Of a stretch of 64,000 bases of DNA, positions 1 to 64,000 are shown in pieces; position 1 is the first letter of the stretch; the number at the start of each line of letters is the position of its first letter. Source of the DNA: Prinia subflava (taxonomy: Eukaryota; Chordata; Aves; Passeriformes; Cisticolidae); NCBI RefSeq assembly GCF_021018805.1, contig NW_026960611.1:2604001-2668000 (forward strand). Reading direction: 5' to 3'. The notes below the pieces were generated by a model. The model saw nothing but the letters and a program-made list of their open reading frames with translations, was not told the origin of the DNA and did not search any database. A program made the position numbers and the translations under genes.

Positions 1-2523
1 CAAACAAACTTAAAAAATTAAGTAATGAGTAGTTCTTGCTTCCAAAGTGAATGACATCTCAGGAAAAGGTCTCCTATATTTCAGAGGAGCTGTGCTTTGT
101 CTCTGAAGAAGCACTTCTGTCTTGCTCAGGAAATAGTCTAAATTTTAACCACTTTTGTGACTATCTGGGTTTCTAAGTTTTATAAATGTTTATTAAAAAA
201 CTAAAGTCTTACCAACAGTCTGCCACTTCAAAGTGCTATCGAAATTGAAAGTCCTTCTTTTCCATACTAAAAGTACAGGTGTTGGGTAACAGAAAGAAAT
301 GTGGAGTAAACCTGAAGTGAATGGTGACTGAAGAATGCCCACAAAAATAAAATAAATGTGGGAGTGAAACAGGGACATAACTCGTGGTCCTCCCTCTACT
401 TGCCCTTGCTGAAGCTAAGAGGAAAAGAGGCCAGATTAAAGCATTTGTTCAGCAAGGCAACAGGCTGCCATGTGTTATGATGTTACTTTGACCTTGATCT
501 GGCCAATTGAAAAGAAACACTGTGTAATGAATATCAGGTGTCTGTATTTTAAAGCAGTTTGCACACTTTTGCATCACTTTGGTTTTCCTTACAAAAACCC
601 TGTTCATAGAGAATAATATATAAAGCATGATGTAACTCACATGAAAATGCACAATAGTATATGTGTAGAAGTGCTGTCTCTCAATCTGAATGGTGAATCA
701 TCCTTCTAAATCAACAGAACTTACAGTGGACCTAAATTGATGTAAAGGATTTTACATTCTATTTTGTGTTCATTTTTATTAATGTTCTGCATAGTAAATG
801 CCTCCTTTAAATCTTTATGCCATTAGCTTATACCTGTTTAACATTTTAAACTTCCCAGGTTTTTTTCTGAGTTTTGCTCCTTTAACTGTGAAGTAGTCAG
901 GGGTTTATGTAATTATGAAGCCCTGTGTTTCCTGAGAAAACTAGGACACAAGTTTCCCAGGAGGAATTAGCAAATAATTAAAATACTGAGGAAAAGAAAA
1001 CAACAGTGAAGCATCAGCCAGCGGTGTTACAGATCTCTGATATTTGAGAGCATTTTTTCTTGGTTTGTTTTTAAATATTTCAGCTAAAAGATGTCCTGTG
1101 CTTGATTCTTGTGCTGCTGTGTTGGGCTGAAGGAAAGTAAATGCAAGAATTGGATTCACTGAGTTCTGCCCTGCATCTGCCAAGGTTAATGCACATGCAT
1201 CTGCTTCATAGTTTGTCATCTCTCTCCTATTCCATGTTGTTCTTTTGTCCTTCTTTTCCTTTGTCTCTTCCCTTTGTCCTCCCTTTCCTTTGTCTCCTCC
1301 CTTTGTCCTCCCTTTTCCTTCACTTTAGACAATCAGTATTCATACCATTGTTTGATACTTCTCTTGCCTCTGCCAGAGGCAGAATGACATATTCGTGCCA
1401 GCTTTGGCTTTCCTTATGCTCTTCTGTGTCTGTAATTCCACAAAACAAAGTTTAAGGTGACCTTTCTACCTTTGTAGTCTGAGGTCTGAGATCAGCCTCA
1501 TGTCTCAGGGTGCATATATCTCCCCCAAAGTGGGGCTTCCTCTTTGGAATAATTCCCAAGAGAAAAGAGTGAGCAAAGGCTGGAGACATAAGGCCTCTGA
1601 ACTAGAGTTTCCATATGCATAGAAACAAACTGATATCTTAAATGTTCAGATCTTGTAAAAAACTTGTAGTCGTATATTTGTGTAGATATATATTTTTTGT
1701 TTGTTTTGGAACCGAAGCTCATTTATTTAATCTTTTTTTTGATTATCATATTATACTTGGTAGTGCTTAATTTGTGTAGAAGCAGAGGCAGTGGAAATCA
1801 ATATTGCAACACTTATATTTTGCTGAAGAGTACTTATTGACTGCCTTTTCACCTAATTACATGGGACCATCTGTTTTTTATCCTTTAATAAAAGAAAAAG
1901 GGAGATCTCAATCCCATTTGGAGACGGCACAAAAATAACTTCCCATGCTTTGCAATGGGCTTCATGTTACCTGTTAAACCACTGCACATCTGTGATGAGA
2001 AGCCATTTGAAAGGCAATTAAAGCTAAGGGGTCTGTAAGTGTATTATATATAAATCTCTGAAGTTGGCTTTTGTGCCAGGAGTACCTTTCTCCTCAAAGG
2101 AATTATCATTTCAGTGATCACAGTCTAAGAAACAATAAACTGTTGAAGAGCAAGCTCAATTAATGACCTTAATTTCTAAACTGAAGTGTCTGTTTAGGAG
2201 CATATGAGTGAATTATGCTCAGATTTAATTCTGAACTCACTATACTGTATTAACTTTTGGAAGCAAACCTGTCGAACACCAGCTGTGGGTTTTAGTGACA
2301 GGTTTTGATAGGAGACAGTAGCCTTTTTGCTTTAACAGATGAATTTATTGTTCACATCATGGAAAAAAGGCAGTGTCCATAGCTGCAGCATTCATATGAG
2401 AATGCTGCTGGTCTTGTACTTCAGCTGTGAAAATTTGTACCTGAAGGTGTAATACATCTTTTAATTGTCATTGTTTCTTATACACTATTGAAAGTTCCTT
2501 GTTTCAATGGTTTTTATAATACC
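1..2523. other. non-coding DNA upstream of provirus P1
   Basis: No coding exon, RNA gene or mobile element is recognisable. The sequence is AT-rich with short, unconvincing open frames. The only notable texture is a pyrimidine-rich tract at about 1219-1322 made of repeated TCCTTTGTCTC-like units. It is probably intergenic or intronic DNA. Confidence 0.6.
1219..1322. repeat. polypyrimidine tract with degenerate tandem units
   Basis: About 100 bases are almost entirely C and T, built from imperfect repeats of a CCTTTGTC core (CTTTTCCTTTGTCTC, CCTTTGTCCTCCC). This is a low-complexity repeat; the small open frame across it reflects the missing purines rather than coding. Confidence 0.55.
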
Positions 2524-2529
2524 CCAAGT

Positions 2530-2866
2530 TGTGGGCTTGACATTGGTCTGAATTTAGGCTTCAGGCTCTGCCAGTGTCTGTGTGAAAGGCAAGCGAGCAA
2601 CTTTCTCATGTTAGCCTGAGAAATCTTAAGGAGGAATTCAAACAAACCTTGGGAAGTGAGAAACCATCCACAGGTGGTGTTTTTTCCAACATGTTTACTG
2701 GAAAGAAATGTTTACTAAAGGGTGTAGACGCTGAATAACCAATGATGTTCTTTGTACCGAACTACTCTATAAAACTAGAATTTAGAAGAATAAAGTTTGC
2801 TCTCATCTTTACCATCATGGAGACTGATGCTGTTATTCCTGTGCCATCTGAAAATCAATAACAACA
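2530..2866 (+). repeat. 5' LTR of P1
   Basis: This 337-bp LTR begins TGTGGGCTTG and ends AATAACAACA, and matches 7957-8290 along its length. A TATA box (TATAAAA) lies at 2768-2774 and AATAAA at 2789-2794, only about 20 bp apart. The poly(A) signal would therefore sit in U3 and R would be very short, as is known for alpharetroviruses. Confidence 0.9.
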
Positions 2867-2868
2867 TC

Positions 2869-2886
2869 TGGTGACCCTGACATTTC
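2869..2886 (+). other. primer binding site of P1 (tRNA-Trp-like)
   Basis: Two bases after the 5' LTR the sequence reads TGGTGACCCTGACATTTC. The first nine bases and several later ones fit the 3' end of vertebrate tRNA-Trp, with a few changes that suggest decay. A splice-donor-like GAGAGGTAAGC follows at about 2955-2965. Confidence 0.65.
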
Positions 2887-3179
2887 GAAGAAGTTCAGAG
2901 CAGCCGGGACTGATTCATGCAGCACAGCTTGAAAATTCTGTCTGTCTCCTCAGAGAGGTAAGCGAACTATCTCCACACTTTTCCAAAGAAGGCTGGTCCT
3001 GCTGACCACGGAAAAAAGATCAATCCTGCCAAAAAACAGCAGGTCAGACAGCACCTGGCAAAGCTGGACTTTGATTTCCAGAACGGACAGCTGGGCAGAG
3101 GTTCCAGACAACCTGGGGAACCAGTCTCTCCTGAGAGAGAACAGCTTGTGCCTTTTCTGACAAGAGCAGGTGGAATTCT

Positions 3180-3531
3180 TTGCTGCTGACAGCTTCTTTC
3201 TCTCCCCCGACCTCTTCTGCTTCTATCTGGGCGAGATCAAAGCGAGCGTCTGCAAGCCACCTCTCCTGCCCAGCAGAGATGGCACTTCCTTGGCTTTCCT
3301 TCTCCTTTCTTCATACCATGGATGGCTGTGAAGCGGTTCCTGCTTTATCAGCCACTGCGACTAGTCTGTACCGTGACTTTAAAGGATGCCAGCCTGTCCC
3401 AGATACAGCTGGTTGGATTCCTGGACCCTGAGTGTGACACAGTGATTCTTCCTTCCTCTACGTGGCCTAACACCTGGCCACGGTGGGGACCGGGGTCGAA
3501 AACCTTTGATCCCCTCTGTATCCTTGTGTGA
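3180..3531 (+). pseudogene. protease (and possible dUTPase) remnant of P1
   Basis: The frame translated from 3322-3531 contains a stretch at about 3355-3500 (SQIQLVGFLDPECDTVILPS, then STWPNTWP) that aligns by eye with the protease of provirus F (62596-63201), which has EIQLHGLLDPGADVTILS followed by AAWPPQWP. The aspartyl protease D-T-G-A triad is replaced by D-P-E-C, so it cannot be active. Upstream, 3180-3330 in another frame resembles a dUTPase N-terminus only weakly. Downstream of about 3500 the similarity stops abruptly, pointing to deletion or replacement. The protease assignment is fairly safe and the dUTPase part is a guess. Confidence 0.55.
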
Positions 3532-3659
3532 GTTTAGGGTGAAAAGTTCACCTTATGAGTGTTTTATGCTTTCAATTTTACCTGTGCTTGTTTTTATGAT
3601 TGCCTGTGTGAGTGTAGGGCTTGTTTTCTCTTTGTTTCTCTGTGTTTTAACTTTGTTCT

Positions 3660-4530
3660 TTTCCCTCTGTGGGGGTGGGGGATGCGGTGAGACAGAGGCG
3701 TGGCAGCACGGATGCGATCTCCCTGCCTTCTCTCTCTCTCTCACCGTGCCTAGCCCCCTCTTTCTCCGCGCAGTGGTGGTGGAACGGGGTCGGACCCTTC
3801 CTCCCCCCCCCCCTTTTCTGTTTTCCCTATGCACAGTTCTCTCCTCACACCCGTGGTTTCACGGGCGCAATGGGAGAAGGGAGACCAGTGCCCTGGAGGG
3901 AGCTGGGCAGCTGGTGCTGCCAGCGGCCCGGCCCCGCCTTCCTCTCCAGCTTTCCGGCGGGCGGTAGGCATCCCGGGCCAGCGGAGCCGGCGGCCCACGG
4001 TTTCTCTCTCTCGCTCTCCCTGTTTTCTCCCTCTCTTGCTCGTTTTTTCCCCCGCCCTACTCCAGGGCGCTGTGCCTGACATAGCAGCAGCGTCTGTGAT
4101 CTCTCTCTCTCTCTCTCTCTCGCCAGGCCAGAGGGGCACGTGGGTCCCTTCCCCTCCTCGCGCAGTGCTGCTGATGGGTGGCTTTGAGCGGCTTTGCGGC
4201 TTTGTTCCCCCCTTTTCCCCCCGGGCAGTGAAGGGAGGCCGCCAGCTCTCCGCTTGAGACAGGTGGTGGCCAGACGATGGCGGACTGACCCCCTCCGAGC
4301 CCGCCCAGTTCCCCCTTCCCCGTTTCTCTCGCCGTGTGCAGTGGCAATGAGAGCAGGGGCAGCCGCACCTGCCCCACCAGCACACACTTCGCGACAGCTG
4401 GCGCTGTTTTTATTTCCTTCCCATGTGAATTTGGCCAGGATCCGTCATAGGAATGGCCAGGGCAGAGCGGCGGGGTTCGCTCCTCCCCTCCTTCCCTGTG
4501 CGTCGAGCGGTGTTGCGAATAGGGCATGAG
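3660..4530 (+). repeat. GC-rich degenerate pyrimidine array inside P1
   Basis: This is a GC-rich, CpG-containing block of repeated CT runs (about 3730-3742, 4005-4040, 4100-4122, 4318-4332), each followed by a GCAGTG or CCAGG-like stretch. The units are too diverged for an exact period. Because stops are rare in such sequence, several overlapping frames stay open on both strands. None shows a recognisable domain, and I treat them as chance. Confidence 0.5.
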
Positions 4531-7396
4531 GTGGCAGTGCGGTTTCTAGACAGCTTATTATACTGTGGGAGGTGCTTTGCTTTAAATTTAAGGTATAGGG
4601 TTTTTTTACAGAGACATGGGGTCTGAAAAGAACAGGGTATATGCCTTTATTAATATTCAGCTCTTTATTAAAATGATCAGCTCTTTATTAAAGTTATCAG
4701 CAGGACTGTAGAGTCCGACAGGAGTTTTTCAAGCTGCTGTGGCAATCCGAAGGAGCAGGTACTGGTGCAGTTCTTCACTCAGCTTCCTGCAGTAGGTGCC
4801 GAGTCCTTGTCTCCACGGGTACAGCTAGAAGCTCTCTCTGGTCAACCATCAGAAGGCAGAGCTGTGGGAGTCTGTCACTGGAGTACGGAGTCAGCTCTTT
4901 ACCCTCAGGGAAAAACCTTGAGTGTTCCCGTTGTCTGTCTCAGTCACTTCAGCTGGCTGCCTCCCATTCCATTCAGACTCCTCATAGGTCATGGTGAATC
5001 TTCAAACCAGGCCAGGGGGTGCGTCCACCCCTTCCTCGGCTAGGGCACTATCTACTTGTCCTCTGATGCATCTAGCTTCTCATCTTGGGGTGCAGTTCTT
5101 CTCAAAAAAGCCCTCCCAGGATTCACAGGGTCGGTTTTGTTTGCATATACAAATGCATATGCATTTGTCCTGGTCACAGCAGAGGGTATCCCTGCTGGAA
5201 AAGGTAGTTACAGCAAACAATGACAGGGCCATTTAGACAGGAGCCGCTCCTTTTCACATTTTAATGAGGTAGGAGAATGCCACAGGGCAGCTTTCCCTCA
5301 TCCTCAAACTTGCTGGGGTGTGGGGCTACATCTAGCCTAGCCAGCTCTCTAGGAACAGCAGCTTCACCCCAGCTTTGGGGTTCTCTGCAAAAGGGAAAAA
5401 CCCCCATTTTTCTAAAAGGCTGCATGATGGCACAAATTGGGAGGAGGGGGTTGCATTTTGAGTACTCAGAAACTCTTTTAATATGCTAATGGATGCTCCG
5501 CATTTTCCTCTGGGGGATGGAGCAGCTGTCTCGCTATGGGGGCTAGAGGACAGGGATGGCACAACCCCTCTCAGTCGGGGTTTTCCCTTCCCTGGGAAAT
5601 GCTTGGGGTTCCAGTGCCCCCCATTTACTCTGTTCAGAGCCCTCATACCCACTGGAAATTCGTTCATAACAATGGACACCTTTGTTTGGATTCCCCCCTC
5701 CCCCACAGAGCTGCAGCCATGCAGGGGGGCTTTGGGGCCTTGAAGCCCCCAAAGCCCCACTCCAGGCCGGGCCAAATAGCTCCACTGCCTTTAAGGCAAG
5801 CTGAAGTTCTTTCCTTTTAGAGGGAAAGTTGATTTTTTTTGTTTGGGTTTTCCCTCCCACCACCCCTCAAAAAATTTCTTCTCAAGGCGTCTCCAGTGAA
5901 TAGAATTGGAGTTTTAAATGCCTGTTCATAGTAGAAGAAAAATGAAAAGAAAAACAAAAAACAAACGAGCAACCTTTGTTGCCTTTTGCAGATAACACAA
6001 GTATTATTATTTATTCTATATTATAACTATCAGTTATGAATTTTAGGTTTTATCTCAGTTTTTAAGATGTTTGTTGGTGATATATTGATTATATAATGTA
6101 AATTCACTGATATGTTAAAGTTATCACTGTTCTATAGCTGGCTGCTGTTGCTTCTTCTTCTCATGTACTTTGGTATTTGTCTATAATTGCCTGTACGACA
6201 CGTGTCACTCACAAATTTTTCCTTGTTTTCTAGGTGTCTATGCTAGTTTTGCATTCATGATTTTTAAATATTTTTAGGTTTCTGGACAATGTTATCTGAG
6301 TTGGTAAGAATGCCTCCTCTGTCCTGATGGTTTGGGATGCAGTTCCAATCCTGGTCACAGACCATCTCAAGAGCCTGCTGAGCTCAGAGCATTTCTACCC
6401 TGACAAATTTAGGAGGTGTCAATTATTATATTAGTTTTTATCATAAGATTTTTAGGAAGCTTGTTTTAAAATTGGTGTAAGGGATTCCTTTGCAGTTAGA
6501 GCTGGGCACCGGCCATGCCTTGGCTCTCTCTGGATGGGAATTGCCTGTTTGCCCAGATGTTTTAGCAAAAAATTACATATGAGTTATTTGACTCAGCAAT
6601 TTGACCTTTAAATATAATAGCTGAATTCATCTTTGGAGTCAACCTGAGGCTCTCACCCGGGAGGGAGTTACAGGTTGCCACTGGAAAAGAAGCACTTCAG
6701 CTTTTGTAGTTTCTGGGCTGATCAAAATTATTAACAAAAAGATAACATGCAACAATGTAACATTTATGTTATGAACCTGAAGAAAAAATAATTATGAAAC
6801 CTGGATATTGAATTTAGACAATGGAGGCTGACAAGTTATCAATTTAGGGCAGTGGAGCCTGACAAGTTTGTTAACTTGAGGAGTTGTGCCTGTGTTTTAT
6901 CATTAGCAGGTTCAGCAGTCGTGTTACCCAGCACCTTTGAGGACTGAAAAGGGAGACTGCATAGCCTTTCTGGCTGTCACATAGACTGCAAAGATGACCA
7001 TGTGGTTGGAAGTTATGGAGACAACAAAAGTCCTGTGTTAGCAGCATGGTCCTGTTTTCATCGATGTTCTTCGAGTCACTCCCTGCTTCAGACTTCAAGA
7101 AGACATCCAGTGATGCCAAGGATCAACATCTTGGCTCAATGGACCTTTTCTTTTTCATGTGTTTTAATTTTATAGTAGATGTTGTTTTATTTAATTTTCC
7201 TACATAGATGTAGCTGTATTTTAGGTAATATTTCATGTGCCTTCGGTGCATGTTTTGTAGTTATTAAGGACAGTAGTTTCACTTTGTGGTTTTTGCCTTT
7301 CTGGTCATTGGGATCACGTAGATTTTTTTGGAGTCAGATATCTTTTTATTGATATTTTTATTAATTTTATCATTCTTATTCTTTCTTTTTTTTTCT
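4530..7396. other. unassigned interior of P1
   Basis: No retroviral domain is recognisable here. Visible details are a 20-bp tandem duplication around 4653-4700 (CAGCTCTTTATTAAA twice), a perfect 18-bp palindrome at 5150-5167, and a degenerate 30-bp tandem repeat near 6808-6880. Several medium-length open frames at 4765-5863 on both strands are unrecognised and mutually overlapping. The sequence could be diverged env, captured host DNA or older insertions. Confidence 0.4.
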
Positions 7397-7490
7397 AGGT
7401 GACACCCTACAGGTATCATGGGCCAATTGAGTGAACGATGGTCCGATCCTGCACATCCTGCAATGGGCCTCTGCCCCATTGGGATCACAT
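7397..7490 (+). pseudogene. pol remnant of P1
   Basis: The DNA from CACCCTACAGGTATCATG to the ATGGGCCTCTGCC stretch aligns by eye with the RT/RNase H linker of provirus F, where the complementary sequence at about 61530-61610 reads CATCCTACAGGTATCATTGG. In translation, a short GIMGQ...WSDP stretch parallels GIIGQ...WTDP in F. Stops and shifts make it non-functional. A 26-A run at 7501-7526 follows directly. Confidence 0.55.
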
Positions 7491-7956
7491 GCTTTTGCAT
7501 AAAAAAAAAAAAAAAAAAAAAAAAAAGATGGGTCAACCAGGTTGTCCAAATAATTGGAACAATAAACCAGTTTGTTGTTGCAGGTGTGATGCAGGACCAC
7601 CGTCTTTTGCTAAAAGGCAGGAAAAGCCATGTTATCTGAAAGGATGATTCCTAGAGTGATGGCTCTTGACGAATTAGACTGCCATTTTTGAGCAGGCTAA
7701 TGATGTTTTGGTTTTTTTGTATTAGAATTAGTAAATAGCTAGGCTTGACGCTGGTGCATGGACATGGTTGTGAAGGGTCAACACCAAATGCCAGAGAACT
7801 TCCCTGACCATTTAAGTCGGTGCCCAATGGAAGTTCTATTTAGTGATTGATTACTAAAGGGACTTCTGGTGTCATGTTTTTTTTTCTCTTGCAAGAGCCC
7901 TGCAGGAGAGGACACAGACACAGATGCCACCCTCAGCAAAAACTAAAATGAGGAGA

Positions 7957-8290
7957 TGTGGGCCTGACATTGGTCTGAATTTAGGCTTCAGGCTCTGCCA
8001 GTGTCTGTGTGAAAGGCAAATGAGCAACTTTCTCATGTTAGCCTGAGAAATCTTCAGGAGGAATTCAAACAAACCCTGGGAAGTAAGAAACCATCTGCAG
8101 GTGGTGTTTTTTCCATCATGTTTACTGGAAAGAAATGTTTACAAAAGGGTGTAGATGCTGAATAACTAATCATGTTCTTTGTATCAAACTACTCTATAAA
8201 AGTAGAATTTAGAAGAATAAAGTTTGCTCTCATCTTTACCATCATGGAGAGTCATGTTATTCCTGTGCCCTCTGAAAATCAATAACAACA
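7957..8290 (+). repeat. 3' LTR of P1
   Basis: This 334-bp LTR begins TGTGGGCCTG and ends AATAACAACA. It is preceded by a purine-rich AAAATGAGGAGA, the likely polypurine tract, and followed by the target duplication CCAAGT at 8291-8296. Confidence 0.9.
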
Positions 8291-8296
8291 CCAAGT

Positions 8297-9325
8297 AACC
8301 ATCTTTAGGAGGTTGAATTAAAATTTTTCCTATATCTTAATAATATTCAGAATTCTCTCCACACTTAAGAAAATCCAGTTCATTTTGATTCCTCTCTGGA
8401 TTATTAATCAAGCTGGTGAAAGACAAAATGGCTCCAGTTTTCATGGAAAGCTGTAGGGATTTTGACATGCTTTAAGCAGAGTAGAGAGAAATCTGCTTCA
8501 GGGGCCTGATGAAATGAATGCTGATTCACTGATAGCTTTGACCTCTGGCTGGTAAGGTTGGCTTATCCCTTACTAATATCCTTTTTCATCTCCTTTACAA
8601 CTTCTTTCCTGAAAGTATGACTATGTCTTCTCAACTGAACATAGTTGAATTATGGCGACTTTAGAAGTGTTGTCTACGACTAAGTCTTGGTAACCAGCTG
8701 TGTGATTATTCTCACTTAGCTCCAATCCTACTGAAAAATAGTGTTAGCCCTAATGACATCACTTTTTTTTGGAGATAAATGCAGACTGAATGTAGACTAT
8801 TATATCCTCCCTTTTTTGAGTATGGATACCTACATGTATCCTGAGGATGTGTTCTATGTGACAGTAATTGTGCAGCCTAGGATGGAAAGAAAGGTCTGCT
8901 GAACTGCAGAGAACTATAAGAACACCACTGAGGATGCTTATGGGATGCTAAATCACACCCTGCATGAACATCCACTTTTTGATTACGCAAAACTTAAAAC
9001 ATTCTTCACCCCACCTGTTTTTCCTTGACACCTGCTTTTCCCACATGCTCGAGCAGTGGGATATGTGCCCCCCTGAATTTTTCTTCCTGTGTATGTCCTC
9101 CCTAATCAAATATCACAAACCACCACTCAGTTATTGGTGATCTCTGTATTTGAACCTTATTCTGGTGTGCCAGCCAAGTCCTGTCAGGACTGGTAAGAGG
9201 GTTTGGTCAATGTAGGGCTGCTTTTTTTCTTTTTGTGTTGTCCCCTCTGACCTACCACTATGAGTTTGTCCCATGCTTTGTGGAAAATACATGGTCTTGG
9301 AATAACTCTTGAAGTTGTGCTCAAT
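8297..9325. other. non-coding DNA between P1 and the first solo LTR
   Basis: No gene or repeat recognised. The sequence is AT-rich with stops in all frames. Confidence 0.5.
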
Positions 9326-9330
9326 TAAGG

Positions 9331-10078
9331 TGTCTTGGGTTATGTAACAAAAAAAAAAAGTGTATTCTATTTCATCTGTAGAAAGTAGTTGGGGGGTGGT
9401 TTATTTTTTTTCTTTATCTCGTAACTCCAGGCGGGAGGAGGGTGGATGCCTTCTGATAATAGACCAGCTGTTAAAACCAGGTGGGGCAGTGTTTCTAATC
9501 TCTTTCATCAACTTTGTCCACCCTCCGGGGGATATCTTCTGTTAATGAGCCATTAAGGCTCACCAATGACATGACACATTACATCATCCCATTGTGTGAT
9601 GCACCACCCGGTGGGGAGGAGCCAACCATTCCCTACCCAGATAAAAATGGGGACACAGGGACCTCAGACATCCTCTTTTCCACTGAATTCTCAGAGGAAG
9701 ACCAGACCCATCTTGCCAGCACTAGACCCTTTTTCTACAAGATCATCTCTACTCCACAGAACAACATCTGTTACTCCAAGAGGACTTATTTGGACTGCTT
9801 CCAACACCCTAACAACAGGGTGTCAGGTCATCTCTCTGACTCTGTCAGGGTTTTCTAAGACTTTTGTTTGTTTGCTTGTTTGGATTTTTTCTTTTTGTAC
9901 TACTGTATTTGTATTTTTAATATTCCTAGTAAAGAACTGTTATTCCTATTCCTATATTTTAGCCTGAAAGCCCCTAATTTCAAAATAATAATAATTTAGA
10001 AGGAGGGAGTTTACACTCTTCATTCCAAGGAGAGCTCCAACTTTCCCTGACAGATACTGGTCTTGCCAAACCAAGACA
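9331..10078 (+). mobile_element. solo LTR, TGTCTTGG...CCAAGACA family
   Basis: This 748-bp unit begins TGTCTTGGGTT and ends AAACCAAGACA, giving imperfect inverted ends. It is flanked by the 5-bp direct repeat TAAGG (9326-9330 and 10079-10083). Near its 3' end it carries CTAGTAAAGAACTGTTATTCCTA and CTGAAAGC, shared with the LTRs at 11124-11913 and 56099-56887. There is no internal region, so it is a solo LTR. A 5-bp duplication suggests an ERVL-like (class III) origin, which is inference. Confidence 0.8.
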
Positions 10079-10083
10079 TAAGG

Positions 10084-11118
10084 ACTAACAGAATACCTGA
10101 ATAACTAAAAGAATACCACGAGCACCTAGACCTCCAAAGTAAATATGAGAAAAGGCAAAATAACTTATGTTCTTGCAACAAAACATCCAATTCAGGTTAT
10201 TTGCTCCTGGGGTTGGTGGCTTCTGGAGGAAGAGTTTTGGTAGAAAACTTGGAGCTGTTGCCAATATGACAGCACCTAGTGGATGCTGATGGGATGTTGC
10301 ACAGCTGTGGTTCCAGTGTGCTATTTGGAGTCATCTACATTGAAAGATTTCCGTGTAATTAGGAGAGTGCAAGCCATTTAATGAAGTCTGCTACTTGTGA
10401 GGTCCTGGGTAAGAATCTGAATGCCAGCAAGAGATGGAAATAGCTTTCTTTATTAAAAAGCTGGTGAGTAATGGGAGAGGGTATTTCAGGGTAGTTATTC
10501 TTTCCAAAGACATCAGTAGGGCTCCAATTTGTCTGTCCTGGATGAAGATACTTTTTAGACAATAGAATTCAGGTTTTTTGTTAGAGAATCCATTAGTGGA
10601 GACAACAAGGCCTCAAATGAGGAAGTCTTCCATCTGCAAGAAATGAACTTGTTCAGGTATTGTGCATAGGAGAGTTATTTTTGAGGTCATTGCAACCCAT
10701 AAGTTGGCAGTGAAACATGCCATGCCCTGGTCTGTGATACTCAAAAGAGATGGTGAATGAGAAAAAGTTGTAGCAATTTCTTCTTCTTCATCAGAAGACA
10801 GCACGATAAACCTCATCTTGCCAATCCTCTCACTCTCCAGAAGTTAGGTTAGTGTTTCCTTGGCTTTGGTGATGTCTGGTGTAAAAAGTAGACACTTTAA
10901 GAGAGTAGACTTGAGGAAAATATCCCTACAGTCTCAATAGAGCTTTTTTTAAAAAAATTTAAAAGTTGATTGAAAAGTAAAAAATAAATCATCCAGGTTC
11001 TTTTCAGAAACAGCTGATATTTGCTTTAATGCCCAGTGTTTTATCTTCCTGTTCTTACCTTGTCCTGTGGTGAAGACCTCTCAGTGTCTAATATAATAAT
11101 ACTTCAGAATGGAAGCAG
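10084..11118. other. non-coding DNA between two related solo LTRs
   Basis: No domain recognised. Two small minus-strand frames (10359-10562 and 10613-10816) contain an acidic SSDEEEE stretch and could be a decayed coding fragment, but I cannot name it. Confidence 0.4.
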
Positions 11119-11123
11119 AAAGG

Positions 11124-11913
11124 TGTTGGGGGTTAGATTTGGTTTTTTTTTCTTCTCACAGAATTTCTTCCCATAAGTTTCCAAGAAGCCTTAATGACTA
11201 CTTAGTCAGAACAAAAAGGGATACTTGAGGGATATGGCAGCACGAGGCTACACCTATTGTTTCTGAGTCCCTGGGAGTGTCCCTCAGAGGGGAGAGAGGA
11301 TGAGCTTTGGGAAAGGCAAAAGACAGATCTGGGGAAGGGAGAGGCACTCTTGCTCTCAGCGCCGAGGAGGACGGTCAGGCTGCCCTCTGCCTCTGCCTCG
11401 TCCTGGGAAATCTATCGTCATCTGCTCCTGAACCCGGGAATCCTGAGCTCGTTTTCTCCAGCCTCCCCCCACCGCCGCTGCTTCTTCAGAGCTTTGAAGT
11501 TCCCCTGCTACTCTGTAGCCCTGCACTGCCCAGCCCTGCCGAGACACCCCTGCTGCTCCAGCTGCCAGCGCAGAGCTCCTCATCTCATCCACCAGCCCGG
11601 GACTTTTCCTTCCTTCCAGTTCGGCCTCTCGGAGTCCTGCAGGGGCGCCGAGATCAAACTGCTCTGGGCTTTTGTAAAAGAAAGCCCTCAAGGTTCTTGA
11701 TTCTGTTTATTATTGATGCTGTAGTTGTTGTTTGTTTGTCGTTTTGTCCTATATACTAGTAAAGAACTGTTATTCCTACCCCCATACCTCTGCCTGAAAG
11801 CTCCTTTAATTTTCCTTTTAATTGGAATAATTTGGAGGGAGGGGATTTGAATTCTCCATCTCTAGGGAGGTCCTGCCCCCTCCTAGCAGATATCTGTCTT
11901 TCAAACCAAGACA
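11124..11913 (+). mobile_element. solo LTR, same family as 56099-56887
   Basis: This 790-bp unit begins TGTTGGGGGTTAGATTTGG and ends CAAACCAAGACA, with a 5-bp duplication AAAGG on both sides (11119-11123 and 11914-11918). It matches 56099-56887 closely over its whole length, including a GC-rich middle (about 11340-11690) that opens spurious frames. CTAGTAAAGAACTGTTATTCCTA near the 3' end is shared with the LTR at 9331. It is a solo LTR. Confidence 0.85.
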
Positions 11914-11918
11914 AAAGG

Positions 11919-13998
11919 GCAAAGAAAAATATGAAGAGCAAGTCACCAAATTGTATTAAACTTTCTTAAATGTGTTAGGAACAAGAACAGAGTCAGGAGA
12001 TTTTTTACAGTACTTCAGAAGCATCTGGATGAGCAGTTACAGAAGAGGAGGGGGTGGTTGCTCTCAGCACCCACTGAACTGAAGATCCAGTGGCTTGCCT
12101 TGAAGACAGGAAAGTTTCAAGTTTTGCTGTATTGGTTTCAATTCTCCTTTTGAAGCAACTTTAATTTAACTGCTTTAATTTCAGTAGTATGGATTAAAAG
12201 TCTAAAAACACTAATGACCTGTTTAAGAAAATGTGTGGTTAAGCTCTGGGCATTGGAAAATGTATCATAGTCCTTCTGTTGGCACCATGCGGAGTTTCAG
12301 AATGGTGGCATTTTGGAAAGTTTAGTTTCAAAGTCAGGCTTTCCACTTCATCTGAAAAAGAATTTCTGGAAGAATCCTTCAAGATGTCAAATCTGGACAA
12401 TTTTTGATATATCTGCTCTGAGTGGAACTGTTTTCCTCAGGAGACTGACTGAATGACCTCCTGAAGTCTGTTTCAAATAATGAGAATACAAACTGTATGA
12501 TCATGTGGGGTGTCTCAATTTATCTGTATTTTCCAATGGGAGGGAAAGCCTAGGGATAGCACCGAGGGATGAGATAAATGGGAGTAATAGCACAAATGAG
12601 ATATGGTCTCCACAGACCTTGGCTGTTAGGAGCCAAGACTTAAAGTTCCAGGAAACCTTGTAAGTCTCTGCTCTTGCCTTACTAATTCTGCAGGTAGAAA
12701 AGCTGAAATTCCCCTCTCAGGAGCCAGTTTTGATGATTAGTGCACTGTTCAGACTTGTCTCTAACACTGTTCTCAAGTGCAACATAGCTCCAAATAATAT
12801 CTTTTCTGGGGTCCAAGATTACACAGTTTTGCATTACATCACATTGTTCTCTAAGTAGAGTTTGTTTCTTCACAAAGTGACACAGAAAGCCAGGCAAGGG
12901 ATGCTATTCCTACTATGAACACAAGAGTTTGTTGCATGCATTAAAGATTTATGGTCTTAAAAGGCCTTTAATTCTTGTGTTTAAGCTTGATTGTACCCCT
13001 TGTTGTGGCAGGCCAGATACTTCATACTACCCTAAAAGAAAGGAGTCCTCTTTTAGACCTCCCTAGTTTTTTTCTGAAAGAAGATAAAACTGTTCAAGAG
13101 CACTAAATGCCAATCTTGCAGATTTCTAGATCGAATTAGAAACCAGTGTTTGATATGAAACCTTGAATTTGTCTTTTCCCTTCTTGCCTTAAGCAAATAA
13201 ATGACAGGATGGCAATAATGCAAAGCAAACCAGTTTCCTTATTTCTGTCACAGGACTAGGAAGGTAGGAGATCATAATAGAAACTGGCTTGTCATGTTTC
13301 AAATCCTTTGTGCACCTGGACTACTACTGGCCTTGCTGCCCAGTGGGTATCTTTCCAACAGATACAGATTTACACTTGTTTAAAGTTTAAAAATATACAA
13401 TTTGGGGTTCATAAACCATCAAGTCATCTGCATTCAACTGCCACGTTCCTCACATTCTCAGACCGTCTTCTGCTTCTGAGACTTCCCCATTCTCCTCCCA
13501 TCTTAATTCCAGTTATGTTACATTTCGACCTTATGTGTTTTTTCTCCAAAAAAATATATATACAGCTGTCTACCCAACCGCGTGCTAAACTTCTGCTTTA
13601 CTTTGAGGCACATACTTATATACATGTGTAATGCATTCCAGGGCTGAAGCTCCTACGTGGTTTATACTCACAGACCAACAGTGTTAAGCAGCTCTATTTC
13701 ACAGGGTGCCAGCAACTTTATGAGTTTGCTTCCGTTTATATTCCAAAACAGTTGCTTAAACTGTGAATTTTACTTGTTTGGTTACAAATAAGCAATTTAT
13801 TTTATAAATTAACTCTTTTTGGCACTTTACTGCTACTCCCTCAGTGTGGCGTGTTTAATGTCTGTCATGGTTTCATCTTGCTTTCAGAAAATATCATAAG
13901 AAAGAGACCACTTCCTTAAAATAACAGACACCAAGGTGGCCATTTGCAGCCCCAGGTTTTCAGCACACTTCTGCTTGCTTACATAAGTAATTTGATTT
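11919..13998. other. non-coding DNA
   Basis: AT-rich sequence with no recognisable gene or repeat. Short open frames on either strand lack domains or homology visible by eye. Confidence 0.5.
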
Positions 13999-14012
13999 CA
14001 AGGGGGCTATGC

Positions 14013-14054
<42 letters not shown>
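13999..14054. repeat. poly(A) run of about 56 bases
   Basis: An uninterrupted A homopolymer follows GGGGGCTATGCATT. It might be the tail of a retroposed sequence, but no parental transcript or flanking duplication is obvious. Confidence 0.7.
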
Positions 14055-14055
<1 letters not shown>

Positions 14056-17000
14056 CACCCATATGAATGTTTACATGGTTCAGAACATGATTAGGTACCC
14101 CTGCAAGGAGTGTTATTTTTTCCAGCTCCAGTTGATGAAGCCACTAATTGCCCAATGAGATAGACAGTTGTAGAGCAGACTTTCATCAAATACATCCTCC
14201 ATGAAAATATTCAAGTATTATATGTGTGAAAATCTATAATAATGAGAAAAAAATAGATTTTTGGTCCTCCCCTGAAATGTAACACACTTTGAGGCATCTG
14301 GTCTTCCTGGCAACACAGAATAAAATCTTAAAATGCATGGATGTGTTTTCTTGCAATAACATCTTAAATTGGATTATCAAAATTGGAAACTTCTGGAAAA
14401 GTTCTTCTCCTGTATCAGGCACACTGTGCTTGGCATAAGAGCTATGCTGATACAGTGATTGTTTTTCTCTCTATTTATTTCCTTATCAGTACTAAAGACT
14501 GAGGTGGAGGCAGGGGAATAACCCTTAACAAAATCACTATTCTGGGTAAAACTGGGGTCATGCTCAATCTGAGTTAAGACTCCCAGAACTTTGACAAACA
14601 TGCCCACCACTGACCTTTGATAAACTTACTGCTCTGAAAATGGTAAAAGGTTAATTTGATGTTGCTGTATTAAGTCAAATACAGTATTCCCTTTCCACAC
14701 AACCTTACTTATCCTGAATTGTATTCTGTCTTATCTTTCAGCTAGAGTAAACTTTACATAAACTTTGAATTGCTAGTTTGGCTATCTAATGTCACCCTTG
14801 TGTTGTATACATCAGATTTAAATCAAATGCATATTGGAAATGCTCCTGTCAGAGGGTCACAATTACAAAGGGACAGCTTTGGAATGGAAAGGATAAAATT
14901 GTTCTTTGGCAATATCAATCCTTTTTGAAATCAAATGAGCAGGTGATGAAATGACTCAGAGATGTCTGATGGGTTTATTCCAGGCCCTAGAAGAGTTACT
15001 AAATGCACAACTTAGAAGTCCTTGAATTAGACCCATTCTGTCAAAGGACTGCCTCAGGCTAGGTGAAGTAGTTCTGTTTCATAACATTTCCGGAGTACTG
15101 AGCTCCAGAACTTGCTGATCTGTAAGTTGGTGAAGGAAATTAGAAAAAACACACACAATTGCCTGCATACTCCTGAATTACTGTGTGCTGCACTGAAGCC
15201 AGGACATCTCCTCCTGCTCCGTCCCAGCCCCTTCACTGTTTAACACTTTATCATGAGTTTTCTTGATTATACCAGCACAGCTATTTGTGCACCTGTATGA
15301 AAAACTAGACTCAGGAAATTGATCTCAGTGAAGTGGTGTGAGGAAAGCATCTGAGTGGGTGTGGGGTGTGCTGTTTGTGGGGTTTGTTTGTTTGTTTTAA
15401 TGGCCTGCTTAGACTAAATTCAGCAGTCTCTACAAAATGTGCCAGTGACTGAAAGCAGTTTTGCCAGCTGAGAGAAAAAAAACTTAGAAGTCTTAAATGT
15501 TGATTGATCAACTGAAAGTTGGAGATGTCATATTCTCTCAGCTATAAACAGTTTGTTAAATGCATTTTCCCTCTAAAGCATTGAGGATTATTATTATTAG
15601 CTTAAAACCAGACAAGTGACCAGATATATTTTAATGTCAGTGAAGGTGATGTAAAAAAAAAATGCAGCCATTTACACAAAGTGTATAGGGTGTTATTTCA
15701 GCTTCCTTCTGTCCCTCACTATCAGGAGGTAATGGCAGCTGATACAGCTGCTAGGAAATGAAAGGACCATTTAAAAGCAAGCTAAGTAACCTGCAGCTAC
15801 CATGTACATGAAAAGAAAGCACTTTTTACTTTCTCATCACTTTTAAAAGCTCAGTATTTACTGAGGTGATTTTTGAATTCTGGAAGCCTGTTTAGTTTGA
15901 TTTGTGGCTTGAGGGTTCAGATGCAAAGGCATATTTGTCATTTAATTCTTGCTGCAAGGCTTGCCAAATACCCTGTGACTGTAACGAACCTGGAGGGAGA
16001 CATCTTTACTTATGAACATGCTTTAAATTAAAAGCACCAACTGGCAGCTGAGTTTTGAAGGTTGAGTGCACAACAGGAGGAAAGAGCAAATGGTAGAGCA
16101 CTGCTCATATCCACAATTGAGGACATTTTTCCCCCTGGAAAGGTGTGCCCTTATGGAGATTTCGAGCAGTTTTCTCCACCATGCTGCTCCTCGTCCTTTT
16201 TCCTGAATGCCAGAGTTAAAACCCAGCTTTATTGTTTCTCCATTTTGCTATATGATGAGCACCTTAGGCAGTATATGTTTGGTTGACAATGCAACGGGAA
16301 ACAGAAGGAACTTTGGAAAAAACTGAAAAATAAAATAAAATAAAAAATTGAACTCTGGAAATCACCTTCCTTATAATGATCTGTTGAAAACCAGAGCAAA
16401 ACAGTGTCTAATCCTAGCAAAGATACAGGCAGGGTCCTCTTGGTGGGAAAATCTGGTAAGGCCATGTTTCCTTTGGCAATTATAGGAATAGAAACTACTT
16501 CTCTCCTAAGGCTCACATAATAATGTTTCCCTTCTGCAGGGGGAAGACTGAACTCTTCTTCCCTTCCCCTAGTTGGAGCTCCATCTTGACAGAAGCTTTG
16601 AAGCCTGTGCTTGGTGCCTCTTGCCTTGCTGTAGCCTTTGCCTAGGAATTGCCACAGCATCAGCAGCAGTCAGGAGCATTTACAGGCAGCGAGCTCTGTG
16701 CCCCAGCTGCTGCAGTGGGGCTTTCTTCCTTTTGGATTCTGGCTGGTCCTTCAGCTTGCTGTGGATCCCAGTGTACGTGCAAAGCCTTGTGAATGTACTT
16801 CAACCTCTTCTGCCTCCCAAGAAGGTGCACCGAGTTTCTCTCAGCACAGCAATCTTCCCCACTCACACAGGGGTCAAATGGCCTTTCTGTGCTTCTTGAA
16901 AGGAAGTAGGAAAACATTTAATTTCTACTGTTGTAGCTCAACAGCATAGTTAATATAGTAAATCTATGCTGAGGTGAACAAAAAAGAATGGTGAAGAAAA

Positions 17001-18982
17001 AAAAATCTAAGAAATATTTGGACAATTTGTAAAGCAGGGATATCTTGACCTTTGTATTAATTTACCCCATGGTTTCAAGGCAGGGTTTTGGGGGTGTTTC
17101 TATGTTAGTGTGTGTTTGCTTATTTGTTTTATTCCTTTACTGAAATGATGTTTGTAGGCTTAAATCACAATTTAGGCTGAAGTTTCTTCTTTCACTTTAT
17201 TATAAGGAGCTATGAATGAAGATTAAGTGGCTGGTGAGCTGATGCACAAATGAGGTTAGAAATCTCAAATGCTCTGTGCTTCCCAGCTTGAACTGGAAGG
17301 AAGTGAAATGACAGGGGAAGCTCTTATATGGTTTTCATGACTGGAGAAAATTCAACACAATAAAAAGCTGAGCTCTTTGAACAGAGGAAAATGGGCTTAA
17401 GGTGCAGACACTTTGCTAGACATGCATGCTTGTGGTTTAAATGAGGCTTTCATTCATAAAGGAATACAATTATGTATTTATTTATTCATTTTTCAGAAAA
17501 ATATTTTGGCTTTAAATGGAATAAATCCCATAAATTTGAAAGGGACAGTGGATTATGTAGAAAATATTTTCATATAAACTAGCATAAAGCAAATCCTAAG
17601 ATCTCTAGATGTTATCATGTTGAGAAAGATAAAAAGTAGCTATTATTGAGTGTGATAGTATCAATCCTTTATTAAATCTCTCTAAATTTTTAATTTGAGT
17701 CACAAGTGAACAAGTGAAGACATTGGGGAGAAATCTTATACTTTTGATGGATGTTGTTTCTCAGTAACAGGGAAGGATTAACTTGTACTCTGCTTGAAGT
17801 CAGGCATTCTAATGACCTTTAAATTTAGGGACATTCACCTTCATCCTGCTAAACAGATTCATATTACACCTGGATTATGGGCTGAGCAAGCAGTGGGATG
17901 TGGCAAAGCAGTAAGGAGGTGAAGAGGTGAGTTTTGCTGCACTTCTGTGAAGCATTTACTCCTCCATGAAGGTACCCAGGTATTCCCAAGCAGCCAAGAC
18001 CCAGCCAACAGGTGATTTGCAGAGTGAAGGTGTCAGTTTTATAACACTAAAGAACAGTGGTGAGGATGTGGTACCTCGATAGATGTGCACATTTCACAGC
18101 TTTCAGACAAACATGTAGACAACAAACTGAATTGTTAGTAGCTCCTCTGCACTTTCTGTAGTACAAGAGGGTGTCCTGCAAAAACAGACTAGGTTGCTAC
18201 CTTTTTTTCTCAAAGCTGGTGCCTGTTCTTTTTCCCCTTGACTTTTAATAAAAGAACATCTAAAGAGTTACATCAGTTGTCTCTGCATGATTGGTTGACT
18301 GCGCACAGTTGACGAATCTCACTTTTAGGGACAACAGGATCATTTGCAGACATTACTTTTCTGCCAATTTTCATCTGTTTTATTTCACTGTAGTTTCATT
18401 CATCCTCATGAAAAACAGTAATTCTAGGTTTTTACCATCAAATATTCCAGCTTCCAAGCATCCAGATCAGACTGAAAGGCATAACTGAAATCTCCAGTAA
18501 GCATTCTGTGGAAGAAATACAGACCCATTTAAGTAGCTCTAGGAAAACTGCCTTGTGTATAAATCTTTACCAGATGCAAAACTTCCCATTAAAGATACTT
18601 AAGGCTACAGTAGTTGCAGCTTCAAAGACAGGGAGACATGAGAGCTGAATTATCCATTTCCATGTGCTTCATCTGAAGTCTGCTTCCCTTTCACATGCTA
18701 TATTACCATCTGGGCCTGCTAACTGTGCTTCACGAGTGCACACTGTAACTGACTTGCCAAAAGCCAAGGTATTAATCTCTCTAATCTTTCACTGAGGTTT
18801 ATGTTCCCACAGTTGCACTGAATTGCAAATTGGCTGTTGTGTGGCCACAGTAAATGGTGGGGCAGAGACTCTGTGAACTTTCAGAGATTAGTAAATATGG
18901 AAACTAATCTGTTGTCCATGAAAACAGCTGCTAAACCAATTACTGCTTTACAACCTTACTGAGGTTGGTTATACCTCATACA
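14055..18982. other. non-coding DNA
   Basis: About 4.9 kb without a recognisable gene. The open frames near 16062-16949 on both strands overlap each other and show no domain. Confidence 0.5.
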
Positions 18983-19160
18983 GTTGATCTTGGCCCATCA
19001 ATCTGGCCTGTCCAGTTCCCTCTGCAGAATCCCCCAGCAGGCCAACACAGCAACTCAGCTTGGTGTCATTTGCAAAATCACTGAGGGTGACTTCAATCCC
19101 CTCATCCAGATTACTGATAAAAATATAAACCAAAACTGGCCCCAGTACTCAGTCCTTTCA
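18983..19160 (-). mobile_element. CR1-type LINE fragment
   Basis: The plus strand reads GATCTTGGCCCATCA, CTGGCCTGTCCAGTTCCCTC and later TTGGTGTCATTTGCAAAATC, the familiar antisense text of bird CR1 LINE ORF2. The fragment is diverged and truncated at both ends. Orientation is minus, inferred from the usual CR1 sense direction. Confidence 0.7.
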
Positions 19161-20054
19161 ATGCAAAGTAATTGATTGTCCTAAAACATAATTTAAGAAT
19201 CACCACAATATATAATTTTGCACCACTGACAACTTTTCCTCAAGATGTGAATTACGGAGTTTTGAAAACCAAGGTGCTTTCTGTTACAAGTTGGACTCCA
19301 TTTCATTTGAATGGAGTTTTAAATATGGAGATCTGCCTCTGCCTGTGTAGAAGATGAGCAGAGCTGCAGCATCCACCAAGCTATGGAGAAGCTCCTCCTC
19401 ATCAAACTCCCGGGGCCTGTGGTTTCTGGGATATCACTGATGCCCTCTTCATAAATTCTTTCTTGCCTTGCAATATGTTGGTGGGGTTCAGCATGAGATT
19501 TTTTTGCTTGTTGGTTTTAATCTGAGGCTAACCTTGTTCTTTGACTCCAGAGGATCCATCTATGAGAGGTCTCTCAATCATATATGAACTTCCTCAGGAC
19601 TGTCTTTTACCCTACTAATGTAGAAATCTGCATTACTAACAGGCAGGAAAAGAATCTTATGCTGTTATGAGCGCATCTGGTCAGTAAATATTTGATTTCA
19701 CTGCTGAATCTCACTTTAATCTGCTCTGAATTATTTATACATGAGAGCTCATGATAGAGATCGCTGACAAATCACAAACAGTAAGTATTGAGGGCTGTTA
19801 TGCCTATTTGTCATGCACCTCTATTTTATCAGTTTATTTCTTCTAAACAGTGATATTTTACATCTCTATTTAGTTCAAGTTGTCAGTTCTCTGCCTCCTT
19901 CATGCACTGTCTATTTTATCCTATTTCTTTTCTTGCCTACCCTAGAATCTCTGTATAGGAAAATATACAGTATCCATGTCTCTAGTTGTAAGTTTCTGCA
20001 GCATGAAAGAAGGATTAAGATACTTGGGAACTATGTAATCTCTTCTTTTTGTGC
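19161..20054. other. non-coding DNA between CR1 fragments
   Basis: Nothing recognisable; AT-rich, no domain-bearing frame. Confidence 0.45.
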
Positions 20055-20600
20055 ATGAATACAGCATCTTGTACTTTTCCTTCTTGAACTTTGTTCAGTT
20101 CTCATGGGCTCACTACTCAAGTTTGTCCAGGTCCCTCTGGGTGGCATCCCATCCTTCTGTTGTGTCAACAGCATTGCCTAATCTCATGTCATCAGCAAAC
20201 TTGCTGAGGGTGCATTGGATCTCTCTATGCCATTGATGAAGACATTAAAGAGCACTGGTGACACAAGAGAGCCCTGAGGCACACCACTCATCTCTGAACT
20301 CCAGCTGGACATTGAGCACATTCCTCCTTCTTTAGCCTCTGAACAGCCCACCCTTCAATTCCACATCTCTCCAATCAGGTAAGGATGTAGAGTGAGACCA
20401 TATTGAAGGCCTTACAGAAGTCTAAATGGGTGACCTGTGTTGCTCTTCCCTTGTTAGTTGTTACCATCACTCCTTCATAGAAGGCCACCAGATTGATCAG
20501 GCAGGACTTGCCCTTAGTGAAGGTGAGCTGGTTGTCTTGGAAAAATGGGAGAACTTCTTGGGAAAATGCCTGAGCTAGTGCTCCTGGTGGGGTAACAAAA
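20055..20600 (-). mobile_element. CR1 LINE fragment with reverse-transcriptase remnant
   Basis: Antisense CR1 text runs through GTCCAGGTCCCTCTGGGTGG, TCATCAGCAAACTTGCTGAG and GAAGGCCACCAGATTGATCA. The minus-strand frame at 20375-20659 holds [20 protein letters not shown] and then LDFCKAFN, the RT motif A region of CR1, with the catalytic Asp replaced by Asn. CR1 copies are normally 5'-truncated, and this one also lacks its 3' end. It is a dead fossil. Confidence 0.8.
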
Positions 20601-20659
20601 GAGAAGAAATGAGGAGGACCTTTTGTATATCCTGGAAATGCTCCACTGTGATTAAACAT

Positions 20660-22697
<2,038 letters not shown>

Positions 22698-24495
22698 CCT
22701 ACGCCAGGCATGTGCTTCATGTTCAGTGACTCCAGCTTGGTGGATTTACCTGTCTAGGAGGAAATCCTTGACATGTTGAAAACTGAGGAATGGTGAATGT
22801 TTCTGTCCCTACTCATCTGGTTGTTTCAGTCCTTTCTTACAGAGGTTGGTTTGGTATTTAACTTCACCTGTATTGTGCTGTTGGTAGTCTTTTGAAGGAG
22901 GAGAGTTCTTTGGGCAAACAGATTAACATCAATGATGATAGCTGATTGCCAAATTCTAATAACAGACACCTTGTAATCACTTTTTCCAAATTCAACTAAA
23001 GTATTGATAAAAAATGTGCAACTTCTGAGTTGTTGAGGGGGGTGATGCTACTTTTGATCCAAAACTGCACACCAGTTAAACACTTTTAAACTTTGCAGCA
23101 TGAAGCAAGTCCCTTAGGTAACTGGGTTTTTCTGTTTTTTCCTTACAGAAAATAATATTACAAAGGAGTTATTGAATAATCTCATACCTGAAGATCACTG
23201 TATGCATCATGAAAATATAGATAACTGTAATTCTAAAGCACTGATCTTATGTTTTCCTGCAATTTTTCATTAACTTACAACTTGGAAAATTTATGTAATG
23301 AACTTCACATGTAAATTCTTCAATAGTATCTATTGAGGAAGAATAGAAAGTTGATAAATGGTTCTCCCCTCAAAGTGTTGGGTTTTTTTAACAAAAGGTG
23401 GATAAATTGGTTTAGTCTTCTTTCTGTAATAAACCCCTCACAAACACCAGAATACAATAAACTATTTTATCCCTTACTAATCTGGAGCACATTTAACATT
23501 ACTCTTACTTCAAATGTAGACTTCAAGAGTGCTGTACCATGCATGTTCCCCAGCATGTTTCTGTCACTGAATGAGCCAGAATTCAGCTAACTTTTCTACA
23601 GCTTTGCTAGTATGAATCATTTCTCCCTTCATAGTGGCAGATTTTTGGACAGTGGCATGTCTTTCTCCATGGAAGGTAGAGCTTTAGGTCCTGGAGTGCC
23701 CCTTGGGCACAGATCAATCTGGACTTTGCTTGAAGGCTGTTTTACTGTGCATCTGCTGCTCTTCAGGTTTATACAGCCACTGTGGAATAGGTGAGAGATG
23801 CCAGTGTGAAAGACAGTCAGCTATTTCCTTTCCACTTGGTGCTCTCTCCCATGCAATAATGTAGAATTTGTGGTTTTAATTAACTCACAGCAAATTCTTT
23901 TTTTGTCCATCCTGTAAAAGCAAAGTAAAAGGGCACAGATGTGCATACAGACAAGGCCTTGGCTTTTTTCAGAAGGCAGAGGAGTGTGCATTGCAAATTT
24001 TGTAAGAGCTATGCATCTACCTGTCTGGCTTTCAGGAAAATTTATTGCAATTATAAGTCTTGCTCAGTGTTCTTTTTCTCTAGAACTTGAGGTTTCTATG
24101 GAGTGCAAATGGCAAGATGTCAAGTCAGCAGCCATGCCTGATGCCTTAGGGTGGACAAAACCTGGGATATTCTCCGTTATGATAGGAGCTCCATGTTCAT
24201 GTGTCAGATTTTTTTAAAACTTCATACTCCCCTGCATGTCTTCCCATTATGTCATCTTATTAACTATTTTAATTAACTCTGATTTCTATGCAAAGACAGT
24301 ACAAGTGCATGGATTGTGGACTGGATGAGAGGAATCAGCAGCTCTTGTGAGAGAGGATGATGTGGCATGGGCATTGCCAGGGGCAATTTTTGTGTAGATT
24401 GCGCTATGAAACTCAGATGCATGAGGTAAGTCTTATTTTGCAACATATGACCTGGAAGATAGGAAATGTTGCATATCTGTGTGCATGTGGATGTA
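22698..24495. other. non-coding DNA
   Basis: No gene or repeat recognised. Confidence 0.45.
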
Positions 24496-25380
24496 TATTT
24501 GTTGAAACATTGTCAGAGTCTAGAACATCCCTCTGGCCACCCTGGAGGGTTTAGAGACCGGACAGAGGGGTCTGGGATCTGTACAAGGGGGTCAGTTAGA
24601 CCCACACAGATCCCAGGAGGACACTAGCTCTGATTCCTGTCCATGGGAGTGAACACTCACATGCAAGAAGAATCACAAATCCTAAGAATTTAAAATAAGT
24701 AGTAGATAGTTTATTATAGAATATAAGATTCTTAGCATATGGGGCTGAAGAGACAAGATAGAGGAATTGGGGAGTGGCCCCTGTGCTCCTTGTTCTTGCT
24801 CTCATCCCCCATCTTGTGCTGAGTTAAGTTTTAGAGATTAGCTTAGCGTAAAACTGACATGTTAGTAAAGGTAGTAAGTATTAGTAAAATTTTGTAAATA
24901 AAAAATACGTCTCAGACAGTAGTTAGGTCAAAAGAACCGTACTTAAGGTGCAGAGCTCTCTGATCCACCCAATCTGCCACGTGTCCTGCTCTGCTAGGAA
25001 TGCCTTGCAGAGCTGAGAAAGAACTAAGATAAGGTACCCTGCCAGGGAGGCCTGGCAGAGTTGAAAAAAGACTAAGATAATGAAGAATAAACAACCTTAG
25101 AAATGTGCACCGGCAGACTCAACTTGTCGTCTCTAGTTCTAGTGTGTAACACTTAGAGCAAAAAGAAGACTAAAAACCTTATTACCTCTAAGAACAGCAA
25201 CCCAAAAGAAACCCTCAAAGAACAGCAACCCTAAAAAAAACCTTATTACCTTGGGGCCAACAACTCCAAGGAAAATCTCAAAGAAACAAAAACCTTGAGA
25301 AAACATCTCCATAGAAAGGTACACATAGAAAATTAACAGAAGAACCCATGCTACAGGCATTTATCAGTCCTGTAGTGTGT
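24496..25380 (-). repeat. possible old LTR or ERV fragment (boundaries unresolved)
   Basis: Read on the minus strand, the stretch has an LTR look: TGTTAACACAC at the right end, an AATAAA at about 24710-24716, and TGTTTCAACA at the left end. I could not find a matching target duplication. A repeated AAACCTTATTACCT block occurs at about 25176 and 25238. This is a weak call. Confidence 0.3.
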
Positions 25381-25387
25381 TAACACT

Positions 25388-25435
25388 CTAAAAATATAAT
25401 ATAATGTAATGTAATGTAATGTAATATAATATAAT
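25388..25435. repeat. (TAATG/TAATA)n short tandem repeat
   Basis: A run of ATAATATAATGTAATGTAAT units about 45 bp long directly follows the doubtful LTR-like stretch. Confidence 0.7.
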
Positions 25436-28400
25436 TACAGATTATCTCAAAGAGGCTAGGTATTCAAATACCATGTCTAATATTTTTCTAACTTATACCT
25501 AGTTGAAAGAGTCCTTTTCGATATAAGGATCTCACAGGTTTTAAAAAGGCTAGGAATTTCTGAAAAATAGAATGACAAAGGTTGGTTTTACTTTGTGGAG
25601 TTTGTTTAATTTAATTTTTTGCCCTAAAGGTCAATTTATCTGCAACTTGATTCTTCATGGTGTGAGGGAAAGCAAGAGGTAATAATGGGTGAATTACTTG
25701 GGCTTAGCTGATTTGTTGGGGGAGAGTTTGAAAAATGCCCCGAATTGTGACATTTGCTGCTGAAGCTCCAAGGACTATTCACTGGCTGTAGGTAGCTGAA
25801 GGCACATATTTTCTTGACTGCTGAATCAGTTGTAGTTAGTTGCACAACTTAATTAGAATGAAAGACCTTGTGTTACAGTGTAATTTATGTGGTGGAGGGA
25901 GTTTCTTTGGTAGTCATATGGAAGATGCTGAATGTAAGCACAGATCTTGCCAAGAGAGTGGAAATATCCTTTATGTTTGTTTTGAAGTGTTTATTTGGTA
26001 ACCAGATATTTCTGGTAATCATGGGACTACCATCTGATTCTGTGTCCTTAAACTCCCCTGGGTATTTGTATGAGAGGTCAGTGACTTGTTTTGAGCTCAA
26101 GACTGGAGTAACTGCATAGTTTCATGCCTGCAGAGTCATAAAAACTAGAAGGAACACTGGATTTCAGGAGAATTATGATAAATTTGTGGCCATACTATGG
26201 TCCTACTGAGTCCCTGTGTACCTCATCTGTATTCTGTGCTTCAGTTATCCCACCAAGAAAACTGAGAGGCAGCCTCTTTCTACAAAGCCTTTGAACAGCT
26301 CTAGAATTAAAGCCTCTTCCCAATATTGTGTGTTGCATGCAAGTGAATTTGAAAATGCTCCTTTATATGAATCCTAGGCAGAACCTCTAGGGTTGTTCCT
26401 GTGACATAAAGTTCCCTACAAAAGGAAAATAGGATGCTCAAATGAAGCCACTGCACAGGTCACTGAGTGAGCCAGCACAAGCACCTCATGATGAGGTGTC
26501 TATCTGTAGGAGATTCATGAGACGGCTGGGACGTAGATATCTCTGGAAACAAAGCAGCTCTGTGAACACGTGGTTTTATTGCATAAGGAGTGGGTGCAGG
26601 GGCACTGCTTAGAGCTGCTAGCCACAGCTAAAAGCAGGCCAGAAAAGAGAGCAAAGTTCTTGTTACAGTACAATATATCTCCTTCTGCACTGAATATTCT
26701 GATTTACACTAACCAATCCAGTGCAAGATACAAATCTTACAGCATTTACATACAGCCTATAGGATTACCATTCCACCTTTGGCAAGCAGGAGGGTCTTGT
26801 TTAATCAAGGGAGATTGCCCCCAGCTAGCCACACCATTGTTCACTACCTGAGGGCTTGGTATCTTACATCTCAAAGTTTGCCTTCATTTCCATCTCACTT
26901 GTAGGTTTCATATTCCCAAAATCTAAGCAGTCATATTCATAAGGCTTTTCTATTTCATCCTTCCCAACATCTATCTAAGATAAATGATCTGACTCCAGCT
27001 CTGGAAGTACCAGTTTATCTCTGCTGAGCAGAAGGGATTCTAGAGGACTACAGCAGACATTCCCAATGGTGTCCCCACTTGTATCTTTTCTTGACTCTTC
27101 CTCTTTAACCTGACTGTCGTACAACCCTCCACTTGTGTCAGTTGTTACTCTGGAGTTTATTCTATCCTAACATGAAAGTCTTGTAACAGAACAGAATTCA
27201 AGGGACCTCTATGGTTTGAAGGATCAAAATCCTACCCTGTCCCCTTACTTAGGTTCTGTCTGCAACAGACAGCTACACCAAATCTGAAGAAGAAACTGGA
27301 AAAGTCTTGTCTTTTTTTCTTTTTCCCCGTTGAGAGGGAAAGAAGGGTGAAGACCAAGTTCTAATAAAATATAGGTAAAAATTTGAGTATATCTAAATAT
27401 AGGGGAGTAAGATTTTTGCTGTTGTGGGAGTTACATATGTGTGTCACTAGAGATTGTTTTTCCAAGTTCAGTAGTCACTTACAGACATGCAGAGTATTAT
27501 TTTTGCACAGTGCTGGGTACTGAAAGGTGAAGAATTGAGAATGTAAGTCCACGTGTGTTCTCAGTGCAGTTGTCTGCATACCAAGGCTTATGGATTGGAT
27601 GCCAAACTGTGCTGGTATTTGATGCCTATTGGTGACTTCAATAAATGAGCAGCAGTTCAGAAGATTTCAGTGGGAACTGTGCATGTGTATATCCCTGGGA
27701 AACATTTGTCTCTTGAGCTATCAGAATCTATTCTATCCTCTGTCTTCTCTTAAAACCAAAATAAACAAGTGCATCAGGGACAGTATGTATGATACCGTAA
27801 TACAAAGAATAAAACTGAATCTGTGGCTTTGTGCTCCTTTGATAAAGTATGGGTGTAGGAAAGAAATTAGAATTGATTTCTTTAAATGTCTGTCAAGAGA
27901 CATGTGGATCTTGCATACAGGGGTTTTGGATCTTCTTTTTCTTGTAGCTCTTTTTATCATCAAAAACTAACACTGAAGTTTCTCCCAAATAACTCCAATA
28001 ACTATGTTAAAGGCAATTTAGTAAGATCTCTATTACTAAGGTATAATTTTTCCCAGCAGTGTAATTTTAACTTCATCTAAAGCACAAGACTGCTCCCTTG
28101 GGCTTGCTGAAAGTAAATATTGCTATAGTTTTCACTGTTAAAAGACAAAAAAAAAAAAAAAAGGAGAAGAAAAAAGAAAAAAAATCATGGTAAGAACGGT
28201 AAGAAACTTAACCCCTGCTTGTGGAGCTTTTGCCTAGGCAAATAGGGTGAATAAGTTTTCTTGGGAGTAGCTGCAAAATGATTGTCAGAAGTTCATGGAG
28301 TTCATGGGAAGGTAGAAAGATAAATGGAAAGACTGTGTGAGGAAGATGGTAAAGCAATATTATTTTGCCTCATGTAACAGTTGTTGCTTCTGCATGGAGT

Positions 28401-29205
28401 TTGAGAGAGGAAGGAGGAGTCTTATAGAAGGGTGGGAGGCTGGGAAATGATAGCCTGGATGAAAATACTGAGGAGGGCAGCTTGGGATGCTGATGTGCAG
28501 TGGCTGCATAGAGTAAAGAAGGAAGGATGTCCTGTGCTCCAGCCCTGTAGGCAAGAGCCACTTGTGAATGAAGTGATAATCTCTACTACACTTGTGTTGA
28601 TGTGCAGGTGAAGATTTCATTAAGCTTTACCTTCTGATTTGGATGATTTTTTTTCCAGTGATAATGTCATTTCTATAGGGATTTTAAAAATGTGCATGTT
28701 TAGATTTTATTATGGTGAAGGTAGGCATTTACATTGACCATTCAAAAAACTGAGACAGGTATAAAATGCCTTTGGAACTCATAGCAACATATCACTTGTG
28801 TGAATGCTATAGGTTGTCCCAGTCATTAAAGAGTCATACTCCTATATGAGAGCTTCTTGCAGTCAGTGATTTAACCACAGTCTGTCATGTACAATGGTTG
28901 GCAAAGATGCTTTAGCACGTTACCATTTAGAGGTTAAAATATGAGCCAGCTGACAACTGGAGTAGCAAATACACTTCCATTATATGGTAATAGCAGCAAA
29001 ATTATCATCATGAAAGAGCCTCACAAGCAGGGATACTCATACCAGAACCTGTAGAGTCATGCTTTCTATCACTAGTTCTTACTCCCTCACCCTTTTCAGG
29101 CAAACTCCAGAAATAAATAAGACACTAACTTTTAGACCTATTCTGAGGTCAAGCCTGAAGGATGTTTTCTTTAGGAGAGAAGCAAGATCCCTGTCTCATT
29201 GAAGT
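25436..29205. other. non-coding DNA upstream of the ERV stack
   Basis: No gene recognised. The stretch 26490-27270 has features of a minus-strand LTR (antisense AATAAA near 26574-26580, TGTTGCAGACAG on the minus strand at about 27262) but no convincing duplication. A-rich low complexity lies at 28146-28185. Confidence 0.45.
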
Positions 29206-29211
29206 ATCTCT

Positions 29212-29528
29212 TGACGCAGTTCGACATGAAAGAACCACGCAACTCACAGATGTCCCAGCAGGAAAGAAAAGCAGAACTTTCTTTCATATTTATACATTTT
29301 TGGCACCAGTTGAGGATTGATGGATGGGATCATGACCCCTCCAACCACACTGGTCAAACAGACAGTCAATCAGTTTTTCTCCACCTCCATTAAGGAATGT
29401 AAACAAAAAACTACCATTAGGTAAACAGAGCTATTTTTACATTAAGAAACTGTTAGAAGCGTGAGAATCTGACTCCAAGAAATTAAACAATCAGAAGGCT
29501 AAAAAATTTCTAAAAGAACAGGGTGACA
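29212..29528 (-). repeat. 3' LTR of provirus A
   Basis: This 317-bp LTR reads TGTCACCCTGTTC... to ...CTGCGTCA on the minus strand, with a TGTATAAATATG TATA motif. Compared with 52831-53152 I count about 16 substitutions and a 5-bp indel. Confidence 0.9.
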
Positions 29529-29541
29529 TCTCACCCTTTTT
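29529..29541 (-). other. polypurine tract of provirus A
   Basis: On the minus strand AAAAAGGGTGAGA lies directly before the 3' LTR. The same motif precedes the LTR of provirus F at 59777-59789, so it is the plus-strand primer tract of this family. Confidence 0.8.
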
Positions 29542-29605
29542 CTGTTAAAAAAAAAGAAAACAGAAAAAGAAAAATGAACAATGTAAAAGGGAACATGAAC
29601 AATGT

Positions 29606-29846
29606 TCAGTCACTGTTTGTGGAGGAATCATCAGAATGATCACTCGCATTGTCTGCATCTGAGTCGTCACTCGATGATTCGTCCATGTGATTTCTTTCAG
29701 TTTGGTCACGTTTTCTATCTTGCCCGTCGGCCAAATTCCGTCTCTGTAGTCGCAGGTCAGGACAGACACACTTCGAAGGTACCCAGCATCTGTAGATAAG
29801 CATGCATACCCACGTCCCATAGCAATAAGGTCATAGGGTCCTTCCC
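29606..29846 (-). pseudogene. integrase C-terminus of provirus A with acidic tail
   Basis: This is the 3' end of pol, separated from the rest by provirus B. The minus-strand frame next to B holds MGRGYACLSTDAG, as in F, then shifts after a deletion of about 10 bp near 29785 relative to F. The second frame (29606-29803) reads WVPSKC, PDLRLQRRNLADG and a Ser/Asp-rich end (DESSSDDSDADNASDHSDDS). The stop is followed by a spacer of about 65 nt, the polypurine tract and the LTR. There is no env gene or room for one. Confidence 0.8.
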
Positions 29847-30360
29847 TGTGGCGGTGTGTGAAATTTAGTTTATTAAGTTTGTTATATGATCCTTTGTTTC
29901 CTCCCTATCCACGTGTACCCCTGCGGCAAGTGACATAACTGTCAGTTTTCTGTCCGTCAGAAAGCCTGCGAGTTTTGTATTTCTCCCTCTCCCCTGGTTG
30001 GCAAAAGTTGAATATTGCACCTGTCTAACGGTCCCTAGAATTCCCTCTATTGGTTGTTTCGCCTTTACCCCTCCCTGACACCATCTGTATAAAAGTGTAC
30101 GCAGAACTGCCCTCGGGGCAGTTGCGAGAGCAGACGCAGGCGCGAGAGATCGCGCTTGCCGCACAATAAATGCTGCTACCTGCCTCCCACCCTGCCTCTG
30201 CTTCGTCACTTTAAGACCGCTGCCAAAGATCTCTCAAAACAAGAACCCACAGGAATCAGTATCGTCGCACGGCACACGAACTGATCCTCTTCCCGTGTCG
30301 CGGTGTCCTGGGCTAGCCGTGCGTGGAGACGCTGAGGTCTCGAAACACAGCACCGTGACA
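29847..30360 (+). repeat. 5' LTR of provirus B
   Basis: This 514-bp LTR begins TGTGGCGGTGTG and ends CACCGTGACA. A TATA box (TATAAAAG) is at 30088-30095 and AATAAA at 30165-30170, giving R and U5 of plausible size. It carries 8 extra bases (about 30299-30306) absent from the 3' copy. Confidence 0.92.
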
Positions 30361-30367
30361 TAAATTG

Positions 30368-30385
30368 TGGTGCCCAAGCCGTGGG
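30368..30385 (+). other. primer binding site of provirus B (tRNA-Lys-like)
   Basis: TGGTGCCCAAGCCGTGGGGC lies seven bases after the LTR. With one substitution and a 2-base insertion it fits the 3' end of vertebrate tRNA-Lys(1,2), the primer known for many class II ERVs. Confidence 0.6.
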
Positions 30386-31052
30386 GCTGAGAAGAGATGG
30401 ACGGAGGTCTCGAAAGCCCACAGAAAAAGGACTGGCAGACCCCACGCCAGGCGCGTGGTCTGAGAACTCGGTCTGTGAGCGTTGCAAGCAGCTTCGGTCG
30501 TAGCAGCCTCGTGGACTCGAGGAAGAGATCCCAGAGCGACGGGGAGGTAGCGCCACCCTCTTCGCACTCGAGGGAAGGCGTCTCCCCCAAAAGCAGAGGC
30601 ACCCTGAGATCAGTTTTTGCACCCGCCGCCAGGAATTCGGTAAGTATCCCTGCTTTTTCTGCGAGAGTGGGTTTCGGTTTTGGGAAGCCACCGTCGGAGC
30701 GAGTCCGTGGAGAGGTTGGTAGCGCGACCGCTGGGAGCGGAGCACTTTGCTCGTTCGCCGGTTTTTGGTTTTTCCTGGCGCTTTCCTTTCTTTCAGTTTG
30801 TTTTCGCGATTTTTGTTTTGTGCGCGAGAGCAGGTGTGCACGGGTGTGTGCAGCCGCTCGCGTGGCGGTCAGCGGTCACTCAGAAGGAGCGCGTTTGTGG
30901 CAGCAGCTTTTCGTTTCCCGCTGTGCGCCGGTTGGGTTCGCAGATTTAGCGAGTGCAGAGGTGCTGGTTTTTTAAAGGCGCAGCGGTTTTTTTTCTTTTA
31001 AACATTTATTTTCTTGATCTCGGTTTGGGAAAGTGCCGATTTTAAGATCTAA
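30386..31052 (+). promoter_or_regulatory. leader of provirus B with major splice donor
   Basis: The GC-rich leader of about 670 nt contains a strong donor, ATTCGGTAAGTAT, with the GT at 30640-30641. A spliced env message is therefore likely, using the acceptor near 44141. A 192-codon frame (30397-30975) is open across most of the leader, but the opposite strand is open too, so coding is doubtful. Packaging signals would be expected here by analogy only. Confidence 0.6.
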
Positions 31053-31085
31053 ATGGGGAAAGAGATGGGTGCCTCTTCCTTGTCG
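31053..31085 (+). pseudogene. start of gag (matrix) of provirus B
   Basis: ATG at 31053 opens a Met-Gly start that also has a second Met-Gly four codons later, consistent with an N-terminal myristoylation signal. Only about eleven codons precede the 4-bp target site of provirus C. Matrix resumes at 37840. Confidence 0.7.
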
Positions 31086-31089
31086 GTAC

Positions 31090-31883
31090 TGTGAAATACA
31101 AAGTTATGTTTCGTGTCAGGGAAATGAAGAAAATCTGTGTAATCATAGTGGTGGAACACAGCCATGGGACAGTTATAAAGATGAGTTCTAATAAACAGCT
31201 GAGGAAAGCATGGAAGGAAGTTTTTGAATAAATCTTTTGCTTGCAATTATCTATTATAAGTCTCAAGCTATTCTGCAATTAGTGTCCTTTAATTATAACT
31301 TTAGAAGCTTGCTTTGTATTAAAGAATTTTAAACTGTAGTTTTAGAGTGCAAAAAGGTTTTCTTTTAGACAAAAGAAGGAAAAAGGAGGGGGCTCAGGCC
31401 TCACACAAGGTGGGAAAACATCCTGGACATGAAGATATGACTTCAGCTCACTGATTTATGGCTCCTGGAGAGAGAAACTGGACATCACTATTGGAGATTT
31501 GAAGGACTTGAAAATAGAGATGGGACCCCCACATCTGGAAGCCAGATCCCACCACCTGGAAAAACATATCCTGGAAGTACATCCTGGAGTATTGAAATAT
31601 CAGAATAGATCACAATGGTCTATAGAATTATACAGGACAATCTATAGATTTATGGCTGTTAGGTATTGAATTGTGACGTTGAAACTAGAAATGGAAACTG
31701 CTGAGAAAGCTTATGAATATGTATAAAATACCATCAAATCCAGCAATAGGCGTGCAGTTGGAAGGGAAAACCCCTGCCACTGTACCCAGCGCTGCCTCTT
31801 TGCTCACACTTTACCATGTTAATTAATTAATTATTAAATTGCTGCTTGATATATTGGCCGTGTCAAGCGTCTCATTTTTAACA
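31090..31883 (+). repeat. 5' LTR of provirus C
   Basis: This 794-bp LTR begins TGTGAAATACAAAG and ends CTCATTTTTAACA. A TATA-like GTATAAAATACC lies near 31720 and ATTAAA near 31834. It is identical by eye to 37042-37835. Confidence 0.93.
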
Positions 31884-31886
31884 ATT

Positions 31887-31906
31887 TGGTGGAGAATGCG
31901 GGCATC
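31887..31906 (+). other. primer binding site of provirus C (tRNA-Ala)
   Basis: TGGTGGAGAATGCGGGCATC begins three bases after the LTR. Its complement, GATGCCCGCATTCTCCACCA, is the 3' end including CCA of a vertebrate tRNA-Ala(AGC) as I remember it. All 20 bases match. tRNA-Ala is an uncommon retroviral primer. Confidence 0.7.
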
Positions 31907-32502
31907 TCCAATCCATTGAGGGAGGCCCCTGATCTCGGGGAGGCGCCCCACCTTGCAGGCTTTTGCCTCAGGTGGCCCTGAGTGACTGGGGAATCTTTCA
32001 GGGAGAAGGAGATCCTCGAGGTAAATTGTGAGCAAAGGATTTTGAGCTCCCGGATAAAGCTGCAGTGAAATTCACCTGTAATAACTCGTGCACAGAGACC
32101 CAGGCGAGAAAAGGAGGCTGTAAGTATCGCTTGGTTAGGTGGGCTAAGAACAGGTACACACGTGTGAGAGTGTGAGTGGTGTGTGTGTGAGACGTGGTCT
32201 GACCACGAAGTGATTGTGGAGTTCTTCTAACCTCGGTTCCGTGTCTCCGCGAGGGGAGCGGCAGGTGAAGGAACAAAGCGAGTGTTGGTAAAGGGAATTC
32301 TTTCATATAAAAAGGTCGGGGGCGGGATGCGGCAATAGCTGGGGGGGATTTCTTTACAGTAAATCGGAGGCGGGAAGCGGTATTGGTTGAAGGGACTTTT
32401 TATTAAAGAAATCCTAGACAAGTGAGAAAATAGGAAGGCCTTTCATTACTGAAGTCAGAAAGAGTGTGGTCGAGGCAAGTGAGGGAATACCCGTTTCTTA
32501 GG
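31907..32502 (+). other. untranslated leader of provirus C
   Basis: About 600 nt between primer site and gag with no recognisable domain. It includes a (GT)n-like stretch near 32160-32190 and a tandem-like pair of GGGGGCGGGATGCGG and GGAGGCGGGAAGCGG. A packaging function would be expected by position only. Confidence 0.45.
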
Positions 32503-33301
32503 GTGGGTCAATGCCAAGGCAAGGACCCAGGGGTTGGTATAAACCAACAGGAAAATAGCAGTACTAAAGGTACTGGGAAAGGAGGGAGCTTTTTACCACA
32601 GGACAGTCCCCTGGGGTTAATGTTAAAATTTTAGGATGAATGTAAATCCAGGAAAGGAAAAAGTAAAGAGAAAATGATAAAATACTGTATGATGGAATGG
32701 ACTAAAGAAATGACACGACCTGATAATTTGTACTGGCCAATGTACAGGTCATCTGAGGAGTGGATCTGTCAGGCCCTGAATGCCTGTGTAAATAAAAAGG
32801 ATCCAATTAACCAAGAGAGCAATTATGCTGCTTTATAGCAGAAGTCCTGGCCTTCTCCCCTGTATGCTTTAAAAACCAAAAAAGGAGAAGAATCCATGAG
32901 GCCACTTACACAACCTCCCCCCTTATCTACCACAACCAGCTGCCCCACCAGAGGTGCCTAATCCAGCACCCCCAGCACCTCAAGCCCCTATGGCACCGCT
33001 TGCACCTCAAGCCCCTGTGGCTCTGCCTCGTCCTCCAGATTCACCACCTGCACATAGAAGCAGGGAGACAGTTCGGGCAGAAAGGCGCAAGGACAGTGAT
33101 AATGAGAGCAAAAGGGGCCAGTTAGATCCATTAAGGAAGGTACTGATAGCAAGATACCAAGGGGGGAAGGGGAGGACAGCTATTAGATATGTATCAGTAC
33201 CACTGAACACTGGGGATGTGAGAGCCCTTAAAAAGGAAATGGGGATGTCTGATAAACTAGATCAGTTCCTGGGGCCCAAGAAGTCACAATTAAGCTATTA
33301 A
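32503..33301 (+). pseudogene. gag remnant of provirus C (matrix to start of capsid)
   Basis: A GTG at 32503 followed by Gly-Gln codons sits where a myristoylated Met-Gly-Gln start would be expected. The frame then runs through a matrix-like EWTKEMTRPDNLYWPMY stretch but has an early in-frame stop near 32634 and another near 32836. After a shift, 32954-33301 is open: a proline/alanine-rich linker (APPAPQAPMAPLAPQAP), an Arg-rich part, and the capsid start RYVSVPLNTGDVRALKKEMG. It ends at 33301, where pol sequence begins abruptly, so most of capsid, all of nucleocapsid and protease, and most of RT were deleted. Confidence 0.7.
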
Positions 33302-34480
33302 ACTTCTTAGAGAAAAAGGGTTTGAAAGCTTCAATGTCCAAGTTGCAATTTGTAGAAGCACAAATGAAGTATTTGGGTCATTAGTTAAGTAAAAGAACAA
33401 AGAAACTGGACCCCGAATGAGTATCGGGCATACTTGCCTTACCTTCTCCCAGAACAAAGGGAGAGATAATACAGCTGGTAAAGCTATTAAAGTATTGTAG
33501 GCAGTAGATAAAAAAGTATAGTCAAAAAGCAAAATTTTTATATCAGAAGTTAACTGGAGAACAGATTCATGATTTTGTAGAGTTAATTGAATTACAAACT
33601 AAAGTAAGACCAGATTTAACTGAAATAAAAAAAAAAATAAAATTATCTGAAGGGGAGAAATATTTCATCAATAGCTCCTCCAAAGTATTAGAAAGGAAGC
33701 AGAGGTCAGGATATGCAATTGTAAAGGGAGGAAACATGTTGACAGTAGAAAGGAAAAGGTTAAGTTCCAGCTGGCCCGCACAAGCCCGGGAGTTATATGC
33801 GTTATACCAGGCTTTAGAACTGTTAAAAGACAAAGTGGAGACTATTTATACAAAGTATACTTTTAGAATTGTACATACTTTTAGGAAGATTTGGAAAGAG
33901 AGAAGTTTGATCAATACCCAAAGAAAATGGTTGATCTATCAAGAATTAATACTTGAAGTGCTTGTATCATTAAAAAGACCAGAAAAAAAAAAAAATAGCT
34001 GTTACACATGTAAAAGGTCACCAAAGAAACACAAGCTATTTAGCAAGAGGAAATAACATAGCTGACCAAGCTGCAAAAAGAGGCAGCTTTTGAATTGAAA
34101 GAAACAATTCAGTTGAATATTATAACAAAAGTTCAAAGAGAAGTCCAAAAAAATTTTATAGCTCCCAAGAAGCTATAAAGAAATTAGATACTAAGAAAGA
34201 ACAAAGAAAAGGAGTACTCTTAGATAGGTGGGAAATTTTGTCCAAAGCCTATGCACAAAAGATTTTGAGCCAATTACATCAGCATAGTCATTGAAGAACC
34301 AGAGCCTTGTGTGATCATTTTTTTAAAATATAATGGGTGTATTGGGATTTTTTTTTGAAATAGCAAAGCAAGTAACGCAGAGGCGTGTTACTTGTCAGAG
34401 AGTCAACAAAAAGGTAATGAGGCAAACTTCAACGGGGGGGGGGCAGTAAGAAAATAGCCTATAGACCTTTTGAAAGAGTT
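33302..34480 (+). pseudogene. RT end and RNase H remnant of provirus C
   Basis: The first frame after the deletion carries LEKKGLKASMSKLQF and EAQMKYLGH, typical of the end of a gammaretroviral RT palm and connection. RNase H follows at about 33650-34080: FINSSSKVLERKQRSGYA has Asn where the first catalytic Asp is expected, ARELYALYQALELL keeps the Glu, and the second Asp motif appears lost at TIYTKYTF. Several stops and frame changes occur. It cannot encode an active enzyme. Confidence 0.7.
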
Positions 34481-35100
34481 CAGATGGATTATGCTGAGCT
34501 TCCAAAAGTCAGTAAGTGGAAGTATCTGTTAGTAGTAGTAGATCAACTAATTCACTGGGTAGAAGCTTACCCAGCTTTAAGGGCCACGGCCAAATTTGTA
34601 ATTAAAATACTATTAGAACAAATTATTCCCCGATTTGGGGTTATTCGAGCCATTGATTCTGATCAAGGCTCCCATTTTACCTCTAGTGTCATCAAAGGGG
34701 TAACACAAGCCATGGGTATTTCCTGAGAACACCATACCCCCTTGGCACCCTCAGAGCTCTGTGAAGGTAGAAAAGAAGGACCAAACTATAAAACAGCATT
34801 TAACCAAATTAATGACTGAAACCAGAATGTCCTGGAAAAAATGTTTACCTTTAGCATTGCTTAATATAAGAGCACTTCCTAATGCAGATACTGGGCTATC
34901 AGCGTACGAAATGCTTTATGGAATGTCATATTCCCAGGAGATACCCCAAACATCAGTAATAATTGAAGATATGACTATTCAGAAATATATCCAAACAATT
35001 AGACAACATGTATTAGAGTTGAGCGAAAAGGAGAATTGGCTCAATCTACCCCTCTAGGATTTAGCATACATAAAATAAAACCAAGTGATTGAGTGCTGGT
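34481..35100 (+). pseudogene. integrase remnant of provirus C
   Basis: 34484-34726 reads MDYAELPKVSKWKYLLVVVD and later AIDSDQGSHFTS, matching the first two catalytic Asp motifs of a gamma-type integrase. A stop at 34724-34726 and a frame change lead to 34761-35057, which has the Glu motif KVEKKDQTIKQHLTKL and ALPNADTGLSAYEMLYGMSY. All three acidic residues of the D,D-E set are present, but on two frames. The HHCC zinc region upstream is unrecognisable, and the C-terminus after 35057 is broken by stops. Confidence 0.75.
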
Positions 35101-35318
35101 TAAAAGCTGCAAAGAGGAGACCTTATCTTCTAAATGGGAAGGCCCATATTTAACCCCTTAACCACTGATACAGCCATCTGGACTGCAGAGAAAGGCTGGA
35201 CCCACACATCACGATTAAAGGACCAGTGGGACCACCAACAGAGGCACCGGCCGAGCTTCAGTGGAAAATCTCATCTGCTCCTAGAGAACTGAAAATAAGA
35301 CTTAAAAAGGATTGATGC

Positions 35319-35768
35319 ATGTTTCAGAAACTCTTGTACCTGAGGTTTCAGAATCAAAACCTTCCAAGGAAAGTGAAATGTCCTACCCAAAACTGTAAAT
35401 GTTTTCCCTGGGGTTGTTTCAGGTGCATTGAGTGTCAGAAATTGTGGTATACAAACTTGGTGGGGGCAAGGATCCCTAGTACCCTTTGCTGGAGTTGTAG
35501 GGATGAGATAGAGAAAGAGACAGATAGAACACTAAGGGCTGCAGTAGAGAAAGGATACATCAAAGTAGGTGATAAGGATTGGTGGGGGACCTGGTTGCAC
35601 GGGACACGGGCTGGGATCGATCTGCAGGAAGAAGCAAAGGCAAAATTGGAAAGAATTGAGTGTGATTACAACAATTGGATACCAGACGGATACCAAATTG
35701 AAATAAGGGAGTGGCACAGAGCTAAGCTTCAGTGGGCCTGGCAACAATTCACAGGTAAGAATAAATAG
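35319..35768 (+). CDS. 149-codon cysteine-rich ORF between pol and env of provirus C
   Basis: An uninterrupted ATG-to-TAG frame lies between integrase and Env in an otherwise decayed element. Residues about 21-66 hold CPTQNCKCFPWGCFRCIEC and then a CWSC pair, eight cysteines in paired spacing that could bind zinc or form disulfides. The rest is charged and tryptophan-rich (VGDKDWWGTWLHG, ECDYNNWIP, LQWAWQQF) and looks helical. No signal peptide or membrane segment is visible. A donor-like CAGGTAAGAA lies at 35752-35761, just before the stop, and an acceptor-like TTGTTTCAGG near 35415-35424. I do not recognise the family. It could be an accessory protein, an Env 5' exon, or a frame kept open by chance. 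Confidence 0.45.
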   Translation: MFQKLLYLRFQNQNLPRKVKCPTQNCKCFPWGCFRCIECQKLWYTNLVGARIPSTLCWSCRDEIEKETDRTLRAAVEKGYIKVGDKDWWGTWLHGTRAGIDLQEEAKAKLERIECDYNNWIPDGYQIEIREWHRAKLQWAWQQFTGKNK

Positions 35769-35809
35769 AGGGCAAGACCAGATTGACCTCTGCCTTTGCC
35801 ACCAAGAAG

Positions 35810-36640
35810 ATGAAATTCCCAACTGTTGGCAGCAACCCAATAGGTTGGAGGGGTGGAAAGACATGTCATACTGGACCTCTCGTTATATACCTGATCATGT
35901 GTGTAAGCATTGCCATGGCAATTGACAAATGTCACTCATGTCACCAGGCGGTGAAATGGAGAGGAGTCACAACGGTATCCTTTGTTGGTCACACCCATAT
36001 AAACAAAGGTTGTTATGATGAAAGTCAGTTAAGGGTTTGTGAAGAGCAAGGAAGAGAATTTTGGATGGCAAAGAATTTAGGAGCAAGAGGAGGAGCTGGC
36101 TGTAATTACCAGACATGTCCAAGAAGAGAAGAATATATATGTTTTACCAAAGCAGGTATGTGGAGATGCACTGATGGGGGAGGAGTTCAATATGGGGAGA
36201 ATTTAGTGCAGAAAGCAGTAGAAGGGTTGAAAACCCACTCTGAATCTAAAGTTGCTTCCCCAAATTTGTATGAGAAATTAAAGAAACAGCTGCCAGAGTT
36301 AGATCTTTCCACTTCTGGAGAATTTGTTTATGGATTTAATGCAATGAATTGTAATAGAATTAAATATTTCCAAGTGCTGAATTTGTGGTGGGACCCAAAT
36401 GACAGGGCAATAGCCTTAGAGAGGAGAAGGGTCAGAAGTAGCACAAATTTTAAAGTAGAAGCGAACAGGAATTACAAGACCTGAAGAACGGACAGAAGGA
36501 TGGGTATTGACAAATATAGTGATAGGCCAAGAATGCATAGCCAAGAAAGGGAAAGCTTTTGAGACAAAGGTAGGGGAAACCCCTTGCAGGAAAATGTATA
36601 CCACAAATTTCTCTAAAATCGGTGGTAGCCACAAAACCCT
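35810..36640 (+). pseudogene. env surface-subunit remnant of provirus C
   Basis: ATG at 35810 begins a frame with a hydrophobic leader about 25-37 residues in (PLVIYLIMCVSIAMA) followed by IDKCHSCHQAVKW, which fits a late signal peptide and the start of a surface subunit. The frame is open to 36484 and rich in cysteines (CYDESQLRVCEEQGREFW, CNYQTCPRREEYICF). After a shift near 36475 a second frame continues with GWVLTNIVIGQECIAKKG to about 36640. No furin-type cleavage site or fusion peptide is seen. The protein would be truncated. Confidence 0.65.
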
Positions 36641-36689
36641 GAAGGATATTTAAGTAACAAACAAATGCCTGTTCAACAATAGAATTCTA

Positions 36690-37143
36690 TCCTTCAGCTC
36701 CATGGTGAGACCAGTTGTTTGGAGGGGGGGCTTGGTGGAAGAAAATAGTATTTATAATATTATGTTCATTGACTGGATTGTTGTTTTTACCTTGCTTAAT
36801 TCCATGCTTTGTTCGGCTTATCCACTCTGTGATACAAGGTATGCAGGTCGCTGTGATGCCAGTAGACCCTGAACTACCTACAGGGGAATTTGGCCATTTT
36901 GGGAAAACATCTAAAATATCCCAAATAATGAAATTAAAGGAGAAGGATGAAGAGGGAAAAGTTGCTAAAGTTTTGGCCAGGTTCGAAACCCAGACACGAA
37001 TAAGCAAGATAAATAAAAATTTATACAAGCAGAGTGGGGACTGTGAAATACAAAGTTATGTTTCGTGTCAGGGAAATGAAGAAAATCTGTGTAATCATAG
37101 TGGTGGAACACAGCCATGGGACAGTTATAAAGATGAGTTCTAA
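36690..37143 (+). pseudogene. env transmembrane-subunit remnant of provirus C
   Basis: The frame reads GGGAWWKKIVFIILCSLTGL and LFLPCLIPCFVRL, a membrane anchor with cysteines at its inner end as in gamma-type Env, then a basic cytoplasmic tail. The ectodomain (fusion peptide, immunosuppressive region, CX6CC) is missing, so a deletion joined surface-subunit sequence to the anchor. The frame runs on into the 3' LTR and stops at 37143. Confidence 0.65.
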
Positions 37144-37835
37144 TAAACAGCTGAGGAAAGCATGGAAGGAAGTTTTTGAATAAATCTTTTGCTTGCAATT
37201 ATCTATTATAAGTCTCAAGCTATTCTGCAATTAGTGTCCTTTAATTATAACTTTAGAAGCTTGCTTTGTATTAAAGAATTTTAAACTGTAGTTTTAGAGT
37301 GCAAAAAGGTTTTCTTTTAGACAAAAGAAGGAAAAAGGAGGGGGCTCAGGCCTCACACAAGGTGGGAAAACATCCTGGACATGAAGATATGACTTCAGCT
37401 CACTGATTTATGGCTCCTGGAGAGAGAAACTGGACATCACTATTGGAGATTTGAAGGACTTGAAAATAGAGATGGGACCCCCACATCTGGAAGCCAGATC
37501 CCACCACCTGGAAAAACATATCCTGGAAGTACATCCTGGAGTATTGAAATATCAGAATAGATCACAATGGTCTATAGAATTATACAGGACAATCTATAGA
37601 TTTATGGCTGTTAGGTATTGAATTGTGACGTTGAAACTAGAAATGGAAACTGCTGAGAAAGCTTATGAATATGTATAAAATACCATCAAATCCAGCAATA
37701 GGCGTGCAGTTGGAAGGGAAAACCCCTGCCACTGTACCCAGCGCTGCCTCTTTGCTCACACTTTACCATGTTAATTAATTAATTATTAAATTGCTGCTTG
37801 ATATATTGGCCGTGTCAAGCGTCTCATTTTTAACA
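37042..37835 (+). repeat. 3' LTR of provirus C
   Basis: This 794-bp LTR starts after a purine-rich GCAGAGTGGGGAC. It shows no difference from 31090-31883 by eye. The right target copy GTAC (37836-37839) leads straight back into the gag of B. Confidence 0.93.
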
Positions 37836-37839
37836 GTAC

Positions 37840-38904
37840 AGGATGGGATTTTAAAGGTTCTGGTTGAGCTGCTAGAATTTAAGAAAGCTAGGTTTTCTAA
37901 AAGTTGTGTAAAGCGATTTTCGCAATGGCTCTGTGTGATCTTCCCAGAAATCTCGCGAGCACATGCCCGCAGCCCGCATTTTTGGAGCGCTGCGGAGCAG
38001 AAATTGGCAGATTTGGCAGATGCAAAAAGCAGAGACCCTCAAAAATTTGCGGCTTTAATTGTGCAGCTCAAAGCTGCCCCAGCGGAATTCAGAGAATTTG
38101 TAAAAGAGCCATTGCGAGGACAGCTTGCCCCGGTTCACCCTTCCCACAGCCCCAAACCCTCTCCCCGCAAAAAAGTAATTTTAAAGAAAGCGGCAGACAA
38201 AAGGTCTACCAGCCCTGGCTTTTTTCAAAATTCCTGTTACCCCCGCCTGCGTAGTCTCGGCCGGACTGCGCGGGATGCTTCTAGGACCTCTGGCCCGGCG
38301 TCTAGAAGCCCTTCCCCCACCCTGATTTCTCCCAGTTCCAAGCCAAAAGTTTATTTTAAAGTTGCTGCGTCACAGAAGCCTTGTGGTGGTGGCTGTGGCG
38401 TCCAAGATGGCGGGGACCTCATGGTCCGTCCACCACCCCCCGCTCCTTGTCCCCACAATCCTCTTCATTCTCCCCACCCTTCCCCTTCACCCCACCCCCT
38501 CCCGTCCTCTACCCCTCCCACTGCCCCAAAGTTCCCACCCACATGCCCTGCCCCTGAGCCCTCCCACAGACCCGCCTGCCAGGCGGAGCCACAGGCGGAG
38601 TCCCTGGCGTGTCCCCACCCCGGACTTCGGTCATGTTGTTTGTTTGGTTCCCAGGGTGACGCTTCCGGTTCCCACGGTCAGAACCAGGAAGTAAACAACT
38701 GGGAACCAGGAAGTCAGCAGGCTTGCTTCACTGCTGCTCTGGTGACATTCAGGTGCTCCCGGGGGGACACCAGTGACAGTCCGTATTGGCAACCTTTTTC
38801 CCAAGAGATGATTAAGGATCTCTGTAAAGCTCACAGAGAGTACGGCAGGGAAAGCCCATACTTCCGTGGTCTCCTTACAGCCGATCTTTCTAATGCTGTA
38901 AGAG
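37840..38904 (+). pseudogene. gag of provirus B: matrix, proline-rich linker, capsid N-terminus
   Basis: Past provirus C the gag frame of B resumes and is open to 39110, though the similarity ends earlier. It has a matrix-like basic part (ARFSKSCVKRFSQWLCVIF), a long Pro/Ser/His linker (about 38430-38630) and a capsid start (YWQPFSQEMIKDLCKAHREY, then SPYFRGLLTADLSNA). This order is normal for betaretrovirus Gag. After about 38904 the capsid text is lost in an unrelated block. Confidence 0.75.
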
Positions 38905-39515
38905 TCGGTCCGAAAATCCCTCATCTGCCTCATGACTGTCAGAGGCTGAGACCCCCATGGACCCTGGGCCGCAGCACAGGAGAGATCCAAGCTTCTTCCT
39001 GCAGCTGCACCCACTGGGCCAAGACGCCCTCCTCAAGGACCCGTGCAGGAACAATGGACACTGTCACGGTTCCTGGCCGTGTTTGCAGAGGCCCTGTTTG
39101 CTTTGACTGACTGTGCTGTACCTGCTGCAGAGCCCAGACCTGCTTGCCCCAAACCTGCCTGATCTGAATGGTTGCACCTGATTCCCAGAGCAACGGGCCT
39201 CCTCACAGTGACTCTTGGGTGCTCCCCCCACCCTGGCCAGGTGCCCCCTACTTCTGCCTGCATTGGCCGGGTGCCCCCTGCTTCTGCAATGACTATAAAA
39301 GCTTCCCCCTGCGACTCACACTTTGAGGCCCTCCCCGGCGGACGACGGATCTATTGATGCGTGCCACAAGGACTGCGAAGGTGGTCTATTGGTACCAGCG
39401 TCACGAGGACTCACGTCTGTTCAGTCGGTAGCTATACCCTTTCTTTCCTCTTCTCTCTCTCTCTCTTTCTTTCCCTTCTTTTCTATTGCATAATTGTGTG
39501 TATCAATAAAGATAG
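38905..39515 (+). other. unidentified block splitting capsid of B, with TATA and poly(A) signals
   Basis: About 600 bp between the capsid N-terminus and its C-terminus do not read as capsid. They contain a duplicated 30-bp unit (GGTGCCCCCTACTTCTGC at about 39240 and a near copy at about 39270), TATAAAA at 39294-39300, a long pyrimidine tract (39438-39484) and AATAAA at 39505-39510. That is an LTR-like plan: enhancer repeats, promoter and poly(A) signal. No TG...CA ends with matching duplications could be fixed. The capsid frame before and after is the same. Confidence 0.45.
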
Positions 39516-39929
39516 GTGCAGGTCAAGAATGAGAGTGCAAGGGATCAGATTTTAGAAGAAATCGCATTTATTAATGCAAATGATTTGTGTCATTCAGCAA
39601 TTTTAAGTCTTCCTCTAGATCCACCCCACACACTTCATTCCATGCTTCAAGTGTGTCAAGTCAAGGTCCCCTTCCTCAGCCGTGGGACTCAGCCTCGACC
39701 ACCTCTGGCATCTTCTCTCCCACGACCTCCACGTTTGGCTCAAGCGTCCCCTGCAGGCCAGATGCAGCACAAGCTTTTGCAACGCCACTCATCCTTCCGT
39801 GGCAAGCGGCAACAGCAATGCTACTTCTGCGGAGAAGAAGGACACAGGGCTGCCTCCTGTCCTCACAAACACCAAGGACAGACGACAACGCCCCGAACAC
39901 CTGGGACTCCTCTACCTTTGCAGCAATAG
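39516..39929 (+). pseudogene. gag of provirus B: capsid C-terminus and nucleocapsid
   Basis: The frame resumes with NESARDQILEEIAFINAND and SAILSLPLDPPHTLHSMLQV, the capsid C-terminal domain after the major homology region. A nucleocapsid follows with one zinc knuckle CYFCGEEGHRAASC (CX2CX4HX4C). It ends at an in-frame TAG (39927-39929), three codons before the frameshift heptamer. Usual class II nucleocapsids have two knuckles; only one is clear here. Confidence 0.8.
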
Positions 39930-39931
39930 CC

Positions 39932-39938
39932 AAAAAAC
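39932..39938 (+). promoter_or_regulatory. gag-pro -1 ribosomal frameshift heptamer of provirus B
   Basis: A AAA AAC sits in gag register (CCA AAA AAC TAA), the slippery type known at retroviral gag-pro junctions. A -1 shift enters a frame open to 40027. The amber codon just upstream (39927-39929) would now stop ribosomes before they reach it. A G-rich stretch follows, but I cannot model a pseudoknot. Confidence 0.7.
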
Positions 39939-41642
39939 TAAAGGGGGAGTGCAGGTCCACCCAGCGCGAGGACTCTAATCGGGTGGACCAGGTGGGGGGG
40001 GTCAAAAGGGGGTCAACCAATTTGTGATAACTCACCGGACTGGAGAATTCTCTCTCCTGAATTTGAACTTGCAAAACCCATTTTAACAACTAATTCTCTT
40101 TATGAACCTTACAGGTTGCAGATCACAGAACCTCTGATTCTAAGTGACCACGACTGGCATTTTGTTACCGTAGATCCTTGCAGTGTCAGCGACTGGCCAT
40201 TGGTAGAGTGCAGTAAGTACATCATCGTTGGGGATTGCAAACACACTCCGCAAGAGATTGAGGTTCTTCCTGGGCGAATTGTTAACTGTCCCAAGCGCCT
40301 CATCCTCTGGCTGCATTGTATTCACCCACCCACAGTCTTGCCAAAAGGGCAGATAATTGCACAGGCCATCCCATTCGGGTGCTTTGGCCTCCAGAACAAC
40401 ACAGTCACAGTTAACACAGTACACAAAGTAACAACACAGAAACCCATGGTGAAGTGTACATTCATATTGGGTGGGGAAACCTTTGATAAAAATCTGCTTT
40501 TTGACACAGGATCAGACTTAACTCTCGTCCCAATCAAAGACTGGCCAACGCACTGGCCGCTGGAGGACGTGGCAGGTCACGTCCAGGGTGTGGGAGGCCT
40601 TCAATTGGCATGGCAATCTAAGAGCGTGGTGAAAGTAAGGGGACCAAATGGACAATTGGCATCTGTACGTCCTTTTGTTTTAGATTATGAGGAGCCACTG
40701 CTTGGTAGAGGCCTCATGGCCCAGTGGGTAGTCACAGTTAGCATTCCTGAACCCCCACAAAATTTTTGGGCAGCGGCCGCTGAGAAGCGCCACATCCAAA
40801 AACTGAATTGGAAAACTGATAACCCAGTCTGGGTGGAACAGTGGCTGCTTTCTAAAGAGAAATTACAGGCGCTTCAGGAGCTCGTAGAAGAGCAATTGAA
40901 AAAGGGTCATATCGAGGAGACTAATTCTCCTTGGAATTCACCTGTCTTTGTCATTCGAAAGGCTGACAAGACACGGTGGGGGCTCCTTCACGACCTCCCC
41001 CAAATTAATAATGTTATTAAAGATATGGGGTCTCTCCAACCAGGAATGCCCTCCCCAACCATGCTCCCTCGAGATTGGAATCTGGCAGTCATTGACATAA
41101 AAGATTGTTTCTTCAAAATTCCCCTACACCCTGACGATGCTCCACGTTTTGCCTTTTCGGTTCCTTCCATCAACCGAGCGACTCCAAGGAAACGATATCA
41201 CTGGCGTGTATTGCCGCAAGGTATGAAAGTCTCTCCAGTTCTGTGTCAGCAATTTGTCACTTCCTTGTTGTCCCCTGTGAGAGCAGCCGCGGAGGAAGTT
41301 ATCATCCATCATTATATGGATGATATACTTGTGTGTGCCCTGACAGATGATGCACTGACCCACACACTTGGCCTTGTAACAGATTCGTTAGTTGCTGCAG
41401 GTTTCGAGCTGCAGGCAAACAAGATTCAGAAGATGCCACCCTGGAAGTACCTGGGCTTGGAAATAGGTAAGCGGACCATTGTGCCGCAGAAATTGGAGAT
41501 CAGGACAAAAGTCCACACCCTTGCTGATGCCCATCAACTCTGTGGTGCTTTGAATTGGGTAAGGCCCTGGCTAGGTCTGACCACCGAAGACCTAGCCCCT
41601 CTTCAATTTTTTGAAGGGGGGAGAAGAGCTGAGTTCTCCTAG
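39939..41642 (+). pseudogene. dUTPase-protease-RT of provirus B
   Basis: The -1 frame after the heptamer ends at 40027, shortly after a run of eight G at about 39994-40001. dUTPase text (CDNSPDWRILSPEF, then IEVLPGRIVNC and LPKGQIIAQAIPF) appears in gag register, so an indel near the G run has changed frame. From 40116 one frame covers the rest of dUTPase, the protease (LLFDTGSDLTLVP, active-site triad intact, near 40490-40530; LLGRGLMAQW at the usual GRD position) and RT. RT shows VIDIKDCFFKIPLHPDD, LPQGMKVSPVLCQ and YMDD (41313-41324), all intact. The frame ends after a 1-nt slip near 41610-41625. Protease and RT share one frame with no shift between them. Confidence 0.82.
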
Positions 41643-42376
41643 GGTACTTACTCCAGAGGCAAAAACAGCACTTGAAAAGGTTCAAAAGGCAATGTCTTCC
41701 AGACAGGCACACAGATGTAACCCAGACCTGCCTTTCCGTTTCATCATCCTAGGAAAGCTGCCACATCTGTATGGCACCATTTTTCAGTGGGACCAGTCTG
41801 CAAAAACACCCAGACAAGGTAACATGGGCCAAGGCAGGAGACATCCTCTGCTGATTATAGAGTGGGTCTTTCTCAGCCACCAGCAGCCCAAAAGAATGAC
41901 ACAGCCACAGGAGCTCATGGCTGAGCTCATCCGCAAAGCGAGAGTGCGGATGAAAGATCTGGCTGGTTGTGACTTTGAGTGCATTCACATGCCAATTGGC
42001 TTGAAAACGGGCCAAATGACAAAATCCACATTAGAACACCTGCTTCAAGAGAATGAAGCATTGCAATTCGCCCTAGATTCCTTTACAGGCCAAATTTCAA
42101 TTCATCGGCTGCCCCACAAATTGTTCAATTCAGAAACAGCATTCACATTGGCAATGCAAAGTATTCGGAGCAGAAAGCCCCTCAAAGCTCTGACAGTTTT
42201 CACAGATGCGTCTGGGGCTTCTCACAAGTCAGTTCTGACTTGGGAGAATCCTGAAACTCAGCAGTGGGAAGAAGATGTTCAGGAGGTGATGGGATCACCT
42301 CAGATTGCTGAGTTGGCCGCAGTCATTAGAGCCTTCGAGAGGTTTCCCGAATCATTCAATTTAGTAACTGACTCCG
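41611..42376 (+). pseudogene. RT connection and RNase H N-terminus of provirus B
   Basis: The frame after the slip carries the RT thumb/connection and RNase H. LTVFTDASGASHKSVLTW holds the first catalytic Asp, QIAELAAVIRAFERF the Glu, and FNLVTDS the second Asp. It then runs into the inserted solo LTR; the track of open sequence to 42858 inside that LTR is not pol. Upstream, WDQSAKTPRQG and IIEWVFLSHQQ match the corresponding part of A and F. Confidence 0.8.
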
Positions 42377-42924
42377 TGTCCTGGTTTAGGACAAAATTAG
42401 GGGAAAATCCCTACAACTCCCTCCCCCACCACCGGGTTCGGGAGGAATTTCCTCAGAGGAAAAGTGGAAAAAACTTGTTTATTAAGAAACAACAAAAAAA
42501 AAAACACTCCACAACACAAGAAAAACAGTCCGAGATGACAACAAATGTTTTCACCAGTCCAAGAGAGGGTGAGCAGTCTCTGCTGGAGAGGGTGCCAAAG
42601 CTTCTCTCAGGTGCAGACTCCGGGGGGTTTTCCCTTGACGTTCCCGAATCAGGGCCCGAAGCAGGTCCGATGTCTTCAGGGAAGGGGAGGAAGGAAAGAA
42701 GGGGAAAAAACAAAAGCAGAAAAATGGCAAAAAGCAAGCAAAAAAAAAAAACCCAGAAAGCAAGAGAGCAAAGCCAGCAAAGCAGCCTAAAGCTAGCAGC
42801 AAGCAAGCCAAAAACAAGCAGCCGGGGGAGGGGCTCAGCTATAGACAAAACAAACTGAGAACATGGGAACAGAAACACACAATTTGGGATACAAAGCATG
42901 AAAATGTCCTGTCACCCCAGGACA
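42377..42924 (-). mobile_element. solo LTR inserted in RNase H of provirus B
   Basis: This 548-bp unit begins TGTCCTGGTTTAGGACA and ends TGTCACCCCAGGACA, with inverted ends, flanked by the 5-bp duplication CTCCG (42372-42376 and 42925-42929). An antisense AATAAA (TTTATT at about 42476-42481) and A-rich plus-strand text suggest it lies on the minus strand. The 5-bp duplication and the TGTCCTGG/CCAGGACA ends suggest an ERVL-like family. It lies within the RNase H Asp-Ser-Ala motif. Confidence 0.85.
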
Positions 42925-42929
42925 CTCCG

Positions 42930-43189
42930 CATACGTGGCGGGGGTGGTATCTAGGGCAGATCAGGCCATTCTGCAAGAAGTGTCCAACACCGCTCTGTAT
43001 GAGCTGCTCTCGAAGCTTGTAAAGCTTGTCTCCCACCGAGAGCATCCATTTTATGTGATGCACACAAGATCACACACTGATTTGCCAGGGTTTATTGCTG
43101 AGGGTAACAGGAGAGCAGACGCCCTCGCTGCTCCTGCAGCAATAGCCCCATTGCTAAACATATTCGAACAGGCAAAGCTCAGTCTTTAG
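42930..43189 (+). pseudogene. RNase H C-terminus of provirus B
   Basis: The frame past the solo LTR reads AYVAGVVSRADQAILQEVS, VMHTRSHTDLPGFIAEGN and RRADALAAPA. It includes the last RNase H Asp (in RRAD) and the His-containing loop. An in-frame TAG at 43187-43189 then stops it before integrase. Downstream pol is otherwise in the same frame at this point. Confidence 0.78.
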
Positions 43190-44030
43190 CTTTTCCACCA
43201 GAACGTGCCAAGCCTGGTCAGACATTTCCACCTCACACGTCAGCAGGCCAAGGCAATTGTCGGCTCCTGTCCATCGTGTCAGTCCCACACCGTGCCCACT
43301 CTGCATGCTGGAGTCAATCCTCGCAGGCTTCAAAGCTGCGAGCTCTGGCAAACAGACCACACACATTGCAGAATTTGGAAGACAGAAATACGTTCATGTA
43401 TCTGTAGATACTTTCTCAGGTGCAGTTTACGCCTCTGCGCACACAGGAGAGAAGGCACAGGATGTCATTAAACACCTCATCCAAGCATTCTCTTTTATGG
43501 GTATCCCCAAAGGTCTCAAAACTAACAATGGCCCAGCGTACAAGTCAGGTGAGTTCTGCAGCTTCCTGCAGCAATGGGGAGTGGAGCACAAAACAGGCAT
43601 CCCACACTCCCCCACAGGCCAAGCGATTGTGGAACGGACCCATCAGGAAATCAAAAGGGTCCTTGCACAACAACAGCAGGTACTGAAAGTTGAGCCTCCC
43701 TCTATCCGTTTAGCCAGGGCACTGTACACGATCAATTTTCTTAACTGCAGTTTTGAGGTGTTTAACCCACCAGTCGTGAGACACTTCGGATCAAGTTCTG
43801 ATTTCCAACAAAAAGAAAAGCCACCAGTCCTGCTCAGGTCTCCTGAGAGCGGACAGGTAGAAGGCCCACATGACCTGGTGACATGGGGACGAGGGTATGC
43901 CTGCGTCTCCACGCCCACTGGGCTCAGAGGGGTCCCTGCAAAATGGGTGAAGCCTTTTAGGAAAAAGCAGGGGGAGAGAAGGGAAAATGTACCACAAGTC
44001 GCTTCTGCGGCACTGCGCCGCAAAAGGTGA
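43190..44030 (+). pseudogene. integrase of provirus B, active site altered
   Basis: The zinc-binding region (FHQNVPSLVRHFHLTRQQAK, CPSCQSH) is in the first frame. A slip near 43355-43370, just at the first catalytic Asp (ELWQTD), moves to the frame 43257-44030, which covers YVHVSVDTFSGAVYASAHTG, LKTNNGPAYKSG and GQAIVERTHQEIK. The second catalytic residue is Asn (AAC at 43524-43526) where A and F have Asp, so the enzyme would be dead even without the shift. The C-terminus ends ALRRKR and lacks the acidic tail of A and F. Confidence 0.8.
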
Positions 44031-44130
44031 AATTGCACCTGGCTGACCCTGCCCATTCTCTGGGAATGGGAGGACCCGTCACCTTTCTCTTATTTTCAAC
44101 CGTCATGCTAATTATTATGTGTTTTAAAGT

Positions 44131-44141
44131 CTGTTTTTCAG
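44131..44141 (+). promoter_or_regulatory. env splice acceptor of provirus B
   Basis: CTGTTTTTCAG ending at 44141 is a good polypyrimidine/AG acceptor, 48 nt before the env start. It would pair with the donor at 30640. Confidence 0.5.
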
Positions 44142-44188
44142 TTTTTTAGTGTGAAAGATCCAACCCAGACCAGAAAAAGTCCACCACC

Positions 44189-44518
44189 ATGGCACATTTC
44201 CTGCCGATGATTCTCCTCCTCACCACCCTCCTGGCTGCCCATCATGCCAGAATCATCCCTCAGACCAAGGCAAACGTCTGGGCCACCCTCACTACACCTG
44301 TAGGCCAAGACCACATTCGCCTCAGCAAAACCTCAGCCACAGCTACAACTGAGGACATCAAAGAAGCCATCAAAAAAATGAGGGACTTGGTGAGCGAAAT
44401 CAAAGAAGAGACATCGGTCTGGTCCATCGACCCTTTTAAGAACATGGGACTCTCGGGTTGGTCTGGATCCATTTTGAAAACCTGTTTGTTTATATTATTT
44501 GTAATTACATTTGCATAA
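44189..44518 (+). CDS. 109-codon Env remnant of provirus B: signal peptide plus membrane anchor
   Basis: The ATG at 44189 is in a near-ideal context (CCACCATGG). Residues 1-20 form a clear signal peptide (HFLPMILLLTTLLAAHHA). A short polar segment follows (NVWATLTTPVGQDHIRLS), like the beginning of an Env surface subunit. Then a charged heptad-like helix (DIKEAIKKMRDLVSEIKEE), WSIDPFKNMGLSGW, and a hydrophobic anchor (LKTCLFILFVITFA) look like the end of a transmembrane subunit. A large deletion removed the rest, without breaking the frame. TAA at 44516-44518 stops inside the anchor. It may be a chance survivor; a small secreted or membrane peptide from the spliced message is possible. Confidence 0.55.
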   Translation: MAHFLPMILLLTTLLAAHHARIIPQTKANVWATLTTPVGQDHIRLSKTSATATTEDIKEAIKKMRDLVSEIKEETSVWSIDPFKNMGLSGWSGSILKTCLFILFVITFA

Positions 44519-44698
44519 GTTGTGATATGTTCTATTAGAAAGATGATTCGTAAGTTTATGTCTAGTGTTACATCTTCCCCAAAGCCGGCTGTGAACCGTG
44601 TCTCCATGGCAACTGTTCCTGAGGAAATTGAATTGGAAAACTTAGAAAAGTCCTGGGGGGACGAGAGCCTCTATGAGGAGCAGTGGTCATCCGTGTAG
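44519..44698 (+). pseudogene. Env cytoplasmic tail remnant of provirus B
   Basis: In the same frame after the TAA the sequence continues with VVICSIRKMIRKFMSS and an acidic end (EEIELENLEKSWGDESLYEE) to a TAG at 44696-44698. This is the rest of the anchor and tail, cut off by one in-frame stop. Confidence 0.55.
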
Positions 44699-44768
44699 TC
44701 AGGGTTCAGAGACAGCTTTTCTGAGTCTGAACAGCAGCCTCCTCCATGCCAGGTTTGCTCATCTTATT

Positions 44769-44786
44769 AAAAGAAAAAGGGGGAGA
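44769..44786 (+). other. polypurine tract of provirus B
   Basis: AAAAGAAAAAGGGGGAGA lies directly before the 3' LTR, a textbook plus-strand primer site. Confidence 0.88.
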
Positions 44787-45292
44787 TGTGGCGGTGTGTG
44801 AAATTTAGTTTATTAAATTTGTTATATGATCCTTTGTTTCCTCCCTATCCACGTGTACCCCTGCGGCAAGTGACGTAACTGTCAGTTTTCTGTCCGTCAG
44901 AAAGCCTGCGAGTTTTGTATTTCTCCCTCTCCCCTGGTTGGCAAAAGTTGAATATTGCACCTGTCTAATGGTCCCTAGAATTCCCTCTATTGGTTGTTTC
45001 GCCTTTACCCCTCCCTGACACCATCTGTATAAAAGTGTACGCAGAACTGCCCTCGGGGCAGTTGTGAGAGCAGACGCAGGCGCGAGAGATCGCGCTTGCC
45101 GCACAATAAACGCTGCTACCTGCCTCCCACCCTGCCTCTGCTTCGTCACTTTAAGACCGCTGCCAAAGATCTCTCAAAACAAGAACCCACAGGAATCAGT
45201 ATCGGCACACGGCGCACGAACTGATCCTCTTCCCGTGTCCTGGGCTTGCCGTGCGTGGAGACGCTGAGGTCTCGAAACACAGCACCGTGACA
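44787..45292 (+). repeat. 3' LTR of provirus B
   Basis: This 506-bp LTR has TATAAAAG at 45028-45035 and AATAAA at 45105-45110. It differs from 29847-30360 by about nine substitutions and lacks 8 bp. The right target copy CTTCCC is at 45293-45298. Confidence 0.92.
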
Positions 45293-45298
45293 CTTCCC

Positions 45299-46934
45299 AC
45301 TGCTTGGTGACTAAATTCCGGACTCTAACCTTCTCTCGAGGCTGATGCGTCTCGTCCGAAGCCTGTAACAAGAGGTGATGGTTCAAAATGACAGGGTTAC
45401 TTGAGTTCTGCGGCACTGTGAGGTGATTGATGACATACAAAGCCTTTGCCAACCGACTGTGCGGGGTTTCACCCTGCATTCCCTGTTTTTGTTTTTGGAG
45501 AACATGCTTGAGTGTACCGTGAGCGCATTCTACAATCGCTTGTCCAGTCGGAGAATGAGGGATACCAAACCTGTGTGACACACCCCACGACTGTAGGAAC
45601 TGCCGTACCTTCTGCGAGGCATAAGCAGGACCATTGTCGGTTTTCACAGCAGAAGGTATACCTAGAACAGCAAAGGCCTGCCTCCAGTGGGCAATGACAT
45701 TGTGGGTCTTTTCTCCCGTGTGAGCAGACGCCCACATTGCAGAGGAGAATGTGTCCACCGTGATGTGCACACACTTGAGCTGGCCGAACTTGGCAACCTG
45801 GGTGATATCGGTCTGCCAAAGCTCCAAGGCCTTAAGGCCTCTGGGGTTTACCCCTGCCAGCAAAGGTGTAGCCAGTGTGTGACAGTTGTCACACGACTTG
45901 ACTATGTTGCGAGCCTCAGTTGGCGTCAACTGGAACTGCTTCTGCAAAGTATGTGCATTCTGATGGAAAATCCCATGTGATGCCTTGGCCTGTGTGAGTG
46001 TGTCAGGCTGAGGTACTACCCATGCTGAGCTAGCCAACTTGTCAGCTCTCGTGTTACCTTCCACTACAAATCCTGGCAAGTTGGTGTGGCTTCTCATGTG
46101 CAGAACATAGTATGGATGAACTCTGGCCTGAATTGCACACCACAAGGTCTTCAGTAAATGAAACAAGGCAGGATTACTGACCTCCTTCAAAACTGAATAC
46201 CCCAACCGCTGTGCGATGTCAGCCACATAGGCAGAATCTGTGACCAAATTGAAAGGTTCCTGGGAAAATTTTTCAAATGCCATGACTGCAGCCCTCAGTT
46301 CAACCAATTGGGCTGAGCCATCCTCATGGCCTTTCAGGACCTGCCACTCAGATCCATCCTGCCAAGTAACAATGGCTTTCCCTGTTTTCCCCAAACCATC
46401 AGTGAAGACGGTGGGTCCTTGCACTGGTTCCTGGCTATTTTTGGGCTGCAAAGAAATCTGTGTGATTTTTGCCACTTGCAGTAGCTTGTGGCTGGGAAGA
46501 TGATATGTGATGTGTCCTGAAAAATTCTCCAAAGCACTTTGCAGGGACGCACTTTTTACAAGGCTCCATTCAAAATCCTCCTGCCGTACCGGGAGTATGA
46601 TCTTTGCAGGATCTGCACCCATCAATTGCAAACAACATTGCTGGCATTTGGTTACCAGGCAAGAAATTAGCTCAAAGAATGCAGTTGCCATCTTTTGCAT
46701 CTGATGGGGAAGGAAGACCCATTCCAAGATGTGCAAAGGATCAGATGATTTGTCACTCCATTGGCCAATGATGGCCATGTGATGTAAATCGGGAGTGGTA
46801 ATGAACACAGTAATATCAATGGAAGGTTCAATGCGGTGAACTTGGCAAGCAGAAAGAACTTGCTGAACCTCCTCCAGCACTTTACATGCCTCAGGGATCA
46901 ATGTGCGAGGTGACTTTAGATCAGAGTCTCCCTT
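45299..46934 (-). pseudogene. RT end, RNase H and integrase of provirus A
   Basis: Read on the minus strand, one frame with no internal stop covers the RT connection, RNase H (TVFTDGLGKTGKAIVTW, QLVELRAAVMAFEKF, NLVTDSAYVADI: Asp, Glu, Asp present) and integrase. Integrase has the HHCC region (HQNAHTLQKQFQL, KSCDNCH) and all three acidic residues (ELWQTDITQ, KTDNGPAY, GQAIVECAHGTLK). It stops making sense at NLVTKQWE, where provirus B begins. The frame is the same as the RT frame upstream, separated only by a TGA at 46935-46937. Confidence 0.85.
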
Positions 46935-47819
46935 TCATAAATCAAACAGTGAGGACAGTTGTGCTTTGGTCAGTCCCAAGTACGGACGCAACCAAGTGAT
47001 GACACCTACCAATTTTTGGACATCATTCAGTGTCTTCACCGAATGCACAAATTGCACCTCCTGGTGTCGGATTGTCCACTCCAGAATTTTGACCCCCAAA
47101 TATTTCCAAGGAGGTTGCTGTTGTACCTTTTCTGGAGCCACCTGCAGCCTATGAGAATGCAAAGCATTCAGCAACTGAGGGTGAATCCTCAGCAGCTCAT
47201 CCTGGGTGAACGCAGCCACCAAAATGTCATCCATGTAATGGTAGACATGAGCATCAGGGAACTGCTTGCGAACTCCAGACAAGGCACGGGCCACATACCA
47301 TTGGCATATGGCCAGTGAGTTCCAAATTCTTTGAGGCAAAAATTTCCATTGATATTGCTGCACGGGCTCAGCATTATTTATTGCTGGCACCTTGAAGGCA
47401 AATTTTGGTCTGTCATCAGGATGCAAAGGAATTGTGAAAAAACAATCCTTTAGATCCATAATGAGGACCGGCCAATCCGCGGGAAGCATGGTAGGCCATG
47501 GCATGCCCGCCTGCAATGTTCCCATACTTTCCATCACGGCATTGACTTTGCGGAGGTCTTGTAGCAATCTCCATTTCCCAGACTTTTTCCTGGTACAAAA
47601 TACAGGAGTGTTCCAGGGACTGGTAGAAGGCTCCAGATGGCCCTGGTTCAATTCCTCCTGCACTAGGTTTTGAAGGGTGACTAACTTGTCATGAGGGAGG
47701 GGCCACTGGTGCTCCCAGACAGGTTTGTCCACCAGCCACTGTAAAGGAGGCGTCAGACATGCTGCACCCTTCATCGCAGTGGCCCCCATCAAAAATCTGT
47801 CCCGATGCGCACCCCCCAC
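46935..47819 (-). pseudogene. reverse transcriptase of provirus A
   Basis: The minus-strand frame has the fingers ([28 protein letters not shown]), motif A ([19 protein letters not shown]) and YMDD (near 47235). Motif B is damaged (FLPQRIWNSLAICQ, where B has LPQGMKVSPVLCQ and F has RQGM). It ends at a TGA (46935-46937) in an otherwise continuous pol frame. The Gly loss in motif B and the stop both argue against activity. Confidence 0.83.
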
Positions 47820-48334
47820 GCAGACAGAACATCCCTCCCCCAGAGGTTAGCGATAGTCTCAGTAACATGAGACCAGACCATGGCCGTCTGTCCCTCCAGG
47901 TTCGTGATCAGCACGGGCTGCTGGCTCACATAGCACTGCACTGTTCCTCCCAGTCCCGTGACAGGCGTCTCCACCCGGTCCAACGGCCACTCCAGAGGCC
48001 AGGAGGCTAGGGAGAGAACAGTAATGTCTGCGCCGGTGTCGAAAAAACCACGGCGATGAATCTCTGGCAGCGTGGCACCAGGCAGACATGCCTTACAGAC
48101 ATTTGTGGTACAGTTTGGCCTTCCACACCGACCACACAAAAACAAGGGAGTTGTGACCCTCTGTACCTTCTTTCCCCATTTCTTGCCGGCCTGCGCATTC
48201 CCCTGCCATTGCTGCCTGCCTTGCGGCACTGCCCAGACCAGCTGCACCGCAGTAGCCATGGCAGGCTGCACTGCAGTAGCCACAGAGGCCAGTTTTTGAC
48301 CTGAGGTGCCTATCCTTGCACAGGCCTCTGCCAT
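47820..48334 (-). pseudogene. nucleocapsid-protease fusion of provirus A
   Basis: In one minus-strand frame a nucleocapsid zinc-knuckle remnant (CGRCGRPNCTTNVC, with the His replaced) passes directly into protease (TLPEIHRRGFFDTGADITVL; active-site D-T-G intact; NLWGRDVLSAWG near the end). In F about 700 bp with dUTPase lie between these points, so a deletion removed dUTPase and fused the two in frame. The frame's last codons overlap the RT frame start near 47789-47819. Confidence 0.75.
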
Positions 48335-48429
48335 CTGGGGGACAGAAGGATCACCAGGAAGAACCTCTATAATTCTCCTACAATCTGCACTGCAATTACT
48401 TCTTGCAAGATTGTTTAAGTAAAAGTTTT

Positions 48430-49494
48430 CTAGCTTTGGGGTCTCCCACCTACTTCTCCAGAGAGGCAGTCAGCCTCTCTGCAAACCGTAGGAGACTCAT
48501 CAGCCCCCTGAACAACAGTCACAAAAGATTCTTTCGGAGCAGCCATTTCTAAGGTTTGAACTAATGCTGCCATGCCTGTTGTCTGGCACTGATTGAGCAC
48601 AGTGATATCAAAGCCAATCTGCTGATTAGGACCAGCATAATTGCCTGCGCCCGTCAGCACATCAGTGCCAATCACACCCCTGGGATCCTGCAGATCTAGC
48701 GTAGCATTCTGTTCCACTGCTCTGATTGCCAGCTGAGTACATTTAGATTCAAAAATGCTGTATTCTAAAGGTTGAAAGAGAACATGAGCCAAGCTTCTGA
48801 TGTTGTACAGTGTCAGAATGTCCACACTGAGCACACAGAGCAGTTTCATGACTTCCACAGACCCCAGACCATATTTTCCCACCTTATCACAAAGTTCCAT
48901 GAGAGCCTTCCACAATAAGAGGTGATAGGTGTTATGAGGGACACCCCTAAGCACAGGGAAAGCCTGGGAAACTCCTGGTAAGGTGGCAGAATTTGCCAAA
49001 TCCCGTCCCGTGGACCCCACAGGGATGGATGCCTGACTGGGAGTCAGCTCAACAGCATCTGATATCACTGGCCCAGCATGACCAGCAGCCACCGCAGGGC
49101 TAGGAATTCCATCTCCACACTCCAGGGGGCAATGTCCAAAGGCACAATCACACATCTCCTCAACCTTAGCTTTAACATCTCCCCAAAATTGCCCATGACT
49201 TCTCGGACGCACGGTCACCTGACACGGGGGAAGGGTCCAAAAGGCACCTAAAGAAGAGCCACCAGCGCAGTGTCCCTTGCCCCTGGCAAGTGCTGGCCTC
49301 ATGCCGGCTATGTCAGTGCTTGTGCCAAAGGTGAACACCCTGGTGCTTGCACTCTCCAGAGCCCTGGTACTCACAGGAGGCGGCGGGGTCGGGACCTGGC
49401 CAGTCACTGTTGGGGGCAGGCCAGCCCCCTCAGAACTTGCTCCCGGCAGCAGTGCCAAAATGCCGACCCCTGGAGCCCACTCAGAGTGGGTAGG
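48430..49494 (-). pseudogene. gag capsid region of provirus A
   Basis: The minus-strand frame 48430-49458 contains a Pro-rich linker (TGQVPTPPPPVSTRA) and capsid text (QAFPVLRGVPHNTYHLL, NQQIGFDITVLNQCQ). The major homology region is ESFVTVVQGADE, as in F (ESFVTIVQGADEPFLRFVGR), but the frame slips right after GADE. Capsid N-terminal sequences upstream are interrupted by the solo LTR at 49499. Confidence 0.75.
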
Positions 49495-49498
49495 GGAG

Positions 49499-50314
49499 TG
49501 TGAAATACAAAGTCGTGTTTCGTGTCAGGTAAATAAAGAAAATCTGTTGAGTTGTAATTGTGGAACACAGCCATGGGACAGTTATAAAGATCAGTTCTAA
49601 TAAACAACCAAAGAAAGCATGGAAGGAGGTTTTTGAACAAACCTTTTGCTTGCAATTACCTATTATAAATCTCAAGGTATTCTGTAATAAGTGTCTTAAT
49701 TATAACTTTAGAAGCTTGCTTTGTATTAAAGAATTTTAAACTGTAGTTTTAGAATGTAAAAAGGCTTTAGACAAAAGAAGGAAGTAGGAATGATCTTAAG
49801 GCTTTCTCATAGAATGGTGAAAAACATCCTGGATATGGAAGAAAGATTTCAGCTCGCCGATTTATGGTTCTTGAAAAAGGGAAACTGTACATCACTATGG
49901 AAAGATTGATAGACCTGGAAAACAGAAGCTGGACCCCACATCTGGAAGCCGGACCCCACCATCTGGGATACATATCCTGGATGCACATCCTGGAATATTG
50001 AAATCTAAGATGGATCACAATAGAGTACAGAAATTGAACAGGAACATTACCATTGTAGATTTACGATTATTAGGTATTGAATAGTGACATTAAAAATTGG
50101 AAATAGAAACTGCTGAGAAAAGCTTATGAATATGTATGAATATAGCCAATAAAATACCAGCAAGTCCAGCAATCAGTGTGCAGTCGGAAGGGAAAACCCC
50201 TACCACTGTACCCAGTGCACTGTCTTTGCTCATACTTTACCATGCTAATTAATCAATTATTAAATTGAATTGCTGCTTGATATATTGGCAACATCAAGCG
50301 TCTCATTTCTAACA
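49499..50314 (+). mobile_element. solo LTR of the provirus C family in A gag
   Basis: This 816-bp unit begins TGTGAAATACAAAG and ends CTCATTTCTAACA, flanked by the 4-bp duplication GGAG (49495-49498 and 50315-50318). It matches the C LTR throughout but with many substitutions and indels, so it is an older member of that family. The absence of any internal region shows recombination to a solo LTR. Confidence 0.9.
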
Positions 50315-50318
50315 GGAG

Positions 50319-50694
50319 GGAACCTCAGGCGGGGCGGAGAGCCACCCAAAGTAGAGATCAACCCCGACCCATGCCCAGAACCCCCCGCGCCCAGTGGCGG
50401 TGGTGCTGGGAAGGCAGTGTCCAGGACAGCCCCCAGCAAAGTCCCACCCATGGCTCGGAAGCCTACAGCAGGCATCGCCCCCCCCCCCCCCTCCCCCAGC
50501 AGAGCAGGGCAGGCTGCCTGCCCACCAGGGCAGGGTCCGACAGAAAGTCGATCAAAACCCCAACTCCGGTGGCTTGCACTGCCCGCACATGCGCGACTGG
50601 CAGCACGGGTGGCAAAGCAGCCAATGCCGGGCCTCCTCAGCCAAAAGCTGTGGCAGGTCAGGGGGCTCTGCTCCCGCTGTACCCAGGGCATATG
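50319..50694 (-). pseudogene. gag linker segment of provirus A
   Basis: This minus-strand Pro/Gly/Ala-rich frame (PAPPPLGAGGSGHGSGL, PCPGGQAACPALLG) lies between the solo LTR and the element at 50700. By position it is the low-complexity part between matrix and capsid. Confidence 0.55.
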
Positions 50695-50699
50695 TGGTG

Positions 50700-52028
50700 T
50701 GTGATAAATAACATGGGATAATTCGTGTTATAGTATATATGTATATTGTGAAAAATGTAGTATGTTAATTCATGTTCTTATAGTTAATGAAATTTATTGA
50801 AAACTATAAAACTGTATATATGTGTGTGTTTTATGAAAATATAAGTTTCAGGACACCCTGTAACATTTTGTTAAACCAAATTATGAAAAGGCAGGCACCA
50901 CCCCAGAAACTCACATTCAGAAATAGACAAAAGGTTTACGGGAAAACCGGCAGTCTCCTCGAGCACCGGGAGGAGACCCATCAAGATAAGGGGCAGGACC
51001 ATCAACAGCACCAGACTACACCCTCACCGAGCAGCAAGCATCATCATCCATATCTCGACCATTCATCAGCCATGAAGATCTATAGAAACTGGACATTAAC
51101 ATATGAACTGAGAGAAAGAACTCTTTTCAGCCTAGCCGGAGACACCCTTGGATTTGAATAGCTAGCTGGGAAACAAAGGGGAAAATGAGGAGATATTGCC
51201 AAGGGCAGAATAAAGTGTATAAAACCCAAGCCCTGGACAGGGCAAATTTGTGAACCTAGGGGGAGACAGCAGACGGCCAGGTTCTGTGTCTCAAGGTTCA
51301 CCCTTGGCATTTTCCCAGGTAAAAATTGTCAAGTATCTCCGCTGTTGGTGGGTTTACCGAAATTCTGTAATTCGATCTTTTGTTAATAAACCAAATTATT
51401 ATTTTAATTGGAATATTGTATTGGCATTTATAACATATATATTGATATATGTCTATGGGAATAAATGAAACGAGCAAGTCCGGGCTTGTAGCGAATGCAC
51501 TTTAGGACAAACAAAAGCTGCTGCCAGGAATACAAGGCGGAGCTGGAAACACGAGAATCACCGACATTAACAACAGAAAGGGGGGTGGACTGACCCTTCT
51601 GGGCAGTGGGACTGTGAAGTGCCCAGCCATCAAGAATGATATGGATCTAGCAGCAATATCGGGAAGACGCCCCTCTATTCACCATCTCACCTCCCTGTTC
51701 TGACTTTCTGAGAGACTGAATCTTTCCCTCAGAAAGCCCTATTCAACAGACAGGATGACAGAAAGAAACTCATAAGGAAAAGAAAGACAAAAGACTATGG
51801 GAGCCACAGGCAAAATAAATTGTATATAAGGGGACCCCAAAAAGGGCTGAATTCGTGAACAGGGGGAACTACGGTGCAATAGACGCCATAGTTAAAGTTC
51901 ACCCAGTGCGGATCCCGGGACTCGACACTGAACTTCCGCTTGCTGGCTTGTCCAAAATTTCTGTTTGTTGAATCTCTGATTAATAAAAATTATTTTATTA
52001 ATTGGGAATTGGCTGAGTATTTATAACA
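50700..52028 (+). mobile_element. two-part LTR-like insertion in A gag
   Basis: The unit begins TGTGATAAATAACATGGG and ends TATTTATAACA, flanked by the 5-bp duplication TGGTG (50695-50699 and 52029-52033). It has two promoter/poly(A) modules: TATAAAA at 51218-51224 with AATAAA at 51385-51390, and TATATAAG at 51823-51830 with AATAAA at 51982-51987. The modules end alike (TTAATTGGAAT... or TTAATTGGGAAT... to ATTTATAACA) but their upstream parts are not obviously similar. It may be two related LTRs in tandem or a recombinant. A small frame at 50787-51161 shows no domain. Confidence 0.65.
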
Positions 52029-52033
52029 TGGTG

Positions 52034-52758
52034 GAAATGCCGCAATTCGGGCAGAGAGTCGTTAACGAATCAGAGTCAAGGAGCGGTGGAGGCTGATCCA
52101 GGGGCTCTTCGCAGCCCCCGAGGGCTGAGAAAGCATGAAGTGGGGGCAGCTGCACCTCACACCGCTGCATCCGTGGCGCAGGGATGGGTTGGGCCAGCCC
52201 TACTGGCTCCACAGAACTGTCAAGAGCCCGTGGGGCCCGGCCTACTCGCCGCCCCCCGGGGAACCAAGATCGCAATCAGGGGTGGAAATGCCCCTCAGCA
52301 CAGCGTTGTGGGGAGGAGGGGAGGGCTCTGCTGAGCGCAAGAAGCCGAAATCCACCTCAGCTCCCGGCACAGCGACGTCCGACAGGACATCCCCGCTCTA
52401 GGTCATCACCTGGGGTGGAAGAGGAGCTCTGGGAGCTCTGCCCATCTGCACAAGCCTCAGAGCTAGACGTGTCCAGGGCCTGCTGAAACGAATCAAACAG
52501 TTTCCACTGTACTAACAAGCGCGCCACCTCTACACTAAAATCAGCAGTGAGCTCGTCCATCAAACACTGGCCTAATCGAAACCACGCCTCCTTAGAGAAC
52601 GCATCCTCAGGCGTTGGGAAGAACCCCTGTTCCCATCCCCAGAAAAACAATCTTTCAAAACCCATGTAGGAAATGGAAGCTCGCTTCCTCTCCATGAGAT
52701 CTTTCCAGATATCCAGGACCAAGGAGTCCTGCGCTGGGACCACAGGGGTTGCCATCAT
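52034..52758 (-). pseudogene. gag matrix region of provirus A
   Basis: Two adjacent ATG codons near 52758 start a minus-strand frame (MATPVVPAQDSLVLDIWK, RASISYMGFERLFFWGWEQG, CLMDELTADFSVEVARLLVQ) that looks like a helical matrix domain with no Gly-2 myristoylation signal. It runs to a stop at 52357 and then continues in the same frame from 52275 to the element at 50700. The start lies only about 50 nt after the primer site. Confidence 0.65.
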
Positions 52759-52810
52759 TGCAAGAGCAAGGAAGGGGGAGTAAGAACTATTAAGACCTCA
52801 CCCAGCTGTT

Positions 52811-52828
52811 CCTGACAAGGGGTCACCA
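52811..52828 (-). other. primer binding site of provirus A
   Basis: On the minus strand TGGTGACCCCTTGTCAGG lies two bases after the 5' LTR. The first ten bases match the 3' end of tRNA-Trp and the rest do not, so the primer is probably tRNA-Trp with decay. Confidence 0.55.
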
Positions 52829-52830
52829 AC

Positions 52831-53152
52831 TGACACAGTTTGACGTGAAAGAACCACATGACTCACAGATGTCCCAGCAGGAAAGAAAAGCAGAACTTTA
52901 CTTTCTTTCATATTTATACATTTTTGGCACCAGTTGTGGATTGGAGGATGGGATCACGACCCCTCCAACCACACTGGTCAAACAGACAGTCAATCAGTTT
53001 TTCTCCTCCTCCATAAAGGAATGTAAACAAAAAACTACCATTAGGTAAACAGAGCTATTTTTACATTAGGAAACTGTTAGAAGCGTGGGAATCTGACTCC
53101 AAGAAATTAAACAATCAGAAGGCTAAAAAATTTCTAAAAGAACAGGGCAACA
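52831..53152 (-). repeat. 5' LTR of provirus A
   Basis: This 322-bp LTR reads TGTTGCCCTGTTC... to ...CTGTGTCA on the minus strand. It pairs with 29212-29528. The outer target copy ATCTCT is at 53153-53158. Confidence 0.9.
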
Positions 53153-53158
53153 ATCTCT

Positions 53159-53699
53159 CAGTCAGGCCTTGCTCTTGTGAGCCTGAGGGCTGTTAACTTT
53201 AAATGCATCAGCAGCTGCTAATTGCTGCAGTACAGCAGGAGGAGAGTCAGTCTCCACAGCACTGCTGTAAGATAAATAATAGGGCTGATTGTGGTGTGTG
53301 AAATAGCTAGATGCCAAATCAACACTAGGATTTACCTGCTTTGCAAGTGTTGAGAGGATGGAGGTTTTCAGTAATTTGGTTTTGGGTTTTTTTGGCTATG
53401 ATTCTGGCATTAACTAAAAAAGGAAAAAGTTCACTGTGTTTAACCATGACTCTCTCAGCATAAGTAGATTTATGTAGATTTACTTGGAAAGTGGTGCTTG
53501 CAAAAAACCTTAATTCTGGAATTTAAGGTATTCTTTCCCCTAGGAAATGTCTGTACTTGTTGATTTTTGGGTCACGATAAGAGCTCACCTCTACTGTTAT
53601 TCATTCATTGAGCAAATAAAGATAAGTCGTTTAAGTGTCTGCAAGTCCTTAATGAGTCTGGACTGATTTTTGTGCAAAATTCTGCTATTCACCTACATG
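53159..53699. other. non-coding DNA
   Basis: No gene or repeat recognised between the ERV stack and a CR1 fragment. Confidence 0.45.
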
Positions 53700-54060
53700 A
53701 GAAGGATGTGAACCTGTTAGAATGAGTCCAGAGTAGGACCATGAAGATGATCAGAGGTCTGGAGCACTTCTATAAAGACAGGCTGAAAGATCTGGGGCTG
53801 TTGAGGCTGGAGATGAAAAGGCTCTGGGGACACCCAATAGCAATGTTCTGCTACCTAAAGGGGGCCAACAGGAAAGCAGGACAGGGACTTTGTACAAGGA
53901 TATGCAGTGATATGACAAAGAGTGATGGCTTTAAACTGAGAATAGAAATTTAATTTAGATATTAGGAAGAAATTCTTTAATGTGTGTGTGATGAGACACT
54001 GCAACAGCTTGCCCAGATGCCCATTCCTGGAAGTGTTCAAGGTTGGATGTGCCTTATTTT
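53700..54060 (+). mobile_element. CR1 LINE 3' fragment
   Basis: The sequence follows the sense strand of the CR1 ORF2 end: AGGACCATGAAGATGATCAG, GGTCTGGAGCACTTCTATAA, TGATGGCTTTAAACTGAGAA, AGATATTAGGAAGAAATTCT, then CATTCCTGGAAGTGTTCAAG. It is diverged and has no open frame of note. The typical 3' terminal repeat is not seen. Confidence 0.85.
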
Positions 54061-56092
54061 TGACAGAAAACTTTTGAAGTTACTGTACTGTGTTCAGATT
54101 TAAAAGCTTAACTTCACTGCTGTGTTTTACAGTCTTGACTTATGTTGTTTCTGAACTGCCTGGAGACAACATGATAAATATTTTTCATCACTATATCCAA
54201 GTATAGTCCTGAAGGATTTCTTTTGTCATTGAGTTGCTTCTAGAAATATTGCTGACTGAATTGTAAAATGTTAGGTTGATACTATGGCTTTCCGCAATCA
54301 AATATTGTCTTGCTGAATAACTTGGGGTTAAAGTTAACTCTGAGAGTAAAAACATCCAATAAGTTGTAGATTTGATCTGGTTTATGCTTTGTCCCTATAT
54401 TGTGTTTGAATGAGTCCTGAAGCTCAGGCTGTAGTGTTTGGCAGATTGCTTCTGGAAAAACAACTTGAATAAAATCCACTCAGGCTTCTCTGAGTCAAAA
54501 TGAGCCCTGGCCACTGGGGAAAGCTCTTCTCAGCAGGCTGGATAGAGTCATCTCACACTCTTCCTGGGAGGAATTAGGGAAGGAATTTAGATACCTTCCT
54601 ATAGCAAACAGTTTTCTAAGGGGTATTAAAAATTGCTTCACTCATTACTGTTATCTCTAGAAAATGCTTCTTGACACTTGAAACTTTATCACTGAATTCT
54701 CCAAAATTTTAAGGGCTGGATTCTCAGGTCTGCCTGCCTGCACTGCTAAATGAGCCATATAGACAGTCTTGTGTTTGGAGTTAAATCCCACACTTGCTCC
54801 ATTCATTGCTGCTCTAAGGGATCAATCAAAGAAGGTTTTACTTTAATCTACAGCTGACTCCAGCCCTTAGGAACACATGAATTTGGGTATTCTTGGGCAC
54901 ATACAGGCTGTACCTAAGCTAGCACATAGAGATCTGAATATGAAGTAAAATGAATTTGCATTTCCAAATTTGTCATCTTTGCCAATTAGCATAGCTGCAG
55001 GCAAATTTAGATAGGTCTTTAAGGAAACCTAGAGAAAAATCTCAGAAGGCATAACCATTAGAGAGGTTGTGTCATTCCAGCTAATCAGGGTTTAATTTCC
55101 CTCCCTTCCACTTCCTAACCTATTAACTGAACTGTGCTTGTGGATAATGGTTTTAGAAGTCTGCCTGTAGTCAACTATATCTTGCCAAAAGAAAGCCCAC
55201 TCAGTGTAAAATTCTGTTTGGGCGATCACATTTCTGGATATGTAGTCCTTGAAAGTGCAGCTATTTCATATTCAACAACCAGTTACTGTTACCTGGCTGT
55301 AATGCCATAATACACTGACTTTGATTCTGTCTCTTAACATTGCCTGCCTACTTCGAAGTCTGATGTTTTAAGGCAGCATAGAACACCAATTGATGTGAAA
55401 GTGATTTGGCATCTTTATTGCTCAACTCGCACACAGGAAATGACTACAAATGAATGTGTCATCAAATGGGAACTTTTTGCATATTTTTTTCCAGAAAACT
55501 ATGCAATGTGTAAGTTATTAATTAGCTTTGATGCACAATTTCTTAGTGGAACAGCTGTCCATCACCACTAGCATTATTCAAAGCAGTTTTCTGCTGATGA
55601 AGCAATAGTATTTGCAGGATTCTCTGATGCTAAGTGACCTGTAAACCAGCTGCACCTAGCACATGGACCATAAAATGGGAGTGGAGATGGTGCCTAATTT
55701 CAGTAAAATGTGTGCTGCTTTGTGAGCTGTCAGCCTACAGAAGAGAGCAAAACAAAAGGTGCATGAAAACAGCTGCTGAACAATGCTACAGGGGAAAAAT
55801 TCTCTGCGTGTGCAACAAAACATGGACACAAAATGTGTTTCCAGATCCCTCCTTCCTGTTAGTCACCATATGACATTTCCATGTTTAAGTGTCCCCATCA
55901 CATCAGCTGAGCCCATGGGTTTCACTTCACAGCATCTGTTCCAAGGGTCCACCTCCCAGTCTGATATATGGGGAATGGGCTGTATCCTCCTACACTTGGT
56001 GTAAAAGAGGCATGGCATTAAGACAACCATGTCACCTCTGATGTTGGAGTTTCCTCCACCTCTTACAGCAGGAACAACTAATGGATCCATGA
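54061..56092. other. non-coding DNA
   Basis: About 2 kb with no recognisable gene or repeat. Confidence 0.45.
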
Positions 56093-56098
56093 GGGGAG

Positions 56099-56887
56099 TG
56101 TTGGAGGTTAGATTTGGTTTTTTTTTCTTCTCACAGAATTTTTTCCCATAAGTTTCCAAGAAGCCTTGATGACTACTTAGTCAGAACAAAAAGGAGTACT
56201 TAAGGGATATGGCAGCACGAAGCTACACCTATTGTTTTTGAGTCCCTGGGAGTGTCCCTCAGAGGGGAGAGATGATGAGCTTTAGGAAAGGCAAAAAGAC
56301 AGATCTGGGGGAGGGAGAGGCACTCTTACTCTCAACACCAAAGAAGACAGTCAAGCTACCCTCTACCTCTGTCTCGTCCTGGGAAATCTACAATCATCTG
56401 TTCGTGTACCCAAGAATCCTGAACTCGCTTTCTCCAGCCTCTCCCCCCACCGCCGCTGCTTCTTCAGAGCTTTGAAGTTCCCCTGCTACTCTGCAGCCCT
56501 GCACTGCCCGGCCCTGCCGGGACACCCCTGCTGCTCCAGCTGCCAGCGCAGAGCTCCTCATCTCTTCCACCAGTCCGGGACTTTCCTTCCTTCCAGTTCG
56601 GCCTCTCGGAGCCCTGCAGGGGCGCCGAGATCAAACTGCTCTGGGCTTTTGTAAAAGAAAGCCCTCAAGGTTCTTAGTTCTGTTTATTATTGATGCTATA
56701 GTTGTTGTTTGTTTGTCGTTTTGTCATATATACTAGTAAAGAACTGTTATTCCTACCCCCATACCTCTGTCTGAAAGCTCCTTTAATTTTTTTAATTGAA
56801 ATAATTTGGAGAGAGGGGATTTGAATTCTCCATCTCTAGGGAGGTCCTGCCCCTTCCTAGCAGATATCTGTCTTTCAAACCAAGACA
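56099..56887 (+). mobile_element. solo LTR, same family as 11124-11913
   Basis: This 789-bp unit begins TGTTGGAGGTTAGATTTGG and ends CAAACCAAGACA, nearly colinear with 11124-11913. The flanks share the 6-bp repeat GGGGAG (56093-56098 and 56888-56893), one base longer than in its two relatives. The extra base could be chance in a G-rich site. Confidence 0.85.
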
Positions 56888-56893
56888 GGGGAG

Positions 56894-59404
56894 GATCCCA
56901 AACACACTGATACTTGTGGCTGTGCCTCAGATGCAGAGCAGCTCTGCAGCACTAATGACCAGGCGTGTTTCTGTGTTGATTGTTTCAAGCAACCCCTGCA
57001 AACTGCATCCGGTGGCTCCAGCACTGAGAGGAGCCTGGGAAAGCAGTCTAACTTTCTAGGTTTGACCCAAACTTCCTCTGTGGCCTCAGTGCTGTCTTTG
57101 AGATCCAGATATTCCAAAGTGTTTGAGGACTTAACAGGCTTGGGACAATCTGAGCTCAGTCTTCATTCGCTCTTCATCCAAATGGCACAGGATCAAAATT
57201 AGCTATTGTTTCCCTTTACCTTTCTTGGCACAGGTATTGTAATGCTTGTTGTTTCCAGTGCAAACTGGCAACTTTTCACTGAGGAGGACTCAACATTTGC
57301 CATTCTCTTCTGCTTGCCAACAGACAGTAACCAATGCTTCTGGAGACTGTGATTTTTCATGTTCCCTTTGATATCTACCCTGCCTGCACTCCTGCAGTCT
57401 CCCCAAGGAGGACATCACACAAATTTGGATTTAACTCTGCTATATGACAGGTTCAAGCAAATGTTCAGACTGCTTGAGTAGTTCCAGATGCAGGGACTAC
57501 CTCCTGTTAAAATATATAATCTGCAAATGATCAGTGGGGTATAGAATTGATGGGGATGTCTCACTGGGCCACAATTAGACAATAAAACAATACCTGCAGA
57601 GAGAGAAGAAAAAATAGAGTTGTTTTGTGATTCTCTGCTGTTGTTCTTGCTATGATCTCCTCTTCCTCACACTCCACTAGTCTGTCCTGAGCTGACTACA
57701 CAAACTATGACCTTCTGTTTCTCTAAGCAGATTTCAATAGACAACTGCATGAAAAGGCAGTGTGAGAGTGCATGACATTCCTTTCTGTGTGTTGACTCTA
57801 AGAATTAAAAAACCCAGACCCTTTCCAATACATCTTCAGCTGATGGAAATTGGAAGAAAAATGCCCCAGTTTGCTATGTCTGGTAATCTGGGATGGAATA
57901 TGAGCACTATTTCATCCCATCTACCCTGCTTATATGTTAATTCCATGCTGAAAAGTAGAATGGCCTCTCTTCTTTCACTGGGATGACTGCATGGAAGTCC
58001 CAGTTCTGGAAAAAGCAGTGAACTGTTCTTTAAATGTCTGTAACTGTGTATCCCTAAACCAAGACACTGTGTTTGATGATAGTGAGAATAATCTCATTCT
58101 CCCCAATTTACTTGTCAGCCATGATCCTGTTGGGAGCAAAGGAGAGCAAAAGTGTTTTATGCTTCTCCCAAGCACACATTTTTGTGCTAAAGCAATTTCT
58201 GTGTATTGATGTCACTTTCACTGCTCTCTTTCTCTGTAATCATCAGACCAGGCTGTATCTGGCCTTGTAATGTTGTAGTATCAAATGATATTGCTTCATA
58301 GGACTACTTAAGTGACCTCACCTGTTTGCCTGAAAAAAGATGTTTTATTTCTGTGGTCACCTTCTCCAACCCATGACAAAACCTATAGCTCAGCAAGAAA
58401 TACCTTCCCTGCTACTCAGAGACAGGGAATGTTTTGCTTACCATGTCAACAGCCCTGCTAGTTTCCAGCACAGCTGGAGCAATTGGCAAGCTTGGTGGTT
58501 CATGCTCACTCCTGGCACCTCTTGATAAGCAAGAAGATTTGCAATTTGGAAACCCTGTATAAGGTAGATGTGTATAAGTGTTATGACTGACTCAGTGCTC
58601 ATGTAGAGAGGTTGGACAAAATGTATAAAACGTACAAATAGTACAAATGTAATTTTATTCAAACCTTATCCTTTCTCTAAAGGAAAGACAGCTTTGGATC
58701 TTGTACTATAGGCACAAGCATAACTATAAAAAAGTGTTTTGATTTAAAATAACTTAATTGTGACTGTATTTCCAAAAAGTACCCCTCAGCTTTGTGGATT
58801 AAAAAAACACAACACACACACACAGACAGAGAATAAACCAAACCAAAAAGCCAACAATTTTTTCCTAATAACTCCTAAATGACTTGAGGGGGAAGTTTCA
58901 GATAATCAACTAGATTGTTAGCATCATAGGAATACACTTGTGTTCACATTACTCTGCAAGTGACAGGACAGGCAAAATCCTCCCAGTAGATTATTGGGAG
59001 GCCTGGTAATATGTTTTTATTAGATTTCCTAGATCTGAGTTGACATTTCATTCACCTTGGCTGAAGAGTGACACAGCACCACTATTTTAGTGTAAGCTAC
59101 AGAGCTGTAAAATGTGAACAAAATGATGATTCAGAGCTCTTATTCTAGCTAATAAAAGTTGGTCTTTATAGTGAGCTTTTGGGGGTTTTGGTGTTTTGGA
59201 GGTTTTTTTTCAAAGGAACACAAGAAATGAGCTTTTCCAGTTAGTCAAGGAACAAACAAAAAAAGTTGCATCAGACGTTGCTGTGTAACTGCTCTGGAAA
59301 GAGTAAATGGTCACACATTTGTACTCAGTAAATACAGATTTGTATTAGTTTTCTTAGGTTAGAAAAAGATGTCATTGAAGTGAAGGAACTCTGCTGTGTA
59401 AGTG
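56894..59404. other. non-coding DNA before provirus F
   Basis: No gene recognised. A short (AC)n run lies at about 58808-58824. Confidence 0.45.
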
Positions 59405-59776
59405 TGTTGCCCGGAACGCAATAATCAATGACACAGAGGCAGAGGTCTTCAGTGAAAGCTGCTCCCCACCGAAAAAACGGGGCCAGCCTGTTTATTTCTT
59501 TTCCTTTTATGATTTTGTGGGTCTGGAAGCACATTGGCTCCTGGGGTTACTACCCCTTCACCCCACTGGCCAGACCAGCTGTCAACCAACATTGTTTTCA
59601 GGCTGGAAATATGTAAGCAAAGGACAGTGAACAAAAACAAGAAAGGTTGTTTATGTTCCAAAGTGTGAGAAAGTGAAAAACTGACCCTTAATATCGCAAC
59701 AGTAGCTAAAGAACTGACTTCATCTTATAAGCAAGTAGAAGGCTTTAAAAAAAATCTCAGAAAAACCAGGGCAACA
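59405..59776 (-). repeat. 3' LTR of provirus F
   Basis: Bounded by TGTTGCCCGG on the left and CCAGGGCAACA on the right, giving inverted ends. On the minus strand it follows AAAAAGGGTGAGA, the same polypurine tract as in A. The left flank TAAGTG would be the target copy. Confidence 0.75.
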
Positions 59777-59855
59777 TCTCACCCTTTTTATCTTTACAAA
59801 AAGAAAAACAGAAAAAAGAAAAATGAACAAATTTACAAAAGGCATATATACAAAT

Positions 59856-62102
59856 TCAACCACTTTCTGTGGAGGAATCATCAGAGTGACCACTTGCATC
59901 ATCCGCATCTGAGTCATCACTTGAGGATTCATCCACCTGGCGACCTTCAAGTTGATCATGGCCTCCACCTCGCCTGTTAGCCGAATTCTGCCTCTGCGGT
60001 CGCAGGTCAGGACGGACACACTTTGAGGGTACCCAACGTGCCCCAGTATCTGTGGACACGCACGCATACCCACGCCCCATAGCTATCAGGTCATAGGGAC
60101 CTTCCCACTGCTTGGTGACTAAGTTGCGGACCCGAACCTTTGCTCGAGGCTGATGCATGTCGTCCGAAGCCTGCAACGAGAGGTGATGATTCAAAATCAC
60201 AGGGTTATTTGAGTTCTGTGGCACTGTGAGGTGGTTGATGGTGTACAAAGCCTTTGCCAACCGACTGTGCGGGGTTTCGCCCTGCATCCCCTGCTTTTGT
60301 TTCTGAAGAACACGCTTGAGTGTCCCATGAGCGTGTTCTACGATTGCTTGTCCTGTTGGAGAATGAGGGATGCCAAAGTTGTGTGACACACCCCACAACT
60401 GTAGGAACTGCCGTACCTGTTGCGAGGCATAAGCAGGACCATTGTCGGTTTTCACAGCAGAAGGTATGCCAAGAATGGCAAAGGCCTGCCTCCAGTGGGC
60501 AATGACATCGCGGGCTTTCTCTCCAGTGTGAGCCGAAGCCCACATCGCAGAGGAGAATGTGTCCACCATGACATGCACATACTTGAGCCGGCCAAACTCG
60601 GCGACCTGGGTGACATCGGTCTGCCAAAGCTCCAAGGCCTTAAGGCCCCTGGGGTTAACCCCTGCCGGCAATGGTGCACCAAGAGCGTGACAGTCGTCGC
60701 ATGACTCGACAATCTCATGAGCCTCAGTGGCCGTCAGTTGGAACTGCTTCTGCAGTGTATGCGCATTTTGGTGGAAAAACCCATGCGATGCCTTGGCCTG
60801 CGCAAGTGTGTCAGGCTGAGGAGCTACCCACGCTGGGTTAGCCAACTTGTCAGCCCTTGCGTTACCTTCTGCAACAAAACCTGGCAAATTAGTGTGGCTT
60901 TGTACATGCAGAACATAATAGGGATGAACCCTGGACTGAATTGCACACCACAGGGCCTTCAGTAAATGAAACAAGGCAGGATTACTGACCTCCTTCACAA
61001 CTGAATAACCCAATCGCTGTGCGATGTCGGCAACGTAGGCGGAATCCGTGATCAAATTGAAGGGTGTCTGGGAAAATTTTTCGAATGCCATGACGGCAAC
61101 CCTTAGTTCAACTAGTTGGGCTGACCTGTCCTCATGGCCTTCCAAAACCTGCCACTCAGATCCATCCTTCCAGGTAACAATAGCTTTTCCTGTTTTCCCT
61201 GAACCGTCAGTGAAGACAGTGGGTCCTTGCACTGGGTCTTGGCTGGTTTTGGGTTGCAATGAAAATCGAGTATTTTTTGCCACTTGCAATAGCTTGTGGC
61301 TGGGCAGATGATAAGTGATCTGCCCTGAAAAACCCTCTAGAGCACTTTGCAGCAAAACGTTGTTCGCATAGCTCCAATCAAATTCCTCCCTCTGAACCGG
61401 GAGTATGATTCTTGAGGGATCTGCACCCATCAATTGCAAACAGCGTTGCCGGCACTTGATTATCAAGTGCGCAATCAATTCAAACAACGCAGTTGCCGTC
61501 TTGTGTGGCTGATGAGGCAGGAAGACCCATTCCAAGACATGCAGAGGATCAGTCCAATCATTGTTCCATTGGCCAATGATACCTGTAGGATGTACATCAG
61601 GAGGGGTGATGAACACAGTGACATCAATGGAAGGTTCAATACGGTATACCTGGCGGGCCGAAACAGCTTGCTGCACCTCCTCCAGCACTTTTTGTGCCTC
61701 AGGGGTCAATCTACGAGGTGACTTTAAATCAGTGTCCCCTTTCAACAATTCAAACAAGGGAGACAGTGGTGCGGTGGTCAGTCCCAGGTAAGGACGTAAC
61801 CAAGTGATGACACCTACCAGCTTCTGAGCATCATCCAGTGTCTTTACCGATTGCACAAATTGCACCTCCTGGTGACGGATAGTCCGTTCCAGAATTTTGA
61901 CACCCAAATATTTCCAGGGAGGTTGCTGTTGTACCTTTTCTGGAGCCACCTGCAGTCCATGTGAATGCAGAGCATTCAACAGCTGAGGCTGTATCCTCAG
62001 CAGCTCATCCTGGGTGGGCGCAGCCACCAAAATGTCGTCCATATAATGATAGACGTGAGCGTCAGGAAACTGCTTGCGGACTCCAGACAAGGCATGGGCC
62101 AC
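59856..62102 (-). CDS. RT C-terminal part, RNase H and integrase of provirus F, 748 codons open
   Basis: The longest frame in the window. In order on the minus strand: RT palm with HYMDDILVAA (near 62040), RT connection, RNase H (TVFTDGSGKTGKAIVTW, AQLVELRVAVMAFEKF, FNLITDSAYVADI), and integrase. Integrase has HQNAHTLQKQFQL and ESCDDCH for the zinc site, and ELWQTDVTQ, KTDNGPAYAS and GQAIVEHAHGTLK for the three acidic residues. It ends with an acidic Ser/Asp tail (DESSSDDSDADDASGHSDDS). All catalytic residues visible are intact. It is not a complete pol, because RT upstream has a shift and two stops. Confidence 0.88.
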   Translation of the reverse strand: MAHALSGVRKQFPDAHVYHYMDDILVAAPTQDELLRIQPQLLNALHSHGLQVAPEKVQQQPPWKYLGVKILERTIRHQEVQFVQSVKTLDDAQKLVGVITWLRPYLGLTTAPLSPLFELLKGDTDLKSPRRLTPEAQKVLEEVQQAVSARQVYRIEPSIDVTVFITPPDVHPTGIIGQWNNDWTDPLHVLEWVFLPHQPHKTATALFELIAHLIIKCRQRCLQLMGADPSRIILPVQREEFDWSYANNVLLQSALEGFSGQITYHLPSHKLLQVAKNTRFSLQPKTSQDPVQGPTVFTDGSGKTGKAIVTWKDGSEWQVLEGHEDRSAQLVELRVAVMAFEKFSQTPFNLITDSAYVADIAQRLGYSVVKEVSNPALFHLLKALWCAIQSRVHPYYVLHVQSHTNLPGFVAEGNARADKLANPAWVAPQPDTLAQAKASHGFFHQNAHTLQKQFQLTATEAHEIVESCDDCHALGAPLPAGVNPRGLKALELWQTDVTQVAEFGRLKYVHVMVDTFSSAMWASAHTGEKARDVIAHWRQAFAILGIPSAVKTDNGPAYASQQVRQFLQLWGVSHNFGIPHSPTGQAIVEHAHGTLKRVLQKQKQGMQGETPHSRLAKALYTINHLTVPQNSNNPVILNHHLSLQASDDMHQPRAKVRVRNLVTKQWEGPYDLIAMGRGYACVSTDTGARWVPSKCVRPDLRPQRQNSANRRGGGHDQLEGRQVDESSSDDSDADDASGHSDDSSTESG

Positions 62103-62626
62103 GTACCGTTGGCATAATACCGGTGAATTTCACATTCCTTGACGCAGAAACTTCCATTGATATCTCTGCGCAGGTCAAGCATTGTTTACTGCAGGTACCG
62201 TGAATGCAAATTTTTGTCTGTCATTGGGATGCAGAGGGATCGTAAAAAAACAATCCTTCAGATCCACAATGAGGACCGGCCAGTCCGGGGAAGCATGGTA
62301 GGCAATGGCATGCCCGCCTGCAATGTCCCCATGCCTTCCATCACGGCATTGATTTTTTGGAGGCCTTGTAGCAACCTCCATTTCCCAGACTTCTTCTTAA
62401 TGCAAAATGCAGGAGTGTTCCAGGGACTGGTAGATGGTTCCACATGCCCCTGGTCCAACTGCTCCTGTACAAGTTCACGAAGGGCGACTAACTTGTCATG
62501 AGAGAGGGGCCACTGATTCTCCCAGATGGGTTTGTCCACCAGCCACCGTAAAGGAGGCGTGGGACACTCTGCGCCCTTCATCACAGTGGCCCCCATTAAA
62601 AATCCATGCTGAGTCGCACCCCCCAC
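62103..62626 (-). pseudogene. N-terminal part of reverse transcriptase of provirus F
   Basis: The minus-strand frame 62258-62626 gives the RT start ([43 protein letters not shown]). A base is missing near 62286 compared with A, shifting to the frame 62175-62381 with motif A ([19 protein letters not shown]). Two TGA codons follow, at 62175-62177 and 62130-62132, around motif B (RQGM). Both interrupt the frame that continues as the 748-codon part. Confidence 0.8.
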
Positions 62627-63248
62627 GCGGCCAAAACATCCCTCCCCCAGAGGTTCCTAGGAGTGTTCATAACATGAGGCCAAACCATGGCCGTCTGTCC
62701 CTCCGGGTTGGTAATGACAACGGGATTCTGGCTCACGTAGCTTTGTGTCGTTCCTCCTATGCCCGTGACAGGTGTCTGCACCAGGCTCAAAGGCCACTGC
62801 GGGGGCCAAGCCGCCAGGGAGAGAATCGTAACATCGGCCCCGGGGTCCAGGAGGCCGTGAAGTTGAATCTCTGGCGGCGTTGCACCAGCCATGGACACAG
62901 TACACACCATCTCAGGACGGTCTCTGGTCAGGGCAACAGTCCAGTGCACTTGAGGTGGCCCAGTAGAGCCGAAACCACCGTCACCTCGTGACCAGTCCTC
63001 CGTCCTGGAAACAGAAGACTTAAAAGGAACAAGTTGAGCAATTCGTGTGCCTTTTGGGATAGTCAGAGGGGGGGTAGGTGTGGAGACCATCGTGTAAATC
63101 TGCCCGGAAAAATCGGCATCGATCAGCCCCAGGTGCACAATGATACCCTGAATGGTGGCACTGGACCTCCCCATCAGGAAGGCACTCATGCCATCACCCA
63201 ACGGACCAAAGGCATCCAGGGGAACCTTGTGTATTTTGTCCGAACCAA
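62596..63248 (-). pseudogene. dUTPase-protease of provirus F
   Basis: The minus-strand frame carries dUTPase motifs (FLMGRSSATIQGI; GLIDADFSGQI, with Phe where Tyr is usual; IPKGTRIAQLVPF), a linker, then protease (EIQLHGLLDPGADVTILS, VQTPVTGIGGTTQSYV, NLWGRDVLAAWG). The protease active site is D-P-G instead of D-T-G, which should abolish activity. The frame is otherwise intact over about 200 codons. The dUTPase frame begins in overlap with the end of gag near 63249. Confidence 0.82.
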
Positions 63249-64000
63249 TTACGACAGACTCGGCTGTGCAGACATCAACTCCTGCTGAACCGCGGGTGCT
63301 GGCTGCAAGCCTGCCGAGCAGATCTCCATCGGTTCGGGCTGAGGCTGAGGCATTTGTGTCGGCATGCGCCTCACCTTCGCGCTCTGTCTCACATTTCCCG
63401 AACCGATCAACGAATGTCCATTCACGTGCACTGTTGCCTTACACGCGTCCGCAGCGTGATTCGGCCTTCCACATCGTGCACAAAAGAACAAGACAGCCGT
63501 AGGCTTCTGCGCCTTTCTGCCCTGTTTCCTCCTGGCCCAAGCACCCCTTTGCTGCTGCTGCACACCATGGGGAGTGATCCAAGCGGGCTGTGCAGCAGCA
63601 GCCGCAGTCGGCTGCATGGCTGCAGCCACAGCAGCCATCTTGTGGCTGGGAGGGGTCACCCTCACACAGGCCTGAACCATCCGTGACATCGGTGGATCCC
63701 CAGGAAGCGCTTCAATGATCCCCCTGCACACAGCATTGCAGTTGCTTCGAGCAAGCAACTGAAGCATGAGCTTCCTAGCCACAGGATCACTCACCTGCCT
63801 TTCAACAGCAGCAGTCAGCCTTCCCACAAAGCGGAGAAAAGGCTCATCAGCTCCCTGGACAATTGTTACAAAGGACTCTAGTGGCGTAGCCATCTGTATT
63901 GTCTGGACCAGGGCTGCCATGCCTGTTTCCTGGCACTGCTCCTGGACCAAGGGCTGAAAACCAACCTGCCCATCGGCCCTGGCATAATTGCCTGTTCCCA
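63249..64000 (-). CDS. gag C-terminal half of provirus F (capsid, nucleocapsid), partial at window edge
   Basis: The minus-strand frame is open from the window edge to 63249. It has the major homology region (ESFVTIVQGADEPFLRFVGR), the capsid C-terminal helices (DPVARKLMLQLLARSNCNAV, GIIEALPGDPPMSRMVQACV), an Ala-rich linker and one clean zinc knuckle (CARCGRPNHAADAC, CX2CX4HX4C). A Pro/Gln end follows (PQPQPEPMEICSAGLQPAPA). It shows no internal damage. The N-terminal part is outside the window. Confidence 0.85.
   Translation of the reverse strand, partial: GTGNYARADGQVGFQPLVQEQCQETGMAALVQTIQMATPLESFVTIVQGADEPFLRFVGRLTAAVERQVSDPVARKLMLQLLARSNCNAVCRGIIEALPGDPPMSRMVQACVRVTPPSHKMAAVAAAMQPTAAAAAQPAWITPHGVQQQQRGAWARRKQGRKAQKPTAVLFFCARCGRPNHAADACKATVHVNGHSLIGSGNVRQSAKVRRMPTQMPQPQPEPMEICSAGLQPAPAVQQELMSAQPSLS

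Follow-up and report, generated by a model that had tools for sequence, protein, structure and literature searches.

The window analysed here, a 64,000-nucleotide stretch of the Prinia subflava genome, holds three proviruses nested one inside the other, and the age order given by the nesting agrees with the one given by the divergence of their LTRs. The nest contains at least eight insertions, and its innermost provirus, C, belongs to a family in which the copies sampled have gene-destroying lesions in common. We consider it very likely that the whole history of the locus is one of stacked independent insertions, A before B and B before C, in which C would have arrived defective, mobilised in trans and copied from co-packaged RNAs.

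Three proviruses, their joins and their LTRs

Self-comparison and boundary reads agree that element A, on the minus strand (29212-53152), encloses B on the plus strand (29847-45292), and that B encloses C, also on the plus strand (31090-37835), as the sequence-only reading of this DNA had proposed. That reading had named an exact target duplication for each element, and boundary reads found all of them at the element boundaries (annotated without strand): ATCTCT around A (29206..29211 and 53153..53158), CTTCCC around B (29841..29846 and 45293..45298) and GTAC around C (31086..31089 and 37836..37839), the left copy of the last falling among the first ten gag codons of B. The chance of finding such exact duplications at fixed positions is 4^-6 for A, 4^-6 for B and 4^-4 for C. 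All six LTRs have TG...CA ends, and each inner element combines paired TG...CA LTRs with an exact duplication built from the sequence of the element around it.

The LTRs of A, both on the minus strand, measure 317 bp (3' LTR, 29212..29528) and 322 bp (5' LTR, 52831..53152) and differ by 16 mismatches in 317 columns plus one 5-bp gap (5.05%). Those of B, on the plus strand, measure 514 bp (5' LTR, 29847..30360) and 506 bp (3' LTR, 44787..45292) and differ by 9 mismatches in 506 columns plus one 8-bp gap (1.78%), while the two 794-bp LTRs of C, also on the plus strand (5' LTR, 31090..31883; 3' LTR, 37042..37835), are identical (0 mismatches in 794 columns, 0%). Counts made earlier by eye (16/317, 9/506 and 0/794) were therefore right apart from the two gaps. 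Distances fall inward (5.05% > 1.78% > 0%), and the attempt to refute the nest by aligning its LTR pairs failed. Both steps are nominally significant in Fisher tests on mismatch columns, with A taken as 317 columns (A>B, p=0.008; B>C, p=0.0002). These tests take no account of indels, rate variation, CpG decay or gene conversion; of the 9 differences in B, 6 stand in CpG context, as do 5 of the 16 in A. The LTR distances are observed values, and any absolute age set on an insertion would be one that we infer.

A's own sequence amounts to ~6.3 kb, in line with the 6-kb target proposed earlier for all these insertions. The suggestion that the three lineages differ in duplication size holds for C (4 bp) against A and B, but there are only two sizes (6, 6 and 4 bp). 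The sequences 3' of the three 5' LTRs differ from one another in a primer-region comparison, which makes different primers for A, B and C plausible; the primer region of A presumably resembles tRNA Trp and that of B tRNA Lys-1,2.

Uninterrupted sister copies and further insertions

B severs the coding sequence of A. Most of it (pol, protease and part of gag, from profile matches and alignment to a second A-like element, D) lies at 45299..49498 on the minus strand, and the end of pol, the integrase C-terminus, lies at 29529..29840 on the same strand (alignment to D pol). D stands outside the nest on the minus strand (59728..64000), runs off the window and provides an empty-site comparison, in that it holds one CTTCCC (60101-60106) and is uninterrupted at B's site. 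Residues 1-674 of its pol align at 47321-45300 in A, and residues 676-696 and 699-734 align in two frames within 29529..29840. The uninterrupted A integrase that the nest predicts thus exists in a sister copy from the same genome.

The sequence of B, all on the plus strand, is likewise in pieces: leader and first gag codons (30361..31085, from B relatives, with the gag start set by eye against P0001), further gag (37840..38896, profile matches and alignment), the end of gag, protease, RT and the start of the RNase H region (39515..42371), and the rest of that region with integrase and tail (42925..44786), RNase H being placed by alignment to D. At C's site, all 20 B relatives that we fetched from 39 non-self matches are continuous and 19 of them carry one GTAC, which supplies the expected uninterrupted B gag; all empty sites reported here are sister copies within one genome. 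A and B have the 6-bp duplication of ERV2/ERVK by the rule of class by duplication size (PMC6523648), and both have betaretrovirus-type gag p24, protease, RT and integrase matches, the B gag p24 match being slightly under Pfam's cut-off. The proteins that match B gag come from Prinia (three, of which two are named ERV-K Gag-like) and Hirundo (three). Reading-frame damage does not track LTR order: A is the oldest yet little damaged, since its 674 aligned pol residues contain a single stop and the frame changes once, near the end. The light damage of A may be due to chance, and the heavy damage of the young C arises because it was inherited.

The sequence-only reading counted three insertions; A, B and C are real, but the count is too low, and that interpretation is supported but incomplete. 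Including A, the nest totals eight insertions and is three layers deep. Besides B, A holds the 816-bp solo LTR E (49499..50314, plus strand, self-comparison and boundary reads), flanked by GGAG (49495-49498 and 50315-50318) and differing from the C LTR by 16.4% mismatches, and the LTR-like insertion K (50700..52028, without strand), which has the duplication TGGTG and is split by the 689-bp LTR J (50747..51435, without strand), whose duplication, TATAT, is of low complexity. K is 635 bp long net of J and J's duplication; few K relatives were seen, and the family is thinly supported. K is missing from the relative L006, the only one of six compared A-LTR loci with A-like internal sequence, and its site is continuous there; E is also absent from L006, next to a short variable stretch. 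Besides C, B holds the LTR H in its capsid region (38897..39514, plus strand), a 618-bp block of a dispersed family whose 3' end is gone along with ~377 bp of capsid sequence, so that H cannot display a target duplication, and the 548-bp solo LTR I (42377..42924, without strand), flanked by CTCCG (42372..42376 and 42925-42929). The 618-bp and 548-bp blocks were also considered as captured host genes, which we rejected, both being LTRs of dispersed families. First-look candidates numbered 759 for H, 667 for I and 2193 for J, the J query also containing K. By duplication size alone, E falls in the ERV1 class (4 bp) and I, J and K in the ERV3/ERVL class (5 bp).

A chimeric assembly, in which repeats from separate places were wrongly joined, could produce a nest of this kind, and the parts of this one are indeed repeats with other genomic copies. 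We judge such an artefact very improbable, because exact 4- to 6-bp duplications accompany 7 of the 8 insertions and sister copies show unbroken targets at the sites of B, C and K; in addition, the window is without N, and none of the 40 scored A LTR matches is a second copy at full identity. Chance agreement between nesting and LTR divergence has somewhat more room, since three elements only are dated and three ranks match by chance in 1/6 of cases, but it too is unlikely, as each difference in proportion is nominally significant and the insertion order itself demands the agreement. The three-layer nest is real, and so is its age order.

Elsewhere, ARAGORN with bacterial settings found no tRNA genes in the window, and no Rfam families were found in it. 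Of the frames scanned, neither the eight within element F nor the four in the other flanks yielded a convincing Pfam domain.

C and its family

C is 6746 bp long overall, and its internal region (31884..37041, plus strand) contains a proline-rich frame that looks gag-like by eye, pol remnants and env-like frames. The pol remnants comprise the end of RT, RNase H and the integrase core, the RT and RNase H matches falling below Pfam's curated cut-offs. The env-like frames, so named by eye, have no Pfam match, and a search among 131 candidates found no protein relatives of the env-like frame at E<=0.001. The GTAC duplication is of ERV1 size, a class read here from duplication size with a pol reduced to short remnants.

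We compared C with other copies, sampled as the best matches to its LTR; since the sample was picked by that similarity, it leans young. Out of 40 scored matches, 28 form 14 pairs, C included, at a spacing of 5935-5989 bp, and the other 12 are single. Exact 4-bp duplications flank all 13 other pairs, whose LTRs show 0 mismatches in 10 cases, 1 in two and 12 in one; with C, 11 of the 14 pairs are identical. One 2.1-kb pol piece per copy was compared. All 13 other full-length copies share the shortened structure of C's piece, stops at C positions 33382, 33505, 34292 and 34724 occur in 14/14 copies and a stop at 34054 in 9/14, and the longest frame in the piece is 121-194 aa. These copies would thus form a non-autonomous family, with gene-destroying lesions shared by 14/14 and recent, dispersed movement (0-1 LTR mismatches in 13/14 pairs).

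Since the stops and the shortened structure are common to 13 other loci, they are older than those insertions. On sequence evidence, C was already defective when it inserted, and therefore it presumably moved in trans; the broken enzyme genes shared by the sampled copies suggest that the family, young and dispersed, probably spread with borrowed enzymes.

Two other accounts of C deserve comparison. C might be older than its LTRs suggest, gene conversion having made them identical, and its heavily broken genes would fit such an age; yet the same lesions occur at the 13 other loci, 12 of which have 0 or 1 LTR differences, and conversion in almost all copies is unlikely. We give this account little credence, and C is younger than B regardless. 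Least credible of all is that C arrived replication-competent and decayed in place: remnants of RT, RNase H and integrase can indeed still be recognised in it (RT and RNase H at the sub-threshold scores given above), but stops and a shortened structure that recur at 13 other loci predate those insertions. We therefore retain a C that was broken before it landed.

LTR and pol relationships among the copies disagree, which makes them mosaic. Distances between their LTRs reach 6%, with a median of 2.9%, and some of the LTRs form near-identical clusters. C and C3 are 4.5% apart in the LTR and 0.6% in the pol piece, C3 and C44a 0.1% and 1.7%, and C41 and C6a 0.4% and 2.9%. Polymorphic columns among the copies, with E as outgroup, contain 20 G>A vs 7 C>T changes (p=0.044 per opportunity) and 16 A>G vs 5 T>C (p=0.071); we rejected the idea that deaminase hypermutation produced the differences, this being a weak purine bias with no clear editing signature. 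One possible wider account, to which we give a little under an even chance, is that the family is a Prinia ERV lineage with 4-bp duplications, dependent on a helper and active today, with gene-dead copies amplified in parallel from several subfamilies, and with different defective RNAs co-packaged and recombining during reverse transcription with borrowed enzymes.

Proposed history and known systems

In the history that we propose, A, a betaretrovirus-like provirus (ERV2-type, 6-bp duplication), integrated first. B (6-bp) then entered the integrase end of A pol and E (4-bp) A gag; K (5-bp) entered A and was split afterwards by J (5-bp). B took H, I (5-bp) and C (4-bp), C within the first ten gag codons, and H afterwards lost its 3' end and the adjoining gag sequence. 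How E, K, J, H and I rank in time, against one another and against C, is fixed only as far as nesting goes. E and I are single LTRs, as J and K presumably are too, and LTR-LTR recombination presumably reduced each of them to this state. Because the sampled copies share a broken pol piece and are mosaic, C, from its young family, was presumably moved by another element's proteins and would have been reverse-transcribed in particles holding two different RNAs.

ERV nests, dating by LTR divergence and defective ERVs mobilised in trans are already known, and the Prinia locus is a rich new example. Among the papers searched, none linked Prinia with an endogenous retrovirus, none dealt with the Prinia subflava genome assembly, and none treated nesting, endogenous retroviruses and LTR divergence together in songbirds. 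In the portions consulted, the REANNOTATE paper (PMC2672092) dates nested LTR-retrotransposon clusters (maize adh1, wheat) by LTR divergence and, as in the Prinia nest, combines nesting order with LTR-divergence age in one cluster; its material is cereals and human chromosomes, whereas ours is a songbird locus with 4-, 5- and 6-bp-duplication elements together. The excerpted account of the mouse nonagouti allele (PMC6677723) likewise has an identical-LTR provirus, beta4, within another, VL30, and 4-bp and 6-bp duplications. There, however, the 6-bp provirus lies inside the 4-bp one, in two layers and with a known phenotype, whereas in Prinia a defective 4-bp element is innermost and eight insertions are stacked. 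For chicken, also a bird, the consulted part of the LocaTR paper (PMC5006616) reports seven nested structurally intact elements, one element within another, and describes no deeper nest. Competent relatives supply defective proviruses in trans in cattle ERVK[2-1-LTR] D-type and mouse ETn/MusD elements, according to the sections consulted of PMC10924933. C resembles these in being defective, young and dispersed, trans supply being only presumed for C, and in length it (6746 bp) compares with the cattle D-type (~6.8 kb); unlike them, it has a 4-bp duplication and a songbird host.

Because a nest reveals the order of its insertions with no need of a molecular clock, LTR dating is put to the test at every locus of this kind, and here the two agree. 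Aside from C and this test of order, the locus is an ERV graveyard of an ordinary sort, though unusually full. The nesting places C later than B, and lesions common to dispersed copies show a gene-dead retrovirus lineage copied recently in a songbird; with that, the source of its enzymes becomes a testable question. If the helper-dependent account is true, the C lineage would parallel, in a songbird, the parasite-of-parasite systems of cattle and mouse, on chromosomes that collect ERVs.

Nesting order and LTR divergence

Self-comparison of the window and reading of the boundaries placed provirus A at 29212-53152 on the minus strand (LTRs of 317 and 322 bp, target duplication ATCTCT), B inside it at 29847-45292 on the plus strand (514 and 506 bp, CTTCCC) and C inside B at 31090-37835 on the plus strand (794 bp each, GTAC), in agreement with the places and duplications claimed in the sequence-only reading. 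LTR differences had been estimated there as about 16/317, about 9/506 and 0/794, and alignment returned the same counts: 16/317 in A (K80 0.053; exact 95% interval of the mismatch fraction 2.9-8.1%), 9/506 in B (K80 0.018; 0.8-3.4%) and 0/794 in C (0-0.5%). With sites taken as independent and the 5-bp and 8-bp gaps left out, one-sided Fisher tests showed that divergence is greater in A than in B (p=0.0079) and greater in B than in C (p=0.0002). The nesting order is thus the order of LTR divergence, and the dating argument stands. At the slower of two rates, 0.0025, A would be 10.5, B 3.6 and C <0.92 My old. At 0.0158 per site per million years, a rate used for crows in PMC7341801, the ages become 1.7, 0.6 and <0.15 My; the order alone is firm.

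The duplication-length rule in PMC6523648 (4 bp for ERV1, 5 bp for ERV3, 6 bp for ERV2) assigns A and B to ERV2 and C to ERV1. When open frames were scanned singly against Pfam, A gave gag p24, protease, RT, RNase H and integrase, and B gave a zinc knuckle, protease, RT and integrase, together with a gag p24 just under the curated cut-off. Among 7987 scored candidates, the B gag protein had six matches, three from Hirundo rustica and three from Prinia subflava, two of the latter carrying the name ERV-K Gag-like. The oldest element, A, has the least broken pol (45299-47321), and frame damage ranks the elements unlike LTR decay when the coding regions of B are compared.

Uninterrupted sister copies and further insertions

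A second A-like betaretroviral element, D, begins at ~59.7 kb (59728) and runs off the window end at 64000; it encodes dUTPase, protease, RT, RNase H and integrase (Pfam, single open frames), with a 757-aa open pol frame and a dUTPase-protease frame. Residues 1-674 of D pol align to A 47321-45300 and residues 676-696 to A 29844-29782, and CTTCCC is single in D at the position matching B's site in A. For C's site, we queried the genome with the 300 bases to the left of C, which yielded 47 candidates, 40 of them scored; 20 of the 39 non-self matches were fetched (the best 21 minus one ending before the site), and their flanks were aligned separately. The right flank of B was continuous in all 20 relatives, with a single GTAC in 19 and GGAC in one, the right-flank alignment at locus L073 comprising 38 bases only. 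Together, the D alignment and the 20 relatives indicate that the sequences interrupted here, A-type pol by B and B-type gag by C, are continuous elsewhere. The uninterrupted A integrase and B gag proposed as a check were therefore found, in sister copies of the same genome rather than at the same locus in other birds.

The three-deep nest of A, B and C was borne out, but the total is eight insertions, A counted, with E, H, I, J and K added. Inside A lie E, a solo LTR at 49499-50314 (GGAG) that differs from the C LTR at 129/785 positions, and K at 50700-52028 (TGGTG), which is split by J at 50747-51435 (TATAT, low-complexity). Of six A-LTR loci that were compared, only L006 has A-like internal sequence, and it lacks both E, where a short adjoining stretch is variable, and K. 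In a joint genome search with K and J, the J family made up most matches, and K matched clearly at one other place only, on contig C36, with a weak partial match on C37. Inside B are I, a solo LTR at 42377-42924 (CTCCG; 667 first-look candidates in a genome search), and H, an LTR at 38897-39514 with its 3' end missing, from a dispersed family (759 first-look candidates). At the H site, 11 of 12 fetched B relatives have ~377 bp of capsid sequence instead, and the twelfth (L103) gave no alignment; H is an insertion followed by a deletion that took its 3' end and ~377 bp of B capsid sequence.

A young and gene-dead family behind C

Of the 24 plus-strand frames of at least 40 aa in C, we scanned 20 against Pfam (all but those starting at 35169, 35377, 35569 and 36081). 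Retroviral matches were confined to the integrase core and, both below cut-off, to the RT end (profile positions 166-203) and part of RNase H; the few other matches, to unrelated families, were weak and chance-like. Searching the genome with the C LTR gave 649 first-look candidates. The best 40, which were scored and as best matches to C lean young, comprised 12 single LTRs and 14 LTR pairs (C included) with a spacing of 5935-5989 bp. Exact 4-bp duplications flank 13/13 of the other pairs, within which the LTRs show 0 differences in 10, 1 in two and 12 in one; with C in and the 12-difference pair out, the total is 2 differences in 10,326. Between copies, 5' LTRs are 0 to 6.1% different (median 2.9%, 91 pairs). 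A 2.1-kb internal pol piece from the 13 other copies (gag-like end, RT end, RNase H and integrase) has a common shortened structure with no insertion >26 bp relative to C, is 0.6-2.8% different from C and has a longest frame of 121-194 aa. Of five C positions tested for stops, four have one in 14/14 copies and the fifth in 9/14. Since the shortened structure and stops are shared, the damage is a trait of the sampled family and not of C alone.

The 12-difference copy, on contig C44 at 1317787-1324525, has an exact duplication, and its 5' LTR carries 12 derived G>A columns relative to outgroup E, the most among the 14 copies; it is possibly edited or older.

LTR and pol kinship are strongly discordant among C and family members C3, C41, C44a and C6a: LTR and pol-piece differences are, respectively, 4.5% and 0.6% between C and C3, 0.1% and 1.7% between C3 and C44a, and 0.4% and 2.9% between C41 and C6a. 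Because both LTRs of each discordant copy are identical, we read this pattern as probable RNA-RNA recombination during reverse transcription. On the simplest account, C RNA would be copied and integrated by another element's proteins. In this proposed trans supply, C would be like cattle D-type ERVK, for which PMC10924933 describes copying and integration by another element's proteins, and mouse ETn, cited there for the same kind of supply.

Surroundings and relation to known nests

Outside the nest, a separate provirus, F, lies at 2530-8290 on the plus strand (LTR pair ~335 bp, 93% identical, duplication CCAAGT); the eight internal frames scanned held no Pfam domain, and a short protease-like match was found at 3358-3480. 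Two solo LTRs of one family, 93% identical, lie at 11124-11913, with a 5-bp match only, and at 56099-56887, with the 6-bp duplication GGGGAG. An AAGA microsatellite of ~76 copies occupies 22388-22695. In six ERV searches, 17 contigs (C36-C52), grouped after the matches were seen, account for 22, 10, 24, 23, 23 and 27 matches among the first 40, own matches included and two and four extra ones of the H and J/K searches excluded; the 10/40 belong to C's own, youngest family. By contrast, the 11 of these 17 contigs that have a known length make up 40.4 of 1120 Mb. Mostly small and including the window's own contig (C42), the 17 are possibly W-linked scaffolds.

The nest is of a known kind: LTR-based dating of nested elements (PMC2672092), a provirus lying within another (PMC6677723) and nested elements in chicken (PMC5006616) have been described in these sources. 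Our analysis adds a fuller inventory of the nest and empty sites in sister copies, and places the innermost C in a family that is young, gene-dead, mosaic and presumably dependent on a helper.
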